A stretch of DNA of 64,000 nt from Tetracentron sinense (Eukaryota; Streptophyta; Magnoliopsida; Trochodendrales; Trochodendraceae): assembly GCA_015143295.1 (NCBI GenBank), contig CM026560.1, positions 2,606,501-2,670,500 on the forward strand, given 5' to 3'. The notes beneath the pieces were generated by a model. It made no database searches and was not told the DNA's origin. It saw only the letters and a list, made by a program, of their open reading frames with translations. Position numbers and translations under genes: made by a program. Shown piece after piece: positions 1 through 64,000 of this stretch. Position 1 is the stretch's first letter, and each line of letters starts with the position of its first letter.

Positions 1-1175
1 AATCAAGGCAAAAGTACAAGCACTAGTCAATTCCAGAGAAAAGCTTCAAGGAATCAAGTTAATATATAAAGTCAAGCCATTTTGAAGCTCCACAAGCTCC
101 ATGACAAGATAGTCTCTAAATGAAGACTAGTTTAGATGTCTTAGGACCTTGTAAAGTACTCAAGACATTGGAAAGAATTGCTCAAAGATTACCTAGATAG
201 ACCCTAGGAGACCTAGTATAATTTGGACATCAATCTAAGGCCCTAAAAATGATTAAAATAATGTTAATTTGAATACCTAAGGGTCCTAGCATGTTTCCCA
301 TCTAATTAGTCTCACCAAGATGAGTTTATTGAAAATTTTCAGTGAACTCGTCAACGAGTGAGGGACAGTAAATTCCAAATTGCTTACTGCCTCAACTTGC
401 GACGACTCATACTGGATTTTCACTCACTCGTCAACGAGTGCCTGCGGAAAAATCCTATAGCGGCTAGTTTTCAACGGCTAGCTCGCATTAAATGCACCCC
501 TAACGGCCATATTGATTGCTCATCTATATATAGAAGATATTTATGAATGAAACTAAGATTACCAACACTGTTTTATTGCTCAATTATCACTCACAAAATT
601 ACAGCAATCAATACTCTATTTTTGCATTGAAAATCTTAAAACCCAATCCCTAACTCCTTGAGCATTCAATTCCAATCAGTCTTGAGAGATTGTTAGCATT
701 GATTTCCATTCTTATGTAGCTCAGTTAGGAGCTTTCAATTCAGATTACAAATCTACCAAATTTCTATTTCTACTGAAAGTCAAGAATCAGGGATTCTTGC
801 TTCATTTTGAGAAGAGTGTCGAGTGTCTCTTGAAGAGCTTATTCCTTAGCCTGTTAAAAGGATTGCAATAGGTTCTTCCTGAGCCTGGAAAAGGATTGTA
901 AGACTTGTTCTCTGTCGGAAAAAAAGAGTACGATTAGTGAATCGTGTGAAAATCCTTGAAGCAGGAAAGCTTAAAGACGGGGATGTAGGCAAGTTACTGA
1001 ACCCTGATAACATATCTGGTGTCTGGTATCTTTACCTCTCTCTCTATCTTTTTATCTCTGATTTTTATTTGGTAGTTGCTATGATAAATTTCTATTTCCG
1101 CAAAAATCACTTAGTGCAAATTTTTAAAGGGCCATAAACCTTATTCACCCGCCTTTAGGGTCCATTATCTGGGCA
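1..1175 (+). repeat. Probable 5' LTR of the copia element (left edge uncertain)
   Basis: The right edge is placed at the CA at 1174-1175, six bases before the primer binding site. A TATA-like stretch (tctatatatagaag) lies near 521-534, as expected for the LTR promoter. A short inverted repeat, ACTCGTCAACGAGT, occurs twice upstream of it (346-359 and 426-439). The left edge may lie outside the window, so the LTR length is a minimum. Confidence 0.65.
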
Positions 1176-1180
1176 TCACT

Positions 1181-1192
1181 TGGTATCAGAGC
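1181..1192 (+). other. Copia primer binding site (initiator tRNA-Met)
   Basis: TGGTATCAGAGC is the standard plant Ty1/copia primer site, complementary to the 3' end of initiator tRNA-Met. It sits just after the LTR end and about 50 bases before the gag start. Confidence 0.9.
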
Positions 1193-3351
1193 TTAGTTCT
1201 CTATTTTGGATTTAACCGTCTTGAGTTAAAGATCCATCTATGGCAAATATATTTGCTACTATCTTAGGAGAGGGCCAATCGACCACCCGACCTCCATTGT
1301 TAAATGGAGAAAACTACAACTATTGGAAAACTAGGATGATGGTGTACATCCAAGCTCTTGACTATAACTGCTGGAAAGTCATTGTCAATGGACCTCATCT
1401 ACCCACTAAAATTGTGGATGATGTCAGAATACCTAAAACTGAAGATGAATGGAATGAGACTGATATTAAACTCATCTAAATAAATGCTAAGGCTATTAGC
1501 AATTTGTATTGTGTTTTAAGTCTCCAACAGTTTAATAGAATCTCCGGATGTAATTCGGCCAAGAAATATGGGATAAACTCCAAGTCACATATGAAGGCAC
1601 GAATCAAGTGAAAGAAGAAAAGATAAAGTATGTTAGTTCATAAGTATGAACTTTTAAAAATGGAAAATGATGAATCAATAGGAGACATGTTTACTCGCTT
1701 TACCAATATTTTGAATGGACTAAAATCTCTTGGTAAGGTGTACTCCAATGCAGAGAATGCTAGAAAATTTCTTCACTTACTCCCAAAAAGTTGAGGTCCA
1801 AAAGTCACCGCCATTCAAAAAGCTAAGGATTTGACCAAGCTTCCAATGGATGAGCTTCTTGGATCTCTCATGACACACGAGGTCATAATGAAGGATCAAG
1901 AAGATAAACCAAAAGCGAAGAAGGGACTTACCTTAAAGACAACTCAAGAAAGTAAGGAAGAAGAGAGTGATGAAGATGATGACATTGCTCTTATGGTAAG
2001 GAAGTTCAAGAAGTTCTTGAAACACAAGAAGAACTTCAAGAAGATGCCATACAAAAGAGAATTCTTTGAAGAAATCTCTAAAGGAGAATCAAGCAAGAAA
2101 GAGCAAGTCATTTGCTATGAATGCAAGAAGCTGGGACACATTAAGACTGAGTGTCTTCAACTAAAGAAAGGCCAAAGATTCAAGAAGAAGGCAATGAAGG
2201 CTACTTGGGACAACTCTGAAGGAAGTGGGTCGGATGACAATTCAAGTGAGGAAGAAATCGCTAACCTTTGCCTTATGGCTCTTGAAAATGAAGAGGTAAA
2301 TTCTTCACCTAATGAATCTTTATTCTATGAAGAAATTAGAGAAGCTTTTGATGATCTCTACATTGAATTTCTAAAACTTGGTTCAAAGAATAAACAACTT
2401 AAGAAAGACAATATTTCTCTTTCAAACTCAAATGACTTTTTACTAAAAGAGAAAAATGATTTACATAATGAAAAACTCATTCTTGAAAAAGAAAAACAAT
2501 GTTTTAAATGAAAAGTTAAAAGAATTTCAAAATTCACCTCAAGTATTATCTTGTGAGTGTGAAGAGCTAAAAGCTAAAGTTATTGACTTGACTAAAATTA
2601 ATCACACTTTATCTACGGTAGAAAAGAATCTTGAAAGACTTTTGGGCTAACAAAGATGTGTCTTTGGAAAGGCTGGTCTTTGGTATAATCCTTTTTCAAA
2701 ACAAAAGGAGTATCAAAATTTCTTTTCAAAATCCAAAAATGTTTTAAACTCTCATTCTAATGCATTTTTCACTTTTAATGGAAAGAAAGTTGTTAAGAAA
2801 ATTTAGATCCCAAAAGGATCAATCACTCCCAAGACCATCCACAAAGGACCAAATATGGTTTGGGTCCCAAAAGGAACTTACCCTCCCAAGACCATTCAAA
2901 AATCAGTTTGGATTTCATCCAAAACTGTGTAGGTATCAGGAGGAAAATATGTTGGAGTTACTTGAATTTTGTTTTGTAGATATGTTTGAAATCTAACTCC
3001 TCTAAGACAATATGGTTCTTGGATAGTGGATGCTCAAGGCACATGTCTAGAAACAAAGAACTATTCATCTCAATCACTCCAAAGGATGGAGGACATGTGA
3101 CATTCGGGGACAACGCAAATGGAAAGGTCATCGGCATAGGTAATGTTGGTAAGAACTCTACCACTTTTATTGAGAATGTCTTACTTGTTGAAGGTCTTAA
3201 ACATAATTTAATTAATATTAGTCAATTGTGTGATAAAGGACTAAATGTATCCTTTAAATCTAATGTTTGCATCATTAAGGATAAAGATAACATTAACACC
3301 ATGTTTATAGCTCATAGATATGAAAATGTTTACACAACACACTGTTCATGA

Positions 3352-4560
3352 CGTGGTAAGTTGTTAAGTACACAAGTCTCATATGGTCTTACATGGATAC
3401 AAAAAATTAACATAACTCTGGTATGGATCTTGATATCTGGAATGGACCTTGTTATTAGAAATCTGGCATGGACCTTGTTATTGGAAAATTTTATGGACCT
3501 TCTTATTGAAATTTGGTATGAAACCTAGACTGACATGGACCTTGGAACCCTAGTATAGACAAGGGAATTTGGTATTTACTAACATTTTACTGTTATGATT
3601 TCACATACGTATGCACATGTATCACAAGTCTGCACAGAATGATGATATGGATATTGCTCACATATTTTCTACACTTTGATTATGTAAACTATGATATTTA
3701 TTATACAATTAGAATTGTATGATATGATATGATTATATTATTAACCGTACTTCATATACACTAAGTGTTTTCAATACTTAGTCGACTTGTTATTGTCGGC
3801 AGGTTCAAGAGGTTTTGATATTTCTGCCCCATGACCTTAGATTGAGGAAGAATATCTAGAGGAATCGGAAGGTGACTATCAGGAGACAGAAGTAGATTTG
3901 GATCAATATCCATATTATTGATACTTTAGTTTTTTTTTTTAATTTCAATTTAAAAAAATGTAATAAGATAATTAAAGATGTTGCTTAGGTTTTAATTATG
4001 AATTGAGATCACAATGGGTGATCGGATTATATTTTGTTAGGTTGGTTAAACAAGTATGAAATGATTTATCTTGGATTCATTGTTATATAATCAGATTATT
4101 GATGTTATTCTATTTTGAATGTTTATTACTAAAAGAAATTTCCAGTCTCACATTTACTATGACTTATATGTTGTTAAATGGATATGAATATGCAGTGTCA
4201 CGGGTCCAATGTTCTATTCGACCAACATGGGATTTTGGGGCGGCCACTCTACTCGAGTCTGTGATCTCATCGGCATTCCAAAGGAAGCTCACTAGTATAA
4301 CCAAGTTCGGAATCAAAACGGTGATGAAAATGTTGTGGGGGTGGTGGGTAACTCGAAGATTCATGCAGAAAAGAAGGTTAGTTGAATCCAGGTTGGGTTG
4401 GAGGCTTTTGGAATTTGTTTTCACTGTAGATTTCTCCTTGGAGATTTGTGATGGAGATAGGTTACTAGTTATTGTTGCTCATCTGGGTAAGCTGGTGGTG
4501 GTCTATTTGGTTGAAGGTGGTGGGTATTGTTCTCTTGTAAAAATTAGAGATTATTGAACA
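3352..4560. other. Gene-free stretch, probably LTR-derived remnant
   Basis: No recognisable gene. At about 3418-3545 there are several imperfect copies of a 25-30 base motif around atggaccttgttatt. Near 3740-3815 the sequence cgtacttc...cttagtcgac...gtcggcaggttc resembles the segment around gtcggcagg in the solo LTRs at 11395-13598 and 32251-34544 (read on their minus strand). A ggattttggggcgg stretch near 4230 recalls a chromovirus-type LTR end. An open frame at 4099-4557 has no recognisable motif. Confidence 0.35.
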
Positions 4561-5306
4561 TGTTAACAAATCCGAAAACGAAACTTAAAGATTACATATA
4601 TATATATATATAAGACAATAGCACTTTGTCATGATCAATAAAAATAGAAAAAACTTATTGATTAGAGTTTCGATTGAGGCACAATAATAAAATTGTTGTC
4701 CTTAAGACTGACTTCGCCCCTCCCCCCTTGGAGTATCTCCCTTGATGCAAATGGGTTAAGGTGGTCAATCTCCAGAATTCAACAATCGCGGTTTAATAGC
4801 GTGTATTTACAAATTAGACTCACTAATGAACTTCTGATATGGCACCCAACTCAAGCTTAAAAGACCCATCTCAAAATAAGAAAGATAAAACATGAAGACA
4901 CAACTCATATTCTCTACCAAAACCTAAATAGAATTGGCTTACTTATAATAGATTTCTCCCCATTATAATAATGGGCTTTAATAACCCATATTAACAACTC
5001 ACTCAATTAGATGGATTACATAAAAATAAAAACCAATTAAAATAAAAATAAACGGTTACAATATTAAAGTTTTAAAAGACATTAAAAATTGTATCACAAA
5101 ATTAACTTAAATCCAACGTATTCTTCATCATCGTCTCTCTAATGGTGCTTGTGATGCCCAAATAGAAACTCCATGACCCTGTAGAGCCCCAAAAACAGAA
5201 GAAACAGAGATTGCAAAAGAAATTCAGATTAGACATTATACTACCTACTTAAGAGCTTGTGGAGTATAGTTGTTTTGACCTTTACCAAATTAATGAATTC
5301 AGAGTG
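4561..5306. other. AT-rich gap, no gene seen
   Basis: Contains a short TA microsatellite near 4597-4612 and otherwise unique-looking AT-rich DNA. No coding motif, RNA gene or terminal inverted repeat was recognised. Confidence 0.5.
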
Positions 5307-5929
5307 CAAATCCTCTAATCGGCGTAGGCGTGTTCCCCTTTCCTTTTCAATGGCCACATTTCTCTCCCTTTTAACATTCTTTAATTGTGGTTAAGTTTCA
5401 CCCACCTTTAGGGTTAAGCCATGGGTTAAGCACCTTAACTTTGGTTTAAAAACATTAAAAAAATTTAACACCCTTTAACTATGGTTAAGATTCACTAACC
5501 CAAGGCATTAAATTTTTTTCTAAAAATCAAGGTTAAATGGGTTAATCCTAAGGGTGGGTGAAACTTAAATCACAGTTAAAGAGTGTTAAAATGGAGAGAG
5601 ACACTGGGTTAGTGAATCTTAACTACTGTTAAAGGGTGTTATAATTTTTAAATTTTTTTCCTAAAAACTAGGGTTAAATGGCTTAACCCTAAGGGTGGGT
5701 GAAGCTTAACCATAGTTAAAGGGTGTTAAAATGGGGAGAGGTTGGGTTAGTGAATCTTAACCACGGTTAAAGGGTGTTAATTTTTTTAAAACAAATCAAG
5801 GTTTAATGACTTAATCCTAGGGGGGTGAAACTTAACCACAGTTAAATGATATTAAAAGGGAGAGACGTGGCCATTTAAAAGGGAAACACGTCGCCTAATA
5901 CAGTGTATTAGGCATGACTAGAGGATTTG
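5307..5929. repeat. Long-TIR palindromic MITE with nested inverted arms
   Basis: The ends CAAATCCTCTA (5307-5317) and TAGAGGATTTG (5919-5929) are inverted. The inner arms also match as inverted copies: ggccac...ctctcccttttaa and gtggttaagtttcaccc on the left, ttaaaagggagag...gtggcc and gggtgaaacttaacc on the right. Between them lie at least two more arm-like units (about 5460-5600 and 5620-5780). It has no coding capacity. A clear target-site duplication was not found, so the superfamily is open; the long inverted arms would suit a Mutator-like MITE. Confidence 0.7.
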
Positions 5930-6198
5930 TGATCTTTTGTAATGACTATTTTGCTTGTAATATCAAAACGAAGACCTTTTTGTTGATGCTCGTTGGACGT
6001 GTATTGAAATAGAAAATTTGATTGATAGAAATATTTTAAGAAATAAAAATTGTAATTAATAATATATATATTTAAAGAAAACCATTTAGAGGGAGTGGGG
6101 GGTTTGGCAGACTCCTACCCGTTTATTAATATATAAAAAAATAGGGGGACATAAAACCTTACCCCTACAAAGACTCAAAAAATGGGGGGGACATATAT

Positions 6199-6244
<46 letters not shown>

Positions 6245-7010
6245 GGATAGAAAGAGTGATTAATAAGAATAGTCTGAAAAATAAAAAAAATTAATTTATA
6301 GAAGTATTTAAAAAATAAAAAAAATTTGATTAACAGCACATTTTTGAAAATTTGTTTGGGAGCTAATGATTTGGACATGGTGGCGGGACGGAGCCAAGAG
6401 AGGGAGGGGCCATGCCCTCCCAATCATTTTTTAAAAGTTCTTCTATTGTAGGTATATTTTTTAAAGGACCCAAATCCTCTACGGTTATAACTGGACTTTA
6501 GGGAGTCCGATTATGCCCCTGAGTCGCCATGTGTCCCTTTTGATACTCATTAACCGTGGTTAAAAATCACCCACCTCTAAAGTTCACTCACCCATCCTTG
6601 GTTTTTAGAAAAATAAATTTTTAAATATTTTAATATTAAGATATTTTTAATATTTTTTTTTATCAGGTGTAGTAATTTGTATATTACCAACTAGTACATG
6701 CACAAGTGTATTACATTTTTTTAAAACTCTTTTATCCATGAGCATCACAAAATCTACAAGTGTTAATATATGAAAATAATCATATATCAATTTGATTCTG
6801 TATATAAAGTTTTCAAAAGTTACATCTTGTAAGGGTAAACCAAATATAAATTTTAACTTTTGAATTTTTAAAACTTACTTTTCAGGTGTGCAAATCAAAT
6901 ACTATTTTATCTACCAAATGACTTTGTCAGACTTTCTCAAGAGTCACTTCTTGCGAAATAATTTTTGAGAAAATACTTTCTTCTTTGGGAAGTCTATCCA
7001 AAACGCCACC
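5930..7010. other. AT-rich gap with microsatellite and one MITE arm
   Basis: An AC then AT dinucleotide run covers 6200-6240. A single arm of the palindromic family (gagtcgccatgtgtcc...attaaccgtggttaa...cacccacc) lies at 6521-6605; its partner arm was not found. The rest is AT-rich with no gene recognised. Confidence 0.55.
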
Positions 7011-7336
7011 TTAGGGCGTCTTTGAATAAATTTCTGAATACAAAACAACTTTTTTAGGAATTACTTTCGATTGGTAATAATTTTCGAAAGTTACTTCTCT
7101 CATAAACTCAAGATTTTGACTTCCGCACAAAGTCATCACATGCTCACCTTCAAGCACACATTTTGCCAAAAAAAACGAAAAAGAGGTTTAAAACAGAGCT
7201 TCTAAATTGTGCAATCTTTTTGCCCTCAAAATGAATCTTTTGCTCTCAAAATCAATGTTGTAAACATTTTTAAATATTATTTCATTCAAAATTTTTTTAG
7301 ACTATTCTGAGATAAATTCATCCAAACAAGGCCTAA
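7011..7336. repeat. MITE with TTAGGC-type inverted ends
   Basis: The left end ttagggcgtctttgaataaa and the right end (ccaaacaaggcctaa, which reads ttaggccttgtttgg on the other strand) are imperfect inverted repeats. Their form is common in plant non-autonomous DNA transposons. It is 326 bp with no coding content. The target duplication is unclear, so the superfamily is not assigned. Confidence 0.55.
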
Positions 7337-7756
7337 TAATTTAAGTTGTGTTTGAATGCACTATGATATTTTTTTCACCACTAGAAACAACTCATTTTTT
7401 TCTCTTTCTAATTTTTTTAAGCGAGTAACATTTTTGGTGTTACTGTTTTAAAAATAAAAAATTGAAAAAAGAAATTTGGTCTATTTTTATTTTCTACAGG
7501 ATGGTATTTATCGTTCCAATGAAACATATGAATCTATATGGATCCCGTCCATAGCCCCAACATAATTCTGTATCAAATACAAAAACATATATTAGGTGTG
7601 TTATGAATATATGTAAATATTATATATTATAATTAATTACATGATATTACCTTAAAAAGGGAATAATATTTTGAATTGCACTAAATTTTAGGAGGAGTTG
7701 CGTTCATGGGGGGCACATGCGATGCACGAGAGCATTGCCTTATCCTTCTCTGCAAA
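7337..7756. other. AT-rich gap, no gene seen
   Basis: Short poly-T and poly-A stretches, with no coding motif, RNA gene or clear repeat end recognised. Confidence 0.45.
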
Positions 7757-8006
7757 GGACAATTTTCTTTTTATAAAAAAGTTATCAATGTTTTTAATAA
7801 CCTTATCAGCATTATTGTAGTAGAGAAAGACAACTTTGTCTATAAAAATTGACATATAATAATCGAAGGACAATTTTGTCTTTATTAAAATTTAGTAGTA
7901 ATGATAAAATAATAATTTTGTCTTTATAAAAAAAATGAACATTATAGTATGACAATTTTGTCTTTATAAATTATTCATCTATATTTCTTAAAAGGACAAT
8001 TTTGTC
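7757..8006. repeat. Cluster of GACAATTTTGTC inverted-repeat motifs
   Basis: The 12-base motif GACAA-TT-TTGTC (itself an inverted repeat) or a close variant recurs at about 7758, 7829-7840, 7869-7880, 7911-7922, 7951-7962 and 7995-8006, usually followed by tttataaa. Spacing is uneven (about 40-70 bases). It looks like a decayed tandem repeat or foldback rather than a coding region. Confidence 0.6.
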
Positions 8007-8580
8007 TTCATAAAATGTAAAATTTTTCCTTCTATTCTTTTTCTTTTCCATCTCTTTCAAAAAACTGGGATAACAAGAATTCTTGTTATCTTGATTTTCA
8101 TAAAAATTGATATTAGATTTTAAAAAGGAAAGACCAAAATATGTTTTCAAACATGTTTTATGTGAAAAACAAATTCAAAATTTTCTTTTCACAAATATAA
8201 AACAAAAAATAAAAGTTCAACTAAACAGATCCTTAGGACCCATTGAGTTCAGATCTGGTGTGGTACTCTCCACACAAATTTTGGTGGAGAATACAGGAAA
8301 AGAGAAATGAGTAGTAGCGGTTCACGTGAGCGAGTTGGTGTTGAGGGTCGGATAATTTCTCTATAAAATCAGTGTGGAATATTTCACCCTAGACAGGATT
8401 CCATTTGTATTTTATAATGGACTTACAATTTCTAGTCCAAAAAAAAATTGGAATTGAAAAAATAATAATAATAATAGTAATAATTTAGGCTCCATTTTAT
8501 AGACTCAACTTGACTCAGTTTTGTCGATGGGCATTCACAAATATGGACTTTATATAGACCTTAGATGACGAAGCTCCGGC
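8007..8580. other. Gap with one dispersed-repeat fragment
   Basis: No gene recognised. About 8370-8420 (aaaatcagtgtggaa...ttcca) resembles 40395-40440 (aaaatctgtgtggaa...ttcca), so both belong to a dispersed repeat whose ends I could not define. Confidence 0.4.
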
Positions 8581-8772
8581 AGAAGCTTTATACTATTCAG
8601 ACTTTGCTACTGAGACTCCATTAGGGCCAAGAGCACTGAGACCGTTCTCTAAGAGCACGGGATTTCAGGTGGGGCCACTTCACATGATAGGCCCCACCTG
8701 AAATCACGTGCTCTTAAAGCATGGTCTCGGTGGTCTCAGCCCTAAGGGGGGTCTTAGAAGCTTTATCCTATT
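8581..8772. repeat. Foldback element inside a 17-bp direct repeat
   Basis: Two arms of about 60 bases form a strong hairpin. The inner part is nearly perfect: aagagcac, gatttcaggtggggcc on the left, ggccccacctgaaatc, gtgctctt on the right, with a short loop near 8677-8689. Outside the arms, agaagctttatactatt (8581-8597) is repeated at 8756-8772 with one change. The element is a MITE-like foldback. The flanking repeat is long for a target duplication and could be a local tandem duplication instead. Confidence 0.65.
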
Positions 8773-9590
8773 TGTTAAACGATTTCCATTTTACATTCTC
8801 CCTTACGATTTCAAGAACTTGCTCGAATTATTAGAGTAACGTAAAGCTGTACCAAGCATATTGGATGTATTTGTATTTGAAAACAATGTACATGATTTTC
8901 CATTCACAAATCAGCCAACATGTCAATGATACGAAAGTCGATGCCATTTCGGCAGTGTCCAACCAAATTAAATTGCCAAAACAAACCCCTCCAAAATTAT
9001 ACTATTTTGACTCGTGTGTCTTCTCAATTCTAGCTTGAAAATCAAGGCTTTCAGCTTGAACAAAATAAAAGCTTGGCTAGAACAAGCCTAGCCAATGAGC
9101 CAGCTGGGCTTAAATACACCCTCAATATTGACCAAGTCAATGCTAGTCCTGTTTTGTACCGTCCAAATCAACCCAAGTTTAATTACTGTCAAAGAGCAAG
9201 TAGATAATGGCTCGGCTGAGTCTTACTGACTCTTTTCAAGTTGTGGTCAAAATTTAGTCCCTGGGTATCTAGATTTGCTTTCTCTAATGATTTAAAGTGA
9301 ACACAAACGATGCTGCTTCTGTTTTCACCAATTGCTGTAGTTACTAACAAAACACAACAAACTAGAAACATGATTTAGCATTTTCAATGCTCCAAGTAAA
9401 TTATTTTATTTATTTCCAATTCCTTGTTTTAAATGAAACTCTCAAATAGTTGTTATCTAATATATCAAAGTTATTATCAAAGTGGATTTTCATTAGCTGC
9501 TGTAATGGACAATCTTACCTCAAAACTATTAAAAAAAGTGCACCAAAAGAAACAAAAGCAATTAACTAATTTGGAATTAGAAGCATTCTA

Positions 9591-9799
9591 TAAAGAGATT
9601 AACTATGAACAAAGAGATTAACTATGAACAGGCGCCCCGAGTTCAACAGTTAACCGGAGCAACCCAAATTTACCTTGGGAAGTGGTAGTTTGGTAATTAT
9701 AAATACAAAAAATGGTATTTTTAACAATAAATTTTTTCCATAAACACTCCCTCTCAAGGCAATTTTTGGGTTCCTCTTACGCTGCTGATAGTTACTCTC
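9591..9799. repeat. Small MITE, first copy
   Basis: The left end (taaagagattaactat) is inverted at the right end (atagttactctc). TTCTA flanks it on both sides (9586-9590 and 9800-9804). The matching place in copy B, near 55443 (gcattctagaaatagcagg), is the empty site. It is about 209 bp and non-coding. Confidence 0.7.
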
Positions 9800-9865
9800 T
9801 TCTAGAAATAGCAGGATACATACAATTCTATAATTGAATGAAAGGTAAATTCAGTTGGGCAATGC

Positions 9866-10060
9866 ATAAAGAGAGTAACTATGAACAAGAGCTCTAGTTC
9901 AAGGGCAAACCTGAGCAACTAAAATTTTTCCTTACGGCAGGGTAGTTTGGAAATTACCGTACAAAGGAGGAGAATTTCAATCAGCTAATAATTTTCCTTG
10001 TAATTCCTAAACTACCTATCAAGCATATTTTTGTATCGCCTCGGTTTGTTCTTTGAACCA
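9866..10060. repeat. Second member of the same MITE family (right end unclear)
   Basis: Begins ataaagagagtaactatgaa and follows the first copy through gagcaac and gtagtttgg...aattac. The right terminus was not recognised. It sits at the edge of the large block that is absent from copy B. Confidence 0.5.
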
Positions 10061-10976
10061 AAGCCGGTTCATAAATTTATATATATATATAGTAGCGAAA
10101 GCCCCGTGTTATGCATGGGTGTATAAATAATAAAAATAATAATATATATGTAATTAATAAATACATTATAATATATTATTATATTTAATCTCTAATAAAA
10201 TTATTCAATATATTGTTATTAAAATAATAATATTTTATCATATTTACTATCTAATAATATATATTAATAGTGTTTAATTATTTAATTTAAATAATTAAAT
10301 ACCCGTTATTATTTATTAATTTTTTAGTAATTTAATATTAGTGTTAACTGTATTGGACGATACATTACACCAACCTAGAGTTAAAATGGGGGGACATGTT
10401 GTAGTAGTAGTGTTGAATAGATGACCTAATGTGTGGTGGGTTTACATGTGACCTTGGGTGAGTTAATAAAGTCTCCATGTTCAGGTGACATTCCTAGCAT
10501 CTCACATGAGGCAGAGCAATTTTTAGATCACCAGTAATCATAGTTCAGAAACTCGGTAAGTCACCCGAGTAGCTCGGCCGAGTTATTCGACTCGATTGAA
10601 TTTCGATTCGAGTCACTTCAAAAATCGAAGGCGGCACTATTTATCGAGTTACTCAAGTGACTCGGTCGAGTTGAGTTTGTCAACTCACGTAAAAATATTT
10701 TATCATTTTTTAAAACTTAAACTCGAACATCACTTTTTTGCATCATATTTGTTAGCTAGAAAGACAACCTACTGTGGGTTCTATTAAATCTAGATTTTAG
10801 GTTTGAAACCATAAAACTAGCATATTTTGAGTTCTTTTAACTTACTTTTTTCAAGTTATTACATATATATTTCAAGTTGGACCGAGTCGAGTTTTTTTTC
10901 GAGTTTTTCGAGTTATTTGACCCAACTAACTTTCGAGTCGAGTCGAGTTTTCGGGTTTTTGAACCATGCCTGTAAT

Positions 10977-11328
10977 TAGGGGTGTCAATGGGCTGAGTTT
11001 GGGTCAACTCAACCCGGTCCCGACTAGGCTCGATTAATAAATGGGTCGAGCTGGGCTGGGCCAGGCCAGCCCACATTTTAATTGTGACGATTCGGGCTGG
11101 GCCAAGTCGGCCAATCTAAAAAAATATGTACAATTTTTTGCCTACAAACTAAACGGGCCTAATCGGATTGGGTTAGTCAGGTTAAGATCGGTAAGAACCC
11201 TACCAAAATGAGCCACGGGCTTTAGACTCCAAGCCCACCCCAATTAATAATCGGGTCGAGCCGAGTCAGGCCTAGAGCGGGCCGGGCTAGGTGGGCTCAT
11301 GGGCCAGCCCAACCCATTAACACCCCTA
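10977..11328. repeat. hAT-like MITE with 8-bp target duplication
   Basis: The ends TAGGGGTGTCAATGGG and CCCATTAACACCCCTA are near-perfect inverted repeats. The flanks cctgtaat (10969-10976) and cgtgtaat (11329-11336) agree at 7 of 8 positions, the target-site length of hAT transposons. The inside is a GC-rich ggctgggc-type simple sequence, a common layout in plant repeats of this kind. No coding capacity. Confidence 0.75.
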
Positions 11329-11394
11329 CGTGTAATGATATAATAAAATGTATGGACTGCAACAAATCAATTTAAATTGATTATATATCCTATA

Positions 11395-13598
11395 TGTCGC
11401 GCCCCAAAATACCCCTTAGGAGTTAAGGGATACTTTAGGTGTGACTATACATTCCTGCCAAACCATCCTGTAATGAATAAGGTAAACATGATACAATAAT
11501 TCCAATAAGCACAGTGCGAAAGCTAATCATGAGTGCGGAAGCGTGAACTAACTTTTTCTTTTCTTCTATAACTCAACACAGTATTCCAAGTGAAAATATA
11601 CATAACATATCAAGACAAAGGTGGACAGGCCCACCTCTCAAAATATCAAAATATACAAAAAGAACTCTCTCGTACTCTCCTCTTAACAGTAGTCGAGGTA
11701 TGGCCACACCTCCAAATCCCTGTCCTCCTGGGACTGCAATGGGATAAGTGGCTCCCTCTCCTCTACGTACTCTTTCTTGACCCAAGGCTCAGGGTCGGGG
11801 ACATCCATGGAACCTGCCGACATAAAAGTACGGCTGAGCATGGAATACTCAGCGAGTACAAGCTACTAGCTAACCATAGCAATAACAAAAGTACAACAAC
11901 AATGAACACAATGCAAAATATCGATTGAAAGCAATACTAGCAGTATAAGATAAATATCATTGATCATGAAACAATATAAATATCTTAACATGCTTGCATG
12001 AATGCGAAAACTCCGGTAAAACTCATGTTCAGAAATCCTTTTTCATGTCTCGGTCTTGCTTGTGAGCCGGAGGCTAGCACCCGCACATCCTTGGGCTACC
12101 AACCTCCTTGATGTGGTTTTATTTTCTTGTGAGCCAGAGGCTAGCACCTTTCCACTTTGGCTACCAACCTCCTTGACATGTACTTGATTCATTCACTTGT
12201 TTCCTTTCACTTGTGAGCCAGAGACTAGCACCCTTCACTTGGGCTACCAACCTCCTTGACATATGCTTGTTTCTTGTTTGATTTATCATGTACAAATACT
12301 CTTGGAAAACCCGATTCATGCATGCATGCGTGGGTGTGTGTAGCACTTGTAATATCATGATGACAATATGACATGGAGAGTAGTGTATAACAATTCAATC
12401 CATAGTATAAACATGTGCTTATTTAGATAATCTATATGGCATTTAATCAAGGTTATGAGTTTAGATGAAAACTACACATATTCATGATTTCATATTCTTC
12501 ATTGATTGGATAATTTCTCATTTAGGCATTCAATCAAACATATAGCATGTCACATTTCATAGTCGTTTCATTTACTCTTTTTAGTGCATATTTTTCATCA
12601 CATCATTAAGGTACGTTCATTATTTATGGAATGCCCCTACCACCATTTTCCATTTCACACATCACACAACATCCATACGGCATCCAATCGCCTCAATCAC
12701 CATCATACATTCATGCATCCCACCATTTACATTCTTCTTGTTTATATTTAGGGAAAATAGTGCATCTCAAGGGAAAAGAGAAGAATACAAAATTAACATC
12801 ATCATTTTTCAAGGAAACCTTAGGTTATTGCTAAGTGAGTTAGTAGGGTGTAAAAATTGGAAGAGGAAAACCCTTAAAATGACGTGGAGACACTGCCCTA
12901 GCTTGGAGAATGAGTCCTTCATGTTCTTTGCCTTGGATTTGAAGAATCCAAGCTTTTGAGTGAGATCTAGGGAGCTTAAACTCTTGATTTTTGCTCAAGA
13001 GAAACCGTAGGTGAAAGCCCCTCTTTCTCTTCTCTCCCTTTCTCTCAAATGTCTGCCTTAGGGTTTATGAACCCTTAAAGGCTCAGGCAAACCCTTATAG
13101 GCAAGGATTTAACGCTCAAAAGATGAAAAAGCCCTTAATGAAATTTCTGCAAAACGCAATATATCGATCCATCGGTAGTTAAGACCGAACGATCGGTCGC
13201 CTACCGAGCGACCGGTGTTTTGACCGGGCGATCGACCAAAAACATGCTCTCTGGATTTTTCCCCATACAAAAAAGTTAATCAGTCGATAGCTACCGATCG
13301 ATCGGTTGTGGACCGATCGATCACCAGTTTGGAGCGAGCGATCGGTTGTTGACCGATCGATCGCTACATTGGACCGAGCGATCGGTGCTCTTGAGGTTCC
13401 AATTGTTTTGGTCATATCTTTTGACTCGTTCGTCAGATTTTGACGATTCAACTTGCATTGGATTCGTCTTTCGAAAAGAAACATTTCTGGCATTTCAGAA
13501 TTTTCAATTTCCCCCTTATTTATTAATTAGACTATGTAAAAGACCAATTGGCTACGAAAGTGCTATTTATTAAGTACGAAAAAGTCCGGGGTGCTACA
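11395..13598 (-). mobile_element. Solo LTR, gypsy-type family Z, copy 1
   Basis: Starts TGTCGCGCCCCAAAATACC and ends ggggtgctaca. It is flanked by a perfect 5-bp duplication CTATA (11390-11394 and 13599-13603). It aligns along its length with the solo LTR at 32251-34544. No internal retroelement sequence is attached, so it is a solo LTR left by LTR-LTR recombination. Minus orientation is inferred because the other strand starts TGTAGCACCCC and has the tgctcagccgtactttt...gtcggcagg segment typical of chromovirus-like (Tekay/Del) LTRs. It holds three copies of a gtgagcc(a/g)gaggctagcacc unit (about 12058-12265) and a cluster of cgatcggt motifs (about 13160-13390). Confidence 0.85.
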
Positions 13599-14234
13599 CT
13601 ATAAGAGGGAAAAACTAATTATAATTAATAAACTCATCAAATTTAGGAGTGGTCCTATCATTTAATTTTGAAAAAATAACGTTAACCAAGTACATCTAGC
13701 ATCATGTCATTTGATTAATTAAAGATGGTTGATATGTAAGACGACTCATGACATCAATTTGAAGAGAGAATCGAGAGTTTTGAGGTATGCCATGTGGCAT
13801 CAACCAACATATAGTATTAGTATAGATAGATAGATATCAACCAAGAAAAATGACACAAAGGAGAGGTTAGGAAAGAGATGGTCTTTTATTCAAACCAGAG
13901 ACACCCCAAAACAATCTATAACTTACAACAAACCCCATTATTTTCACACTAATAAGTAATGAGTCTTGAGGAAATGGCTAAAACTAGCAATGCAAATCAA
14001 ATAAAGATCTTACAGGCACAACATTCTTCTTATTAGAGTGAGTTCTGCAGAGAAAGAAAGACAAAAAGAAGCCTTCTATAGATACCAATCCCAATCTATC
14101 ATCTCCAACACTGGTGAACTATAAAGCACCCTAATTCTTATTGGAAAATACTAAAACAGTATCTCACAAGGTGTAATCTTTATTAATGTTGAGAAACCCA
14201 AATTCCAAAATTCCACAAGCTCATGAACACAATA

Positions 14235-15233
14235 TGTAATGTTCCCCTTATTAGTTGGCTAGAATTAGATTAGATTTAGGTTTATCTTTAGTTGTTATGA
14301 GTTTATTTATTTAGGAGTCTTGTTTAGTCTATAATATTAGAGTTGTAATCTTTAAATGGGGCATCAATGAATTAAAGAAGAGTTTAGAGGAAAAGTGTCA
14401 TCTCAAATTGGCTACTTCATACGTAACAACTTTAGGGTTGTAACAATTGGTAACAAAGCATGGTTGATTTGTGTTCAAATTATGGGCATCTATACTCTGA
14501 AGGAGCTTATAGAAGATGATCTAATGACTACAAATGATAACATGAAAGCTACGAAAGAGGTATTTTCAGCCTTCAAAACTGTTTTGAACACTTTTTTGTT
14601 ATCTTTTACACCTCCAATTGAAGATGATATTGATAGAAATAAGGATGTAGATGAAGATATTGACAATATACAATATGCAGATGAAGATGGAAAAGAAAGT
14701 GATGATGTACAGATCAGATCTGAAGGAGCAGATTTTTTAAGTGTTAACAATGAGTCCCTTCTTTCATATCTAATCACAAATATGAGATCTGAATCAAAAG
14801 AAATTTTGGGTGTTTGGATCCAACACCAACCATTCTAGTCAAAAATCATCGAGATGAGGGTTAAGCAGATTTCTTATGGTATATTGTAAAGTAATTCATC
14901 TCCACCTAAATGGCCCATCAAAGTCAATTTCAAGAAGAGAACAAAGATGAAGACTGCTTAAACATTTAATGGTCTTCAGTCTTGACGACAAGGTTGTTCT
15001 CAAGTGGTCGGGATTGTAACGTTCCCCTCATTAGTTGGCTAGAATGAGATTAGAATTAGGATAAGTCTTATCTTTAGTTGTTATGAAGTTATTTAATTAT
15101 TTAGGACTATTTTTTAGTCTATAAATATTACAGTTGTAATCTTTAAATGGGGCATAAATAAATTAAAGAGTTTATAGGAGAATTGTCATCTCGAATTGGC
15201 AACTTCATAAATAACAACTTTAGGGTTGTTACA
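14235..15233 (+). mobile_element. TRIM (terminal-repeat retrotransposon in miniature)
   Basis: Two short direct repeats, 14235-14445 (211 bp) and 15015-15233 (219 bp), start TGTAA(T/C)GTTCCCC and end in TTGT(A/T)ACA, the TG...CA form of LTRs. The primer site next to the left LTR reads ttggtaacaaagc, close to the tRNA-Met type. A purine-rich gtggtcgggat precedes the right LTR. The flanks are caata and caatc. Copy B lacks the element (acacaatcacc near 55860). The internal region of about 570 bp has no retroviral enzyme. The structure looks complete for this non-coding class; the LTRs differ at a fair number of sites, so it is not recent. Confidence 0.82.
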
Positions 15234-16248
15234 CAATCACCCTACAAAATCACACCTTCAAATGCCAATTACCCAGAAAAATATTTTCTTCATAGCAATG
15301 CTAATTCTTGAATCCCAAATTTTCCATGTATAGTCACATTCCTTGTGTGAGCACGGATTTTGATACTCACTGGAATTGATTAGGAGTCGCCACTTATTAA
15401 TTTTGAGGGATAAGTCCCGGATATGGATAAGGTCTTGTGATCTACAATGAGAGTCTAGGTAAAAGGTTCGATTAAGTATCAGGGAAGGTGTTAAGCCCCC
15501 TAGGACTTCTATTTTTCAATGGTTACCTACTCCCAAGGTATAAGCCAAATTAATGTCAAAGTTTATTCAAATGCCTAAGTTTTAGAATACATTCATTCTA
15601 AGAAATGAAAAATCCAAACTAGGGTCGAACCCGGATTGGGTTGCCTACATACTCACAAGGGGTGAGATCAGACCAAGTGTAGTTTTGGCACATGAGCCCG
15701 TGCCAAGGCTAGGGGAGTGAGTGTGTGCACCGGGGTGACTAAGGGTCTAGCGCGGGGGCTAGGGTTAGTTAACCGGGTTGGTCAAGTGCATGGTCTTAGG
15801 GTGTTTGGGACCGAAGGCTAAGGAATGAGCCCGAAGGCTTGGGAATGGGTCCGGAGGCCAAGGGTTGAGCCTGGAGACAAAGGATTGGACCCGGAGGCTG
15901 AGGAATGAGCCCGGGGCTAAGGATAAGCCCAGAGGATAAGGGTCTGGGCTCGGAGACTAAACGATTGGGCCCAAGGACAAAGGGTTGGGCCCAGAGGTCA
16001 AGGATTGAGCTTGGAGGATAAGGGATTAATCCGGTTGACTAAGGTTGGCTGGGCCCGATAGGCCAAGGGTAAGTCCAGAGGCTAAGGGTTAGGGCCAGGA
16101 GGTCAAGAGATGGGCCTGGTAGGCCAAGATTGCATATTTTGGATCTTATTGTATTTTTTAGATTTTTTAGGATTTTTTCATATTTTTCCAAATATTAGAT
16201 TGGTCTAACCATGGTTAAAAGTTAACAAAGGTTAAGTTTAACGCCAAT

Positions 16249-17614
16249 TGTAAGCAATGAAATCTCACTGCCTGCAAGGCGGGTGCATGGTGCACCTGCC
16301 TACACAAGATCACCACTCATTGGATTGGCGAATTAGGCTTCGCGCATGCCAAAGGCACGCGCGCCAGCTAGCCAAGGGCTAGCTTACCGTCAGCCCGCTT
16401 AGCATTAAATGCTAAGCAGTAGGGCATTAATGCCCCACGGACACCTTTTGTGTCAGTCCTTATGAGATTGACACGTGGATGGGGGGTTTGCCCTCGTGGA
16501 CAAACCCATATTTAAGCTTGCGGATAGACTCTATGAGTCCATCCGCGGGCCAATCAATGACTAGCCCAGTCTGTGACCATAAAAGGTCATGGACTTGACC
16601 CAGACCAAGGGTTGGACCGATGGTCCTACCCTATATTGGTCTGCGGGCTGACTAAGGTCAGACTCTGAGCCATGGTCCAAATATACTTGGACATGACCTA
16701 GACCGTGGGTGAGACCATGGGTCTCACCTCTTTTATTTGTAGACTGACTAAAGTCAGTCCTCTCCCAGATGACAGCTATTATTTGACCGTCATGTGGTAG
16801 GGAATCCTTAATAAAAAGGAATCTCTGCCATCTTTGGGGGGATCGCAAGATAGAGATCCCCTCTCTTTCTCTAATAAGAGAGTGTCATATGACACCCTAT
16901 TTGAAAGGAAAAGTTATCTCTTCCCTTTTCTTGAAAGATAAGAATCTTTTCCCTTTTGGGGGGGAAAAGTTTAATCCTCCCAGGTTTCCCAAAAAAGGAA
17001 ACCAATTTGGAATCCTTTAAAAAGGACTCTTATCCGGGTGGTATCTCTAAGATAAGAAAAACCAACTGTCTTGAACAGATGGCTCTCTCTAAGGAGAGTT
17101 GGTCTCTTTTGATTTCCTAAAAAAGAGGAAGTCAAAGGGGAGTCAAAAGAGGACTCTCCAAAAGACATAAAAAAGGAAGTTTCTCACAAGAAACTCCCAA
17201 TGCAAAAATACCCACGTATGTAGGGTAGAAGAAAGAGAAAAAACTTTCTTATTGTAGGAACACAGCAACTAGGGAGGAAGAAGAAGGATCTCCCCCATAT
17301 GGAGAATACCAGGTGAACCCTCAATAAGGTCACCTCTCTTTTTGTTCTTTCTTTTTGATGTTAAAACCTCTATGAGGTATCTTGTAACGCCTATATAGGA
17401 TCTGGGCAACCCCATTGAATAAATACAAATACTTTATTCAATATTTGTTCTTCTTTTAATCTTTCTTCTTAATCAGAGGTTCTTCCCCAAATAGGGAAGG
17501 TAATTAACAGTCTGAGTTTACTCAGATTCGAAGGATAGTCTCTCACAATAAACAATAAACTCCATACAATAATGGAGGAAATTTGAAAGCAAAGAAACAA
17601 TTTCACAGCTTACA
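16249..17614 (+). repeat. 5' LTR of the Tat element
   Basis: Starts TGTAAGCAATGAAATC and ends cagcttaca, matching the 3' LTR along its length. It holds the paired gcgggtgcatggtgcacctg palindrome near 16280, and a polyadenylation-like tail region (gaataaatac) near 17420. No confident primer binding site was seen just after the LTR; aattaatgccaagcccgg is a poor match to any plant tRNA end. Confidence 0.88.
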
Positions 17615-19429
17615 AATTAATGCCAAGCCCGGTGAGACTTTCTTCTCCCCTCATCTTTGAAGAAAGATAAAAAAATAAGAAGAAAAAAAAATAAAAGATG
17701 AGTGATTCTTTCCTCTTTTTTCTTATTGTCACTGACCAGGATCATCGAGACCATCTGCATTCGGCGGGCCTATGTTCTGACCATCAACCGACGGATGTAT
17801 ATACCCCCAATCTGGATCCCCGTGACTCATCCACTCACCTGGGCCTAGGTAACAGCAGCTCCAGCCAGGCAAGTCCGGCCAACTAGCCAGACCTCTACAA
17901 AAAGGTCGAGGTCACCAGACCAGGCCTCTACTGAAGACGCACCAGTCCATAGCAGAAGCAGAACCTAACCCATCAACTCAGGGGTGGAAAGGTAGTCTGC
18001 CTGCCTACATTAAAGGCAGGCAGCCTGCCTTTATCCGACTGCTCGCCAAAAGCAGGTCGTCAGCCAACGGGCATTACAGAGGATGTCAGCCAGCCCGCGG
18101 GAACATCAGAAAAGAAGTACCCACCTGTAGACATATCTGTCCACGGATATCAAGGAGGGTGCACACAAGGTAAAGTGGCTCAGCCACTTCACAACAGGTC
18201 AGCCCAAAAGGCAAACCTATGTCATCAGAAACCCCGAAAGGGGATTCCAAATTTGTTTACCCTTCGGGGTCAACTAGTGGAGCAAGCTCATTTCGAGTCC
18301 AAACCATAAACCAGCCAAGGTCTAAACAAGAGAAGCTCTATGGGTCGATCCTAAGATAGACTGTTGAGATCCACCAGCCCAGGTCGGTTGATGGGACTCA
18401 CCCTTCAAAAATTTATCCACATAAGGGAGATGCTGCCTAAATTATCTCAGGGCAAAATAACAAGGCCACTGGCCTAAAAGATGTTACAGAGGCTTTCACA
18501 GCAAAATTGTAGGGAACCAATCTGCGGACTAGATCTCTAGATTAGAAGATTGGTCCACAAGATAATCTTACAAATAGAAGGAGAAGTGGCCAAGGCCACT
18601 CCGCGGGTAAGGGGCAGTGCCCATCCGTGGACATCAATCAGGGTCCACAGACCCAAAGTCCAGCCAAACCCAAGGGTCCAGCCCAGGCTTATCCAATGGA
18701 CAGGTCTAGAAGATGACTTGAGTCCGCGGATAAAAGAGTCCACGGACAAGCTCCTCTTAAGAGAGGGAGAGATCTGTGAACAGATTTAACACCATCCACA
18801 GACGGTTCCTATTCCAAGAAAGAGAAAAGTTAACAGTTGAAAGCTAACAGGAACAAAGTCCCCTTGGGACAGCACTCAACCCCTGATGACATCATCAATG
18901 ATGTTATCAGATCAAGAAGTGAAAGTGCGAACTTGCAAGTTTCTTCAAACTACACAAGGGGCATTAACAGCTGCGATCAAAGTTACTCAACTGTTAATGC
19001 AAACACAAACCTGGACTCAACACTACCAGATAGGAACTTGTTGTTCAGGCAAGGTCTAAATGCATTCAGAGGCGTTAAACCGACGACCTTCGCAGCAATG
19101 ACGACAAATATTCATCATCAACATTAACAGCCTCCATCCAAAGATGTCAGCCTATTTTGGGGCCGAACAAATGCAGAACCAGAAAGAACCAGAGCATCAC
19201 ATGACCCTAGGGTCAAAGTGCTAAGTATAAGCTCTTCTCCCTTTGAAATTCCAAGGAAGAAAACTCCTAAGAAAATCCTCCAGCTCAAAAACCGTAAATA
19301 CCAGCTCCGCTGAGGAGGACATGCAATCACTGGTCAAAGCCGAGAAGGTCTAAAAAGCAAAGATCATCTCATACTTATCATGTTCGGGAGTAACCAAAGA
19401 CTAGAACATCGTACCCTCACTATGAAAGG
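17615..19429 (+). mobile_element. Leader region of the Tat element, no domain recognised
   Basis: About 1.8 kb between the 5' LTR and gag. Ogre-type elements carry an extra ORF1 here, but I see no recognisable domain. The sequence is rich in ccagcc/gtccacgga-like motifs. Confidence 0.5.
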
Positions 19430-21400
19430 GTGTCCGTAAATGTGGTTGGTACAAAGAACAACCCTGATCCAGAGCAGTTTACAACTCCGTTGTTCCAAGG
19501 AACTGGTACACCACTCGAGCAAAATCTCTCGGAAAGGCAATGTTCCCAGAACTCGACCATTGCTATTTTAGCTACTTTGGACGAGGCAAAATCTTCTAAA
19601 GCTGTTGAAACAATAGCTCCTGGCCAAATGATTTTGAGAAGGAGAAGAAGCCGCAGAAATAAGGCCAAAGGCAAAGAAATAGCCCAAGACCCAGCTCAGT
19701 CAGTTCCAAGAACTGACATAAGTGAATCCCAAGATGAATTAGAGCAAGAAGCAACCCCAATAACCTCTCCAAGAGAATTGGGAAGAATCCTTCCAACCGA
19801 AGGTGATAACTCTGACAAACCAGTGGTCCAATCAGTAATGCTAGAGGCAGTATCAGAAATACCTCAAGTAATTTTCAATGCACTTAATCCTCTATACAGG
19901 ATGCCCGGTACTTAATTTACGGAAGAAGAATTTCCGAATCTATTCCAACTACAAGGAGCAGCGTCAGGATGACCGATAGCGATCATGATGGAAAATTTGG
20001 ACGAGAACGCAAGTCAAGGGAATAACCCTCCAACTTTGACACCTCTGTCATTAAATGATCAAACATCGGCCTTACAGGCTCAGCTCCGGTCAAGGATGAT
20101 GAGATCACAGCTACGATGTCTCAAATGCAAGAGTTAACTACTCAATTATCAGCTCTCAAATCTGCATCGACACTTGGACCCCATTTCCCATACCAAGGAG
20201 ATAGCAGTAATCAAGGCACAGCCCCTGCACCTCCAAATCATCCAAGGGTACCCGAAACAGGTCCCATTCCAAATCAAGCCGCCCTCATAGGAGGAATTTT
20301 TCCATCTCTACTAACTGTAATTGAAGAGACCATTTGCAATCAAATACGGCAGGCCAAAGAAAAAGAAGAGGATGTCTGGATGATCGTGAAGCTCTATCCA
20401 GGCATCATGGATGTGATTCCATTCTTGTCAGGCTTTGTTCAACCAACATTCAAAATATTTGATGGTACCTGAGATCCGAGGTAACATTTGTCTCATTTCC
20501 CCTCGAGGTGTGGATTAGCATCCAAGATGGGAGCTCTTTGTCTCCAACACTTCGTGCAATCTTTAGAAGGCACTGCTTTCACCTGGTATGCCAACCTCCC
20601 CAAGGCTTCGATCCTTGATTGAAGTACGATGGTAAATGAATTCAGCAAGCAATTCTACAACACTCAAAGAAGAGTGGGTTTTCCAGAATTGATTGAAATC
20701 AGACAGAGAGACAATGAATCTGTAACAGAATTCATTATCCGATGGAGAGCTTTGACTTTCTCCCGTCCTCAAAAGTTCACTCAACTAAAACCTATCCGGA
20801 TGTACCTCAACAACTTCAAGCATGATCTGTCAACTGCCCTCATGGCTCAAACCTTTACTGGTTTTTAGAGGATCTGTACACAAAAGGACACGACATGGAG
20901 AGCCAAATAGGAAAGAGAAGGCAAGGTAGAAGCATTGATTGCCTTGAATCCTCAACAGCCATAGTAGTTGAAATGAAAAGGGCTGCACAATCAACACCAA
21001 ATACCGGTAGACCAATCGATCGATCAAATAATGGTAAGGTAACAATCAAGATTGGTGCTAAACCAGCTCAAGGTGGAGCCAGAAAGCCACAATGGCAAGA
21101 TAAGCGCAACCCACCAAAGAAGATCACCATTAAGGAAATAACGAATAAAACATATTCATTCTCTGAAGACATTGTCGAAGATCTGTTTGAAGACCTCCTC
21201 GCTAATGAACTCATCACTCTCCCAGAAAGCAAGAGACGTCAAGAGATCGGGATGAAAGATGATCCTAAATACTGTCCTTACCATCGTATAATCAATCACA
21301 AAATAGGTGACTGCTTTATACTGAAGGACATTATTCAACGACTTCTGGACAATAAAGAAATTGTCATTGGTCAAGATCTCTAATAGGCAACTACATCCAA
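19430..21400 (+). mobile_element. gag region of the Tat element
   Basis: Holds a gag-type capsid segment (ETICNQIRQAKEKEED; RQRDNESVTEFIIRWR) and, near 21260-21310, the zinc-binding-like motif CPYHRIINHKIGDC followed by FILKDIIQ, typical of Tat/Athila gag proteins. Fossil copy. Confidence 0.8.
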
Positions 21401-21849
21401 TACGATGGTGGCTTCAGAACCATTTAAAAAGATGAAGTATCTTCAAGTGGTAATCTTCCTAGCGATAAATCGTCAAATGAAGAAGGTTAGACTCTCTTTG
21501 AAAGCAAAAGAGCAAAGAAGAAGAAGCAATTGGCCCAAAATACCGGTACTAAAATGCAAGCTCAGGGTGCAAGGCAAGCTCAAGCCTAAAGAAAAGAAGG
21601 GAAGCACATAGCCAAAGCCGAAAAGAAGAAGAAAATGGAAAGAGCAAGGAAAGCCAAGAAAAATGGTCCCACGCAAGATACTCTTATGGAAAAAAAGTCA
21701 TTGATGGCAATCACCTTGATGGACTTCATCCCTCTGGATTCTACTCCGACTGTGACTACGATAGCCTCCAGTCAACGGACTCGGAAGATGAATCCAATAT
21801 CTTCTCTTATTATGTCATTAATGCGGTCCTAAATGAAGACCCTTCATGG

Positions 21850-23465
21850 TTGAACATGCCAAGACAAGCGGCAACCTGCAATCCAGAAAGGCACCAAACA
21901 TTTCAGGATTGGCTAGATCAATTTGAAGATATTGAACTCCTAGAAAGGAGACCATCCACACAAGGACGGGTCCCTACGGGGCTTTCAGATCTCTCTGAAG
22001 GATTCTCATTTAGAGGAGAACGAGAGGCGGATGATGAACAAATGCAATCTAATTTCTTTGAAGAAAGGTTAAATATACCTGAGGCCCCAGATCAAAACCA
22101 TCATCAGATGCGACAATCGGTCCAAACCTCAACTCAGCCTAAGAATCAAGATTCACCTACTACAATCGGTTTGAACAAGGACTCTCTAACAGATGAAGCA
22201 GTTCTAAACTCAGGGCCAGCTGATAGTTCAATGGCATTTGAACAAATTTTAGCCCAGCTTGGAAATCTGATAGGGCAATGTGAAAAAGGAAGGAGGTTGC
22301 CCTTTAAAAAAAAGGAATTAAGTTGGACTTCAGTTCTGTGAACATGGTCCAGCTCTTAGAAGGAGAGTCATCTGAAACAATAGATCAGATGATTGCCAAA
22401 GTCTATCAACTCAACCTCCAGTCAGGTAGAAAGCTACAACCAAAGTTTATGCTAGTCCAATATGAAAATTGGACTAGAGCTCAACCGGCCCCAGCCCAAT
22501 CAGCTCCCGGTAATGAGAAGGTCAAGTATAATATTCTGGCTTATCTGAAGAAAATTCCTTTCTTGCTAAGCGTCTATGATGCTCTCAAAATGTCCCTTGA
22601 GTTGAGAAGGTCTCTTATATATGCCTTCTCTAATCCAGAAGACTTCTCTAAAGATGTTATAAGTCAAACACTGCAGCTTCCTGAAATAGAGACTTCTTGT
22701 CTCTTCACAATCACTTTTAATGATGAAGACATGCGAGCTAAGACTCTCCAGCATAATCGGCCACTGTTTATTTCAGGACTAGTTAATGAAACTAGTATCT
22801 CCGAAGTAATGATTCATGGAGGTTCAGCCGTCAATATCCTCCCAAGAAGGATGCTGTCTAAGCTCGGCATATAAATAGGCCGGCTACATGAAAGTAACCT
22901 GATGATCCAAAGCTTCAACCAAAACGAGCAAAAGCCCATGGATATAATCAACCTCAAAACCAGGTTTGGGGATATCGCTGAAACCACAACGTTACTGGTG
23001 ATCGATGTTGATACATCATATAACGCCTTGTTGGGGTGTCAATGGATGCATAACCATCTAGTTGTGCCATTCACTTATCACCATTACCTCAGATACCCTC
23101 AGGGAAACAGGCAAGCAAGGATCAATGCTGATGATGATCTTTTCAATGATGTGGAGGCATATTACGCATAAACGCGTTTCTATGTCAAAAGTGCCCAAAT
23201 AAGCATTCAACATAAGCCCAAGGGGAAAAGTTAAAAGTGGCCCGAAAAGCAATCATGGACCTGCCCAAACTGCAGTTCTGAAAAGAGTGTTCAAATATAC
23301 CCTAGAGTCCCAAAGAAAAGAAGGACAACTAACCCTGACTTTGGTTAAATCCCCACAGAAGTCTGAGAAGGACAAACTAGTAGATCCCTTCCGGATTCAT
23401 GAGGTTGAACAAGTTGACCTTCTTCAAACTTTGAAAGGTGATCATATAGTCCATTTGAGGAAGAT
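21850..23465 (+). mobile_element. Protease region of the Tat element
   Basis: The segment MIHGGSAVNILPRRMLSKLGI (around 22810-22870) matches the aspartic protease region of Tat pol. It is followed by a segment matching the usual TSYNLLLGRPW (here TSYNALLGCQWMH, near 23020-23050). The upstream part is acidic and weakly conserved. Fossil copy. Confidence 0.75.
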
Positions 23466-24329
23466 GGACTGAACAATGGTAGAAACTACCTCTAGTTGTA
23501 CTGTCTCGGTCAAAAAAAGAAGACAGAAATCGATGCTCTTTAATTCCCTAGGTGCATATAACAGGATAAACTCCTCATGAACCGATGAAAAGAGCAGGAT
23601 CGTTAATCCTTACAGGAAGAAGATAAGCTTTGGTAAAACAACTACAAAGCTCCTCAATGACCCAGGTTTTAATCCCAAAGAAGGAGAGCAAGTCAAAGAA
23701 ACTCTCCTACCAGCTTACGAAGCTATGCTCAAAATGGAGCAACATAAAGCACTAGATACTAGTAACTATGTTGATACAGATATGTCAGGAATTGGGTTTG
23801 ATTCATCCAGTCTTTGTATTTGAAGGAAATCATAATCAGACCGTGAATATGGTCATGGTCAGGGAGGAGTCCATGTCAAAAGAAGTCTCCATAGAATGGA
23901 TCCAGAAGAAGCGGAGTCCCTACAAGCATCCCCATGGGTTGGGGCAGTACATCAAGATATAATTGATAGCCTGACTAAAGTCAGTCTCGGTGCATGACAG
24001 AAATGGCCGACAGCAGAAATCATTCCCAATGTCAGTATTCCATCCCGAGGAACATGGGAAAAGTCCATTGTTTTTCATTCCGTAGGGCAAGCAGGTAAAG
24101 CCACCCCCCGGAACACCAGAAGGGACAGAAAAATGAACCCTTATCAAAGGAAACCCCTAGCAATCAAGAAAATGCTTGAGAAACATGGATTTAACACTGA
24201 AGAAGAAAAATAAGCTGAGCATGAAATCATGCTGACACTTAGGACTTCAGCTAGCTATAAACAGGTTAGCTCTAATTTAGGAAAATCTGAGTTACAAAAT
24301 CCTGATCCTCTACCAAATGAAGATCTAGT

Positions 24330-25660
24330 CTAGGCCATGAATACTATTACGGTAGATGAAGACTCCTCTTCAGGAGAAGAAATGATCATAGAAGAACCAC
24401 CAGAAGAAACGGAAGTCCGTCCGGCTCCTCCAGAATTTGAAGCAAGAGGTCAAGCAACAGTTGATGATCTCCTTGAAGTTAACCTTGGTTCAGAACAAGA
24501 CCCAATGCCAACTTTCATCAGTGCCTCTCTCTCTCAAACGGAAAAAGAGGAATTTCTTTGTCTCCTAAAAGAGTATAAAAATGTCTTTGCCTGGAACTAC
24601 ACAGAGATGCCTGATTTAGATCCAAAAATTACAGTTCATCATCTCACAACTCGAGAAGATGTCAAGCCAATCAAACAGGCACAAAGACGAGCTCGTCCAA
24701 AACTAGTCGCTCAAATTAAAGCTAAGGTAAATCAACTCCTCAAAACCGGGTTCATAAGAGAGGTTCAATACCCTACTTGGCTTGCCAACATTGTTCCTAT
24801 AAAGAAGAAGAATGGATAGATCCGGGTTTGTATAGACTTCTGAGATTTGAATGAAGTTTGATCTAAGGATGAATTCCCTTTGCCCATCACAGAAATGATG
24901 ATCAATACCACAAATGCACGTTTGGAGTTACATCTGGGAAATTCCTAGGCTTTATGGTACACCATAGAGGAATTGAGATTGACCCCACTAAAATAAGGGC
25001 CATTCGCGAAATGCCTCCTCCAAGAAATCTGCGTGAGTTGAAAGGACTTTAGGGTCAACCCGCTTATATCTAAAGATTCATCTCTAACTTGGCTGGGAGA
25101 TGCCAACCATTTTCTCGATTGATGAAGAAGGGAATACCGTATCAATGGGATGAAGCTTGCCAAAATGCTCTGAACAGCATCAAGACTTCTCACAAATCCA
25201 CAAGTCCTTATGAGTCTCATTAGAGAGAAACCACTTATCCTCTATATCACAGCACTCGAAGAATCTCTCGGAGCTCTCCTTACTCAGCATAATGACCAAG
25301 GAAAAGAAAATGCCTTGTACTACCTAAGCAAGACTCTGGTTAGAGCAGAATGTAGATACAGCCTGATAGAGAAAGTCTGTTTGACCCTCATCTTTGTTCT
25401 GAAGAAATTATGGTATTATATGCTCGAGCATTCGATGAAACTGATATCCAGAGCCGATCCTCTCAAATACATAATGTCCCGCCCCACTCTCTCAAGCAAA
25501 ATGGCAAAATGGGCAGTACTCCTGTCTAAGTTCGAAATCAAATTCGTGCCCCAAAAGCTAATAAAATGGCAAGCCCTTGCTGACTTCCTAGCAGCACATT
25601 CGGTTCCTACGGACTCACCTTTGGTCACCGACCTCCCTGACGAAGAAGTTATATAGGTAC
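24330..25660 (+). mobile_element. Reverse transcriptase and first RNase H region
   Basis: The RT entry region is clear (EYKNVFAWNYTEMPDLDP, then QAQRRARPKL and GFIREVQYPTWLANIVPIKK). It is followed by RT thumb/connection sequence (GIEIDPTKIRAI) and the first RNase H with LSKTLVRAECRYSLIEKVCL, all standard in gypsy pol. Fossil copy, not functional. Confidence 0.82.
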
Positions 25661-26215
25661 AGGTCAAACCAGGCTGGAAGATATACTTTGATGGAGCTTT
25701 AAGAAGCTTTGATGGAATCAAACGCATCAACCTAAAGGAGAACAAATCAGGTGTTGGTATTATCTTTGTCACACCAGACAACACAATCCTACCCTATTCC
25801 TTCACCCTAACAAAAGGATGATCAAATAATGAAACTGAATATGAAACTCTGATAGCAGGTCTTGAATTGGCTCTCGAAATTCCAGTAGATGAACTAACAA
25901 TCTACAGGGATTCAGAACTCATCATCAAACAAGTACGAGGTGAATACGCTGTACGAAGAGTCAACCTCCTTCCCTATCAAAAGATAGTGGATCAGCTACT
26001 TGCTCAAATTCCAAGAAGCAGCCTCTTCCATGTCCGTAGAGGACTCAAAAATCAAGCCAATGCTTTAGCCGGTCTTACAGCATCCCTAACTCTGCTAACA
26101 GACAGGGTGCTGACCATCATAATGGGGGAAAGAAGAAATCTCAAACCCCTTCTAGAGATAGATCTCTTGGAGACAGTTTGTGCTGTGATAAGCAAAGAAA
26201 AAGATGAAGATTGAC
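25661..26215 (+). mobile_element. Second (Tat-type) RNase H region
   Basis: A second RNase H with YFDGA at its start, NETEYETLIAGLELALE in the middle and YRDSELIIKQVRGEY after it. A second RNase H downstream of the first is the hallmark of the Tat lineage of Ty3/gypsy. Fossil copy. Confidence 0.82.
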
Positions 26216-27535
26216 GACAGCCCTTCATCAATTATCTCCAACATGGTCGATTGCCTGGACACCGAGTCAAATGCACTGAAGTCCATCGATAGGTCACAAA
26301 ATTTGTGATGTTGGAAAAAACCTTATATAAAAGGTTCATGGACGGTATCTTAATGAGATGCCTCTTAGGATATAAAATAGATCAAGACATGGAAGAAACT
26401 CATGTCGAGATCTGCGAAGCTCACCAAGCTGGGCCCAAGCTACAAATGCGGATGAAAAGATTAGGCCATTACTAGCCTATGATGATTAATGATTGTCTCA
26501 ACTATGCAAGAAAATGCAAAGTTTGTCAACTTCATGTTGATTTCATACATTGGGCTCCCGAGCCTCTTCACATGATCACATTTCATGGCCATTCGCGGCA
26601 TGGGGAATGAATGTCATAGGACCGTTCATCCCACCATCATCTGTTGGACATCAATACATCCTACCTGCGATGGACTACTTCTCAAAATGGGCTGAAGTCA
26701 TCACTCTCAAAGAGGTCAAACACCACTCAATGGCAGACTTAATCCGGACCCACATCATATATCGGTTCGGGATTCAAGAAAGCATTATCACGGATAATAG
26801 GCAACCTTTTCGAAGTGCCACTATATACAAGTTGTATGTCAAATTTGGTATCTGAGAAAACCATTCCACCCAGTATTATGCAGCCGCAAATGGTCTCGCC
26901 GAAGCCTTCAACAAGATTTTGTGTAAAATCCTCAAGAAAGATGTGGATAAAAGTAAACGGGATTAGCACGAACGCCTACCCGAAGCCCTCTGGGCATACA
27001 GAACTACTCATCGGGCTCCGACATAGGCCACACCGTATTCCCTGGTCTTCGGCGGTGAAGCAGTTCTTCCCCTTGAATTCAGATTCCCTCCCTATAAGTG
27101 GCAATTCAGCAGTCTGTCACAAAAGAAGACTCAGCCAAAGTTCATCTTGCAGAGCTCGAAACTCTTGATGAACGTCGTCTCCAAGCCCAACAGAGTTTAG
27201 AGATGTATAGATAAAGGTTAACTAACGCCTTCAACAAAAGAATAAGACTAAGGTCTTTCAAAACAAGAGATTTGGTCTTAATGGTCAGAACTCCAATCAT
27301 CGTCACTCGTCGAATCAAGGGGAAGCTCGAACCAAAATGGGAAGGGCCATACGTCATCGAGAAGGTATATTCTAATGAAGCGTACCTGCTAATCTCAATG
27401 GATGGAGAACAAATTATCCCTCCATCTAATGCAAGATTCCTCATACGATACTATTCCTATGAATCGAAACGCTTACTAGACCAAAACTTTAAAAGACGGT
27501 GTAGGCAAAATTTAGAGTTCAAAATGACTCGCTAA
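26216..27535 (+). mobile_element. Integrase region of the Tat element
   Basis: The catalytic core is recognisable (WGMNVIGPF, ILPAMDYFSKWAEVI, GIQESIITDN) and so is the C-terminal domain (KWEGPYVIEKVYSNEAYLL). No chromodomain is seen, as expected for Tat. Fossil copy. Confidence 0.82.
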
Positions 27536-27859
27536 GAACAAAACCCTAAGGGGCGGCTTAGGGAAAAATTAGAGTCATGCTCGGTAACTCGAAAACCATA
27601 AGGGACAGCTTAGGCCAAATTTGAGCGGTAATGACTCACTATGTTGAAAACCCTAAGGGGGCTTAGACAAAAAAAATTAAGTTAAAATAAAATGCCCACT
27701 AGACCAAAACTTCAAGAAGAAGGTCGAAGCAAAAATTAGGACAACAAATAGCTCGCTAGACTAACACCCCAAGAGTCAGTCTAGGCAAAAATTAGACCGA
27801 TTTGACAGGCTCGTAAATACGAGCTAAAAAGGTTCACGACGCTTCAAAAGTCTCCAGAA

Positions 27860-28300
27860 TACCAAACCGAAGTCCAAATCCTCCCAGGCATGAACAGAAA
27901 CTGCCTATTCGCTATCAAATTGCGAATCAAAGCTTCAAAAGCCCCTCAAATAAAAGGCCGAAGTCAAACCCTCCCAGGCATAAACGAAAAATGCCTATTC
28001 GTTATCAAATTGCGAATCAAAGCTTCAAAAGCCCCTCAAATACAAGGCCGAAGTCAAACCCTCCTAAACATGAACGGAAACTGCCTATTCGCTATCAAAT
28101 TGCGAATCAAAGCTTCAAAAGCTCTCCAAATACAAGGCTGAATTCAAACCCCCTCAAGCATGAACGAAAACTTTCTATTCGCTATTAAGTTGCGAATCAA
28201 AGCTTCAAAAGCCCCCCAAATACAAAGCTGAAGTCAAAACATTCCTAAGTATGAACGGAAACTACATATTCGCTCTCAAAATGCGAATCTAAATGCCCCT
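27860..28300 (+). repeat. Tandem array, 90-bp period, five units
   Basis: Units start about 90 bases apart (tattcgc marker near 27906, 27996, 28086, 28176 and 28266). Each carries attcgctatcaaattgcgaat, whose ends are inverted, followed by caaagcttcaaaagc. It lies in the spacer after integrase. A larger, looser duplication includes it: 27470-28370 resembles 28570-29110, with catgggtacataggcagcc at 28329 and catgggtacgtaggtagcc at 29063. Confidence 0.8.
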
Positions 28301-29119
28301 TCTGAACTACGTTTGACTTGATCCTATCATGGGTACATAGGCAGCCTAAGAAAATTAGCTTGGGTTCAGTCAGTTTTTCTAAAAGAACACCATCCCCCTG
28401 GAATACAAAATCATTATTATTGCCCCTCAATATGGGTAAATCAAAGAAAATTGCTACTTGATGCACGAAGAAGAAACCACAATTCTAAGGAAGGACTTCT
28501 CACCATCGAAAGCATATCTGCCGATTGCAATGGACGGACAACGGAGTATCTCCCCCGACCAATGTAAGATTCTCAAAGCCTGCTAGACCAAAATCTCAAA
28601 AGATGGTCTAGGCAAAAATTAAGGCACCAAAATACTCGCTAAGTTAAAAATCCGAAAGGATGGCTTAGGCAAAAGTTAGGGTAAAATGGCTTGCTAAGTT
28701 GAAAATCCGAAAGGACAGCTTAGACAAAAAATGAGTCAAAACAAAATGTCCGCTAAGCCAAAACTTCAAGAAGGTCTAGGCAAAAAAATAGGGCAACAAA
28801 AAGCTCGTTAAATGAACACTCCAAGAGTCAATTTAGGCAAAAATTAGAGCAATTTGACAGGCTCCTGAATACGAGCTAAAAAGATTCGTCATTTCTCAAA
28901 GGCTTGTCCTTAAATCACAATTCTAAACCTTCCTAACAGAAACTACCTACTTGTTCTCAAATTAGAAGTCCAAACCTTCCTAGATATGAATGAAAACTAT
29001 CTACTCGTAAATTATGAGTTTAAAATCGCTCCATTTGGAACTATGTTTGGCTTGATCCTATCATGGGTACGTAGGTAGCCTAAAAATGGGTTCAGCCCGT
29101 TCTTTTGAAAGAACACCAA

Positions 29120-32100
29120 TTCCTCAAGATAGAAAGACGAAGTCATTAAAAAAAAGGGGGTGGCAAGAAAGAGAAGAAAGTGTGGAAAATAACGCATGAT
29201 GCACAAAAGAAATTGCAAAATAAAAGATTTCATTGATCGCATCATGAATTACAACATTATGAGAGGCAGTATTAGTCGGAAGAGTGGATGTCACAGGAAA
29301 CAATAATTTCTCTAGCCGAGTAAATTGTTCGGCGTAGGCATTCATCGCTTTATTTCTCATCTCTTCCAATCGAGCTCCTGTGATGATAATCTCTCCGAGA
29401 ACTCGTTGGCCTTCGATGACCATGAGATCCCCTGCTGACAAATCAAATGAAGAAATTTGTAGTGTTATCTCAATGGTCTCACTCATCCTTCTAGCTTCAG
29501 AGACACGAACCAAAGCGATGTCCAACTCCCTCCGGATTCTGTTCACCTCAGCGTCAGCGGCATATTTAGCTTCCTTAGCTTCGAATAATCGAGCACGGTA
29601 GCTATCAACAATTTCAGAGACTTCTCTTATCATGTTGGACGTCTGGCTAATATAGTCCATTGCTTGCGTCCTGATTGATTAAATGTCAATTACATCGGTT
29701 ACTCGTTGAACCCGATGAGCCAGGTTTATCAGAGTCTCAGCCTCTCTTTGCATGATAGGATTTCAGAGTCCTAAATTGTCGAGAGTATTGAAGGCAGAGA
29801 TACAATCTATCTCCATTTGTCCAAATTGCTTATAGCTCCTGGTCAACAAAACGGATCTCAAAGTATAAAGAATTCGCATGGCACTTTCCGCGAAAATGTC
29901 TGCCATCATTGGAGAAGGCAACATGTTTGGGATAGCGACAAGAAGATTGAAGGCAAAAGGAGGAGTAGTCCTCAACCTATCAAGTGTGGTTGACAAAAGA
30001 GAGACAAGTGTTAAATAAATAAAAAAGGGGAAGATGAAGGGAATAATAAAGGAAATAAATACTCACCAAGAATCTTAGAGATTATTCCGTGGAGGTGATG
30101 GAATTCTTCCCTGGGTTCTGACCATAAGTTAGGTCTTCCTTCGAATTGGTTAGCTGAAGGAGGAGGAGATGGTGTATATTCAGGAGATGGAGGAGCTTCT
30201 AACAGCAAAACTCTGTTAGTAGAAGGATTAATATCAGATGCCGCCTCCATCCCTGATGGATCAACGGTTATTTCTTCATCCCCGTCCTCTACAAATATTT
30301 CTGGAGTTTCGACATTCTCCAGTTCCTGTATTGTCTCAAACAAAGTAATTTGAGGCTCTCCTTCGGGTTTGGCTTGGACCTCTGTCCCAGCTTCGATATC
30401 TTCTAACTCTGGTCTTGCCTCAAGCACAATTAGCCTTTGACTGAGTTTCAAGAACGACATCTTCAGAAACATCATTGATAGGATTAACGGTCGCTACATT
30501 GACTACGACATCAGCTTCTACCTCTATCTCAGTTCTGTCTGGCACAGAACCAGCTTCGACTGGAGTAGTTTCTGGAATAGTTTCATTAAGCCCAATTGGC
30601 TTGTGAACAGCCCCTGAGCCAAATGATTGTCCGATATCATGGACAAAAGGAATTGATTTTTTAGACTTTCTAGTTTGAAGTGAAAGTGTTGCAATTTCAA
30701 TCGTTTCAGCCTCATAAAGTTGTTCTTCTTCAGCTTCCTCTGCTTCAACCAGGCTTTGACAAAAAGCCTCTAAAGCCTCGTCACCAAGCCTCATACTAGC
30801 AAAAGTGTCATCTGGAGCTCCATCTGTGATAGGATTATAATCATCAAGCGCTTCAGCAAAATCAGCAGACCAAGCTTCAGCTTCTGCCGATAAATCAAAC
30901 CGATCTCCACCAAAAGTTTCAGCATCCAGTTGAACAGTATGAGATGAACTTCCAAAGAAAAAGGTCCTTGAGCTAAGCTCTTGCCTGGGTACTGACTCTT
31001 CAAGATGGTTCCTAATTCTCGATACAAACTCACCATCATTGGAATCAAAAGACAATGCTTGGTCCCCATGGCCAATCTTTCAGCCATCACGAAAGTTTCC
31101 GAAAAAATGACTTCTCCTCGGTAGGAAGGCAATACCAAACTATAAAGCCAATAGGAGATGAAGGCAGCTAAATAACCTTCACGGCTTATGCCATAGCTTG
31201 TCAAGATTTCAGAATTCCGAATCTCTTCATCAGATGGAGTAGGCTTTGGGACCCATGAGTAGACGCAAGTTTTCCCATGGAAAAAATAATCCAACCACAG
31301 AGTGAAGGAAACACGGCGAAGTTTGTTCTTATCTTAAGTCTTCCCTTCCTTTGCCGCAGTTGCTTTTGTTGTCCCTTCAGCATCTTCAGTTCCTTCTTCT
31401 TCTTCTTCTTTTCCCTCTGCTGACTCAATAGCCACTATAGCAACTTGCTTACCTTTCACATTGCTTAGCTTACGGCCAAGGATTGTGTTATAAGCTGTAA
31501 ATAGCTCCCTGGCATAGCTAGGGACCTCATCTGAATAGAGGTTGGCGTTAAATGGGGTAAATTCATCGTACATTGCTCCATCTAAAGGAAGTCCAGAGAT
31601 GTGAAACATCGCATTCATCGGAATACCAACCTCTCCCCAAGCCCTATGGAATGTGTTGGTCGTTGTGCACTAACGGTTCAAAAAACTGCACAAGAAATGA
31701 GCGTCCCTTTTATATTCATACCGGGCCAATGCAAAACCTCCCCGGATTCCGACTGCGTTCAGCTCTGTATGAAAATGAATGTAAACATTATGCACCCAAG
31801 CCAGCCATAGGTCCCAGGTATCCACAAAGGAAGCACCTTTCACCAACATGGCATTGTCCCAAAGGACTTTGTCAGTTCTGTTCAGCAGAATGTTGAATCT
31901 TTCCTTCGTTACCCACGCCGGGTCTTCTACAGGGAGGTCAGCTTCTTTGACAGGTTTCAGGTATAAAATCTTGCCTTCAGATAGGCTACCTACGATACCA
32001 GATCTAGGATCAAAAAGAGCAACAGGAGCAATACTCTCTTCCACACATTCAGCAGGGTCCCCTATCCTGATGGGTTTGACTTCTCCAACGCCGCCTAGGC

Positions 32101-32215
32101 CCATTATCTCTATATGGCAGGTCAAAGTTTGACCAGTCTGATCATCTTCGTCAATTTCCAGCCAGCGAAGTGTCTGCTTTCCGATAAAATGTCGTGAAGA
32201 AACAGCCATTCTACA
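29120..32215 (-). mobile_element. Antisense plant-mobile-domain-like passenger region of the Tat element
   Basis: A long minus-strand coding region lies between integrase and the 3' LTR. Upstream parts (about 31100-32209) contain WDLWLAWVHNVYIHF, AMFHISGLPLDGAMYDE, and AFISYWLYSLVLPS followed by LAMGTKHCLLIPMMVSLYREL. This resembles the plant mobile domain (PMD) family of MAIN/MAIL-like proteins. The downstream part (about 29120-31050) is acidic and ends in a coiled coil (YRARLFEAKEAKYAADAEVN). Antisense ORFs in this position are known in Tat elements, and PMD domains are known to be carried by gypsy and MuDR transposons. The match here is by eye. Broken, fossil copy. Confidence 0.65.
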
Positions 32216-32250
32216 CAAAGGAAGAATGGAGGTTAATCAGGTATGGTATG

Positions 32251-34544
32251 TGTAACGCCCCAAAATACCCCCTAGGAGTTTAGGGATATTTTAGGTGTCA
32301 CACTGCGAACCTATCAAACCATCCTGTAATGCACAAGATAAAATACAGTACTCATAACGATAATCAGAGCGCGGAAGCTATCATATATGCGGAAGCGTAA
32401 ACAAATTTTCATTTCTTCTGATGATCCAAAATAGTATTCCAAGTTAACATAAATACAAGACATGTCTAAGCCTAAGGTGGACAGGCCCACCTATCAAAAT
32501 ATCAAAATACACCAAACTCTCTCATACTCTCCCCTCAACAGTAGTCGAGGTATGGCCACGCATCGAGGTCTCGGTCCGCCTGAGACTGTAATGGGATAGC
32601 CGACTCTCTCTCCTCTGTATAATCTTCCTCGACCCAAGGCTCCGGGTCGAGGGCTCCCTCAGTACCTGCCGACATGAAAGTACGGCTGAGCATGGAATAC
32701 TCAGCGAGTACAAGCTACTAGCAGACCATAACAATAATAAAAACACATAATGGTAATATCATACAAGCAGTAATGGAAACATCACAAAGAAACAGTATAG
32801 GGCATGACACAATACAAGCATCCTGACGTGCGTACATGAATGCAAAAATGCCGATAAAACTCATGCTTGAAAACCCTTGTCATGTCCCGGTATGCCTCGT
32901 AGAAATCATGTATGCGTGCATGCATGAATGCATGATCATCATCTTGTAAACTAGTGAGCCAGAGGCTAGCACCCGAATCTCCCTGGGCTGCCAACCTCCT
33001 TGATATGCAATGCACTTGTGAGCCAGAGGTTAGTACCCGAATCCTCCCTGGGCTACCAACCTCCTTGTTATGAAATGCACTTGTGAGCCAGAGGCTAGCA
33101 CCCGAATGTCCCTGGGCTACCAACCTCCTTGATATGCAATGCACTTGTGAGCCAGAGGTTAGTACCCGAATCCTCCCTGGGCTACCAACCTCCTTGACAT
33201 GCAATATTTTCTTGTTGTTTATTATATGCACATGCTCTTGAAATCTCGGTTCATGCTATCATGCGTGCTCGTGTACGTGTCCATAGTGACAATCATGATA
33301 TGAACATAGGTAACATAAGTAGTTTGCATAACATTTGATCAATTTATCATTTCTAAGAACGCGCACATAAAACCCATTTCCATATTCTTCATTGAGATCA
33401 TTTATTCATAGTTTAGGTATTTTGTCAAACAGTTTCATACATTATTCCTTAGTAGTTTATCTCCTTCTTTTAAATGCATATTTTCCATTCCATCACGCAA
33501 TGGTAAGTTTGTTATTTGTACTATGCCCATCCTCCATTTTCCAATCCACAACCCACACATCATACATCACACCTTCGGCATCCAATCGCCATATCCAATC
33601 TCCCATCCACACATTCATTCCATTCCCCTTATCTTGTTTATATTTGTTGAGTTAATACAATGCATAGGGAAGGAAAAGCATAATATATAGAATCACCATT
33701 TACACTAGAAAACCTAGGTTATTGCTAGGGAAAGTTAGTAGGGTGTACTAACCTTAAATCAAGGCTTGATCCTTGGTAGAAACCTTGATTGAAGCTCCAA
33801 CTTGAAGGAAGAACACCTTTGCTTGAAGGAGACTTGAGTTGGGGAAGAAACCTCTTTCAAAAACGTGCTTGGGTTGCTGCCCTAGCTTGGAGAATGGAAC
33901 CCCACACGAGCTTGAGTTGAAATCTTGAAGAAAATGTGCTTGGGGACGATCTAGGGTCTTCACCCCTTTGATTTCTTCTCCAATGGAAAACCCTATTTGC
34001 AAATCCCCTTCTCCTCTCTCTCTATCTCTCAAAATCCCTTAAGTGTTGTGAATGAAGCCCTAAAGGCTCGGGCAAGCCTTAAGGAGAAAGGATTTAACCC
34101 CCAAAAGACGATAAAGCCCTTACTGAAATTTCTGCAAAAACGCGAAGACCGAGCGATCGGTGGTTATGGCCGATCGATCGGTTGCCTACCGAGCGATCGG
34201 TGTTTATGACCGATCGACCGGTCAAAAACTCACTCTCTGGAAAATTTCCCCATACAAAATTTCTGACCGCGCGATAGCTACCGATCGATCGGTTATGGAC
34301 CGATCGATCGCTGACTGGACCGAGCGATCGGTTCTCTGTATGTCTGGACTGTTTTGACCATATCTTTTGACTCGCTTGTCGGATTTCGACGATTCAACTT
34401 GCGTTGGATCCGTCTTTCGAAAACGAACATTTCTGACGTTTCGGAATTTCTGATTTCTCCCTTATTTATTAATTAGACTATAAAAACGGCCAATTAGCTA
34501 TGAAGGTGGTATTCATTAAGGATGAAAAAGTCTGGGGTGCTACA
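32251..34544 (-). mobile_element. Solo LTR, gypsy-type family Z, copy 2 (nested in the Tat element)
   Basis: Starts TGTAACGCCCCAAAATACC and ends ggggtgctaca. It is flanked by a perfect GTATG duplication (32246-32250 and 34545-34549). It aligns with the solo LTR at 11395-13598. It has four copies of the gtgagccagaggctagcacc unit (about 32950-33203, period about 65 bp), one more than the other copy, and a cgatcggt cluster at about 34145-34340. It landed just before the start of the antisense region, after the Tat insertion. Confidence 0.88.
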
Positions 34545-34549
34545 GTATG

Positions 34550-35803
34550 TCACATGAATAATCCAAATTTGTTAACAACATCCTTAAAGGGATAAAATAA
34601 TTTAATTTATGGGGTCACATTTGGACCTAAGTCTTGACTAAAATGGTTAAGATCTCTTAGAAAATCTCTCAATCGGTTTGAAATGGTCTAAGGATCGAGC
34701 CTTAAGGACTTAACCAAAATTTTGGAAAAGCCCTGCCCGTGGATAAGTCTATGGGTAAACCTTAAGACTTAACCAAAATTTTGAAAAAGTCCTGTCCGCG
34801 GATAAGTCTGCGAGTAAACTTTAAGGACTTAACCAAAATTTTGGAAAAGTCCTATCCGCGGATAAGTCTGCGGGTAAACCGTAAGGACTTAACAAAATTT
34901 TGGAAAAGTCCCACCCGCAAATAAGTCTGCGGGTAAATTTTGGGACTTAACCAAAATATTAGAAAAGCCCATAAGCAAAATGTCCAGGGGCATTAGTTAG
35001 TGCCCGCAAGCACAATGCCCGCAGATATTAATTAAAGCCCCTGAACAAAAGTCCTTGGACAAAGTTAGTCCACAGACAAGTTTGCGAACAAAAGGTCATC
35101 TTCTCAAATGACCCTTCAGGGTTTCCTCATCGGAAAACCTTGGAATTCCGATAATTGTATTGGAATTCCTGCTTGGAAAAAAGTTCAGAATGCCCAAAAA
35201 GGCATTCCATGGGCTCCTTCAATTGGGAAAACCCCAAAGAATGCCTCAAAAGGGCATTCCGAAACCTTGGGATGAGGAAAATTCCTCATCCTTCTCTCTG
35301 AGAATCAAGAAACCCTAAAGAAAAGGGTTTCCTCTCAAGAAAATGTAGCCTAGGAAGAGCTAAAGCTCTTCCCCCCCTTTTTAAAATAAAAAAAGAAAAG
35401 TCTACCTAAAAATGGGAAGACTGAATGAAAGGGAATAAATTTTCTTCTCTGAAAATGAAGAGCTCTAGGTTCTCTGGAGCTCTCTGGTTCTCTGAAAATG
35501 GGAAGGCAAAGTGTCTTCCCTGAGGACGAAGGGTACTTTATATAAGGACCCCTATTAAAAAATCTAGGTTGTCCATTTTAAAATGGACAGCCTAGATGGC
35601 AGGAGAAAATCTCCCGCCGTCTGGCATTAAGGAGGAAAAACCTCCATCATGAGGGTTTCTCGAAACCCACTACTATGTAGTGGGCTGTTCGCTAAGGTAC
35701 AGCCCGCGGAGTAAGGAGACAATAAGCCTCCCCATACTTACTGCCATATGGAAGGATCTGAATGGCTGGAACATTCTCAGCCATTCAAATCCTGAGGGGC
35801 ATT
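34550..35803 (+). mobile_element. 3' spacer of the Tat element
   Basis: Continuation of the Tat element after the nested solo LTR. A degenerate repeat of about 60 bases (ggacttaaccaaaattttgg...gataagtctgcgggtaa) occurs four to five times at about 34680-34970. A short purine tract (gagggg) sits just before the 3' LTR and may be the polypurine tract. No coding region recognised. Confidence 0.6.
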
Positions 35804-37153
35804 TGTGGGCAGTGAAATCTTACCACCCGAAAGGCGGGTGCATGGTGCACCTGCCTACAAAGGATCACCACCCATTGGATGGGCAGTTAGGCTTCGTGCA
35901 TGCCAAAGGCACGCGCGCTAGCTAGCTTAGGGTTGGCTTACCGCCAGCCCGCTTAGCATTAAATGCTAATCAGCAAGGCATTAATGTCCCGCGGACACCT
36001 TTTGTGTCAGCCCTTAGGGGACCGACACGTGGATGGGATTTGCCCTTGCGGACAAATCTATATTCAAACTTGCGGATAGACTCTATGAGTCCATCCGCGG
36101 GCCAGTTAATGACTAGCCTAGTCCATGACCATAAAAGATCATGGACTTGACCCAGACCAAGGGTTGAACCCATGGTCTTACCCTATATTGGTTCGTGGGC
36201 TGACTAAGGTCAGACCCTGGGTCGCAGTACAAATATACTTGGACCTGACCTAGACCATGGTCTCACCTCTTTTATTTGCGAACTAACCGAAGTCAGTCCT
36301 TTTCCAGATAGCAGCCATTATTTGATCGCCATGTGGTAGAGAATCCTTAATAAAAAGGACTCTCTACCATCTTTGGGGGGGTCCCAAGATAGAAATCCCC
36401 TCTCTTTCTCTAATAAGAGAGTGTCATATGTCACCCTATTTGAAATGGAAAGTTATCTCTTCCCTTTTTTGGAAAGATAAGAATCTTTCCCCTTTTTGGG
36501 GGAAAATATTTGATCCTCCCAAGTTTCCCAGAAAAGGAAACCAATTTGAAATCCTTCAAAAAGGACTCTTATCCGAGTGGTTTCTCTAAGATAAGAGAAA
36601 CCAACTATCTTGGATAGATGGCTCTCTCTAAGGAGAGTTGGCCTCTTTTAATTTCCTAAAAAAGAGGAAGTCAAGGGGGAGTCCAAAGAGGACTCTCCAA
36701 AAGATATAAAAGAAAAATTTTCTCACAAGAAACTCTCAATGCAAAAATACCCACGTACGTAGGGAAGAAGAAAAAGAAAAAGCTTTCTTTTTGCAGGAAC
36801 ACAGCAACCAAGAAAGAAGAAGGAGGATCTCCCCCATATGGAGAATATCAGGTGAACCCTCAATAAGGTCACCTCTCTTTCTGTTCTTTCTTTTTTATAC
36901 TAAAACCTCTATGAGGTATCTTGTAATGCCTACATGGGATCTGGGCAACCCCATTGAATAAATACAAATGCTTTATTCAATATTTGTTCTTCTTTTAATC
37001 TTTCTTCTTAATCAGAAGTTCTTCCCCAAATAGGAAAAATAATTAACAATCTGAGTTTACTCAGATTGGAAGGATAGTCCCCCATAACAAACAATAAACT
37101 CCATACAAAAATAGAGAAATTTTGAAAGTAAAGAAACAATTTCACCACTTACA
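35804..37153 (+). repeat. 3' LTR of the Tat element
   Basis: Starts TGTGGGCAGTGAAATC and ends cacttaca, the partner of 16249-17614. It is followed by CCAGT, the right target duplicate, and then by the second piece of the family Y solo LTR. Confidence 0.88.
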
Positions 37154-39177
37154 CCAGTTATGGGTCTGGTCGAGTCTGAGATGGGCCCAATGAACACAGC
37201 AGGGCCTAAACTGGCCTCCTGCTGGTTTGGGCCCTATGCAAGGCCACTGTTATGTAAACAGTAGGATTGGAAGTAGAATAATTACCGTCAATCCCATTTC
37301 TTTATAAAATAGAATTTGCGGTAAAATAACTAGCGCCACTGATACTGTTTTCCAGAACAGTGGCTTTGCAGCCATGGTGAAGGTTGAGGATGATGCCCAA
37401 AAGATCTTGGACCCATGAGGGTGTTCAGGGGACTTATCTCAAGTCTTGGGCTTGGTCTGGGCCTGGGCTGGCCTGGAATAGGTCTACAGTGACCATCTTG
37501 TTGCTGAGGCAGAAATTCCAGAAGTCGGTAAACTATTTACCCCCATTCTGGACAGTTTCCAATTTTTTTCATTTTAACCCTAATTAAATTGGTCTGGTGA
37601 GCCTGAAAGGACCAGGGATGATAGATGGAGGTCTCAGGGACCTAAACTAGGCCCTGGAATGGACCAGGACTCGACCCAATGAGGTAAGGAGCTACTGCAA
37701 GCTTAGGAGAGTCCGAGGCATAGCCTGGAGGTGTGCAAGCTCGCCTAAGAACTAAAAAACCATATTTTATCCCCTTGAGGAGGTCCCATGCCTATGGGGA
37801 AGGCTGGGGACCCCTACTCTTAGGATTTTAATCGAACAAAAGTCTCCTGAAATAGGACCAGGGGCTCACAAGGCTTTCACGAAATTGAATAGGGGTAGGG
37901 GCAGTCCCTACCCTGCCGAAATGCTTCGGAGAAGAGTGGTAGTGGCTATGGTGGTGTTACACGTCTGGGAGAGACCTAGGGTAGTCCCTGAGAGCCTCTG
38001 GTTCTTCTGGTCTTGCCGGAACTGGGACTAAGGGGAGGTAGGGGTTCTTTCCAAAATTTGCAGAATTTTTGGATTCGAGGAAGATGAAGTGGGGTGGGGT
38101 TCGGATTTATAGAAGGGGAGTCTAGGGACACGAAGGGTATTAGGACGAGGGTTAGCAGAGGAGTTTAGATGCATGGGAGGCTGGCCAGGGGCGTGCCTGA
38201 CCACTAGGGAGGGCAAAGTTTGCGTAAAACGTAAACTCCAGGAATGGCGGTAATTCCAGTACCGCCATTCCCTTTTAAAGCCAAAATCATAATGGCGGTA
38301 GAATGATTACCGCCATTCCTGAGTTTTTCCAGAAATTGGCCTACCCAGAGTTAAATGCTCATGCACGCAATACAGATCTTACCACAAAAGGAATGTCCGT
38401 AGATTGACTACCGACATTCTTGATTTTTTGAATTTCAAGGCTTGGCTAAGGTTTGTGGGCCCTGTATGGGTCCAGCGGTATTTGTCTATGGGTTTAGGCC
38501 CTAGGGGACTTGGGTAGGTGTTGCATAGGCCTTGGGCCCATGCCCTAGGTTTGTATGGACTGGGGCTAACTAGGGTTTTCTTAGGGCTTAACTAGGGTTG
38601 GCATAACATTTAACCAGGGTGAACCTAGGGTTTAACCTAAGGTTTACCTAGGGTTTAACTTAGGGTGGACCTAGGGTTTAAGTAGGGTTTGACTGGGGTT
38701 TACCTAGGTTTTAACTTTGGTTAACCGTGATTAAAGAGCTTAACTATGATTAAGGAGGAGTGTAAAAATTGGGTGCTTATACCTTGTCTTCACACCTTCA
38801 CAAAACCACATTTTGAACTGAACAAAGAATTAATGGACGGATTGTAGACACAAACCTAATTTCCAAATAGAAGACCATAAACCCTAGCTTTCCCCATGCC
38901 CTGAGAATTCCATTTAATCCCTTTCAATCAATCTTTTACTTGGAGTACGGTCAAGACCATTAGCGCATTGACAAACCCTAATCCTCACTCTCACTCCTCC
39001 AACAAAACCGCCAACATTTAGAAAAGGACCACTAAACCCTAATTTTCAACAAAAAGTCGAAAACAAAAGTAAAACCCTATAAATAATCCAGCTTCCACAA
39101 ACCCTAGTTCTTCCCCAATAACTCAAACTAAAACCCAAACTAGCACTCACACATACACATACACACAACAAATAAAA

Positions 39178-39350
39178 TCAGTGAGGCTCACAGTCTCTCC
39201 TCCCCGACAAAAACGCAAGCAAATTCAGATGGCCTTGCGCTATCGGAAAATAATTCCCAATTCTCGCCGCCAATACCTCTCTAATGGGTTGTTGCAAAAA
39301 CCTCTCTGCCATTAATGGCTGTGACGACATTGTAGGTGTTGGCACCACCA
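39178..39350 (-). pseudogene. TCP gene remnant (3' end only), copy A
   Basis: The minus strand encodes a fragment matching the C-terminus of the intact TCP gene at 56397-57083: RFLQQPI, then [19 protein letters not shown], then LSGRRD, and the stop at the same place. Only about the last 45 codons are left. The basic-helix-loop-helix TCP domain and everything upstream are missing, because homology to copy B stops near 39350. The 3' flank down to about 38787 is also homologous (catttccaaatagaagacc here, atttcgaaatagaagacc in B). The surviving codons carry several replacements, so it is a dead duplicate. Confidence 0.85.
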
Positions 39351-41614
39351 TCTGGGCTATCACTCGTCTCACTTGAAAATACTAGATGCTTACATTAAAG
39401 CACACTTTTCGCAAAGAAAGAAATATAAAATGTAATGTTATCTTTTGCTTTAAATATCTATTAACTTTTTTTAATTTTAAAATTTGAAAAAAAAATTATT
39501 AAAATTGGGTTTTTAGTTTTGATGGATGACTAAAAGCTCCTACTAATTACTTTTGTTGATTAGGGTGGGTGTTGCTCTTTTGAATCGGGAAAAATTCTCA
39601 CTTGTAGTGGTAATTCCTTGTTTTCCTTTTATCTCACATATCTCACATCACTGATTGAAAGAAATTTTGGTGGGAATATAAATCTTTAGTGTTTGCCGCG
39701 TAGTAAATAACTAAATCTCTATAAGCTTTACACCATAACTTGGGTATGCGAGCTACGTTCACAGCAAGTAAGTGTGAACGGGCCTAGGTCCGGGAAAAGG
39801 GCTTTGGGTGATATGTGGCACACTTTGCACCGTTGATCATGATCATCCAATTGTCTATGGCTGATCAGATCTGCCTAATCAAGACTTGGTCTCAAATTGA
39901 TCTTGAGCCGTCCAATTTGGGCATCTAATCCAGGGTGGGGTTGAACCCAAGAACACACACCATTGATCCTGGAACAAAACAGACTGGAACATGCCTAAAT
40001 AAGAATAGTATAAACTGGAACAGATTGAACAATCAGGATTAGGCTTAAACAAATTATGTTAAACCATCAACCAAACAGGTCCTTAGCCCCTAAGGGACAA
40101 AGTTGATATTTTGAAAATTTTTCTATTTGATAAAATAACTTTTTTTCCTCGGATCAAATGAGACTTTTGAATAAATGGATAATTAACAAACCCTAATAAA
40201 TGGGTCGGACTAGCCTATGAAAGAAAGAAGAGTAAAATAAAGTTGTTTTAAGAGTTTTAATAATCCGGCCTTATCAGGCCAATCGAGCCAAACCCCCATT
40301 AGAAGCCTAGTCTAACGGAGCGGCCAACCCACTGCATTGACACCCGAAGACACGTGGCGCTCACTATTCTTCTCCTAGCAAGCATTCTCTATTTAAAATC
40401 TGTGTGGAAAGTTTCACACAAGACCCGGACTCCATTTTGCATTATTGGGGGCTCTTTAACTTTATTTTATTTTTTTAGGGGAAGAATTTAGTGCACGACT
40501 TTCGCCTCCCGTTTATTTTTATGATGTGACTTGTGGGACCTGGAGCCCTTTAGAATTTCTTGCTAAAAACCAGACTCAAGAGTCAACAAAGCTTTCAGAG
40601 TAACAATTGGAGGCTTCCCAGCTACTTTGCAGCATCTGCATGTTCACATTCAACACTTTGGGAATAAAATATCTAATAGAGTTCGATTCGAGGCTTATGC
40701 TTATTTCACGAGCGGGAGCGAGAATGGGGGGAGAACGAGAATGCGAGAGCATCAATTTTAAATTTAGGGTAGGGTTGAGACAAGCGCGGAGCGAGATTTG
40801 ATAGCGGAGCGCAAGGGTAATGTTTTTGTTAGTGAGGTCATAGGTCCTATTCATTTTTATCCTAATTTGAGAGATTTATTTACCGGGTCCAACGAAATCG
40901 ACACTCACCGGCATGCACTATTAGTCTATTACAAGTCCGTTTTGTATGTGTAACTCGGCACACAGATCTTGTGTACCCCAAGTAAGGCATGTTAGTGATA
41001 AGTAGAATTTGGGAAGGGTTTCTAGTGTTTGTAGCAATATACCCACAATTAGCCTGATTCTCTCTGGTGAAGTCAAAAAGCTGGTCTCGAGCAACCACAA
41101 AATAGGGAGCATGTGACCATAAAAAGAGGAGAAATCATTTCATTTTCTCCCTATGATTTTGACTTCTCCCCACTTGATATCTCTCCCCTTTTATTTCACA
41201 ATTTTATCATCATATGTCACATAATAACTGGAGTCGTCAAAATCATGGAGCCACCACTTATCCCTTATTTTGTGGTTGCCCGATAGCAAACCTTACTGGA
41301 ATCTGGCTTCACGAGAGACAATCTAGGGCCCCCCACAATTCGTACAAATGACGTCCTAATCATAGGGGCCCTTTGGGGAGTGGAGACTCGTGTCGAGTCT
41401 TTGGTGTGGCTGATGACGCCCACCATGAGTGCTAACCCTGCAGACCCTAACCCCGTGACATAATTGGATAAATGATTAGAACATACCAAAAAAAAAATCT
41501 GTCCAAAATCGGCGTATTAAAAAAATCCCAAAAACTCAGTTCTAAGCTCGATCCATTCATACCCCTACACACAAGATCCTTGTGTCGACTTGCACACACA
41601 AAATGTGGACTCCT
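39351..41614. other. Gene-free stretch with repeat fragments
   Basis: No gene recognised. About 40395-40440 belongs to the same dispersed repeat as 8370-8420. About 41127-41200 (gagaaatcatttcattttct...gacttctcccca) shares sequence with the MITEs at 54339-54708 and 58655-58835. A ttgatcatgatcatcc palindrome lies near 39833-39850. Short open frames here show no known motif. Confidence 0.45.
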
Positions 41615-41912
41615 CCCTTGAGGTCGCCATGTGTTACTTTTGATACCTCTTAATTATGGGTAAGATTCACCCACTCATAAGGTTCACCCACCCTTAAGGT
41701 TCACCCACACATCCTTGGTTTTTTTAAAAAATATTAATTATATTTTTAAATATTAAAAAAACTATTTTTAAGATTTTTTTTATTATAAAAATATTTAAAA
41801 ATAGAATTAATATTTGTTTTCTAAGAACCAAGGATGTGTGATTGATCTCGGGGTGAGTGAATCTTAACCACAGTTAAGGGGTGTTCGAAGGGACACGTGG
41901 CAACCTCAAGGG
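41615..41912. repeat. Palindromic MITE, GTTAAGATTCACCC family, upstream of the lectin
   Basis: The ends CCCTTGAGGT (41615-41624) and ACCTCAAGGG (41903-41912) are inverted. Arms continue inward with gccatgtg...aagattcaccca on the left and gagtgaatctt...cacgtggc on the right, and the centre is AT-rich. It is about 298 bp and non-coding. The right arm carries CACGTGGC (41894-41901), a G-box/ABRE-type core. Confidence 0.75.
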
Positions 41913-42039
41913 TGATAACTGGATTTGTCAAATCTGGTTATCACTATAATGGATTTGGTCTCCGATTTACAAGAGCAATAGTTTGCTCTATCTGCCCCTT
42001 CAACTGCTATTAACTAGGGTTAGTTTTTTTAACACTTTA

Positions 42040-42160
42040 GTTAGATATTTTTTTATTTTATCTTTCTAAAAACCAAGGATAGATGAATAAACCTAAGGGT
42101 GGGTGAATCTTAACCACAGTTAAATGGGGTTAAAAGGGGGGACACGTGGCAAGAAAAGAG
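42040..42160. repeat. Arm of the same MITE family in the lectin promoter
   Basis: The sequence aaaaccaaggatag...ggtgggtgaatcttaacc...gacacgtggc matches the right arm of the element at 41615-41912. The left arm may be the weak tattaactagggttag near 42010. CACGTGGC recurs at 42143-42150, about 180 bases upstream of the lectin start. Confidence 0.6.
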
Positions 42161-42265
42161 GAGCCCGGGACGCCCCTCCTGGAGTCACCCACTGGCCACC
42201 GAGGAGGTAATTATTTTCCATTTTACAAATGGCCTAAATCAAGGAAAAAAACTCAATTTGAAATT

Positions 42266-42273
42266 CTATAAGA
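42266..42273 (+). promoter_or_regulatory. Possible TATA box of the lectin gene
   Basis: CTATAAGA lies about 60 bases upstream of the start codon. An AG-repeat (42302-42317) lies between them, in what would be the short 5' UTR. Position fits, but nothing else confirms it. Confidence 0.4.
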
Positions 42274-42327
42274 ACAATAGCAAGTAGCATCCATCCAATC
42301 CTAGAGAGAGAGAGAGAGGCCAGTGTG

Positions 42328-42738
42328 ATGCTGATGCTGATGCTAGTGGGTGGTCTACTAAGCCTCGTAGTGGGGAGCGGGATGGCGGAGGATGTGCTGT
42401 TCGATGGAGAGGTACTGAAGGCGAACAATTATCTGGAGAACGGACCCTACCGGTTGATTATGCAAACAGATTGCAATCTGGTGCTATATGTGAACCTTAC
42501 AACACCACTCTGGTCCTCTGGGACTAATGGGAGGGGCACTTCCTGCAGGGCTACCCTTCAGCACAATGGAAACCTCGTCGTCTTCTCCGGCGCCGATGTT
42601 GTGTGGACAAGCAATAGTGCCCGTGGCCCCAACACTTACCGTCTTGTCGTTCAAACTGACGGTAATGTCGTCATCTACGGCGCCGCTCTCTGGGCAACTA
42701 ACACCGTCCAGACTCAGAATAGGAAGCGCTTGCTCTAA
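42328..42738 (+). CDS. GNA-type mannose-binding-like lectin, secreted, single domain
   Basis: A 136-residue protein with a hydrophobic signal peptide (about residues 1-20, cleavage probably after SGMA) and one bulb-lectin (GNA/B-lectin) domain. Such lectins bind mannose through QxDxNxVxY sites. Here the first (QTDCNLVLY, residues 46-54) and third (QTDGNVVIY, 109-117) are complete, while the middle one (QHNGNLVVF, 78-86) is altered at the Asp and Tyr. Cys49 and Cys73 are placed for the family's conserved disulfide. The start is the ATG at 42328; the in-frame GTG three bases earlier is not a plausible plant start. No intron is needed, as is usual for the family, and the length suits a mature protein of about 12 kDa with a very short C-terminal tail. 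It likely enters the secretory pathway; a role in defence or storage is inferred from the family only. No second copy exists in the window. Confidence 0.9.
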   Translation: MLMLMLVGGLLSLVVGSGMAEDVLFDGEVLKANNYLENGPYRLIMQTDCNLVLYVNLTTPLWSSGTNGRGTSCRATLQHNGNLVVFSGADVVWTSNSARGPNTYRLVVQTDGNVVIYGAALWATNTVQTQNRKRLL

Positions 42739-42834
42739 GGCAGCCTCAACCAGCTTAGGGCCTTCAGGCAATGTTGATTTTTCATCATAAGGGGTTTTGA
42801 ACATTCATTTGTGTAACAAAAACTTCCCTTATTA

Positions 42835-42840
42835 AATAAA
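42835..42840 (+). terminator. Candidate polyadenylation signal of the lectin gene
   Basis: AATAAA about 100 bases after the lectin stop codon, in AT-rich sequence, at a suitable distance for plant 3' end formation. Confidence 0.45.
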
Positions 42841-42849
42841 TCTGGTTTA

Positions 42850-43352
42850 ATATATTCATCCAATTGATAGCCCAACATAACATAATATTCTCTCTGGAGT
42901 CTGGACTCAGAATGAAGGAAAGTTGCTTCAGAATCATTGGAAATCTGAAGCTACTCATTGCTAAAAGGCACCCAATCCAATTCATTCTGAGCAGATACCA
43001 GACCCAATTCTCCCTCTCAGATTTTGATGCCTACCTTATAGCATTAGTTACTGGTGGAAATTTTTGCCACTTCTAACTGTCAACTCACGGAGAAATCTCA
43101 CCCCTTGCTGTCTGATACTGATGGAAGTACAATGGATCTGCCTGGGAGCAGGGGCGGCGCAGCAGGGGCTCCCTCTGGAAATTCTAAAAAACAATCATTT
43201 GGGGGATTGTTCTCTAAATAACCAAAGTCTTAAAAACCCTTTCTCAATGCTCCTACACACATTTGAAGGACTCCGCACATGCACACTTTTTATATTTTCG
43301 ACTATTTTATCCAAACCATTTGAATGAAAGACATTTGTTTAGCCCTCCATTC
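42850..43352. other. Gap after the lectin, nothing recognised
   Basis: No gene, RNA or repeat end recognised. Short open frames on both strands have no known motif. Confidence 0.4.
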
Positions 43353-43360
43353 CTTATCAA

Positions 43361-44154
43361 TTGGGGTGGCAATTGGATTGGGTTGGGCTGGGCTGGGCTG
43401 GGCTGGCCCAAAGCTTGGGTGGGCTAAGCTTTCCTTCTTTTGGGCTAGGCTGAGTGTGGACAAGAATATATGACCGAAGTAAATATTGGGATGAGCTTGG
43501 GTTGCCCTTAACTCAGCCTGAATTCAGCCTAACCCAAACTAAAGAATTTTAACATTTTTATATATAATATATATATAGAGAAAGAAGCCAACGACTTAAT
43601 CTCATTCTCATTCAATTGAATTGATGTCCTTCATATGGAAAAATTATTTTTTGGTTTGCTTATCTAAGAATGGTACCAAGTTACTAGTACTGTTTTTTTT
43701 TATAAAAAAATTTCTAGTCTTGTTTATTAAGGGTTTCGAAACCAGTTCTTCTATTAGACAAACGCCTCCAAGAACTAATTACTAGTTGAAGGAATTAGGT
43801 ACCAAGAACAATAATTGCTTGATTTTACTAAACTAATTCTTATGCATTGCAGGTAGGTGTTTAAGGAAAAATTAACAAGCAACAACAGGAGAACTCAACC
43901 CAAATTCAGCCCAAACTTATCCCGAACTCATCCCACAAGCTGCTTAATTTGGGCCAACCCAAACTCAGCCCGAACGCAGTCCACACTCTGCTTACTTTGG
44001 TCAGCCCAAACTTAGCCTGAAGCTCGATATTCTTTGTGAGCCCAGCCTGGGCTAGGGTGCTTGGACTGATATTGGGTTGGGTTGGGTTGGGCTAAGGTCT
44101 TGAACTCTGGGTTGAGCTTGGGCTAATCCCAGCCCGACCCAATTGCCACCCCTA
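43361..44154. repeat. hAT-like non-autonomous element with perfect 8-bp target duplication
   Basis: The ends TTGGGGTGGCAATTGG and CCAATTGCCACCCCTA are inverted. CTTATCAA is repeated exactly at 43353-43360 and 44155-44162. The flanks inside the ends are gggctgggctggg-type and aactcagcccgaac-type simple repeats. The middle carries tatatatagagaaagaagcc...aattgaattgatg. It is 794 bp without transposase. Its right part is repeated at 45200-45835 by the tandem duplication. Confidence 0.82.
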
Positions 44155-45195
44155 CTTATCAACCATGGAGAGCTTCCTTTGTTCCTGATCAACAATGGAT
44201 TTCCTTCATTGATCAAGAAGAGTCTTCAAACATTTCATTACCTATTGTTTCAACTGAGATTTCCACAAGAGAGCTTCATTCCACTAAACTAGTAACCATG
44301 ATTGTGAGAGAACGTCATTAACCGAAGGAAAATGTCCATTTTTGAATTTTTTGTGTTTTCTTTTAAGTGAATTAGTTTAACCTAAAGAAAATAATTATAA
44401 TAATTGTATTTATGATTTTAAAGCTTAAATTCCATATTACATGATTTTACATATGTTTTCTTTGCATTTTTTTTTATGATTTAGAGTGTATGGTCGATAC
44501 CCAACAAGTAGGATCGATATTTCGTATAGATACTGGTTATGTTCCAAGGTTCAAGATTCCCCGTTTGTTCCTCTATTGTCCGACAAAAGCTCAACCTGAG
44601 AAGCAACTGCAGCAACAACAACTGATATGGCGACATCTGCTCCTTTTATCCGGAAAACTCATTTCTTCACTGGCTGCCAGGATTGCTTGGCTTTACAACT
44701 CGACACCAGGAGAGGCTTCCATTCATACTACACTTTGGTGACTGAGCACTCCATTCTCGTCACAAATGAAGACCTTCTTTGGAAATCTGAGTCTGCAAAC
44801 ATCTCCACACAAAGGAGAGGCGAGAGGCAAGCCCCTCTTTCGGTAGTGAGTTTATCAGTGAACAATGGGTGGGCTATGAGGCTAATAATCTTATCATCCA
44901 CGCATGCTAGTAAGTACTTCGGAATCAATCTCTACATCTCCAAATCTGAATAGCTCCCATAGAACTCCAATGCTTGGATGTATTTGATAACCATGTAAAT
45001 ATCAGTAACTAATATGAAAGTCAATACCAGTTTGGCAGAGTCGAACCAAATTAGACTGCCAAAACAAACACCTCCAAAATTACACCATTTTAACTCTCAG
45101 GGTGTATCTTCAAGCCGGTCAAAAGCTCGAAAATCAAGACTTAAAGCTCAGGTTGAACAGAAGAGGCAATCTCAAGATCGGATCGAACTTGATCG
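43510..45195 (+). repeat. Tandem duplication, unit 1
   Basis: About 1.7 kb, starting inside the hAT-like element (aactaaagaattttaac) and ending with the block tttggcagagtcgaaccaaa...gaagaggcaatctcaagatc. Unit 2 follows head-to-tail from about 45196. Most differences between units are single bases and small indels. Confidence 0.8.
44500..44950 (+). other. Unrecognised exon-like sequence, unit 1
   Basis: An open frame of about 109 codons begins at the ATG at 44627 (MATSAPFIRKTHFFTGCQDC) and continues LALQLDTRRGFHSYYTLVTE. Upstream there is a C/A-rich stretch (gcaactgcagcaacaacaac). It recurs in unit 2 (about 46160-46580), where the frame is not kept through to the same stop. I recognise no family. 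It could be a fragment of a host gene or part of a non-autonomous transposon; coding status is doubtful. Confidence 0.25.
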
Positions 45196-46855
45196 AACTT
45201 AACTCAACCCGACCCGAACTAAAGATATTTAACATTTTTATATATAGTATATATATAGAGAAAGAAGCTCACGACTTAATCTCATTCTCATTCAATTGAA
45301 TTGATGCCCTTCGTATGGAAAAATTATTTTTGTGTTTGCTTATCTAAGAATGGTACCAAGTTACTAGTTCTATTTTTTTATAAAAAAAAATTCTAGTCTT
45401 GTTTATCAAGGGTTTTGAAACCAGTTCTTTTGCTATTAGACAAACGCCTCTAAGAACTAATTACTAGTTAAAGGAATTAGGTACCAAGAACAATGATTGC
45501 TTGATTTTACCATACAAATTCTTATGCATTGCAGGTAGGTGTTTAAGGAAAAATTAGTAAGCAACAATGGGAGAACTCAACCTGAATTCGGCCTAAACTT
45601 AGCCCGAACTCCTCCCACGAGCAGCTTAATTTGGACCAACCCAAACTCAGCCTGAACTCGGCCCACACTCTGCTTACTTTGGGTCAGCCCAAACTCAGCC
45701 TGAAGCTCGATATTCTTTGTGAGCCCGCTTGGGCTAGGGTGCTTGGATTGATATTGGGTTGGGTTGGGCTAAGGTTTTGAACTTTAGGTTGAGCTTGGGC
45801 TAATCCCAGCCCGACCCAATTGCCACACCTACTTATCAACCATGGAGAGCTTCCTTTGTTCCTGATCAACAATGGAGTTCCTTCATTGATCAAGAAGAGT
45901 ACTCAAACATTTCATTACCTATCGTTTCGACTGAGATTTCCATAAGAGAGTTTCGTTCCGCTAAACTAGTAACCATAATTGTGAGAGAACGTCATTAACC
46001 GAAGAAAAATGTCCATTTTTGGATTTCTTGTTTTTTTTTTTAAATGAATTAATTTAACCTAAAGAAAATAATTATAATAATTGTATTTATGATTTTTAAC
46101 CTTAAATTCCATGTTACATAATTTTACATGTGTTTTCTTTGCATTTTTTTTTTATGATTTAGAGTGTACGGTCGATACCCAACAAGTATGATCGATACTT
46201 CGTATAGATACTGGTTATGTTTCAAGGTTCAAGAATCCCCGTTTGTTCCTCTATTGTCCGACAAAAGCTCAACCTGAGAAGCAACTGCAGCAACAGCGAC
46301 TGATATGGCAACATCTGCTCCTTTTATCCAAAAAACCTATTTCTTTACTGGCTACCAGGATTGCTTGGCTTTACAGCTTGACACTAGGAGAGGCTTCCAT
46401 TCATACTACACTTTGGTGACTGAGCACTCCATTCTTGTCACAAATGAAGACCTCCTTTGGAAAATCTGAGTCTGCAAACATCTCCACACAAAGGAGAGGC
46501 AAGCCCCTCTTTCGGCAGTGAGTTTATCAGTGAACAATGGGTAGGCGATGACGCTAAGAATCTTATCATGCCCAATATGAGTTTGAGCCAAACTGGAATG
46601 GATCATCCACGCACACTAGTAAGTACTCCAGGGTCAAAGAAGGAGCCATTTTGTATCCAAACACCACAGACCCTTGTCCAAAATCTTTTTGCTTCAGCTC
46701 TACACTATCCAACTCTAAAATAAAACCCCCGTGTCCAGAGAGAAAATCTCAATAGAACTTCAATGCTTCAGAATGAATCTTTGCATCTCGAAATTTGAAC
46801 AGCTCCCATAGAACTCCAATGCTTGGATGTATTTGAAAACCATGTAAATATTGGT
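45196..46855 (+). repeat. Tandem duplication, unit 2 (split by the LINE; continues at 54276)
   Basis: Repeats unit 1 from aactaaagatatttaac onwards as far as atgtatttgaaaaccatgta near 46848. The rest of the unit (ttcggcagagtcgaatc...cgagatcggattgaac) resumes at about 54276-54835 on the far side of the LINE and leads directly into copy B of the TCP locus. Confidence 0.78.
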
Positions 46856-46871
46856 AAATGAATCTTCTTCC

Positions 46872-48333
46872 ATGGCTGCCTCGTGATCCGAGTCCTCATG
46901 ATGTAGCAGATATCTCTTCTTTGGTTGAGGTCATGGACTTCTCTCACTGTCAGGAAGCTTCTGTTGGAGATTTCGAGAATGAAACATATCTTCTTGTTGA
47001 TTTGATCAACTGAGTCCCTGTTGCAATCGATGTTCCACGTGTCCAACTGGGATTGATTCTTCATTAATGGTATGTGATGTTTCTTTTCCATGCGGAACTG
47101 GCCTTAACATGCTTTCCAACAGAATTTTACCTTCTCTTGATACCGTACAAGTACGGATAGGCAAATGTTGTATTGTGTCAGGATCAGAATCAGTCCCCTC
47201 TCTGATCGTCTTCTCCAGCGAGCTATCCCCTGAAAACTCTCCCCCAACATCTCCTGCCTAACTTGTTCTTTAAACATGCTAAAGGCCAACTCCGAAAATG
47301 AAAGGCTTCCGCACGAAGCCAGGAACCAAAAAGCTGGATTTTCCCTTTACCCGTGTTCCTCAACTCATCTCTCGCTACTTCCCGAACTTGGTGGCAGTGT
47401 TTGTCATCGTGGCCCATTCGCCCACAAATGTAACAACATGTGGGGAGTTTTTCATAAGTTAGTGGGAAAGGGGTGAGAACTGTGGTTTTTTTATGAGTAT
47501 TTGGGTTGATGGACGTTCTGGGTAAGGTCACATAAGGTCTCAACAATAGGGATATTTGAAAATGGATGCGTATTCTAAGAAACTTACCTCGTTGAGAGTT
47601 AACACCAGTCAAATCCACCTCTTCCAGTCGGCCGAGCCTATCTACTATAGCCTTACCGACCTCAAAGTTCATATATTCCAGAGGTAATTTGTGAACTTGC
47701 ACCCACAGGGGAATGGTGGGTAATACGAGATCCGCTACGATAATATCCGGCTTCCATTTCATCAAAAGGAAGGGTGTCCATTGAAGGACCATGGTTGATG
47801 TTCCATCACCCGATCGACTTCCTCATTGTTTGAGAACTTGAATAGGATGAAATCGTTTTCTAGTTCGATTATACTCACTAGCCCGTTAGAGTTCCACGCA
47901 TTGATTGTAGTTCTTTTTGCTGCTGCCTTGTTTACTAGTCTATCTGTGACAAGCTTTCTAATGATACTATGTTTGTACTTCTTCTCGTCCGATAGTATGG
48001 ATGGTATGATGTTAATGGGCTCATTCAGGTTCATGCAAACTCAGGCAATGGTTAATTGCTTCTGCAAGGGACTCAGGTGTGGATTTTGGGGAATGATACA
48101 AAAGATGGGTGTGGAAAAGGTTTGAGCCACCGCCGGGAACGGGGTAGGAAAACGCTTCACAAGGAAGAAGATCGATAACCCCAAATCTGATGACAGTCTC
48201 AACAACCCGGACACCCGAAACCATTTCCATACCACAATCGCCAAATAACACCATACCCACTTCCATCTTACCCACAAAGCCCATGTTACAAGCCCAGCCA
48301 ATTGACATATCTAATGACTACAATCGGGTTTCT
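46872..48333. repeat. LINE inverted segment, tandem unit a
   Basis: 1462 bp from atggctgcctcgtgatccga to caatcgggtttct. Unit b follows immediately with the same start and end. Confidence 0.88.
47223..48034 (-). pseudogene. LINE ORF1, copy a (DUF4283 and CCHC knuckle)
   Basis: The minus strand starts with MNLNEPINIIPSILSDEKKY. It runs through a DUF4283-like part (FILFKFSNNEEVDRVMEHQP, then WVQVHKLPLEYMNFEVGKAI) and a knuckle CCYICGRMGHDDKHC (near 47400-47443), the layout of plant L1 ORF1 RNA-binding proteins. The frame shifts near 47770-47790, inside the DUF4283 part. Opposite in orientation to ORF2, which is abnormal for an L1. Confidence 0.8.
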
Positions 48334-49841
48334 ATGGCTGCCTCGTGATCCGAGTCCTCATGATGTAGTGGATATCTCTTCTTTGGTTGAGGTGATGGAC
48401 TTCTCTCAATGTCAGGAAGCTTCTATTGGAGATTTCGAGAATGAAACATATCTTCTTGTTGATTTGATCAACTGAGTCCCTATTGCAATCGATGTTCCAC
48501 GTGTCCAACTAGGATTGATTCTTCATTAATGGTATGTGATGTTTCTTTTCCATGCGGAACTGGCCTTAACATGCTTTCCAACAGAATTTTACCTTCTCTT
48601 GATACCGTACAAGTACGGATAGGCAAATGTTGTATTGTGCCAGGATCAGAATCAGTCCCCAGCGAGCTATCCCCTGAAAACTCTCCCCCAACTTCTCCTG
48701 CCTAGCTTGTTCTTTAAACATGCCAAAGGCCAGCTCCGAAAATGAAAGGCTTCCGCACGAAGCTAGGAACCAAAAAGTTGGATTTTCCCTTTACCCGTGT
48801 TCCTCAACTCATCTCTCGCTACTTCCCGAACTTGGTGGCAGTGTTTGTCATCGTGGCCCATTCGCCCACAAATGTAACAACATGTGGGGAGTTTTTCATA
48901 AGTTAGTGGGAAAGGGGTGAGAACTGTGGTTTTTTTATGAGTATTTAGGTTGATGGACGTTCTGGGTAAGGTCACATAAGGTCTCAGCAGTAGGGATATT
49001 TGAAAATGGATGCGTATTCTAAGAAACTTACCCCGTTGAGAGTTAACACCAGTCAAATCCACCTCTTCCAGCCGGCCGAGCCTATCTGCTATAGCCTTAC
49101 CGACCTCAAAGTTCATATATTCCAGAGGTAATCTGTGAACTTGCACCCACAGGGGAATGGTGGATAGTATGAGATCCGCTACGATAATATCTGGCTTCCA
49201 TTTCATCAAAAGGAAGGGTGTCCATTGAAGGACCATGGTCAATGTTCCATCACCCGATCGACTTCCTCATTGTTTGAGAACTTGAATAGGATGAAATCGT
49301 TTTCTAGTTCGATTATACTCACTAGCCCGTTAGAGTTCCACGCATTGATTGTAGTTTTTTTGCTGCTGCCTTGTTTACTGGTCTATCTATAACAAGCTTT
49401 CTAATGATACTATGTTTGTACTCCTTCCTGTTTGATAGCATGGATGGTATGATGTTAATGGGCTCATTTAGTTCATGCAAACTCAGGCAATGGTTAATTG
49501 CTTCTGCAAGGGACTCAGGTGTGGCCGTCTGGTTTCCTAAAGGGCTAGATCCTGCCTTGATTGAGATGAAGGGTTATGTGGATTTTGGGGATTTTGGGGA
49601 ATGATACAAAAGATGGGTGTGGAAAAGGTTTGAGCCACCGCCGGGAACTGGGTAGGAAAACGCTTCACAAGGAAGAAGATCGATAACCCCAAATTTGATG
49701 ACAGTCTCAACAACCCGGACACCCGAAACCATTTCCATACCACAATTGCCAAATAACACCACACCCACTTCCATCTTATCCACAAAGCCCATGTTACAAG
49801 CCCAGCCAATTGACATATCTAATGACTACAATCGGGCTTCT
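48334..49841. repeat. LINE inverted segment, tandem unit b
   Basis: 1508 bp, almost identical to unit a. It lacks a short ctctctgatcgtctt segment present in unit a near 47199-47213 and has an extra stretch of about 55 bases at about 49524-49580 (ggccgtctggtttcctaaag onward). Confidence 0.88.
48690..49476 (-). pseudogene. LINE ORF1, copy b
   Basis: Tandem duplicate of copy a with the same DUF4283 and CCHC segments (knuckle near 48845-48890). Small indels relative to copy a (for example in the tract near 49360 and at the presumed start near 49474) break the N-terminal frame. Same inverted orientation. Confidence 0.78.
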
Positions 49842-50153
49842 ACACCCAAGCACACGGAATTAACACAACCGAACCCAAAAAATCCTTCAGTTCAAAAGGT
49901 AGGCAAGACAGAACAAATATCCCCTAAACCCAATAAGAAAGCCAACAGGCCCAGCAGCCCACGAACTTTTAAGCCTCAGCTCCATCCACACCCAAAGGCC
50001 AGCATCCTAATAGAAACTGGTATTGAGGAGGAGACAACTTCAAGGAGCTCTTCAGAATGGGAGTTGAATTCAGCTATGGAAGTGGCCACTAGCTCAAAGA
50101 TCACAACACCTTCTGGGGTGGCTGCCAGGGAGCAGTCACCCCAGTCACAATGA
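49842..50153 (+). pseudogene. C-terminal tail of LINE ORF1 in direct orientation
   Basis: Just after the inverted segment the plus strand reads a Pro/Lys/Ser-rich tail (TPKHTELTQPNPKNPSVQKV onward) without stops. It ends at TGA 50151-50153, which overlaps the ORF2 start codon as ATGA. The tail sits where ORF1 should end in an unrearranged L1. Confidence 0.6.
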
Positions 50154-50660
50154 AAACCTTAGCCTGGAACTGTCAGGGGTTGAGGCAAACTCGGACAGTT
50201 CGAATTTTGAAGGATATAGTCCTTCGATTTAGACCCAATGTTATTTTTCTTATGGAAACGAAGAATAAAAAGAGCATTATTGATCGCGTAGCGCACTCTT
50301 GCAAGCTCGGTAATGTTTTCGTGGTGGACCCGATCAGTAAGTAGGAGGTCTTGCTATTCTTTGGGCTGATGCAATCCAAATCAAAATTCTGGAATATGAT
50401 CTCAACAGTATTGATTTGGAAGTAGTAGATAGCAATTCTGAGAGGAGAATCACATTCGTGTATGGGCCTAATGAGTGGAGTAGGAGGAAAGAATTGTGGA
50501 AGAAATTAGCTGATAGAGGCGAGACTCGTCAGCAACCGTGGTTGTGTATGGGGGACTTCAACGATATCTTAACAGTGGAAGAGAAGTTGGGTGGAAACAC
50601 TCCAGCTCCAGGTCATCTCCGACCTTTTCAAGACATAGTATCGTCGGCCAACCTAATGGA

Positions 50661-50718
50661 TTTGGGTTATCAGGGGCCTCTATTCGACCAAGTAAATAGA
50701 GGCCCCTGATAACCCAAA
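50661..50718. repeat. Perfect 24-bp inverted repeat in the LINE endonuclease region
   Basis: The left arm 50661-50684 and right arm 50695-50718 are exact reverse complements around a 10-base loop (cgaccaagta). The core of each arm is tatcaggggcctctatt and its complement. It interrupts the endonuclease where plant L1s normally have a Trp-Thr-containing segment, so it looks like a local inverted duplication in this copy. Confidence 0.85.
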
Positions 50719-52348
50719 GGCTTGAAAAGGACTAACCCAAAGGCTCTGGTGCATGTTTTTCTGGCTATAGGATCAAATCATAGCCCAATTCTAGTAATGG
50801 ATGAAATGCAAAATAGCAGGCGAAAGAAGTCATTTCGCTACAAAGACATGTGGAAAAATCACCCAAACTGCAAAGAGGTGATTGCCAAGGCTTGGGGACG
50901 GAGTTGTGAAGGGTCCTATATGTTCAGACTATGTCCAAAGATTAGTCTTTGCAGGGAAGATCTCATTCGTTGGAATAAGCACACTTTTGGATACCTACCA
51001 ACCAAAATTCAAAATCTCAAATACCAAATAGGAGTGCTTCAGGAAAGAGATCAATCTGAGGAAAATATCTTCCAAAAACAAGGTCTTTTGGTAGATTTGG
51101 ATCAAGCGTACTAGCAGGAGGAAGCGATGTGGCATCAAAAATCGAGGTTTGATTGGATGAAGCTTGGGGAGAGGAACACCAGGTTCTTTCATACAACAGC
51201 TATTCATAGACGACAAAGGAATAGGTTGGTGACCATAAAAAACGAGGCGGGAAGATGGACCCAATCTGAAGCCGAAACAGAAGAGGTGGTTTTAGAGCAT
51301 TTCAAAGATCTTTATACTTCCTCAACAGTAGATCAATACCAGGAAGTTCTTCAAAACGTCCAACCGAAAATCACATCTCAGATGAATGGTGAGTTATGCA
51401 GAACAATCACTAGAGAGGAAATCGAGCAAGCAATGTTCAGTATTGGCCCTCTCAAGGCTCCAGCTCCTAATGGTATGCCAGGTACTTTTTTTCAAACAAA
51501 TTAGGAAACTATTGGGGATGATGTTTGTAATGCGGTGCAGAGCTTCTTTCAAAACAGGTATCTATTAAAAGATTTAAATTTCACTATAGTTCTGATACCA
51601 AAAGTTCCTAACCCCGATAACATGGCTCACTTTCGTCCAATAAGCCTTTGTAATGTCACTTATAAGGTCATTGCCAAAATCCTAGCAAACCGCCTTCGGA
51701 ATTCCCTCGATCAAATCATTGATCCGGCCCAATCAACTTTCATAAAAGGCCGACAAATAACCGACAATGTTTTCATGCCCCAAGAAGTGCAGCATTTCCT
51801 CAAACGACAAAAGAAGGGTCCCAACAAGTTTGCGGCAATCAAACTAGACATGAACAGGGCATATGATCGAGTGGAGTGGAATTTTCTATTTGTCCTCATG
51901 GATCGGTTGGGCTTTCATGCCGATTGGATTCACCTCATCAAGTAATGCATTACTACGGTTCGATATGCAGTCATGATTAACGGTGCACCAAAAGGGTATA
52001 TCAATCCTTCACGAGGGCTTCGACAAAGTGATCCTTTATCCCCTTATCTATTTCTTATTTGCGCTGAGACTTTATCTAGTATGTTGCAGATAACCCATAC
52101 AGGCGGACAAATAAGTGGCATTAAGGTGGCCTGAAGTGCTCCCAGTCTATCTCATTTACTCTTCACTGACGATTGTCTTATCTTTTTGAAAGTAGACCTG
52201 GACGAACCAAAACACCTGATGGATATTCTGGGTGGGCGAGCTTCGAGTTAACTGGTTAATTATTCCAAATCGGGTATTTCCTTTAGCTCTAACACCCCCT
52301 CCAGATTCAGACGGATCATAGCAAGAGTTTTGCATATAAGGAACCTAG

Positions 52349-52371
52349 CCCCCCCCCCCCCCCCCCCCCCC
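52349..52371 (+). repeat. Run of 23 C
   Basis: An uninterrupted C homopolymer inside the LINE ORF2. Length may be unstable or mis-assembled. Confidence 0.8.
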
Positions 52372-54275
52372 AAACAAATACTTGGGGCTGCCGGTAGAGC
52401 TCGGTCGATCTAAAGGGAATGCCTTCAAATCAATCCAACATCGTATGGGCCAAGGGATGCAAGGTTGGTCTGCCTCTCTCCTCTCGCAAGCAAGTTGGGG
52501 GATTATCATTCGGGCAGTTATTCAGGCCATTCTGGCATACATGATGAGTTGCTTCAAGCTCCCAACGAAGTGGATCAAAGAGGTCAATGCAAGTATAAGT
52601 CGGTTCTAGTGGGATCATAGAAAGGATAAAAAAATTCATTGGCTCAGTAGGATTAAACTCTGTAAATCGAAAGAGAATGGTGGTCTTGGCTTGAGAGACC
52701 TATAGGCCTTCAACCTGGGTCTTCTAGCAAAGCAGGGATGGAGGATTTTGACCCAACTGGAGGCCCTTTAGGTTAGAGTAATGAAGACAATCTATTTTCC
52801 TTGTTCTTCATTCATAGAAGCAACAAGCGGCAGACAACCATCCTGGGTTTGGAGAAGTTTACTGGCTGGTAGGGCTATTCAAAAACTTGGTACTCGATGG
52901 CAAATCGGAGATGGGGACTCGGTGAGAGCAACCAAGGATCCATGGATCCCTTCACTTCCTCAATTCATGGCCATTGCGCGTACAAGTGAATCAGATCTGA
53001 ATACACTTGTCTCTCGGTTAATGCACAAAGAGGAAGGAACATGGAATGATACAAAGCTTCAAAGAATCTTCTCCGAAGCTACTGTTATGGAAATTCGGAA
53101 GATATCGTTTAGTTCGTTCAATGTTCCAGATAGACTGCTTTTTCATTATTCCCAATCTGGGAAATTCGAAGTGAAATCAGCATTTCATTTAGCTCTACAA
53201 TACCTAGTAGCTCAGAGGGCGTCAACTAGCGTGGTCGGCACGGAGAAGGAAGATATGAATTGGAATCAGATTTGGCAGCTACCCATTCCTCCTAAAATCC
53301 AAGTGTTTTTGTGGAGAGCATGTAATAGTGCTCTTGCCGTAGCCCCTAACCTGTGCAAGAGAAACATAGCAGTGGATCCCATTTGCCACATGTGTCAAAA
53401 TCACGAAGAATCCATATCCCATCTATTTTTGGAGTGCAATTTCCCTAAGTCCATTTGGTTCGAATCGAACCTATCCATATTGCCCACAACTGCTTCGGAT
53501 GGATCGTTCATGAGTTGGTGGAAGAAATGGTCCTCTCGAATGGAGTTCAAAGCTGAGAACTATCATCTGGCCTCTCACCTAACGGTAACACTTTGGCATA
53601 TATGGAAAGCCTGAAATGAATTCCTATTTGAAGGGACTAGGCCACATCCTATTAAAACAATCCATCGGATAAACCAATTCGTTAGAGAATTGGGAATGTC
53701 GCAACCAGCAAGCTCAGTGGAAGACCAGATTAGAGTGAGGCGTGACGTGAAGTGGCAGCCGCCTGATCCAGGGTGGATCAAAATAAATGTGGATGGGGCT
53801 TCCCCCCCTAGGATTCTTGCAGTAGGAGCTGCAACTGTAGTGCGGAACCATGATGGCTCGATTTACATCACAAGATGCAGAGCAATGGAAGGGAGAAATG
53901 CAAGACAAGCAGAAGCGGAGGGTATAAAGCTAGCCCTTCAAATGACAGTGAGCTATAAATGAGACAAAGTGATCGTGGAGTTAGATGAAAAGACAATTAT
54001 TGATCTCATCTCCGATAACACTAAGATGGGTCATTGGGATATCGAAACGATATTGGCGGATATAACAATTCTTAAAAAATCTGTAGAACCGTGAAGTTTG
54101 AGTTTATCCCAAGAGAAGCTAACGAACTTGCTCACCATCTAGCCCAAAGAGCTCTCAAAGAGAACATTGCACAACTTTCTATGTATTCAGCTCACGAGGA
54201 CTCTACTAGCAGGTTGAGATGTTTTTTGTTGTAATTCCTCCTCAATGTAACAGATATCTCATTACCAAAAAAAAA

Positions 54276-56620
54276 GTATATATGTCAGTTCGGCAGAGTC
54301 GAATCAAATTAAACTGCCAAAGCAAACCCCTCCAAAATGGCAAAAGATTAACTCTGGTGGACGCCCTAGCTGGGGGCTCGGGCATCGATTAGATGTGGGG
54401 CACCTTTTTTTTCTTTTTTTTTTTGGGTGAAGGATATATATTAAAGAGCCAAAAAAATCAATTACATCAAGGAGGTCGATTCCTCCGATTAGACAACAAC
54501 CTTCTACAGCCCATCAGATCTAAAACAAAATATTGGAAACAACCATCTACAGCCCCTCGGGGCACCTTGGCGATAATAAAGGGGGGAGATATCAAGTGGG
54601 GAGAAGTCAAAATCATGGGGAGAAAATGAAATGACTTCTCCCCCAAATTATCGCCAGGTGCCCCATGACTTGTGGACACTCGAGCAACCACAGCTAATCT
54701 TTTACCCTAAAAAATTACACCATTTTGACTCTCGGGGTGTATCTTCAAGCCGATCACAAGCTCGAAAATCTAAGGTTTAAAGCTCAGGTTGAACAGAAGA
54801 GGCAAGCTCGAGATCGGATTGAACTTGATATATATATAAAAAATTATTATATGCGATACTTATTTATTATTTTATTAATATATGTTATAAAATTCATGCC
54901 AAGCACCAAGCCTCAAACAAGCTGAGCTGAATCAAACAAGTGAGCCGAGCTCGGCTTGCTTACAGTGCTCAAATAAAAGCTCAGCTTGACCGAGCCAAAA
55001 ATTCGGAGCCGAGTCAAAGAGCTAGCTGGGCTGGAATCTAGTCCTGTTTTGTATTGTCCAAATCAACCCAAGTTGAATTACTTACTGTCAAAGAGCAAAG
55101 TAGGTAATGGCTCGGCTGAGTCATACCGACTCTCTCCATGTTGTGGGCAAAATTAGTCGTTGGGTACTTAAATTTGCTTTCTCTAATGATTTAAAGTGAA
55201 CCCAAAGGATGCTTCTTCCATTTTTTAATTACTGTAGTTACTAACAAAACCCAACAAACTAGAAACATTATTACATTTCCAATGCTCCAATTAGATCATG
55301 TTATGTCCAACTCCTTAGTTTTTAATGATACTCTCAAATAGTTATTACCTAAATATACCACAGTTATGATCAAAGTGGCTTTTCATAATTAGCTGTTGTA
55401 GTGGATAATCTTACCTCAGAACTAGTAATTTGGATTAGAGGCATTCTAGAAATAGCAGGAGGTTAGATAAACTTGAGTTGGGCATTGCAGATGAAATAAA
55501 ATGACACAAAGGAGAGGTTAGGAAAGAGAGAGATGTTCTTTTATTTTAAACAGGAGACACCCCCCAAACAATCTATAACATACAGCAAACCCCATTATTT
55601 TCACACTGATAAGTGATAAGTCTTGAGGAAATGACTAAAAATAGAGATGCAAGTCAAATAAAGAACTTACAGGCACAACATTCTCCTTATTAGAGTGAGT
55701 TCTTCAGAGGAAGAGAGACAGAGCCCTGCCACAGATACCAACCTCAACCCCAATTCTTATTGGCAATCACTAAATCAGTATCTCACAAGGTGTAATCTTT
55801 ATTAATGTCGAGAAGCCCAAATTCCAGAAGCTCGACTCAACCGTGAAATGAACACAATCACCCTACAAAATCACACCTTTTCCATATCATATATCAATCG
55901 CCATAATAACCAAGCTTCAAAGGCCAATTACCCAGAAAAGTGTGTTTTCTTCGCAGCAGGAGCCATTTCTTGAATCCCCAAGTATAGTCACATATACCCA
56001 GTCTTCATGATCCCCATCAGAGTAGCAAAACAAAACCACATTTTGAAGTGAACAAAGAAGCAATGGACCATAAACCCTAATTTCGAAATAGAAGACCATA
56101 AACCCTAGCTTTTCCCATGCCCCCCATATAATCCCAAATCCCTTTGTAATCGTAATCCAAACAAGGCCCCCAATCCCACTGGCGCATTGACAAACCCTAA
56201 TTCCTCACTCCAACAAAAAACCCCCGAACGCTTAGAAAGGGACCACTAAACCCTAATTTCAACAAAAAGTAAAGTAAAACCCTATAGATAAGGATAATCC
56301 AGCTTCCTTCCACAAACCCTAGTTCTTCCCCCCAATAACTCAAACTAAAACCCTAACCCTAGCACTCACACATACAAATACAAATACAAATACAAATCAG
56401 CGAGGCTCACTGTCTCTCCTCCCGGATAAAGACGCAAGCAAATTCAGATGGCCTTGCGCTATCGGAAAATAATTCCCAATTCTCGCCGCCGATGCCTCTC
56501 CAATGGGTTGCTGCAAAAACCTCGAAGCCTGCGACGACATTGCACCCATCTCCGGTGCCGCTGCAAAACTCCAAACCTGCCCAAAATCCGGTCGAGCCGG
56601 CACAGCCCAGAATCCACCTC
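54276..56620 (+). repeat. Segmental duplication copy B (intact TCP locus flank)
   Basis: The uninterrupted counterpart of copy A, apart from the MITE at 54339-54708. It runs from the ttcggcagagtcg block through ctttctctaatgatttaaag (55180) and ccccattattttcacactga (55590) into the 3' flank and coding end of the TCP gene. Homology to copy A is lost inside the TCP coding region. Confidence 0.85.
54339..54708. repeat. MITE inserted in copy B flank
   Basis: The ends ggcaaaagattaactctggt and the complement of accacagctaatcttttaccct are inverted with a few mismatches. The related place at 45075-45100 (cctccaaaattacaccatttt) lacks it, giving the empty site. The inner sequence gagaagtcaaaatcatgggg is shared with fragments at 41127-41200 and 58710-58770. 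Confidence 0.7.
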
Positions 56621-57083
56621 CGGTGGGGCCCATAACAGCAGCAGCAGCAGCAGCAGCAGCGCCATCGTCTCTTGCACCGTCCTCTGCATCATCCTCGCTC
56701 CTGAGGCGCTTACCGAGTATGAACGGCTGCGTCGGTTTCTGATCAAGCGAAGCTGAAATGGACGTACCGGATGAACCCCTGACGGAGACGGCAACGGCGG
56801 AGAAGCTCGCCGGGGTGGTGCCGGTGCCTGTGGCAGCGATGATGGACGGCTCCGCTTGGCGGAGAAGCCACTCGATGGTCTGACCGTCGGATTTGTGACC
56901 CAGTTCTCGGGTCAGCTGGAATACCCTGGCGGCGCAGATGATCGGCATGCGGATGCGCCGCCCTCGCCCGTCCACTTTGCTGTGCCGGTCCTTCGCCGGA
57001 GCTTTCTTCACTGTTACCGCCGACTGCTGTCGTTCCTGGTCTTCCATGATAGCACCGTTAGTAACGCCGTCAGTAGTAGACAT
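56397..57083 (-). CDS. TCP7/21-like: Class I TCP transcription factor (TCP7/TCP21 clade)
   Basis: A 228-residue, single-exon nuclear transcription factor. The TCP domain spans about residues 28-85: basic region [17 protein letters not shown], then [20 protein letters not shown] and [20 protein letters not shown]. This is the short class I (PCF) form, which binds GC-rich GTGGGNCCC-like sites. Cys50 is the conserved class I cysteine linked to redox control in the family. Further motifs are an eight-Ala tract (about 142-149), [19 protein letters not shown] (155-173) and the C-terminal [20 protein letters not shown] (202-221), as in the TCP7/TCP21 clade. Length is normal for the clade. Start is the first ATG (57083); Met13 is an alternative. 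The 5' leader is rich in CT repeats on the coding strand. A minus-strand AATAAA lies at 55540-55545, which would mean a long 3' UTR. It looks intact and functional; its duplicate at 39178-39350 is dead. Confidence 0.95.
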
Positions 57084-57823
57084 TATTAGACTATTTGAGA
57101 GTCAGAGAGAGAGAGATAGGTTTTGCTAAGATGAGCTTTGGGGTGATGAGTGTTAGAGAGAGAGAGAGTCAAATGATTGAGTTGAGCGGGAGGAGGGGCA
57201 CATGGATGGTAGGGACCACCTCCCCCTTCATTTTTCTTCTCTCTCATCAATTCCCAAGTCTTCAGAATTGACACCTGTTGACTTCGAATTACGTAAATGC
57301 CACCCTCATTATTCACTTTTTTAATACCTTTTGGAAACAGACATTTATCCGCTCCTCAAATGCGGTGGTTTGGGCCTTTGGAGTGTTTTTTTTTAATGAG
57401 GTCACGACTGGAGAATTTTTGGGTTTAATGGTCCGTGTCGGGTCAGACAAGCCTAGTTTTAATTATAGTATATCGTGCTACGGACTAAGGCTTCTAGGCC
57501 CAACCCAACTATTTAACTGGGGCTGGCTCTTGCACTAATGGTGGGGTGTCTCCTTTCTCATTCGAAAGGTCTCAGAATCCATTCCCTTTGAGTGACGAGT
57601 AGCAAGAACTCTAATCCCCAAAGCTAACCACTAACACTGTACTGTACTTGCGTAGGCAAATGATATCCTAAAACACACAAGACACTTGGACACACTTAGA
57701 CTTTCGAGCAAATGAGAGATAATTTACTTTGGAGGCTTGTAGATGAAGACAAATTAGAACCCAGAGGAGTTCCTTAGGGTTTCTTTGAGAACTGTAGAGT
57801 AGAGATGGAATTTATAAATTACT
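57084..57823. other. TCP 5' flank, no other gene seen
   Basis: Two AG/CT-repeat patches at 57105-57120 and 57155-57170 lie in the presumed TCP leader or promoter. No TATA box was recognised. The rest is unremarkable. Confidence 0.45.
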
Positions 57824-58010
57824 AAGTGGCTGAAGGGCTAACCGTAAACCCGGAGGTCTTGAGGTTGATTCCTGATCTCCCCTCAATATCGGTTACATGG
57901 CTAGGCTCCCCTCAATATCAGTTATATAGGATGGGGGGTATTCCCTTATGTAACATGTGAGACCAATATGAGTCTTTAAGGCTTAGAAGATACACGTTTA
58001 TCAAAAAAAT
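57824..58010 (+). mobile_element. tRNA-derived SINE with 7-bp target duplication
   Basis: A 187-bp element flanked by AATTACT (57817-57823 and 58011-58017). It has an A-box-like TGGCTGAAGGG (57827-57837) and a B-box-like GGTTGATTCC (57863-57872), the internal RNA polymerase III promoter of tRNA-derived SINEs. It ends in a short A run (tcaaaaaaat). Inside, ctcccctcaatatc is repeated 31 bases apart. No matching LINE partner tail was recognised. The duplication is still nearly perfect, so it may be fairly young. Confidence 0.72.
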
Positions 58011-58654
58011 AATTACTGAATAAAAAGTACAAACTATATATGTACACGACGGGAGATACACGATATCTTGTTACAGATGTGGTTTGGTTTTGTTTTCTTG
58101 ACAGCGAGTTCTTTATAATATTTTTTATTAAAAATAAAAAATAAAAAATAATAATTAAACTACAAGTTGCATAAATAATAGTTAAATTACACACCGAACA
58201 AAGCTTAGATATCTTCTAGAATATAATAATTTACTCATAAAATGGAGGGACTTTCGTATTTGATCGATTTAATTATTTGATTAGGATCTCAATGTTTGTA
58301 TTATTATGTCATACAATCATTAAAGCATTCTCCCTCTCCAAAAAAAAAAATTAGAAGAGAAATAGGTGCCTCAAATAATATATTATATTTACCGAGTCCC
58401 CTCCGGTGATGGTTCTTGTTGTTGCTTGTTAGGGATTAGTTAAAGTGCGCTCTCTCATGCAAAATGGATAGGGGTTGGTGAATGCTAAGAGTAAGAGTTG
58501 ACGGAGTGCTCGATCTCATTTTTGGGTCTCAAGTCTTATTTTCGGTTTTTTTGGTATTAGGATGCAAGCATGTTCAAGTCATCCTCGAGTTCAAATCGAA
58601 TACATCCCTACTAAGCTGAAAGAAAGAGAAAAGAAAGCATAGGCTTGTCTTAAG
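58011..58654. other. AT-rich gap, no gene seen
   Basis: Short A- and T-rich runs; no coding motif, RNA gene or repeat end recognised. Confidence 0.45.
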
Positions 58655-58835
58655 CATATGCCAAAAATTTGGTCTCAGGCATATACACATCATCCAACAT
58701 GTTGCAATAAAAAGGGAGAAGTCATTTCATTTTCTCTCATGTTTTTGACTTCTCCCCTCACATGATATCTCTCCCCCTATTATTGTCACATGTCAGATGA
58801 TGTGTGGATGCCCGAGACCAAATTTTTGGCATATG
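58655..58835. repeat. Palindromic MITE 1 of a cluster
   Basis: The ends CATATGCCAAAAATTTGG and CCAAATTTTTGGCATATG are inverted. They continue as gtctcaggcat and cacatcatc on the left, with complements on the right (gatgatgtg, atgcccgagac). It is about 181 bp. The centre shares gagaagtcatttcatttt with 41127-41200 and with the MITE at 54339-54708. Confidence 0.78.
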
Positions 58836-58897
58836 TCAGAGTCGATCTCTTGCCTAAAAAGGAATATGATTGGGTTGGCTCGATTGTATTTGATATC

Positions 58898-59162
58898 TAG
58901 GACTGTAAACAGAATAGATTCGGAGCGAATAATGATATATTTAGTATTCGATTATATATTTGAATATCCGAATAAATATCATGCGGATAGTAAAATATAA
59001 TATCCGACTCCAATTAAAATATCCGTATCTCATTATAAACGGATAGTGATTTTACCATCCGAATTCATTCCGCCGGATATCTATTCGGATAATTATCCAA
59101 CTAAACAGATTCGGATACGAATAAGATACGGATAAGAATATCTGCATCCGTTTATAGCCCTA
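58898..59162. repeat. Palindromic MITE 2, hAT-like ends
   Basis: The ends TAGGACTGTAAACAG and CCGTTTATAGCCCTA are imperfect inverted repeats. The inside repeats atccg/cggat motifs (cggatatctattcggat and similar). tgatatc occurs on both sides (58891-58897 and 59170-59176), but the right copy is offset from the end, so the target site is uncertain. Confidence 0.6.
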
Positions 59163-59181
59163 TAGTGTGTGATATCCGGCG

Positions 59182-59304
59182 TTGGGTGTCCCATAGAGAA
59201 TCAAAGGCCCATACATTGATGGTATGGAGCCCACTGTTTAATGGATGTCAGGCCATCAATGTTTGGCCGCTGGATTCTCCATCGAACAGCCAGAGAGCAC
59301 CCAA
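59182..59304. repeat. Palindromic MITE 3
   Basis: Arms starting ttgggtgtcccatag and ending gagagcacccaa are inverted. The inner parts acattgatgg and ccatcaatgt also pair. It is about 123 bp and non-coding. Confidence 0.6.
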
Positions 59305-60684
59305 TCCCTGTCCAAATAAAAATAAGAGAGACAACGTAAAGCACACGGCCCGTATGTCTGTTGCAAACGGAAGCTAATAACGGAATACTGATGGGTTTAG
59401 GACCACTTGTTGAGCTACATATTTTTACTTTATTTCATCTTTGGATAAAAATAATTTTTAATTTCGATGAAATTTCAACTAGGCTGCACACAGTTTTGGC
59501 TGAACTAATGTTTTTTTTATATAATTTTAACAAATATTGTCCATATTCATTAAAATATATCAAATTTTTTATTAAAATTTCGAAATTTTTTTATTTCGTT
59601 TAAAAAATAAAATATTTATATTTTACTAGATTTTAAATTTAAGTAATTTTTTATTCATTACTATTATATTTTTTGTATTGAAAGACGAGTAGGCCTTAAC
59701 CCCATTAATGTTCACTAACAGTGGTTAACAAGGTAGAGCGCTAACCGCCTAGGTTAGAAACGAGCTAAACATGCCACACTGGAAGTCGGTCAGTGTATAT
59801 AATAATATAATAAACACTTAACTTAGGATACTTAGAAGACCCTTAAATACTTTTATTAACTTATTGAAATTTTAAAAAAAATGAATATTAGGAAACTTAA
59901 TCATTATAATTTTTAATTCTTATAAAACTTATCTTATTTTAAAATATTAATGGGATACATGATTCTTAAGACCCTTAAATATTTATACTAACCTATTAAA
60001 TTTTAAAACTTAGATGTTAAAAATTAAGCTACTTATTTAATTTTTATAATCTTCAATGTTTAATTTCAAATAATATATTTAGAATTAATATTTTAATCAA
60101 ATTTATTTGATAAGTGATTTGCATTTAATGAGTTTATGTAAAATATGCAAATATATTTAAAAGATTAAAAAATAATAAGAAAAAAATTAAGAACTGGTTA
60201 ATTTATTTCGATTTAAAATTTGAAATTCAAAACAGAAATTTCAGAATATTTTAATTTAATTAAATATTTTAAGAAAATGAAATATTGCCTAAATTTTTAG
60301 TTTCAATTGGAGGTCTAAAATTGACAATATTTCAGAGATTTCAAACCTTAGTCTCTGGTTGCTCCCGCGGAGTGTGTCACGGGGTTGAACTGCGTTTACA
60401 ACCTAACAAAAACGTTGCCTTTATAATTTTTTTTTTTTAAAAAAATAATAAATAATAAATAAATGAAAAATACTTAACAGATCTGGGGTTTCCATTATGT
60501 AACCCACTTTTAAGCAAAAAATATTAATTGTGGTTAAGAATTAAGATTCACTCACCCCTAGGGTCAAGCAATCCAACTAGGGTTAATGGAGTGTTAAAAG
60601 GGACTCAAGGACACGGGGTAAGATAAGTGGCGGGGGTAAGATAAGTAGCGGACTCATAGGTCTGCTAATCACTGCTCTAAATAA
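59305..60684. other. Very AT-rich gap, no gene seen
   Basis: Long A/T runs with no coding motif. At 60520-60610 there is another arm of the ttaagattcactcacccc family. A gagcgctaacc stretch near 59735 looks briefly tRNA-like but does not fold as one. Confidence 0.45.
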
Positions 60685-61475
60685 AGGGTAAATTACACAC
60701 CTCTCCTGAGGTTTGGTGAAATTTCATAAACCTCCCCTATTGTTTCTAAAATTACACTGCCCTACCCTCTCCCCAATCACGCTCATCATATTAATTCCAC
60801 TAACTAATGATACTATTTTTCAATTTTACCCTTATTACTTAAGAAAACACGTATTTTCGGCTTCGTTTGAAAGCTTCGGCTTCGTTTGAAAGCTCAACCA
60901 AAACAAAAACATAAATGACCCAAGCCGCCATGTGTCCCTTGTAACACCCACTAAGATTCACTCACTCTTAGGGTTTATCCATCTAACCTTAGGTTGATTA
61001 TACTTAACCACAATTAAAGGAAGCTCTACAAGCCATCAAGTGTCCCTTTTAACACCCACTAACTATGATTAAGATTCACTCACCCCTATGATTCATCAAT
61101 CTAACCTTAGTTTGATCTTCAATTAATCTAACCTTTGGTTTTAGAAAAAAATGTATTTTTAAAAAATTGACCTTGCTTATTAGTCACTTACTCATGTGGT
61201 TAATTTTTTTAAAATATTTTTCTTAAAATACTAAGGTTATATTATTTAACCCTTCGGGATGAGTGAATCTTAATCACAATTAATGAATGTGTGTGTCGAG
61301 CTTTAAACCAAGCCAAGTCAACGACCTAGCTCAGCTTGTGTGCACCCCTATCCGACATAATTCCTCAAGTAATGAGTGTAAATTCGTAAGTGAGTACCGA
61401 TGTTAACTTAACTTGACTATCAGGGGAGGGCAATGTCATTTCCGAAACTAGAGGGGAGGCTTGTGAAAATTTGTT
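60685..61475. repeat. Long-TIR element with nested MITE arms
   Basis: The left segment aaatttcataaacctcccct...gtttctaaaattaca and the right segment gtcatttccgaaac...aggggaggcttgtgaaaatttg are inverted copies. Between them, at about 60930-61290, are three or four arms of the ttaagattcactcacccct family, so at least two repeat families are layered here. No coding content. Confidence 0.55.
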
Positions 61476-64000
61476 CTAATAATTAATTAATTGTCAAAAG
61501 GTGCTACAAGGTGGACCCATGCCCATCAAGGAGTTTTTCTCAAAATAGACCCCTAGTTTAGACATTTTCTCAAAATTAGGCTGCCTTTTCAAAATTATTT
61601 GTACGTGCGAAGGTAAGCCAGATTGGGACAAAAATACCCTTTTCTCTCTTTGCAAACTCTTCTCTCTCTCTAACTGTTCACCTTCCAAGGTAAATTCTAA
61701 CTCACTTTCTTGATGGAGCCGAGCTTGAACCCAAGTTATCAAGCTCGAGCTGAAACACATTTGCAAATTGTGAAGCCAAGCCTGAAAACCTTACAACTAC
61801 TCAGCTCGGTATCACCCCTAGTACCTAGTACCGTATCAAAGTTCAACCTCATCCTCGTTAAATGGGTGTGCCAAATCTATTTTGGGAGGGCCGCATCTTG
61901 TAGGTTTCCGTGGATCCGAAGAGGAAGATATTTGGGTCTCCATGTCTTCTTCAGCTGCTTTGGCATAGTATTTTTGAGAATGGAAAGAGGGAGGGACATG
62001 TTGAGGAGGATTCTGAGTTCTGAGGTGGTGGGGTTCTCCTCCCTATGTGGCAAGGAGCAAAGATGATCCTTTGGAGGTCATAGGCAATATGGTCCTTTCA
62101 AAGGGATGCATGATCCTATAGGCACAGGCATAGATCAAAGTCGTGACAAGCCTGGGATGGGAAGTTAAGTCTAGCCTTCCGAGAACCGGTTTGAAGTTCC
62201 AGAAATGGTGGGAGAATGCCTCTTGTCTGAGAGCAGCAGAATTAGGACTTCGTAGTTCTCGGACAATCCCAATGTTGAGAGGCATCAGCATTATACAAAT
62301 GCTCCATTGATTCAAATTTCAAAGGGAAACAGATTACAGCTGAGAAAGCTTTGAAACTAATAAAAATCCCAAATCTTCTTGGATTGAGGCTTTCTTCATC
62401 AGGTTGGAAGAGAGGTGATCAAAGGTCTTTCAAGAAGGCGGAGAATGGCCAATCCTATTCCAAGGTGAGGATTCTTCTTAATTGGGGTTGTGAGTTGGCA
62501 AGGCTACAACGAGGAAGAAGCGAATGGAGAGCGGGTGAGAAGCGACCAGAACTCAAGAAGGGATGGCAATTTAGGCAGTTGAAGATCACCTGCAAACATG
62601 CCCTTTGGAACTTTTCTTCTTAATAAAAAATTTCTGTCCATCAAAAATAAACTGTCATGTATGATAAGATTAGAAGAACAAAAGGTAAATACAACCTTAA
62701 AATGCAATATCACTACTCTTGTTATTTTCATCATGGTTGCAGATCAGAATCCCCTCTCCCCTCATGATATGTGGCTAGATTATTGGGATCTATTTCACCA
62801 TTACATGCAACCAACTGCAGAAGACGAAATTTGTTTCAAAAATTAACACTCCATCATATATATATATATATAAATTGACACACACACAATACAAGTACGA
62901 AACAAAGCAAAAGGTTAATTTCTGGCTATAACCATTTAGAACGTCATCTAACAACCAGCAAATCTCAGAATATACATCCACACACTAATGGCAGGCACAC
63001 ATGCAGAAGATAGAACCCAGCATTCAACAGATCCAAAAATGAAGTTCTAAGAATGACAAAATTAACCCCAAATTATTGTAAATCACTATACAACAAAACT
63101 AATTCCAGACATTGCTTTCTTTTGTTCTATGACTTTTGTTTGCCACATCACCAGGACCACCGCTCATGAGAGGCACACCTCACCAGCAGCAAGGAGGTGT
63201 TTTTTGTACTAGAAGGGCATCTACAAGAACATTGGAGTAGTTTATCAAATATGAATACTTCCAATTTTTCCCTCATGGAGCAACAGAGCTCGTGAGGTTC
63301 TAAATATAACTGCATGTGAAATTCATTTTCCTCAAGTTATTGGGGCTAGAGTTTGAAAGGGGGACTAAGGTACACCACCCAATGCACATTCAGATCTCAC
63401 TGCACCAACAAGTTTCCATGGTTCTTCTAACCCCCTTGTCTATCTTTTAAGAATAACATTCCACCTACCATAGGGCAAAGAAGTCTATATAGATCTAGAT
63501 AACTGCAGAAGAGCCTGAGTAACCCCACCACCAGGTTCAACTAACCAGAATGAAAATAATGCCCACCCAATTCACAAATTCAAACCATCCCTGATGACAC
63601 CATATGAAATTTGCTAGTACCATCCAATATGAACCTTGAAATCCCTTTAGCGAAACCAATCGGTCCATGACCACGTCCCAACATTTAATCAAATCCCCAT
63701 GCCTTGATCCCTGTTTTTAAGGTGATTTAAGTCACACCACAGTACTCCGTGGCCGTCATTCCTTCCACTGGCACTAACAAAACTAAGTAAACACATAAGA
63801 TTAAAAAGTCAGCCTTGGAAGGAAAGGACCACTACTCACAACTAAGCCTGATATAATGCATGCTACCAACAGAGACACAAAGAATACCACTATCCAAGAG
63901 AGGAGATAACAAAGAAAGAGGAACCACTCATTTAGCCAGACATATCCCCAGATTAGAAAATGGTAATGAGGTCTTGTCAAGAAAACATGATGGAATTTGA
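61476..64000. other. Right end of window, no gene recognised
   Basis: Open frames at 61710-62066, 62043-62315 and 62351-62623 have no recognisable motif. The stretch ending ttaataaaaaatttctgtcc, atcaaaaataa near 62623-62650 resembles the tail of a plant L1-type element, so 61880-62650 may be a decayed LINE end. A TA then CA microsatellite lies at 62856-62888. From 62900 on I see nothing identifiable; an untranslated region or promoter of a gene beyond the window is possible. Confidence 0.35.

Follow-up and report, generated by a model that had tools for sequence, protein, structure and literature searches.

Introduction

Partial gene duplicates that have been overrun by transposons are familiar in plant genomes. 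The locus described here, found in a window of 64,000 nucleotides from Tetracentron sinense (the whole stretch of DNA that was analyzed, with a GC content of 40%), is therefore mainly a clear worked example of this kind, with a transposon-loaded copy (copy A) and a copy that holds an intact class I TCP gene (copy B). In its TCP gene and its elements of plant type, the window has the look of nuclear DNA from a plant. As in the partial gene duplicates and fragments that plants acquire by tandem duplication or as break-repair filler, copy A is a truncated piece with noncoding flank that lies near its parent. A work on wheat (PMC3445842) describes how gene fragments of this sort come from break-repair filler or from transposon capture; in contrast to the fragments of that type, the copy described here is local, lies on the same strand and is accompanied by a third partial copy. 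The nested LTR retrotransposon and LINE insertions of plant intergenic DNA are also matched at this locus, by LTR pairs with target-site duplications and by a LINE that ends A-rich and whose 5' part looks inverted; nothing unusual was seen in them. Finally, part of another work (PMC9624357) describes the loss of CpG through methylation in transposable elements. Copy A resembles such C-to-T decay of methylated DNA in its excess of T/A, but differs in that the excess lies in host sequence between elements and is known from sequence alone.

Duplication of a TCP locus

Judging from colinear blocks on the same strand, which lie at 8.9-39.3 kb in copy A and at 54.3-56.5 kb in copy B, the duplication of the TCP locus is real. 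The aligned blocks were the following:

8941-8997 (A) and 54282-54338 (B), same strand, 88% identity
9143-9532 (A) and 55038-55428 (B), same strand, 84% identity
13847-14210 (A) and 55498-55829 (B), same strand, 79% identity
15231-15258 (A) and 55852-55879 (B), same strand, 28 bp, 100% identity
15234-15339 (A) and 55895-55993 (B), same strand, 74% identity, overlapping the perfect 28-bp piece in A
38800-39304 (A) and 56030-56523 (B), same strand, 81% identity

In the self-comparison of the window, the three long blocks scored 464, 406 and 329 bits, far above the best score of 37.4 bits obtained when 100 dinucleotide shuffles of copy B were compared with the window. The same order and orientation of the blocks that an earlier note on this DNA had reported were thus recovered. 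The dispersed distribution that the same note had named as the result to fear was not what the window held: within it, every block except the left end occurred exactly twice and colinearly, as expected of the non-repetitive, same-strand blocks of a local segmental duplication, and the left end occurred three times (copies A, B and C). A further short block of copy A, 9802-9868, could be aligned to copy B after leaving out the adjoining insertions. The two copies were divided as follows:

8868-9592, outer 3' flank block of copy A, from the block matches, with faint similarity out to 8822
9802-9868, short flank block of copy A between two insertions, from the alignment with insertions removed
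13841-14234, flank block of copy A, from the A/B match
15234-15344, flank block of copy A, from the A/B match
38788-39177, 3' UTR and flank block of copy A, from the A/B match
39178-39336, minus strand, last ~50 TCP codons of copy A, in frame, with the same stop as B
54276-56396, 3' UTR and 3' flank of copy B common with A, from the A/B match
56397-57083, minus strand, complete class I TCP gene of copy B, 228 aa, from the PF03634 and TCP15 matches

The score of the similarity at 8822-8897 was equalled by 2 of 300 shuffles.

An intact TCP gene in copy B and its coding tail in copy A

The copy B open reading frame matched PF03634 at 2.8e-29 (103.1 bits, cut-off 23). Its TCP domain matched TCP15 structures at 113.6 bits (over 63 residues) and 112.6 bits, compared with 22.8 and 21.5 bits for the class II factor TCP10, and because the TCP15 match was far better we assign the gene to class I (PCF-type). 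The complete class I TCP gene that had been proposed for copy B was thereby confirmed, with a length of 228 aa; it may resemble the TCP7/TCP21 subgroup. Copy A differs from class I TCP factors in having no TCP domain, and a Pfam search of its 67-aa frame gave no match. What it retains, as had also been proposed, is the end of the gene: about 50 codons with an open frame and the same stop, matching aa 177-227 of the copy B protein with 74.5% identity over 51 columns (tblastn). There was no further TCP copy in the window, the other TCP tblastn matches having E values of 4.7 or more.

The detectable A/B homology ends at 39336, where the missing 5' three quarters of the gene would end, and no element boundary was found at this position. 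A match of 14 bp right at this edge was counted within the homology (1 of 500 shuffles reached its score); extension past 39336 stayed at chance level (49/500 and 23/100 shuffles reached the score). To the right of 39336, candidates for the missing TCP coding part or for the gene's promoter were rejected, as they were MITE-like, AT-rich or chance-level matches.

Over 42 ungapped codons of the coding tail (stop included), codons of the two copies differed nonsynonymously in 6 cases and synonymously in 3, with rates of ~0.064 at nonsynonymous and ~0.106 at synonymous sites and a ratio of about 0.6. The tail of copy A carries no frameshift and differed from B at 9 of 127 sites, compared with 180 of 1099 in the noncoding flank (p = 0.004; the noncoding sum omits the left block and those at 15234-15344 and 9802-9868). 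This lower divergence would fit a period of constraint on copy A. It is no proof that copy A was functional, because with only B constrained about half of the neutral divergence is expected, which can explain the deficit; we therefore dropped coding conservation as proof of a past function of copy A.

Insertions in copy A

The insertions in copy A amount to 28,623 bases, or 94% of its span of 30.5 kb, which is 13.3 times the span of B (edges partly set by eye). These values agree with the ~28 kb of inserted DNA and the more than tenfold swelling given in the earlier note. The elements are:

9593-9801, MITE, terminal inverted repeats 9593-9610 and 9784-9801
9869-13840, 4.0 kb insertion whose start is the terminal motif of the MITE at 9593-9801
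14235-15233, 1.0 kb LTR element of TRIM size, LTRs 14235-14445 and 15015-15233
15345-38787, nested insertion of 23.4 kb, outer identity judged by eye
16249-37153, plus strand, inner Ty3-like LTR element, LTRs 16249-17614 and 35804-37153

The 1.0 kb element has a target-site duplication, CAATA/CAATC, that is clear but imperfect, and both this and its size fit a TRIM-like element. The inner element of the nested insertion is a Ty3-like LTR retrotransposon, with an LTR pair, a target-site duplication matching at four of five bases (CCAAT/CCAGT) and RT/RNase H domains (RT_RNaseH 6.5e-22, RVT_3 5.4e-07); an integrase was not found in the pieces of it that were searched. The outer part of the 15345-38787 insertion may, judged by eye, be a ~2.5 kb solo LTR. 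Empty sites had been thought visible for most insertions. This is true only in part: the 1.0 kb LTR element and the Ty3-like element have clear but imperfect target-site duplications; no target-site duplication was visible for the 9869-13840 insertion or for the outer element at 15345-38787, and the insertion site of the MITE is blurred. The 4.0 kb insertion contains a stretch, 11391-13602, that is 66-73% like 32247-34548.

Inside the Ty3-like element, open frames were also observed on the minus strand at 29124-32236, opposite its RNase H frames; those at 29124-29675, 30420-31076 and 31670-32233 had no Pfam match. Elsewhere in the window, a remnant of a Copia-type retrotransposon was seen at 1225-3351 (plus strand), with Pol_BBD at 3.9e-20 (2980-3348) and gag-type matches below the cut-off, and a MITE-like inverted-repeat family with a common TTAACCACAGTTAA-like core was seen at 5339-5885, 41600-42160 and 60921-61290. 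No RNA family matched at gathering thresholds, and of 18 pattern matches to relatives in viral contigs none was confirmed.

The flank of copy B

To the left of copy B, the following features were recognized:

43518-45008, X, a tandem repeat of X', 91.6% BLAST identity
45012-45193, copy C, in which the left end of the block occurs a third time, K2P 0.103 to B and 0.203 to A
45198-46867, X', the copy B block continued to the left of the LINE, junction reproduced
46868-54275, plus strand, LINE of ~7.4 kb in the 3' flank of copy B, 5' part apparently inverted
46868-49842, tandem duplication inside the LINE, 46868-48334 against 48330-49842, 95-97% identity
54340-54710, insert in copy B, apparently compound, terminal inverted repeats by eye

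The LINE ends in A9 at 54267-54275, coinciding with the left edge of copy B, and no clear target-site duplication was seen. On its plus strand we found RVT_1 at 1.6e-16, RVT_3 below the cut-off (0.0023) and Exo_endo_phos just under the cut-off (3.2e-05), together with zf-RVT at 2.8e-21. The ORF1 domains, DUF4283 and zf-CCHC_4, lie on the minus strand opposite the RT, an orientation that would be expected after a 5' inversion. The internal tandem duplication, of 1.46 kb, is young and spans the junction of the ORF1 and RT strands.

Copy C directly follows X, and the same junction is obtained when X' (to 46867) is set beside copy B (from 54276). Therefore copy B continues leftwards at X', and the LINE's empty site can be seen in copy C. 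The insert at 54340-54710 is absent from copies A and C and looks compound, because a 64-bp stretch of it recurs at 41128-41191 and 58714-58787. Copy B does not, then, carry just one MITE, as had been described, but a LINE of ~7.4 kb at its left edge and a compound-looking insert. The proposed comparison of one locus with and without transposons is weakened: the A/B pair is loaded unequally, but copy B is not a clean control, since besides the 7.4 kb LINE its flank took up an insert of 0.37 kb and underwent a local tandem duplication. The case of the LINE also shows how a neighbouring insertion can be mistaken for the end of a duplicated block.

Several other features lie in or near this region. 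The three copies of the short repeat (41128-41191, 54578-54641 and 58714-58787) are 88-95% alike, and the last stands in a palindromic, MITE-like setting at 58655-58835. By eye, a hAT-like element with the terminal inverted repeat GGGGTGGCAATTGG/CCAATTGCCACCCC was seen inside X at 43363-44152. The open frame of X and X', of up to 117 aa, had no Pfam match in X, and its PDB search gave just two unconvincing hits, with E values of 0.44 and 0.73. A complete 136-aa ORF for a GNA-like (monocot-type mannose-binding) lectin with a signal-like start was observed at 42328-42735 (plus strand), in the stretch that separates copy A from copy B; it had PDB matches down to 4.1e-40 and a Pfam B_lectin score of 29.5 bits, below the cut-off of 32.4. 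Two of its three QxDxNxVxY sites look intact.

Relative ages

Ages were compared from transversions alone, on which methylation should have little effect, and they place the events in a rough relative order. The transversion distance was 0.087 ± 0.010 between copies A and B, 0.067 ± 0.019 for the 1.0 kb LTR element, 0.020 ± 0.004 for both the Ty3-like LTRs and X/X', 0.018 ± 0.011 for C/B and 0.0035 ± 0.0015 for the duplication inside the LINE. The dating of LTRs against the duplication that had been suggested thus gave a mixed outcome: the Ty3-like element looks younger, at about a quarter of the age of the duplication by transversions, and the 1.0 kb LTR element is not clearly younger, because its distance is within error of that of A/B. 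By K2P, the values were 0.161, 0.173 and 0.227 for the A/B noncoding blocks, 0.119 for the Ty3-like LTRs, 0.108 for the small LTR element, 0.103 for C/B, 0.075 for X/X' and 0.033 for the LINE duplication. The Ty3-like LTR pair appears relatively older by this measure, since transitions make up most of its differences (119, with 27 transversions, compared with 92 and 88 in the A/B noncoding blocks).

One-sided transitions between the two copies

Over the six A/B blocks (block 9802-9868 left out), transitions with A/T in copy A and G/C in copy B numbered 78, compared with 42 in the reverse direction (p = 0.0013; all p values here are single-test, and the direction of change is read from the A/B pair alone). 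After trimming one block the counts were 77:41 (MAFFT). They were 63:36 in the four better blocks (p = 0.009) and 57:35 in the three noncoding blocks (p = 0.028), and a pairwise aligner gave the same direction (59:21, 48:17 and 42:16 for six, four and three blocks). Transversions had the same lean, 30:22, which was not significant (p = 0.33).

By sequence context, over aligned C and G positions, 11 of 48 CpG positions of B were changed to T/A in A and 1 of 29 in the reverse direction (p = 0.025). The corresponding values were 55/445 and 34/433 for CHH (p = 0.033) and 12/71 and 6/56 for CHG, which was not significant; per position, the T/A excess of copy A was strongest at CpG. Four control repeat pairs were balanced overall (X/X' 35:36, Ty3-like LTRs 56:63, LINE duplication 17:18, small LTR element 5:3), with the Ty3-like LTRs uneven at CpG alone (5/47 and 11/48, p = 0.17). 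The simplest reading would be deamination of methylated cytosines in copy A, which lies between elements that are likely silenced. A drift in base composition that differs near an active gene could add to the asymmetry.

Origin of copy A

We find it fairly probable that copy A arose by a partial local duplication, was truncated from birth and then underwent transposon loading and loss of C:G pairs. Some 2 kb of DNA, comprising the last ~50 class I TCP codons and the 3' flank, would have been duplicated locally in the same orientation with a breakpoint inside the coding sequence, and copy A would never have had the TCP domain. At the breakpoint, either a tandem duplication unit would have ended or a segment would have been pasted in during break repair. 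Dispensable, copy A would then have collected the MITE, the 4 kb insertion, the TRIM-sized LTR element and the nested 23 kb LTR insertion; embedded in silenced chromatin, its C:G pairs would have changed to T:A faster than those of copy B. Copy B would have kept the gene and its 5' side, and its 3' flank would later have been partly tandem-duplicated (copy C) and hit by the LINE.

A simple tandem model of this duplication meets a difficulty, because A and B are separated by the lectin gene, X, C and X', for which no clear counterpart was seen to the left of A. Where the model expects the end of A to abut the unit of B, 39337-43517 holds the lectin gene and MITE-like matches. A tblastn search for a lectin remnant left of copy A gave one chance hit (E 8.2). 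When the left side of copy A was compared with X or X' in five Smith-Waterman tests, the scores were reached by 2/300, 2/300, 9/300, 3/300 and 33/200 shuffles; the first two tests correspond to the match of the X tail just left of the A block, the third and fourth to AT-rich alignments, and any further homology of this side to X/X' would be faint. Insertion of the segment as a patch avoids the difficulty.

Other histories of copy A are less probable. A full second TCP gene, made by tandem duplication, constrained for a time and later deprived of its 5' three quarters by deletion, would fit a remaining frame that is open, free of frameshifts and less diverged than the flank. We nevertheless regard this history as unlikely, as no 5' part or promoter stands to the right of 39336 beyond the MITE-like and AT-rich matches, and a dN/dS of about 0.6 can follow from constraint on B alone. 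The order implied by the earlier note, in which transposon insertions made copy A lose its gene, agrees with the heavy load of copy A and with its lack of a TCP domain. Yet all four insertions are downstream of the stop codon (39178-39180), at or to the left of 38787, and the nearest is 391 bp away; lying at least that far 3' of the stop, they cannot account for the loss of codons 1-176. With no element at the 39336 edge, and with a Ty3-like element so much younger than the duplication, the supposed passage from swollen to dead fails and this order is improbable, even if silencing of its 3' flank could have harmed the expression of copy A. Hardest to credit is an origin of the shared blocks as a dispersed repeat or as a transposon-captured fragment instead of a local duplication. 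The three occurrences of the left end in the window would suit such an origin, which the rest of the structure makes very improbable: the other blocks, two-copy and colinear within the window, span the end of the gene and its 3' flank, copy C runs through flank sequence and not through one element only, and no terminal repeats bound the whole of copy A among the matches seen.

Significance of the A/B pair

Taken together with the partial local duplication that we prefer, the overall picture is of an ordinary kind of genome decay, whose twist is the one-sided mutation pattern. What the earlier note had seen in the sequence was for the most part correct. The useful part is that the same host sequence is present in a transposon-rich and in a less loaded setting, with a one-sided C:G/T:A pattern between them. 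We put forward, tentatively, the possibility that the host sequence of copy A is a methylation scar from the surrounding transposons and that the A/B pair measures the mutational cost of silencing. If this is true, the comparison of A and B would give, inside a single genome, the cost to neighbouring host DNA for each base and each sequence context.
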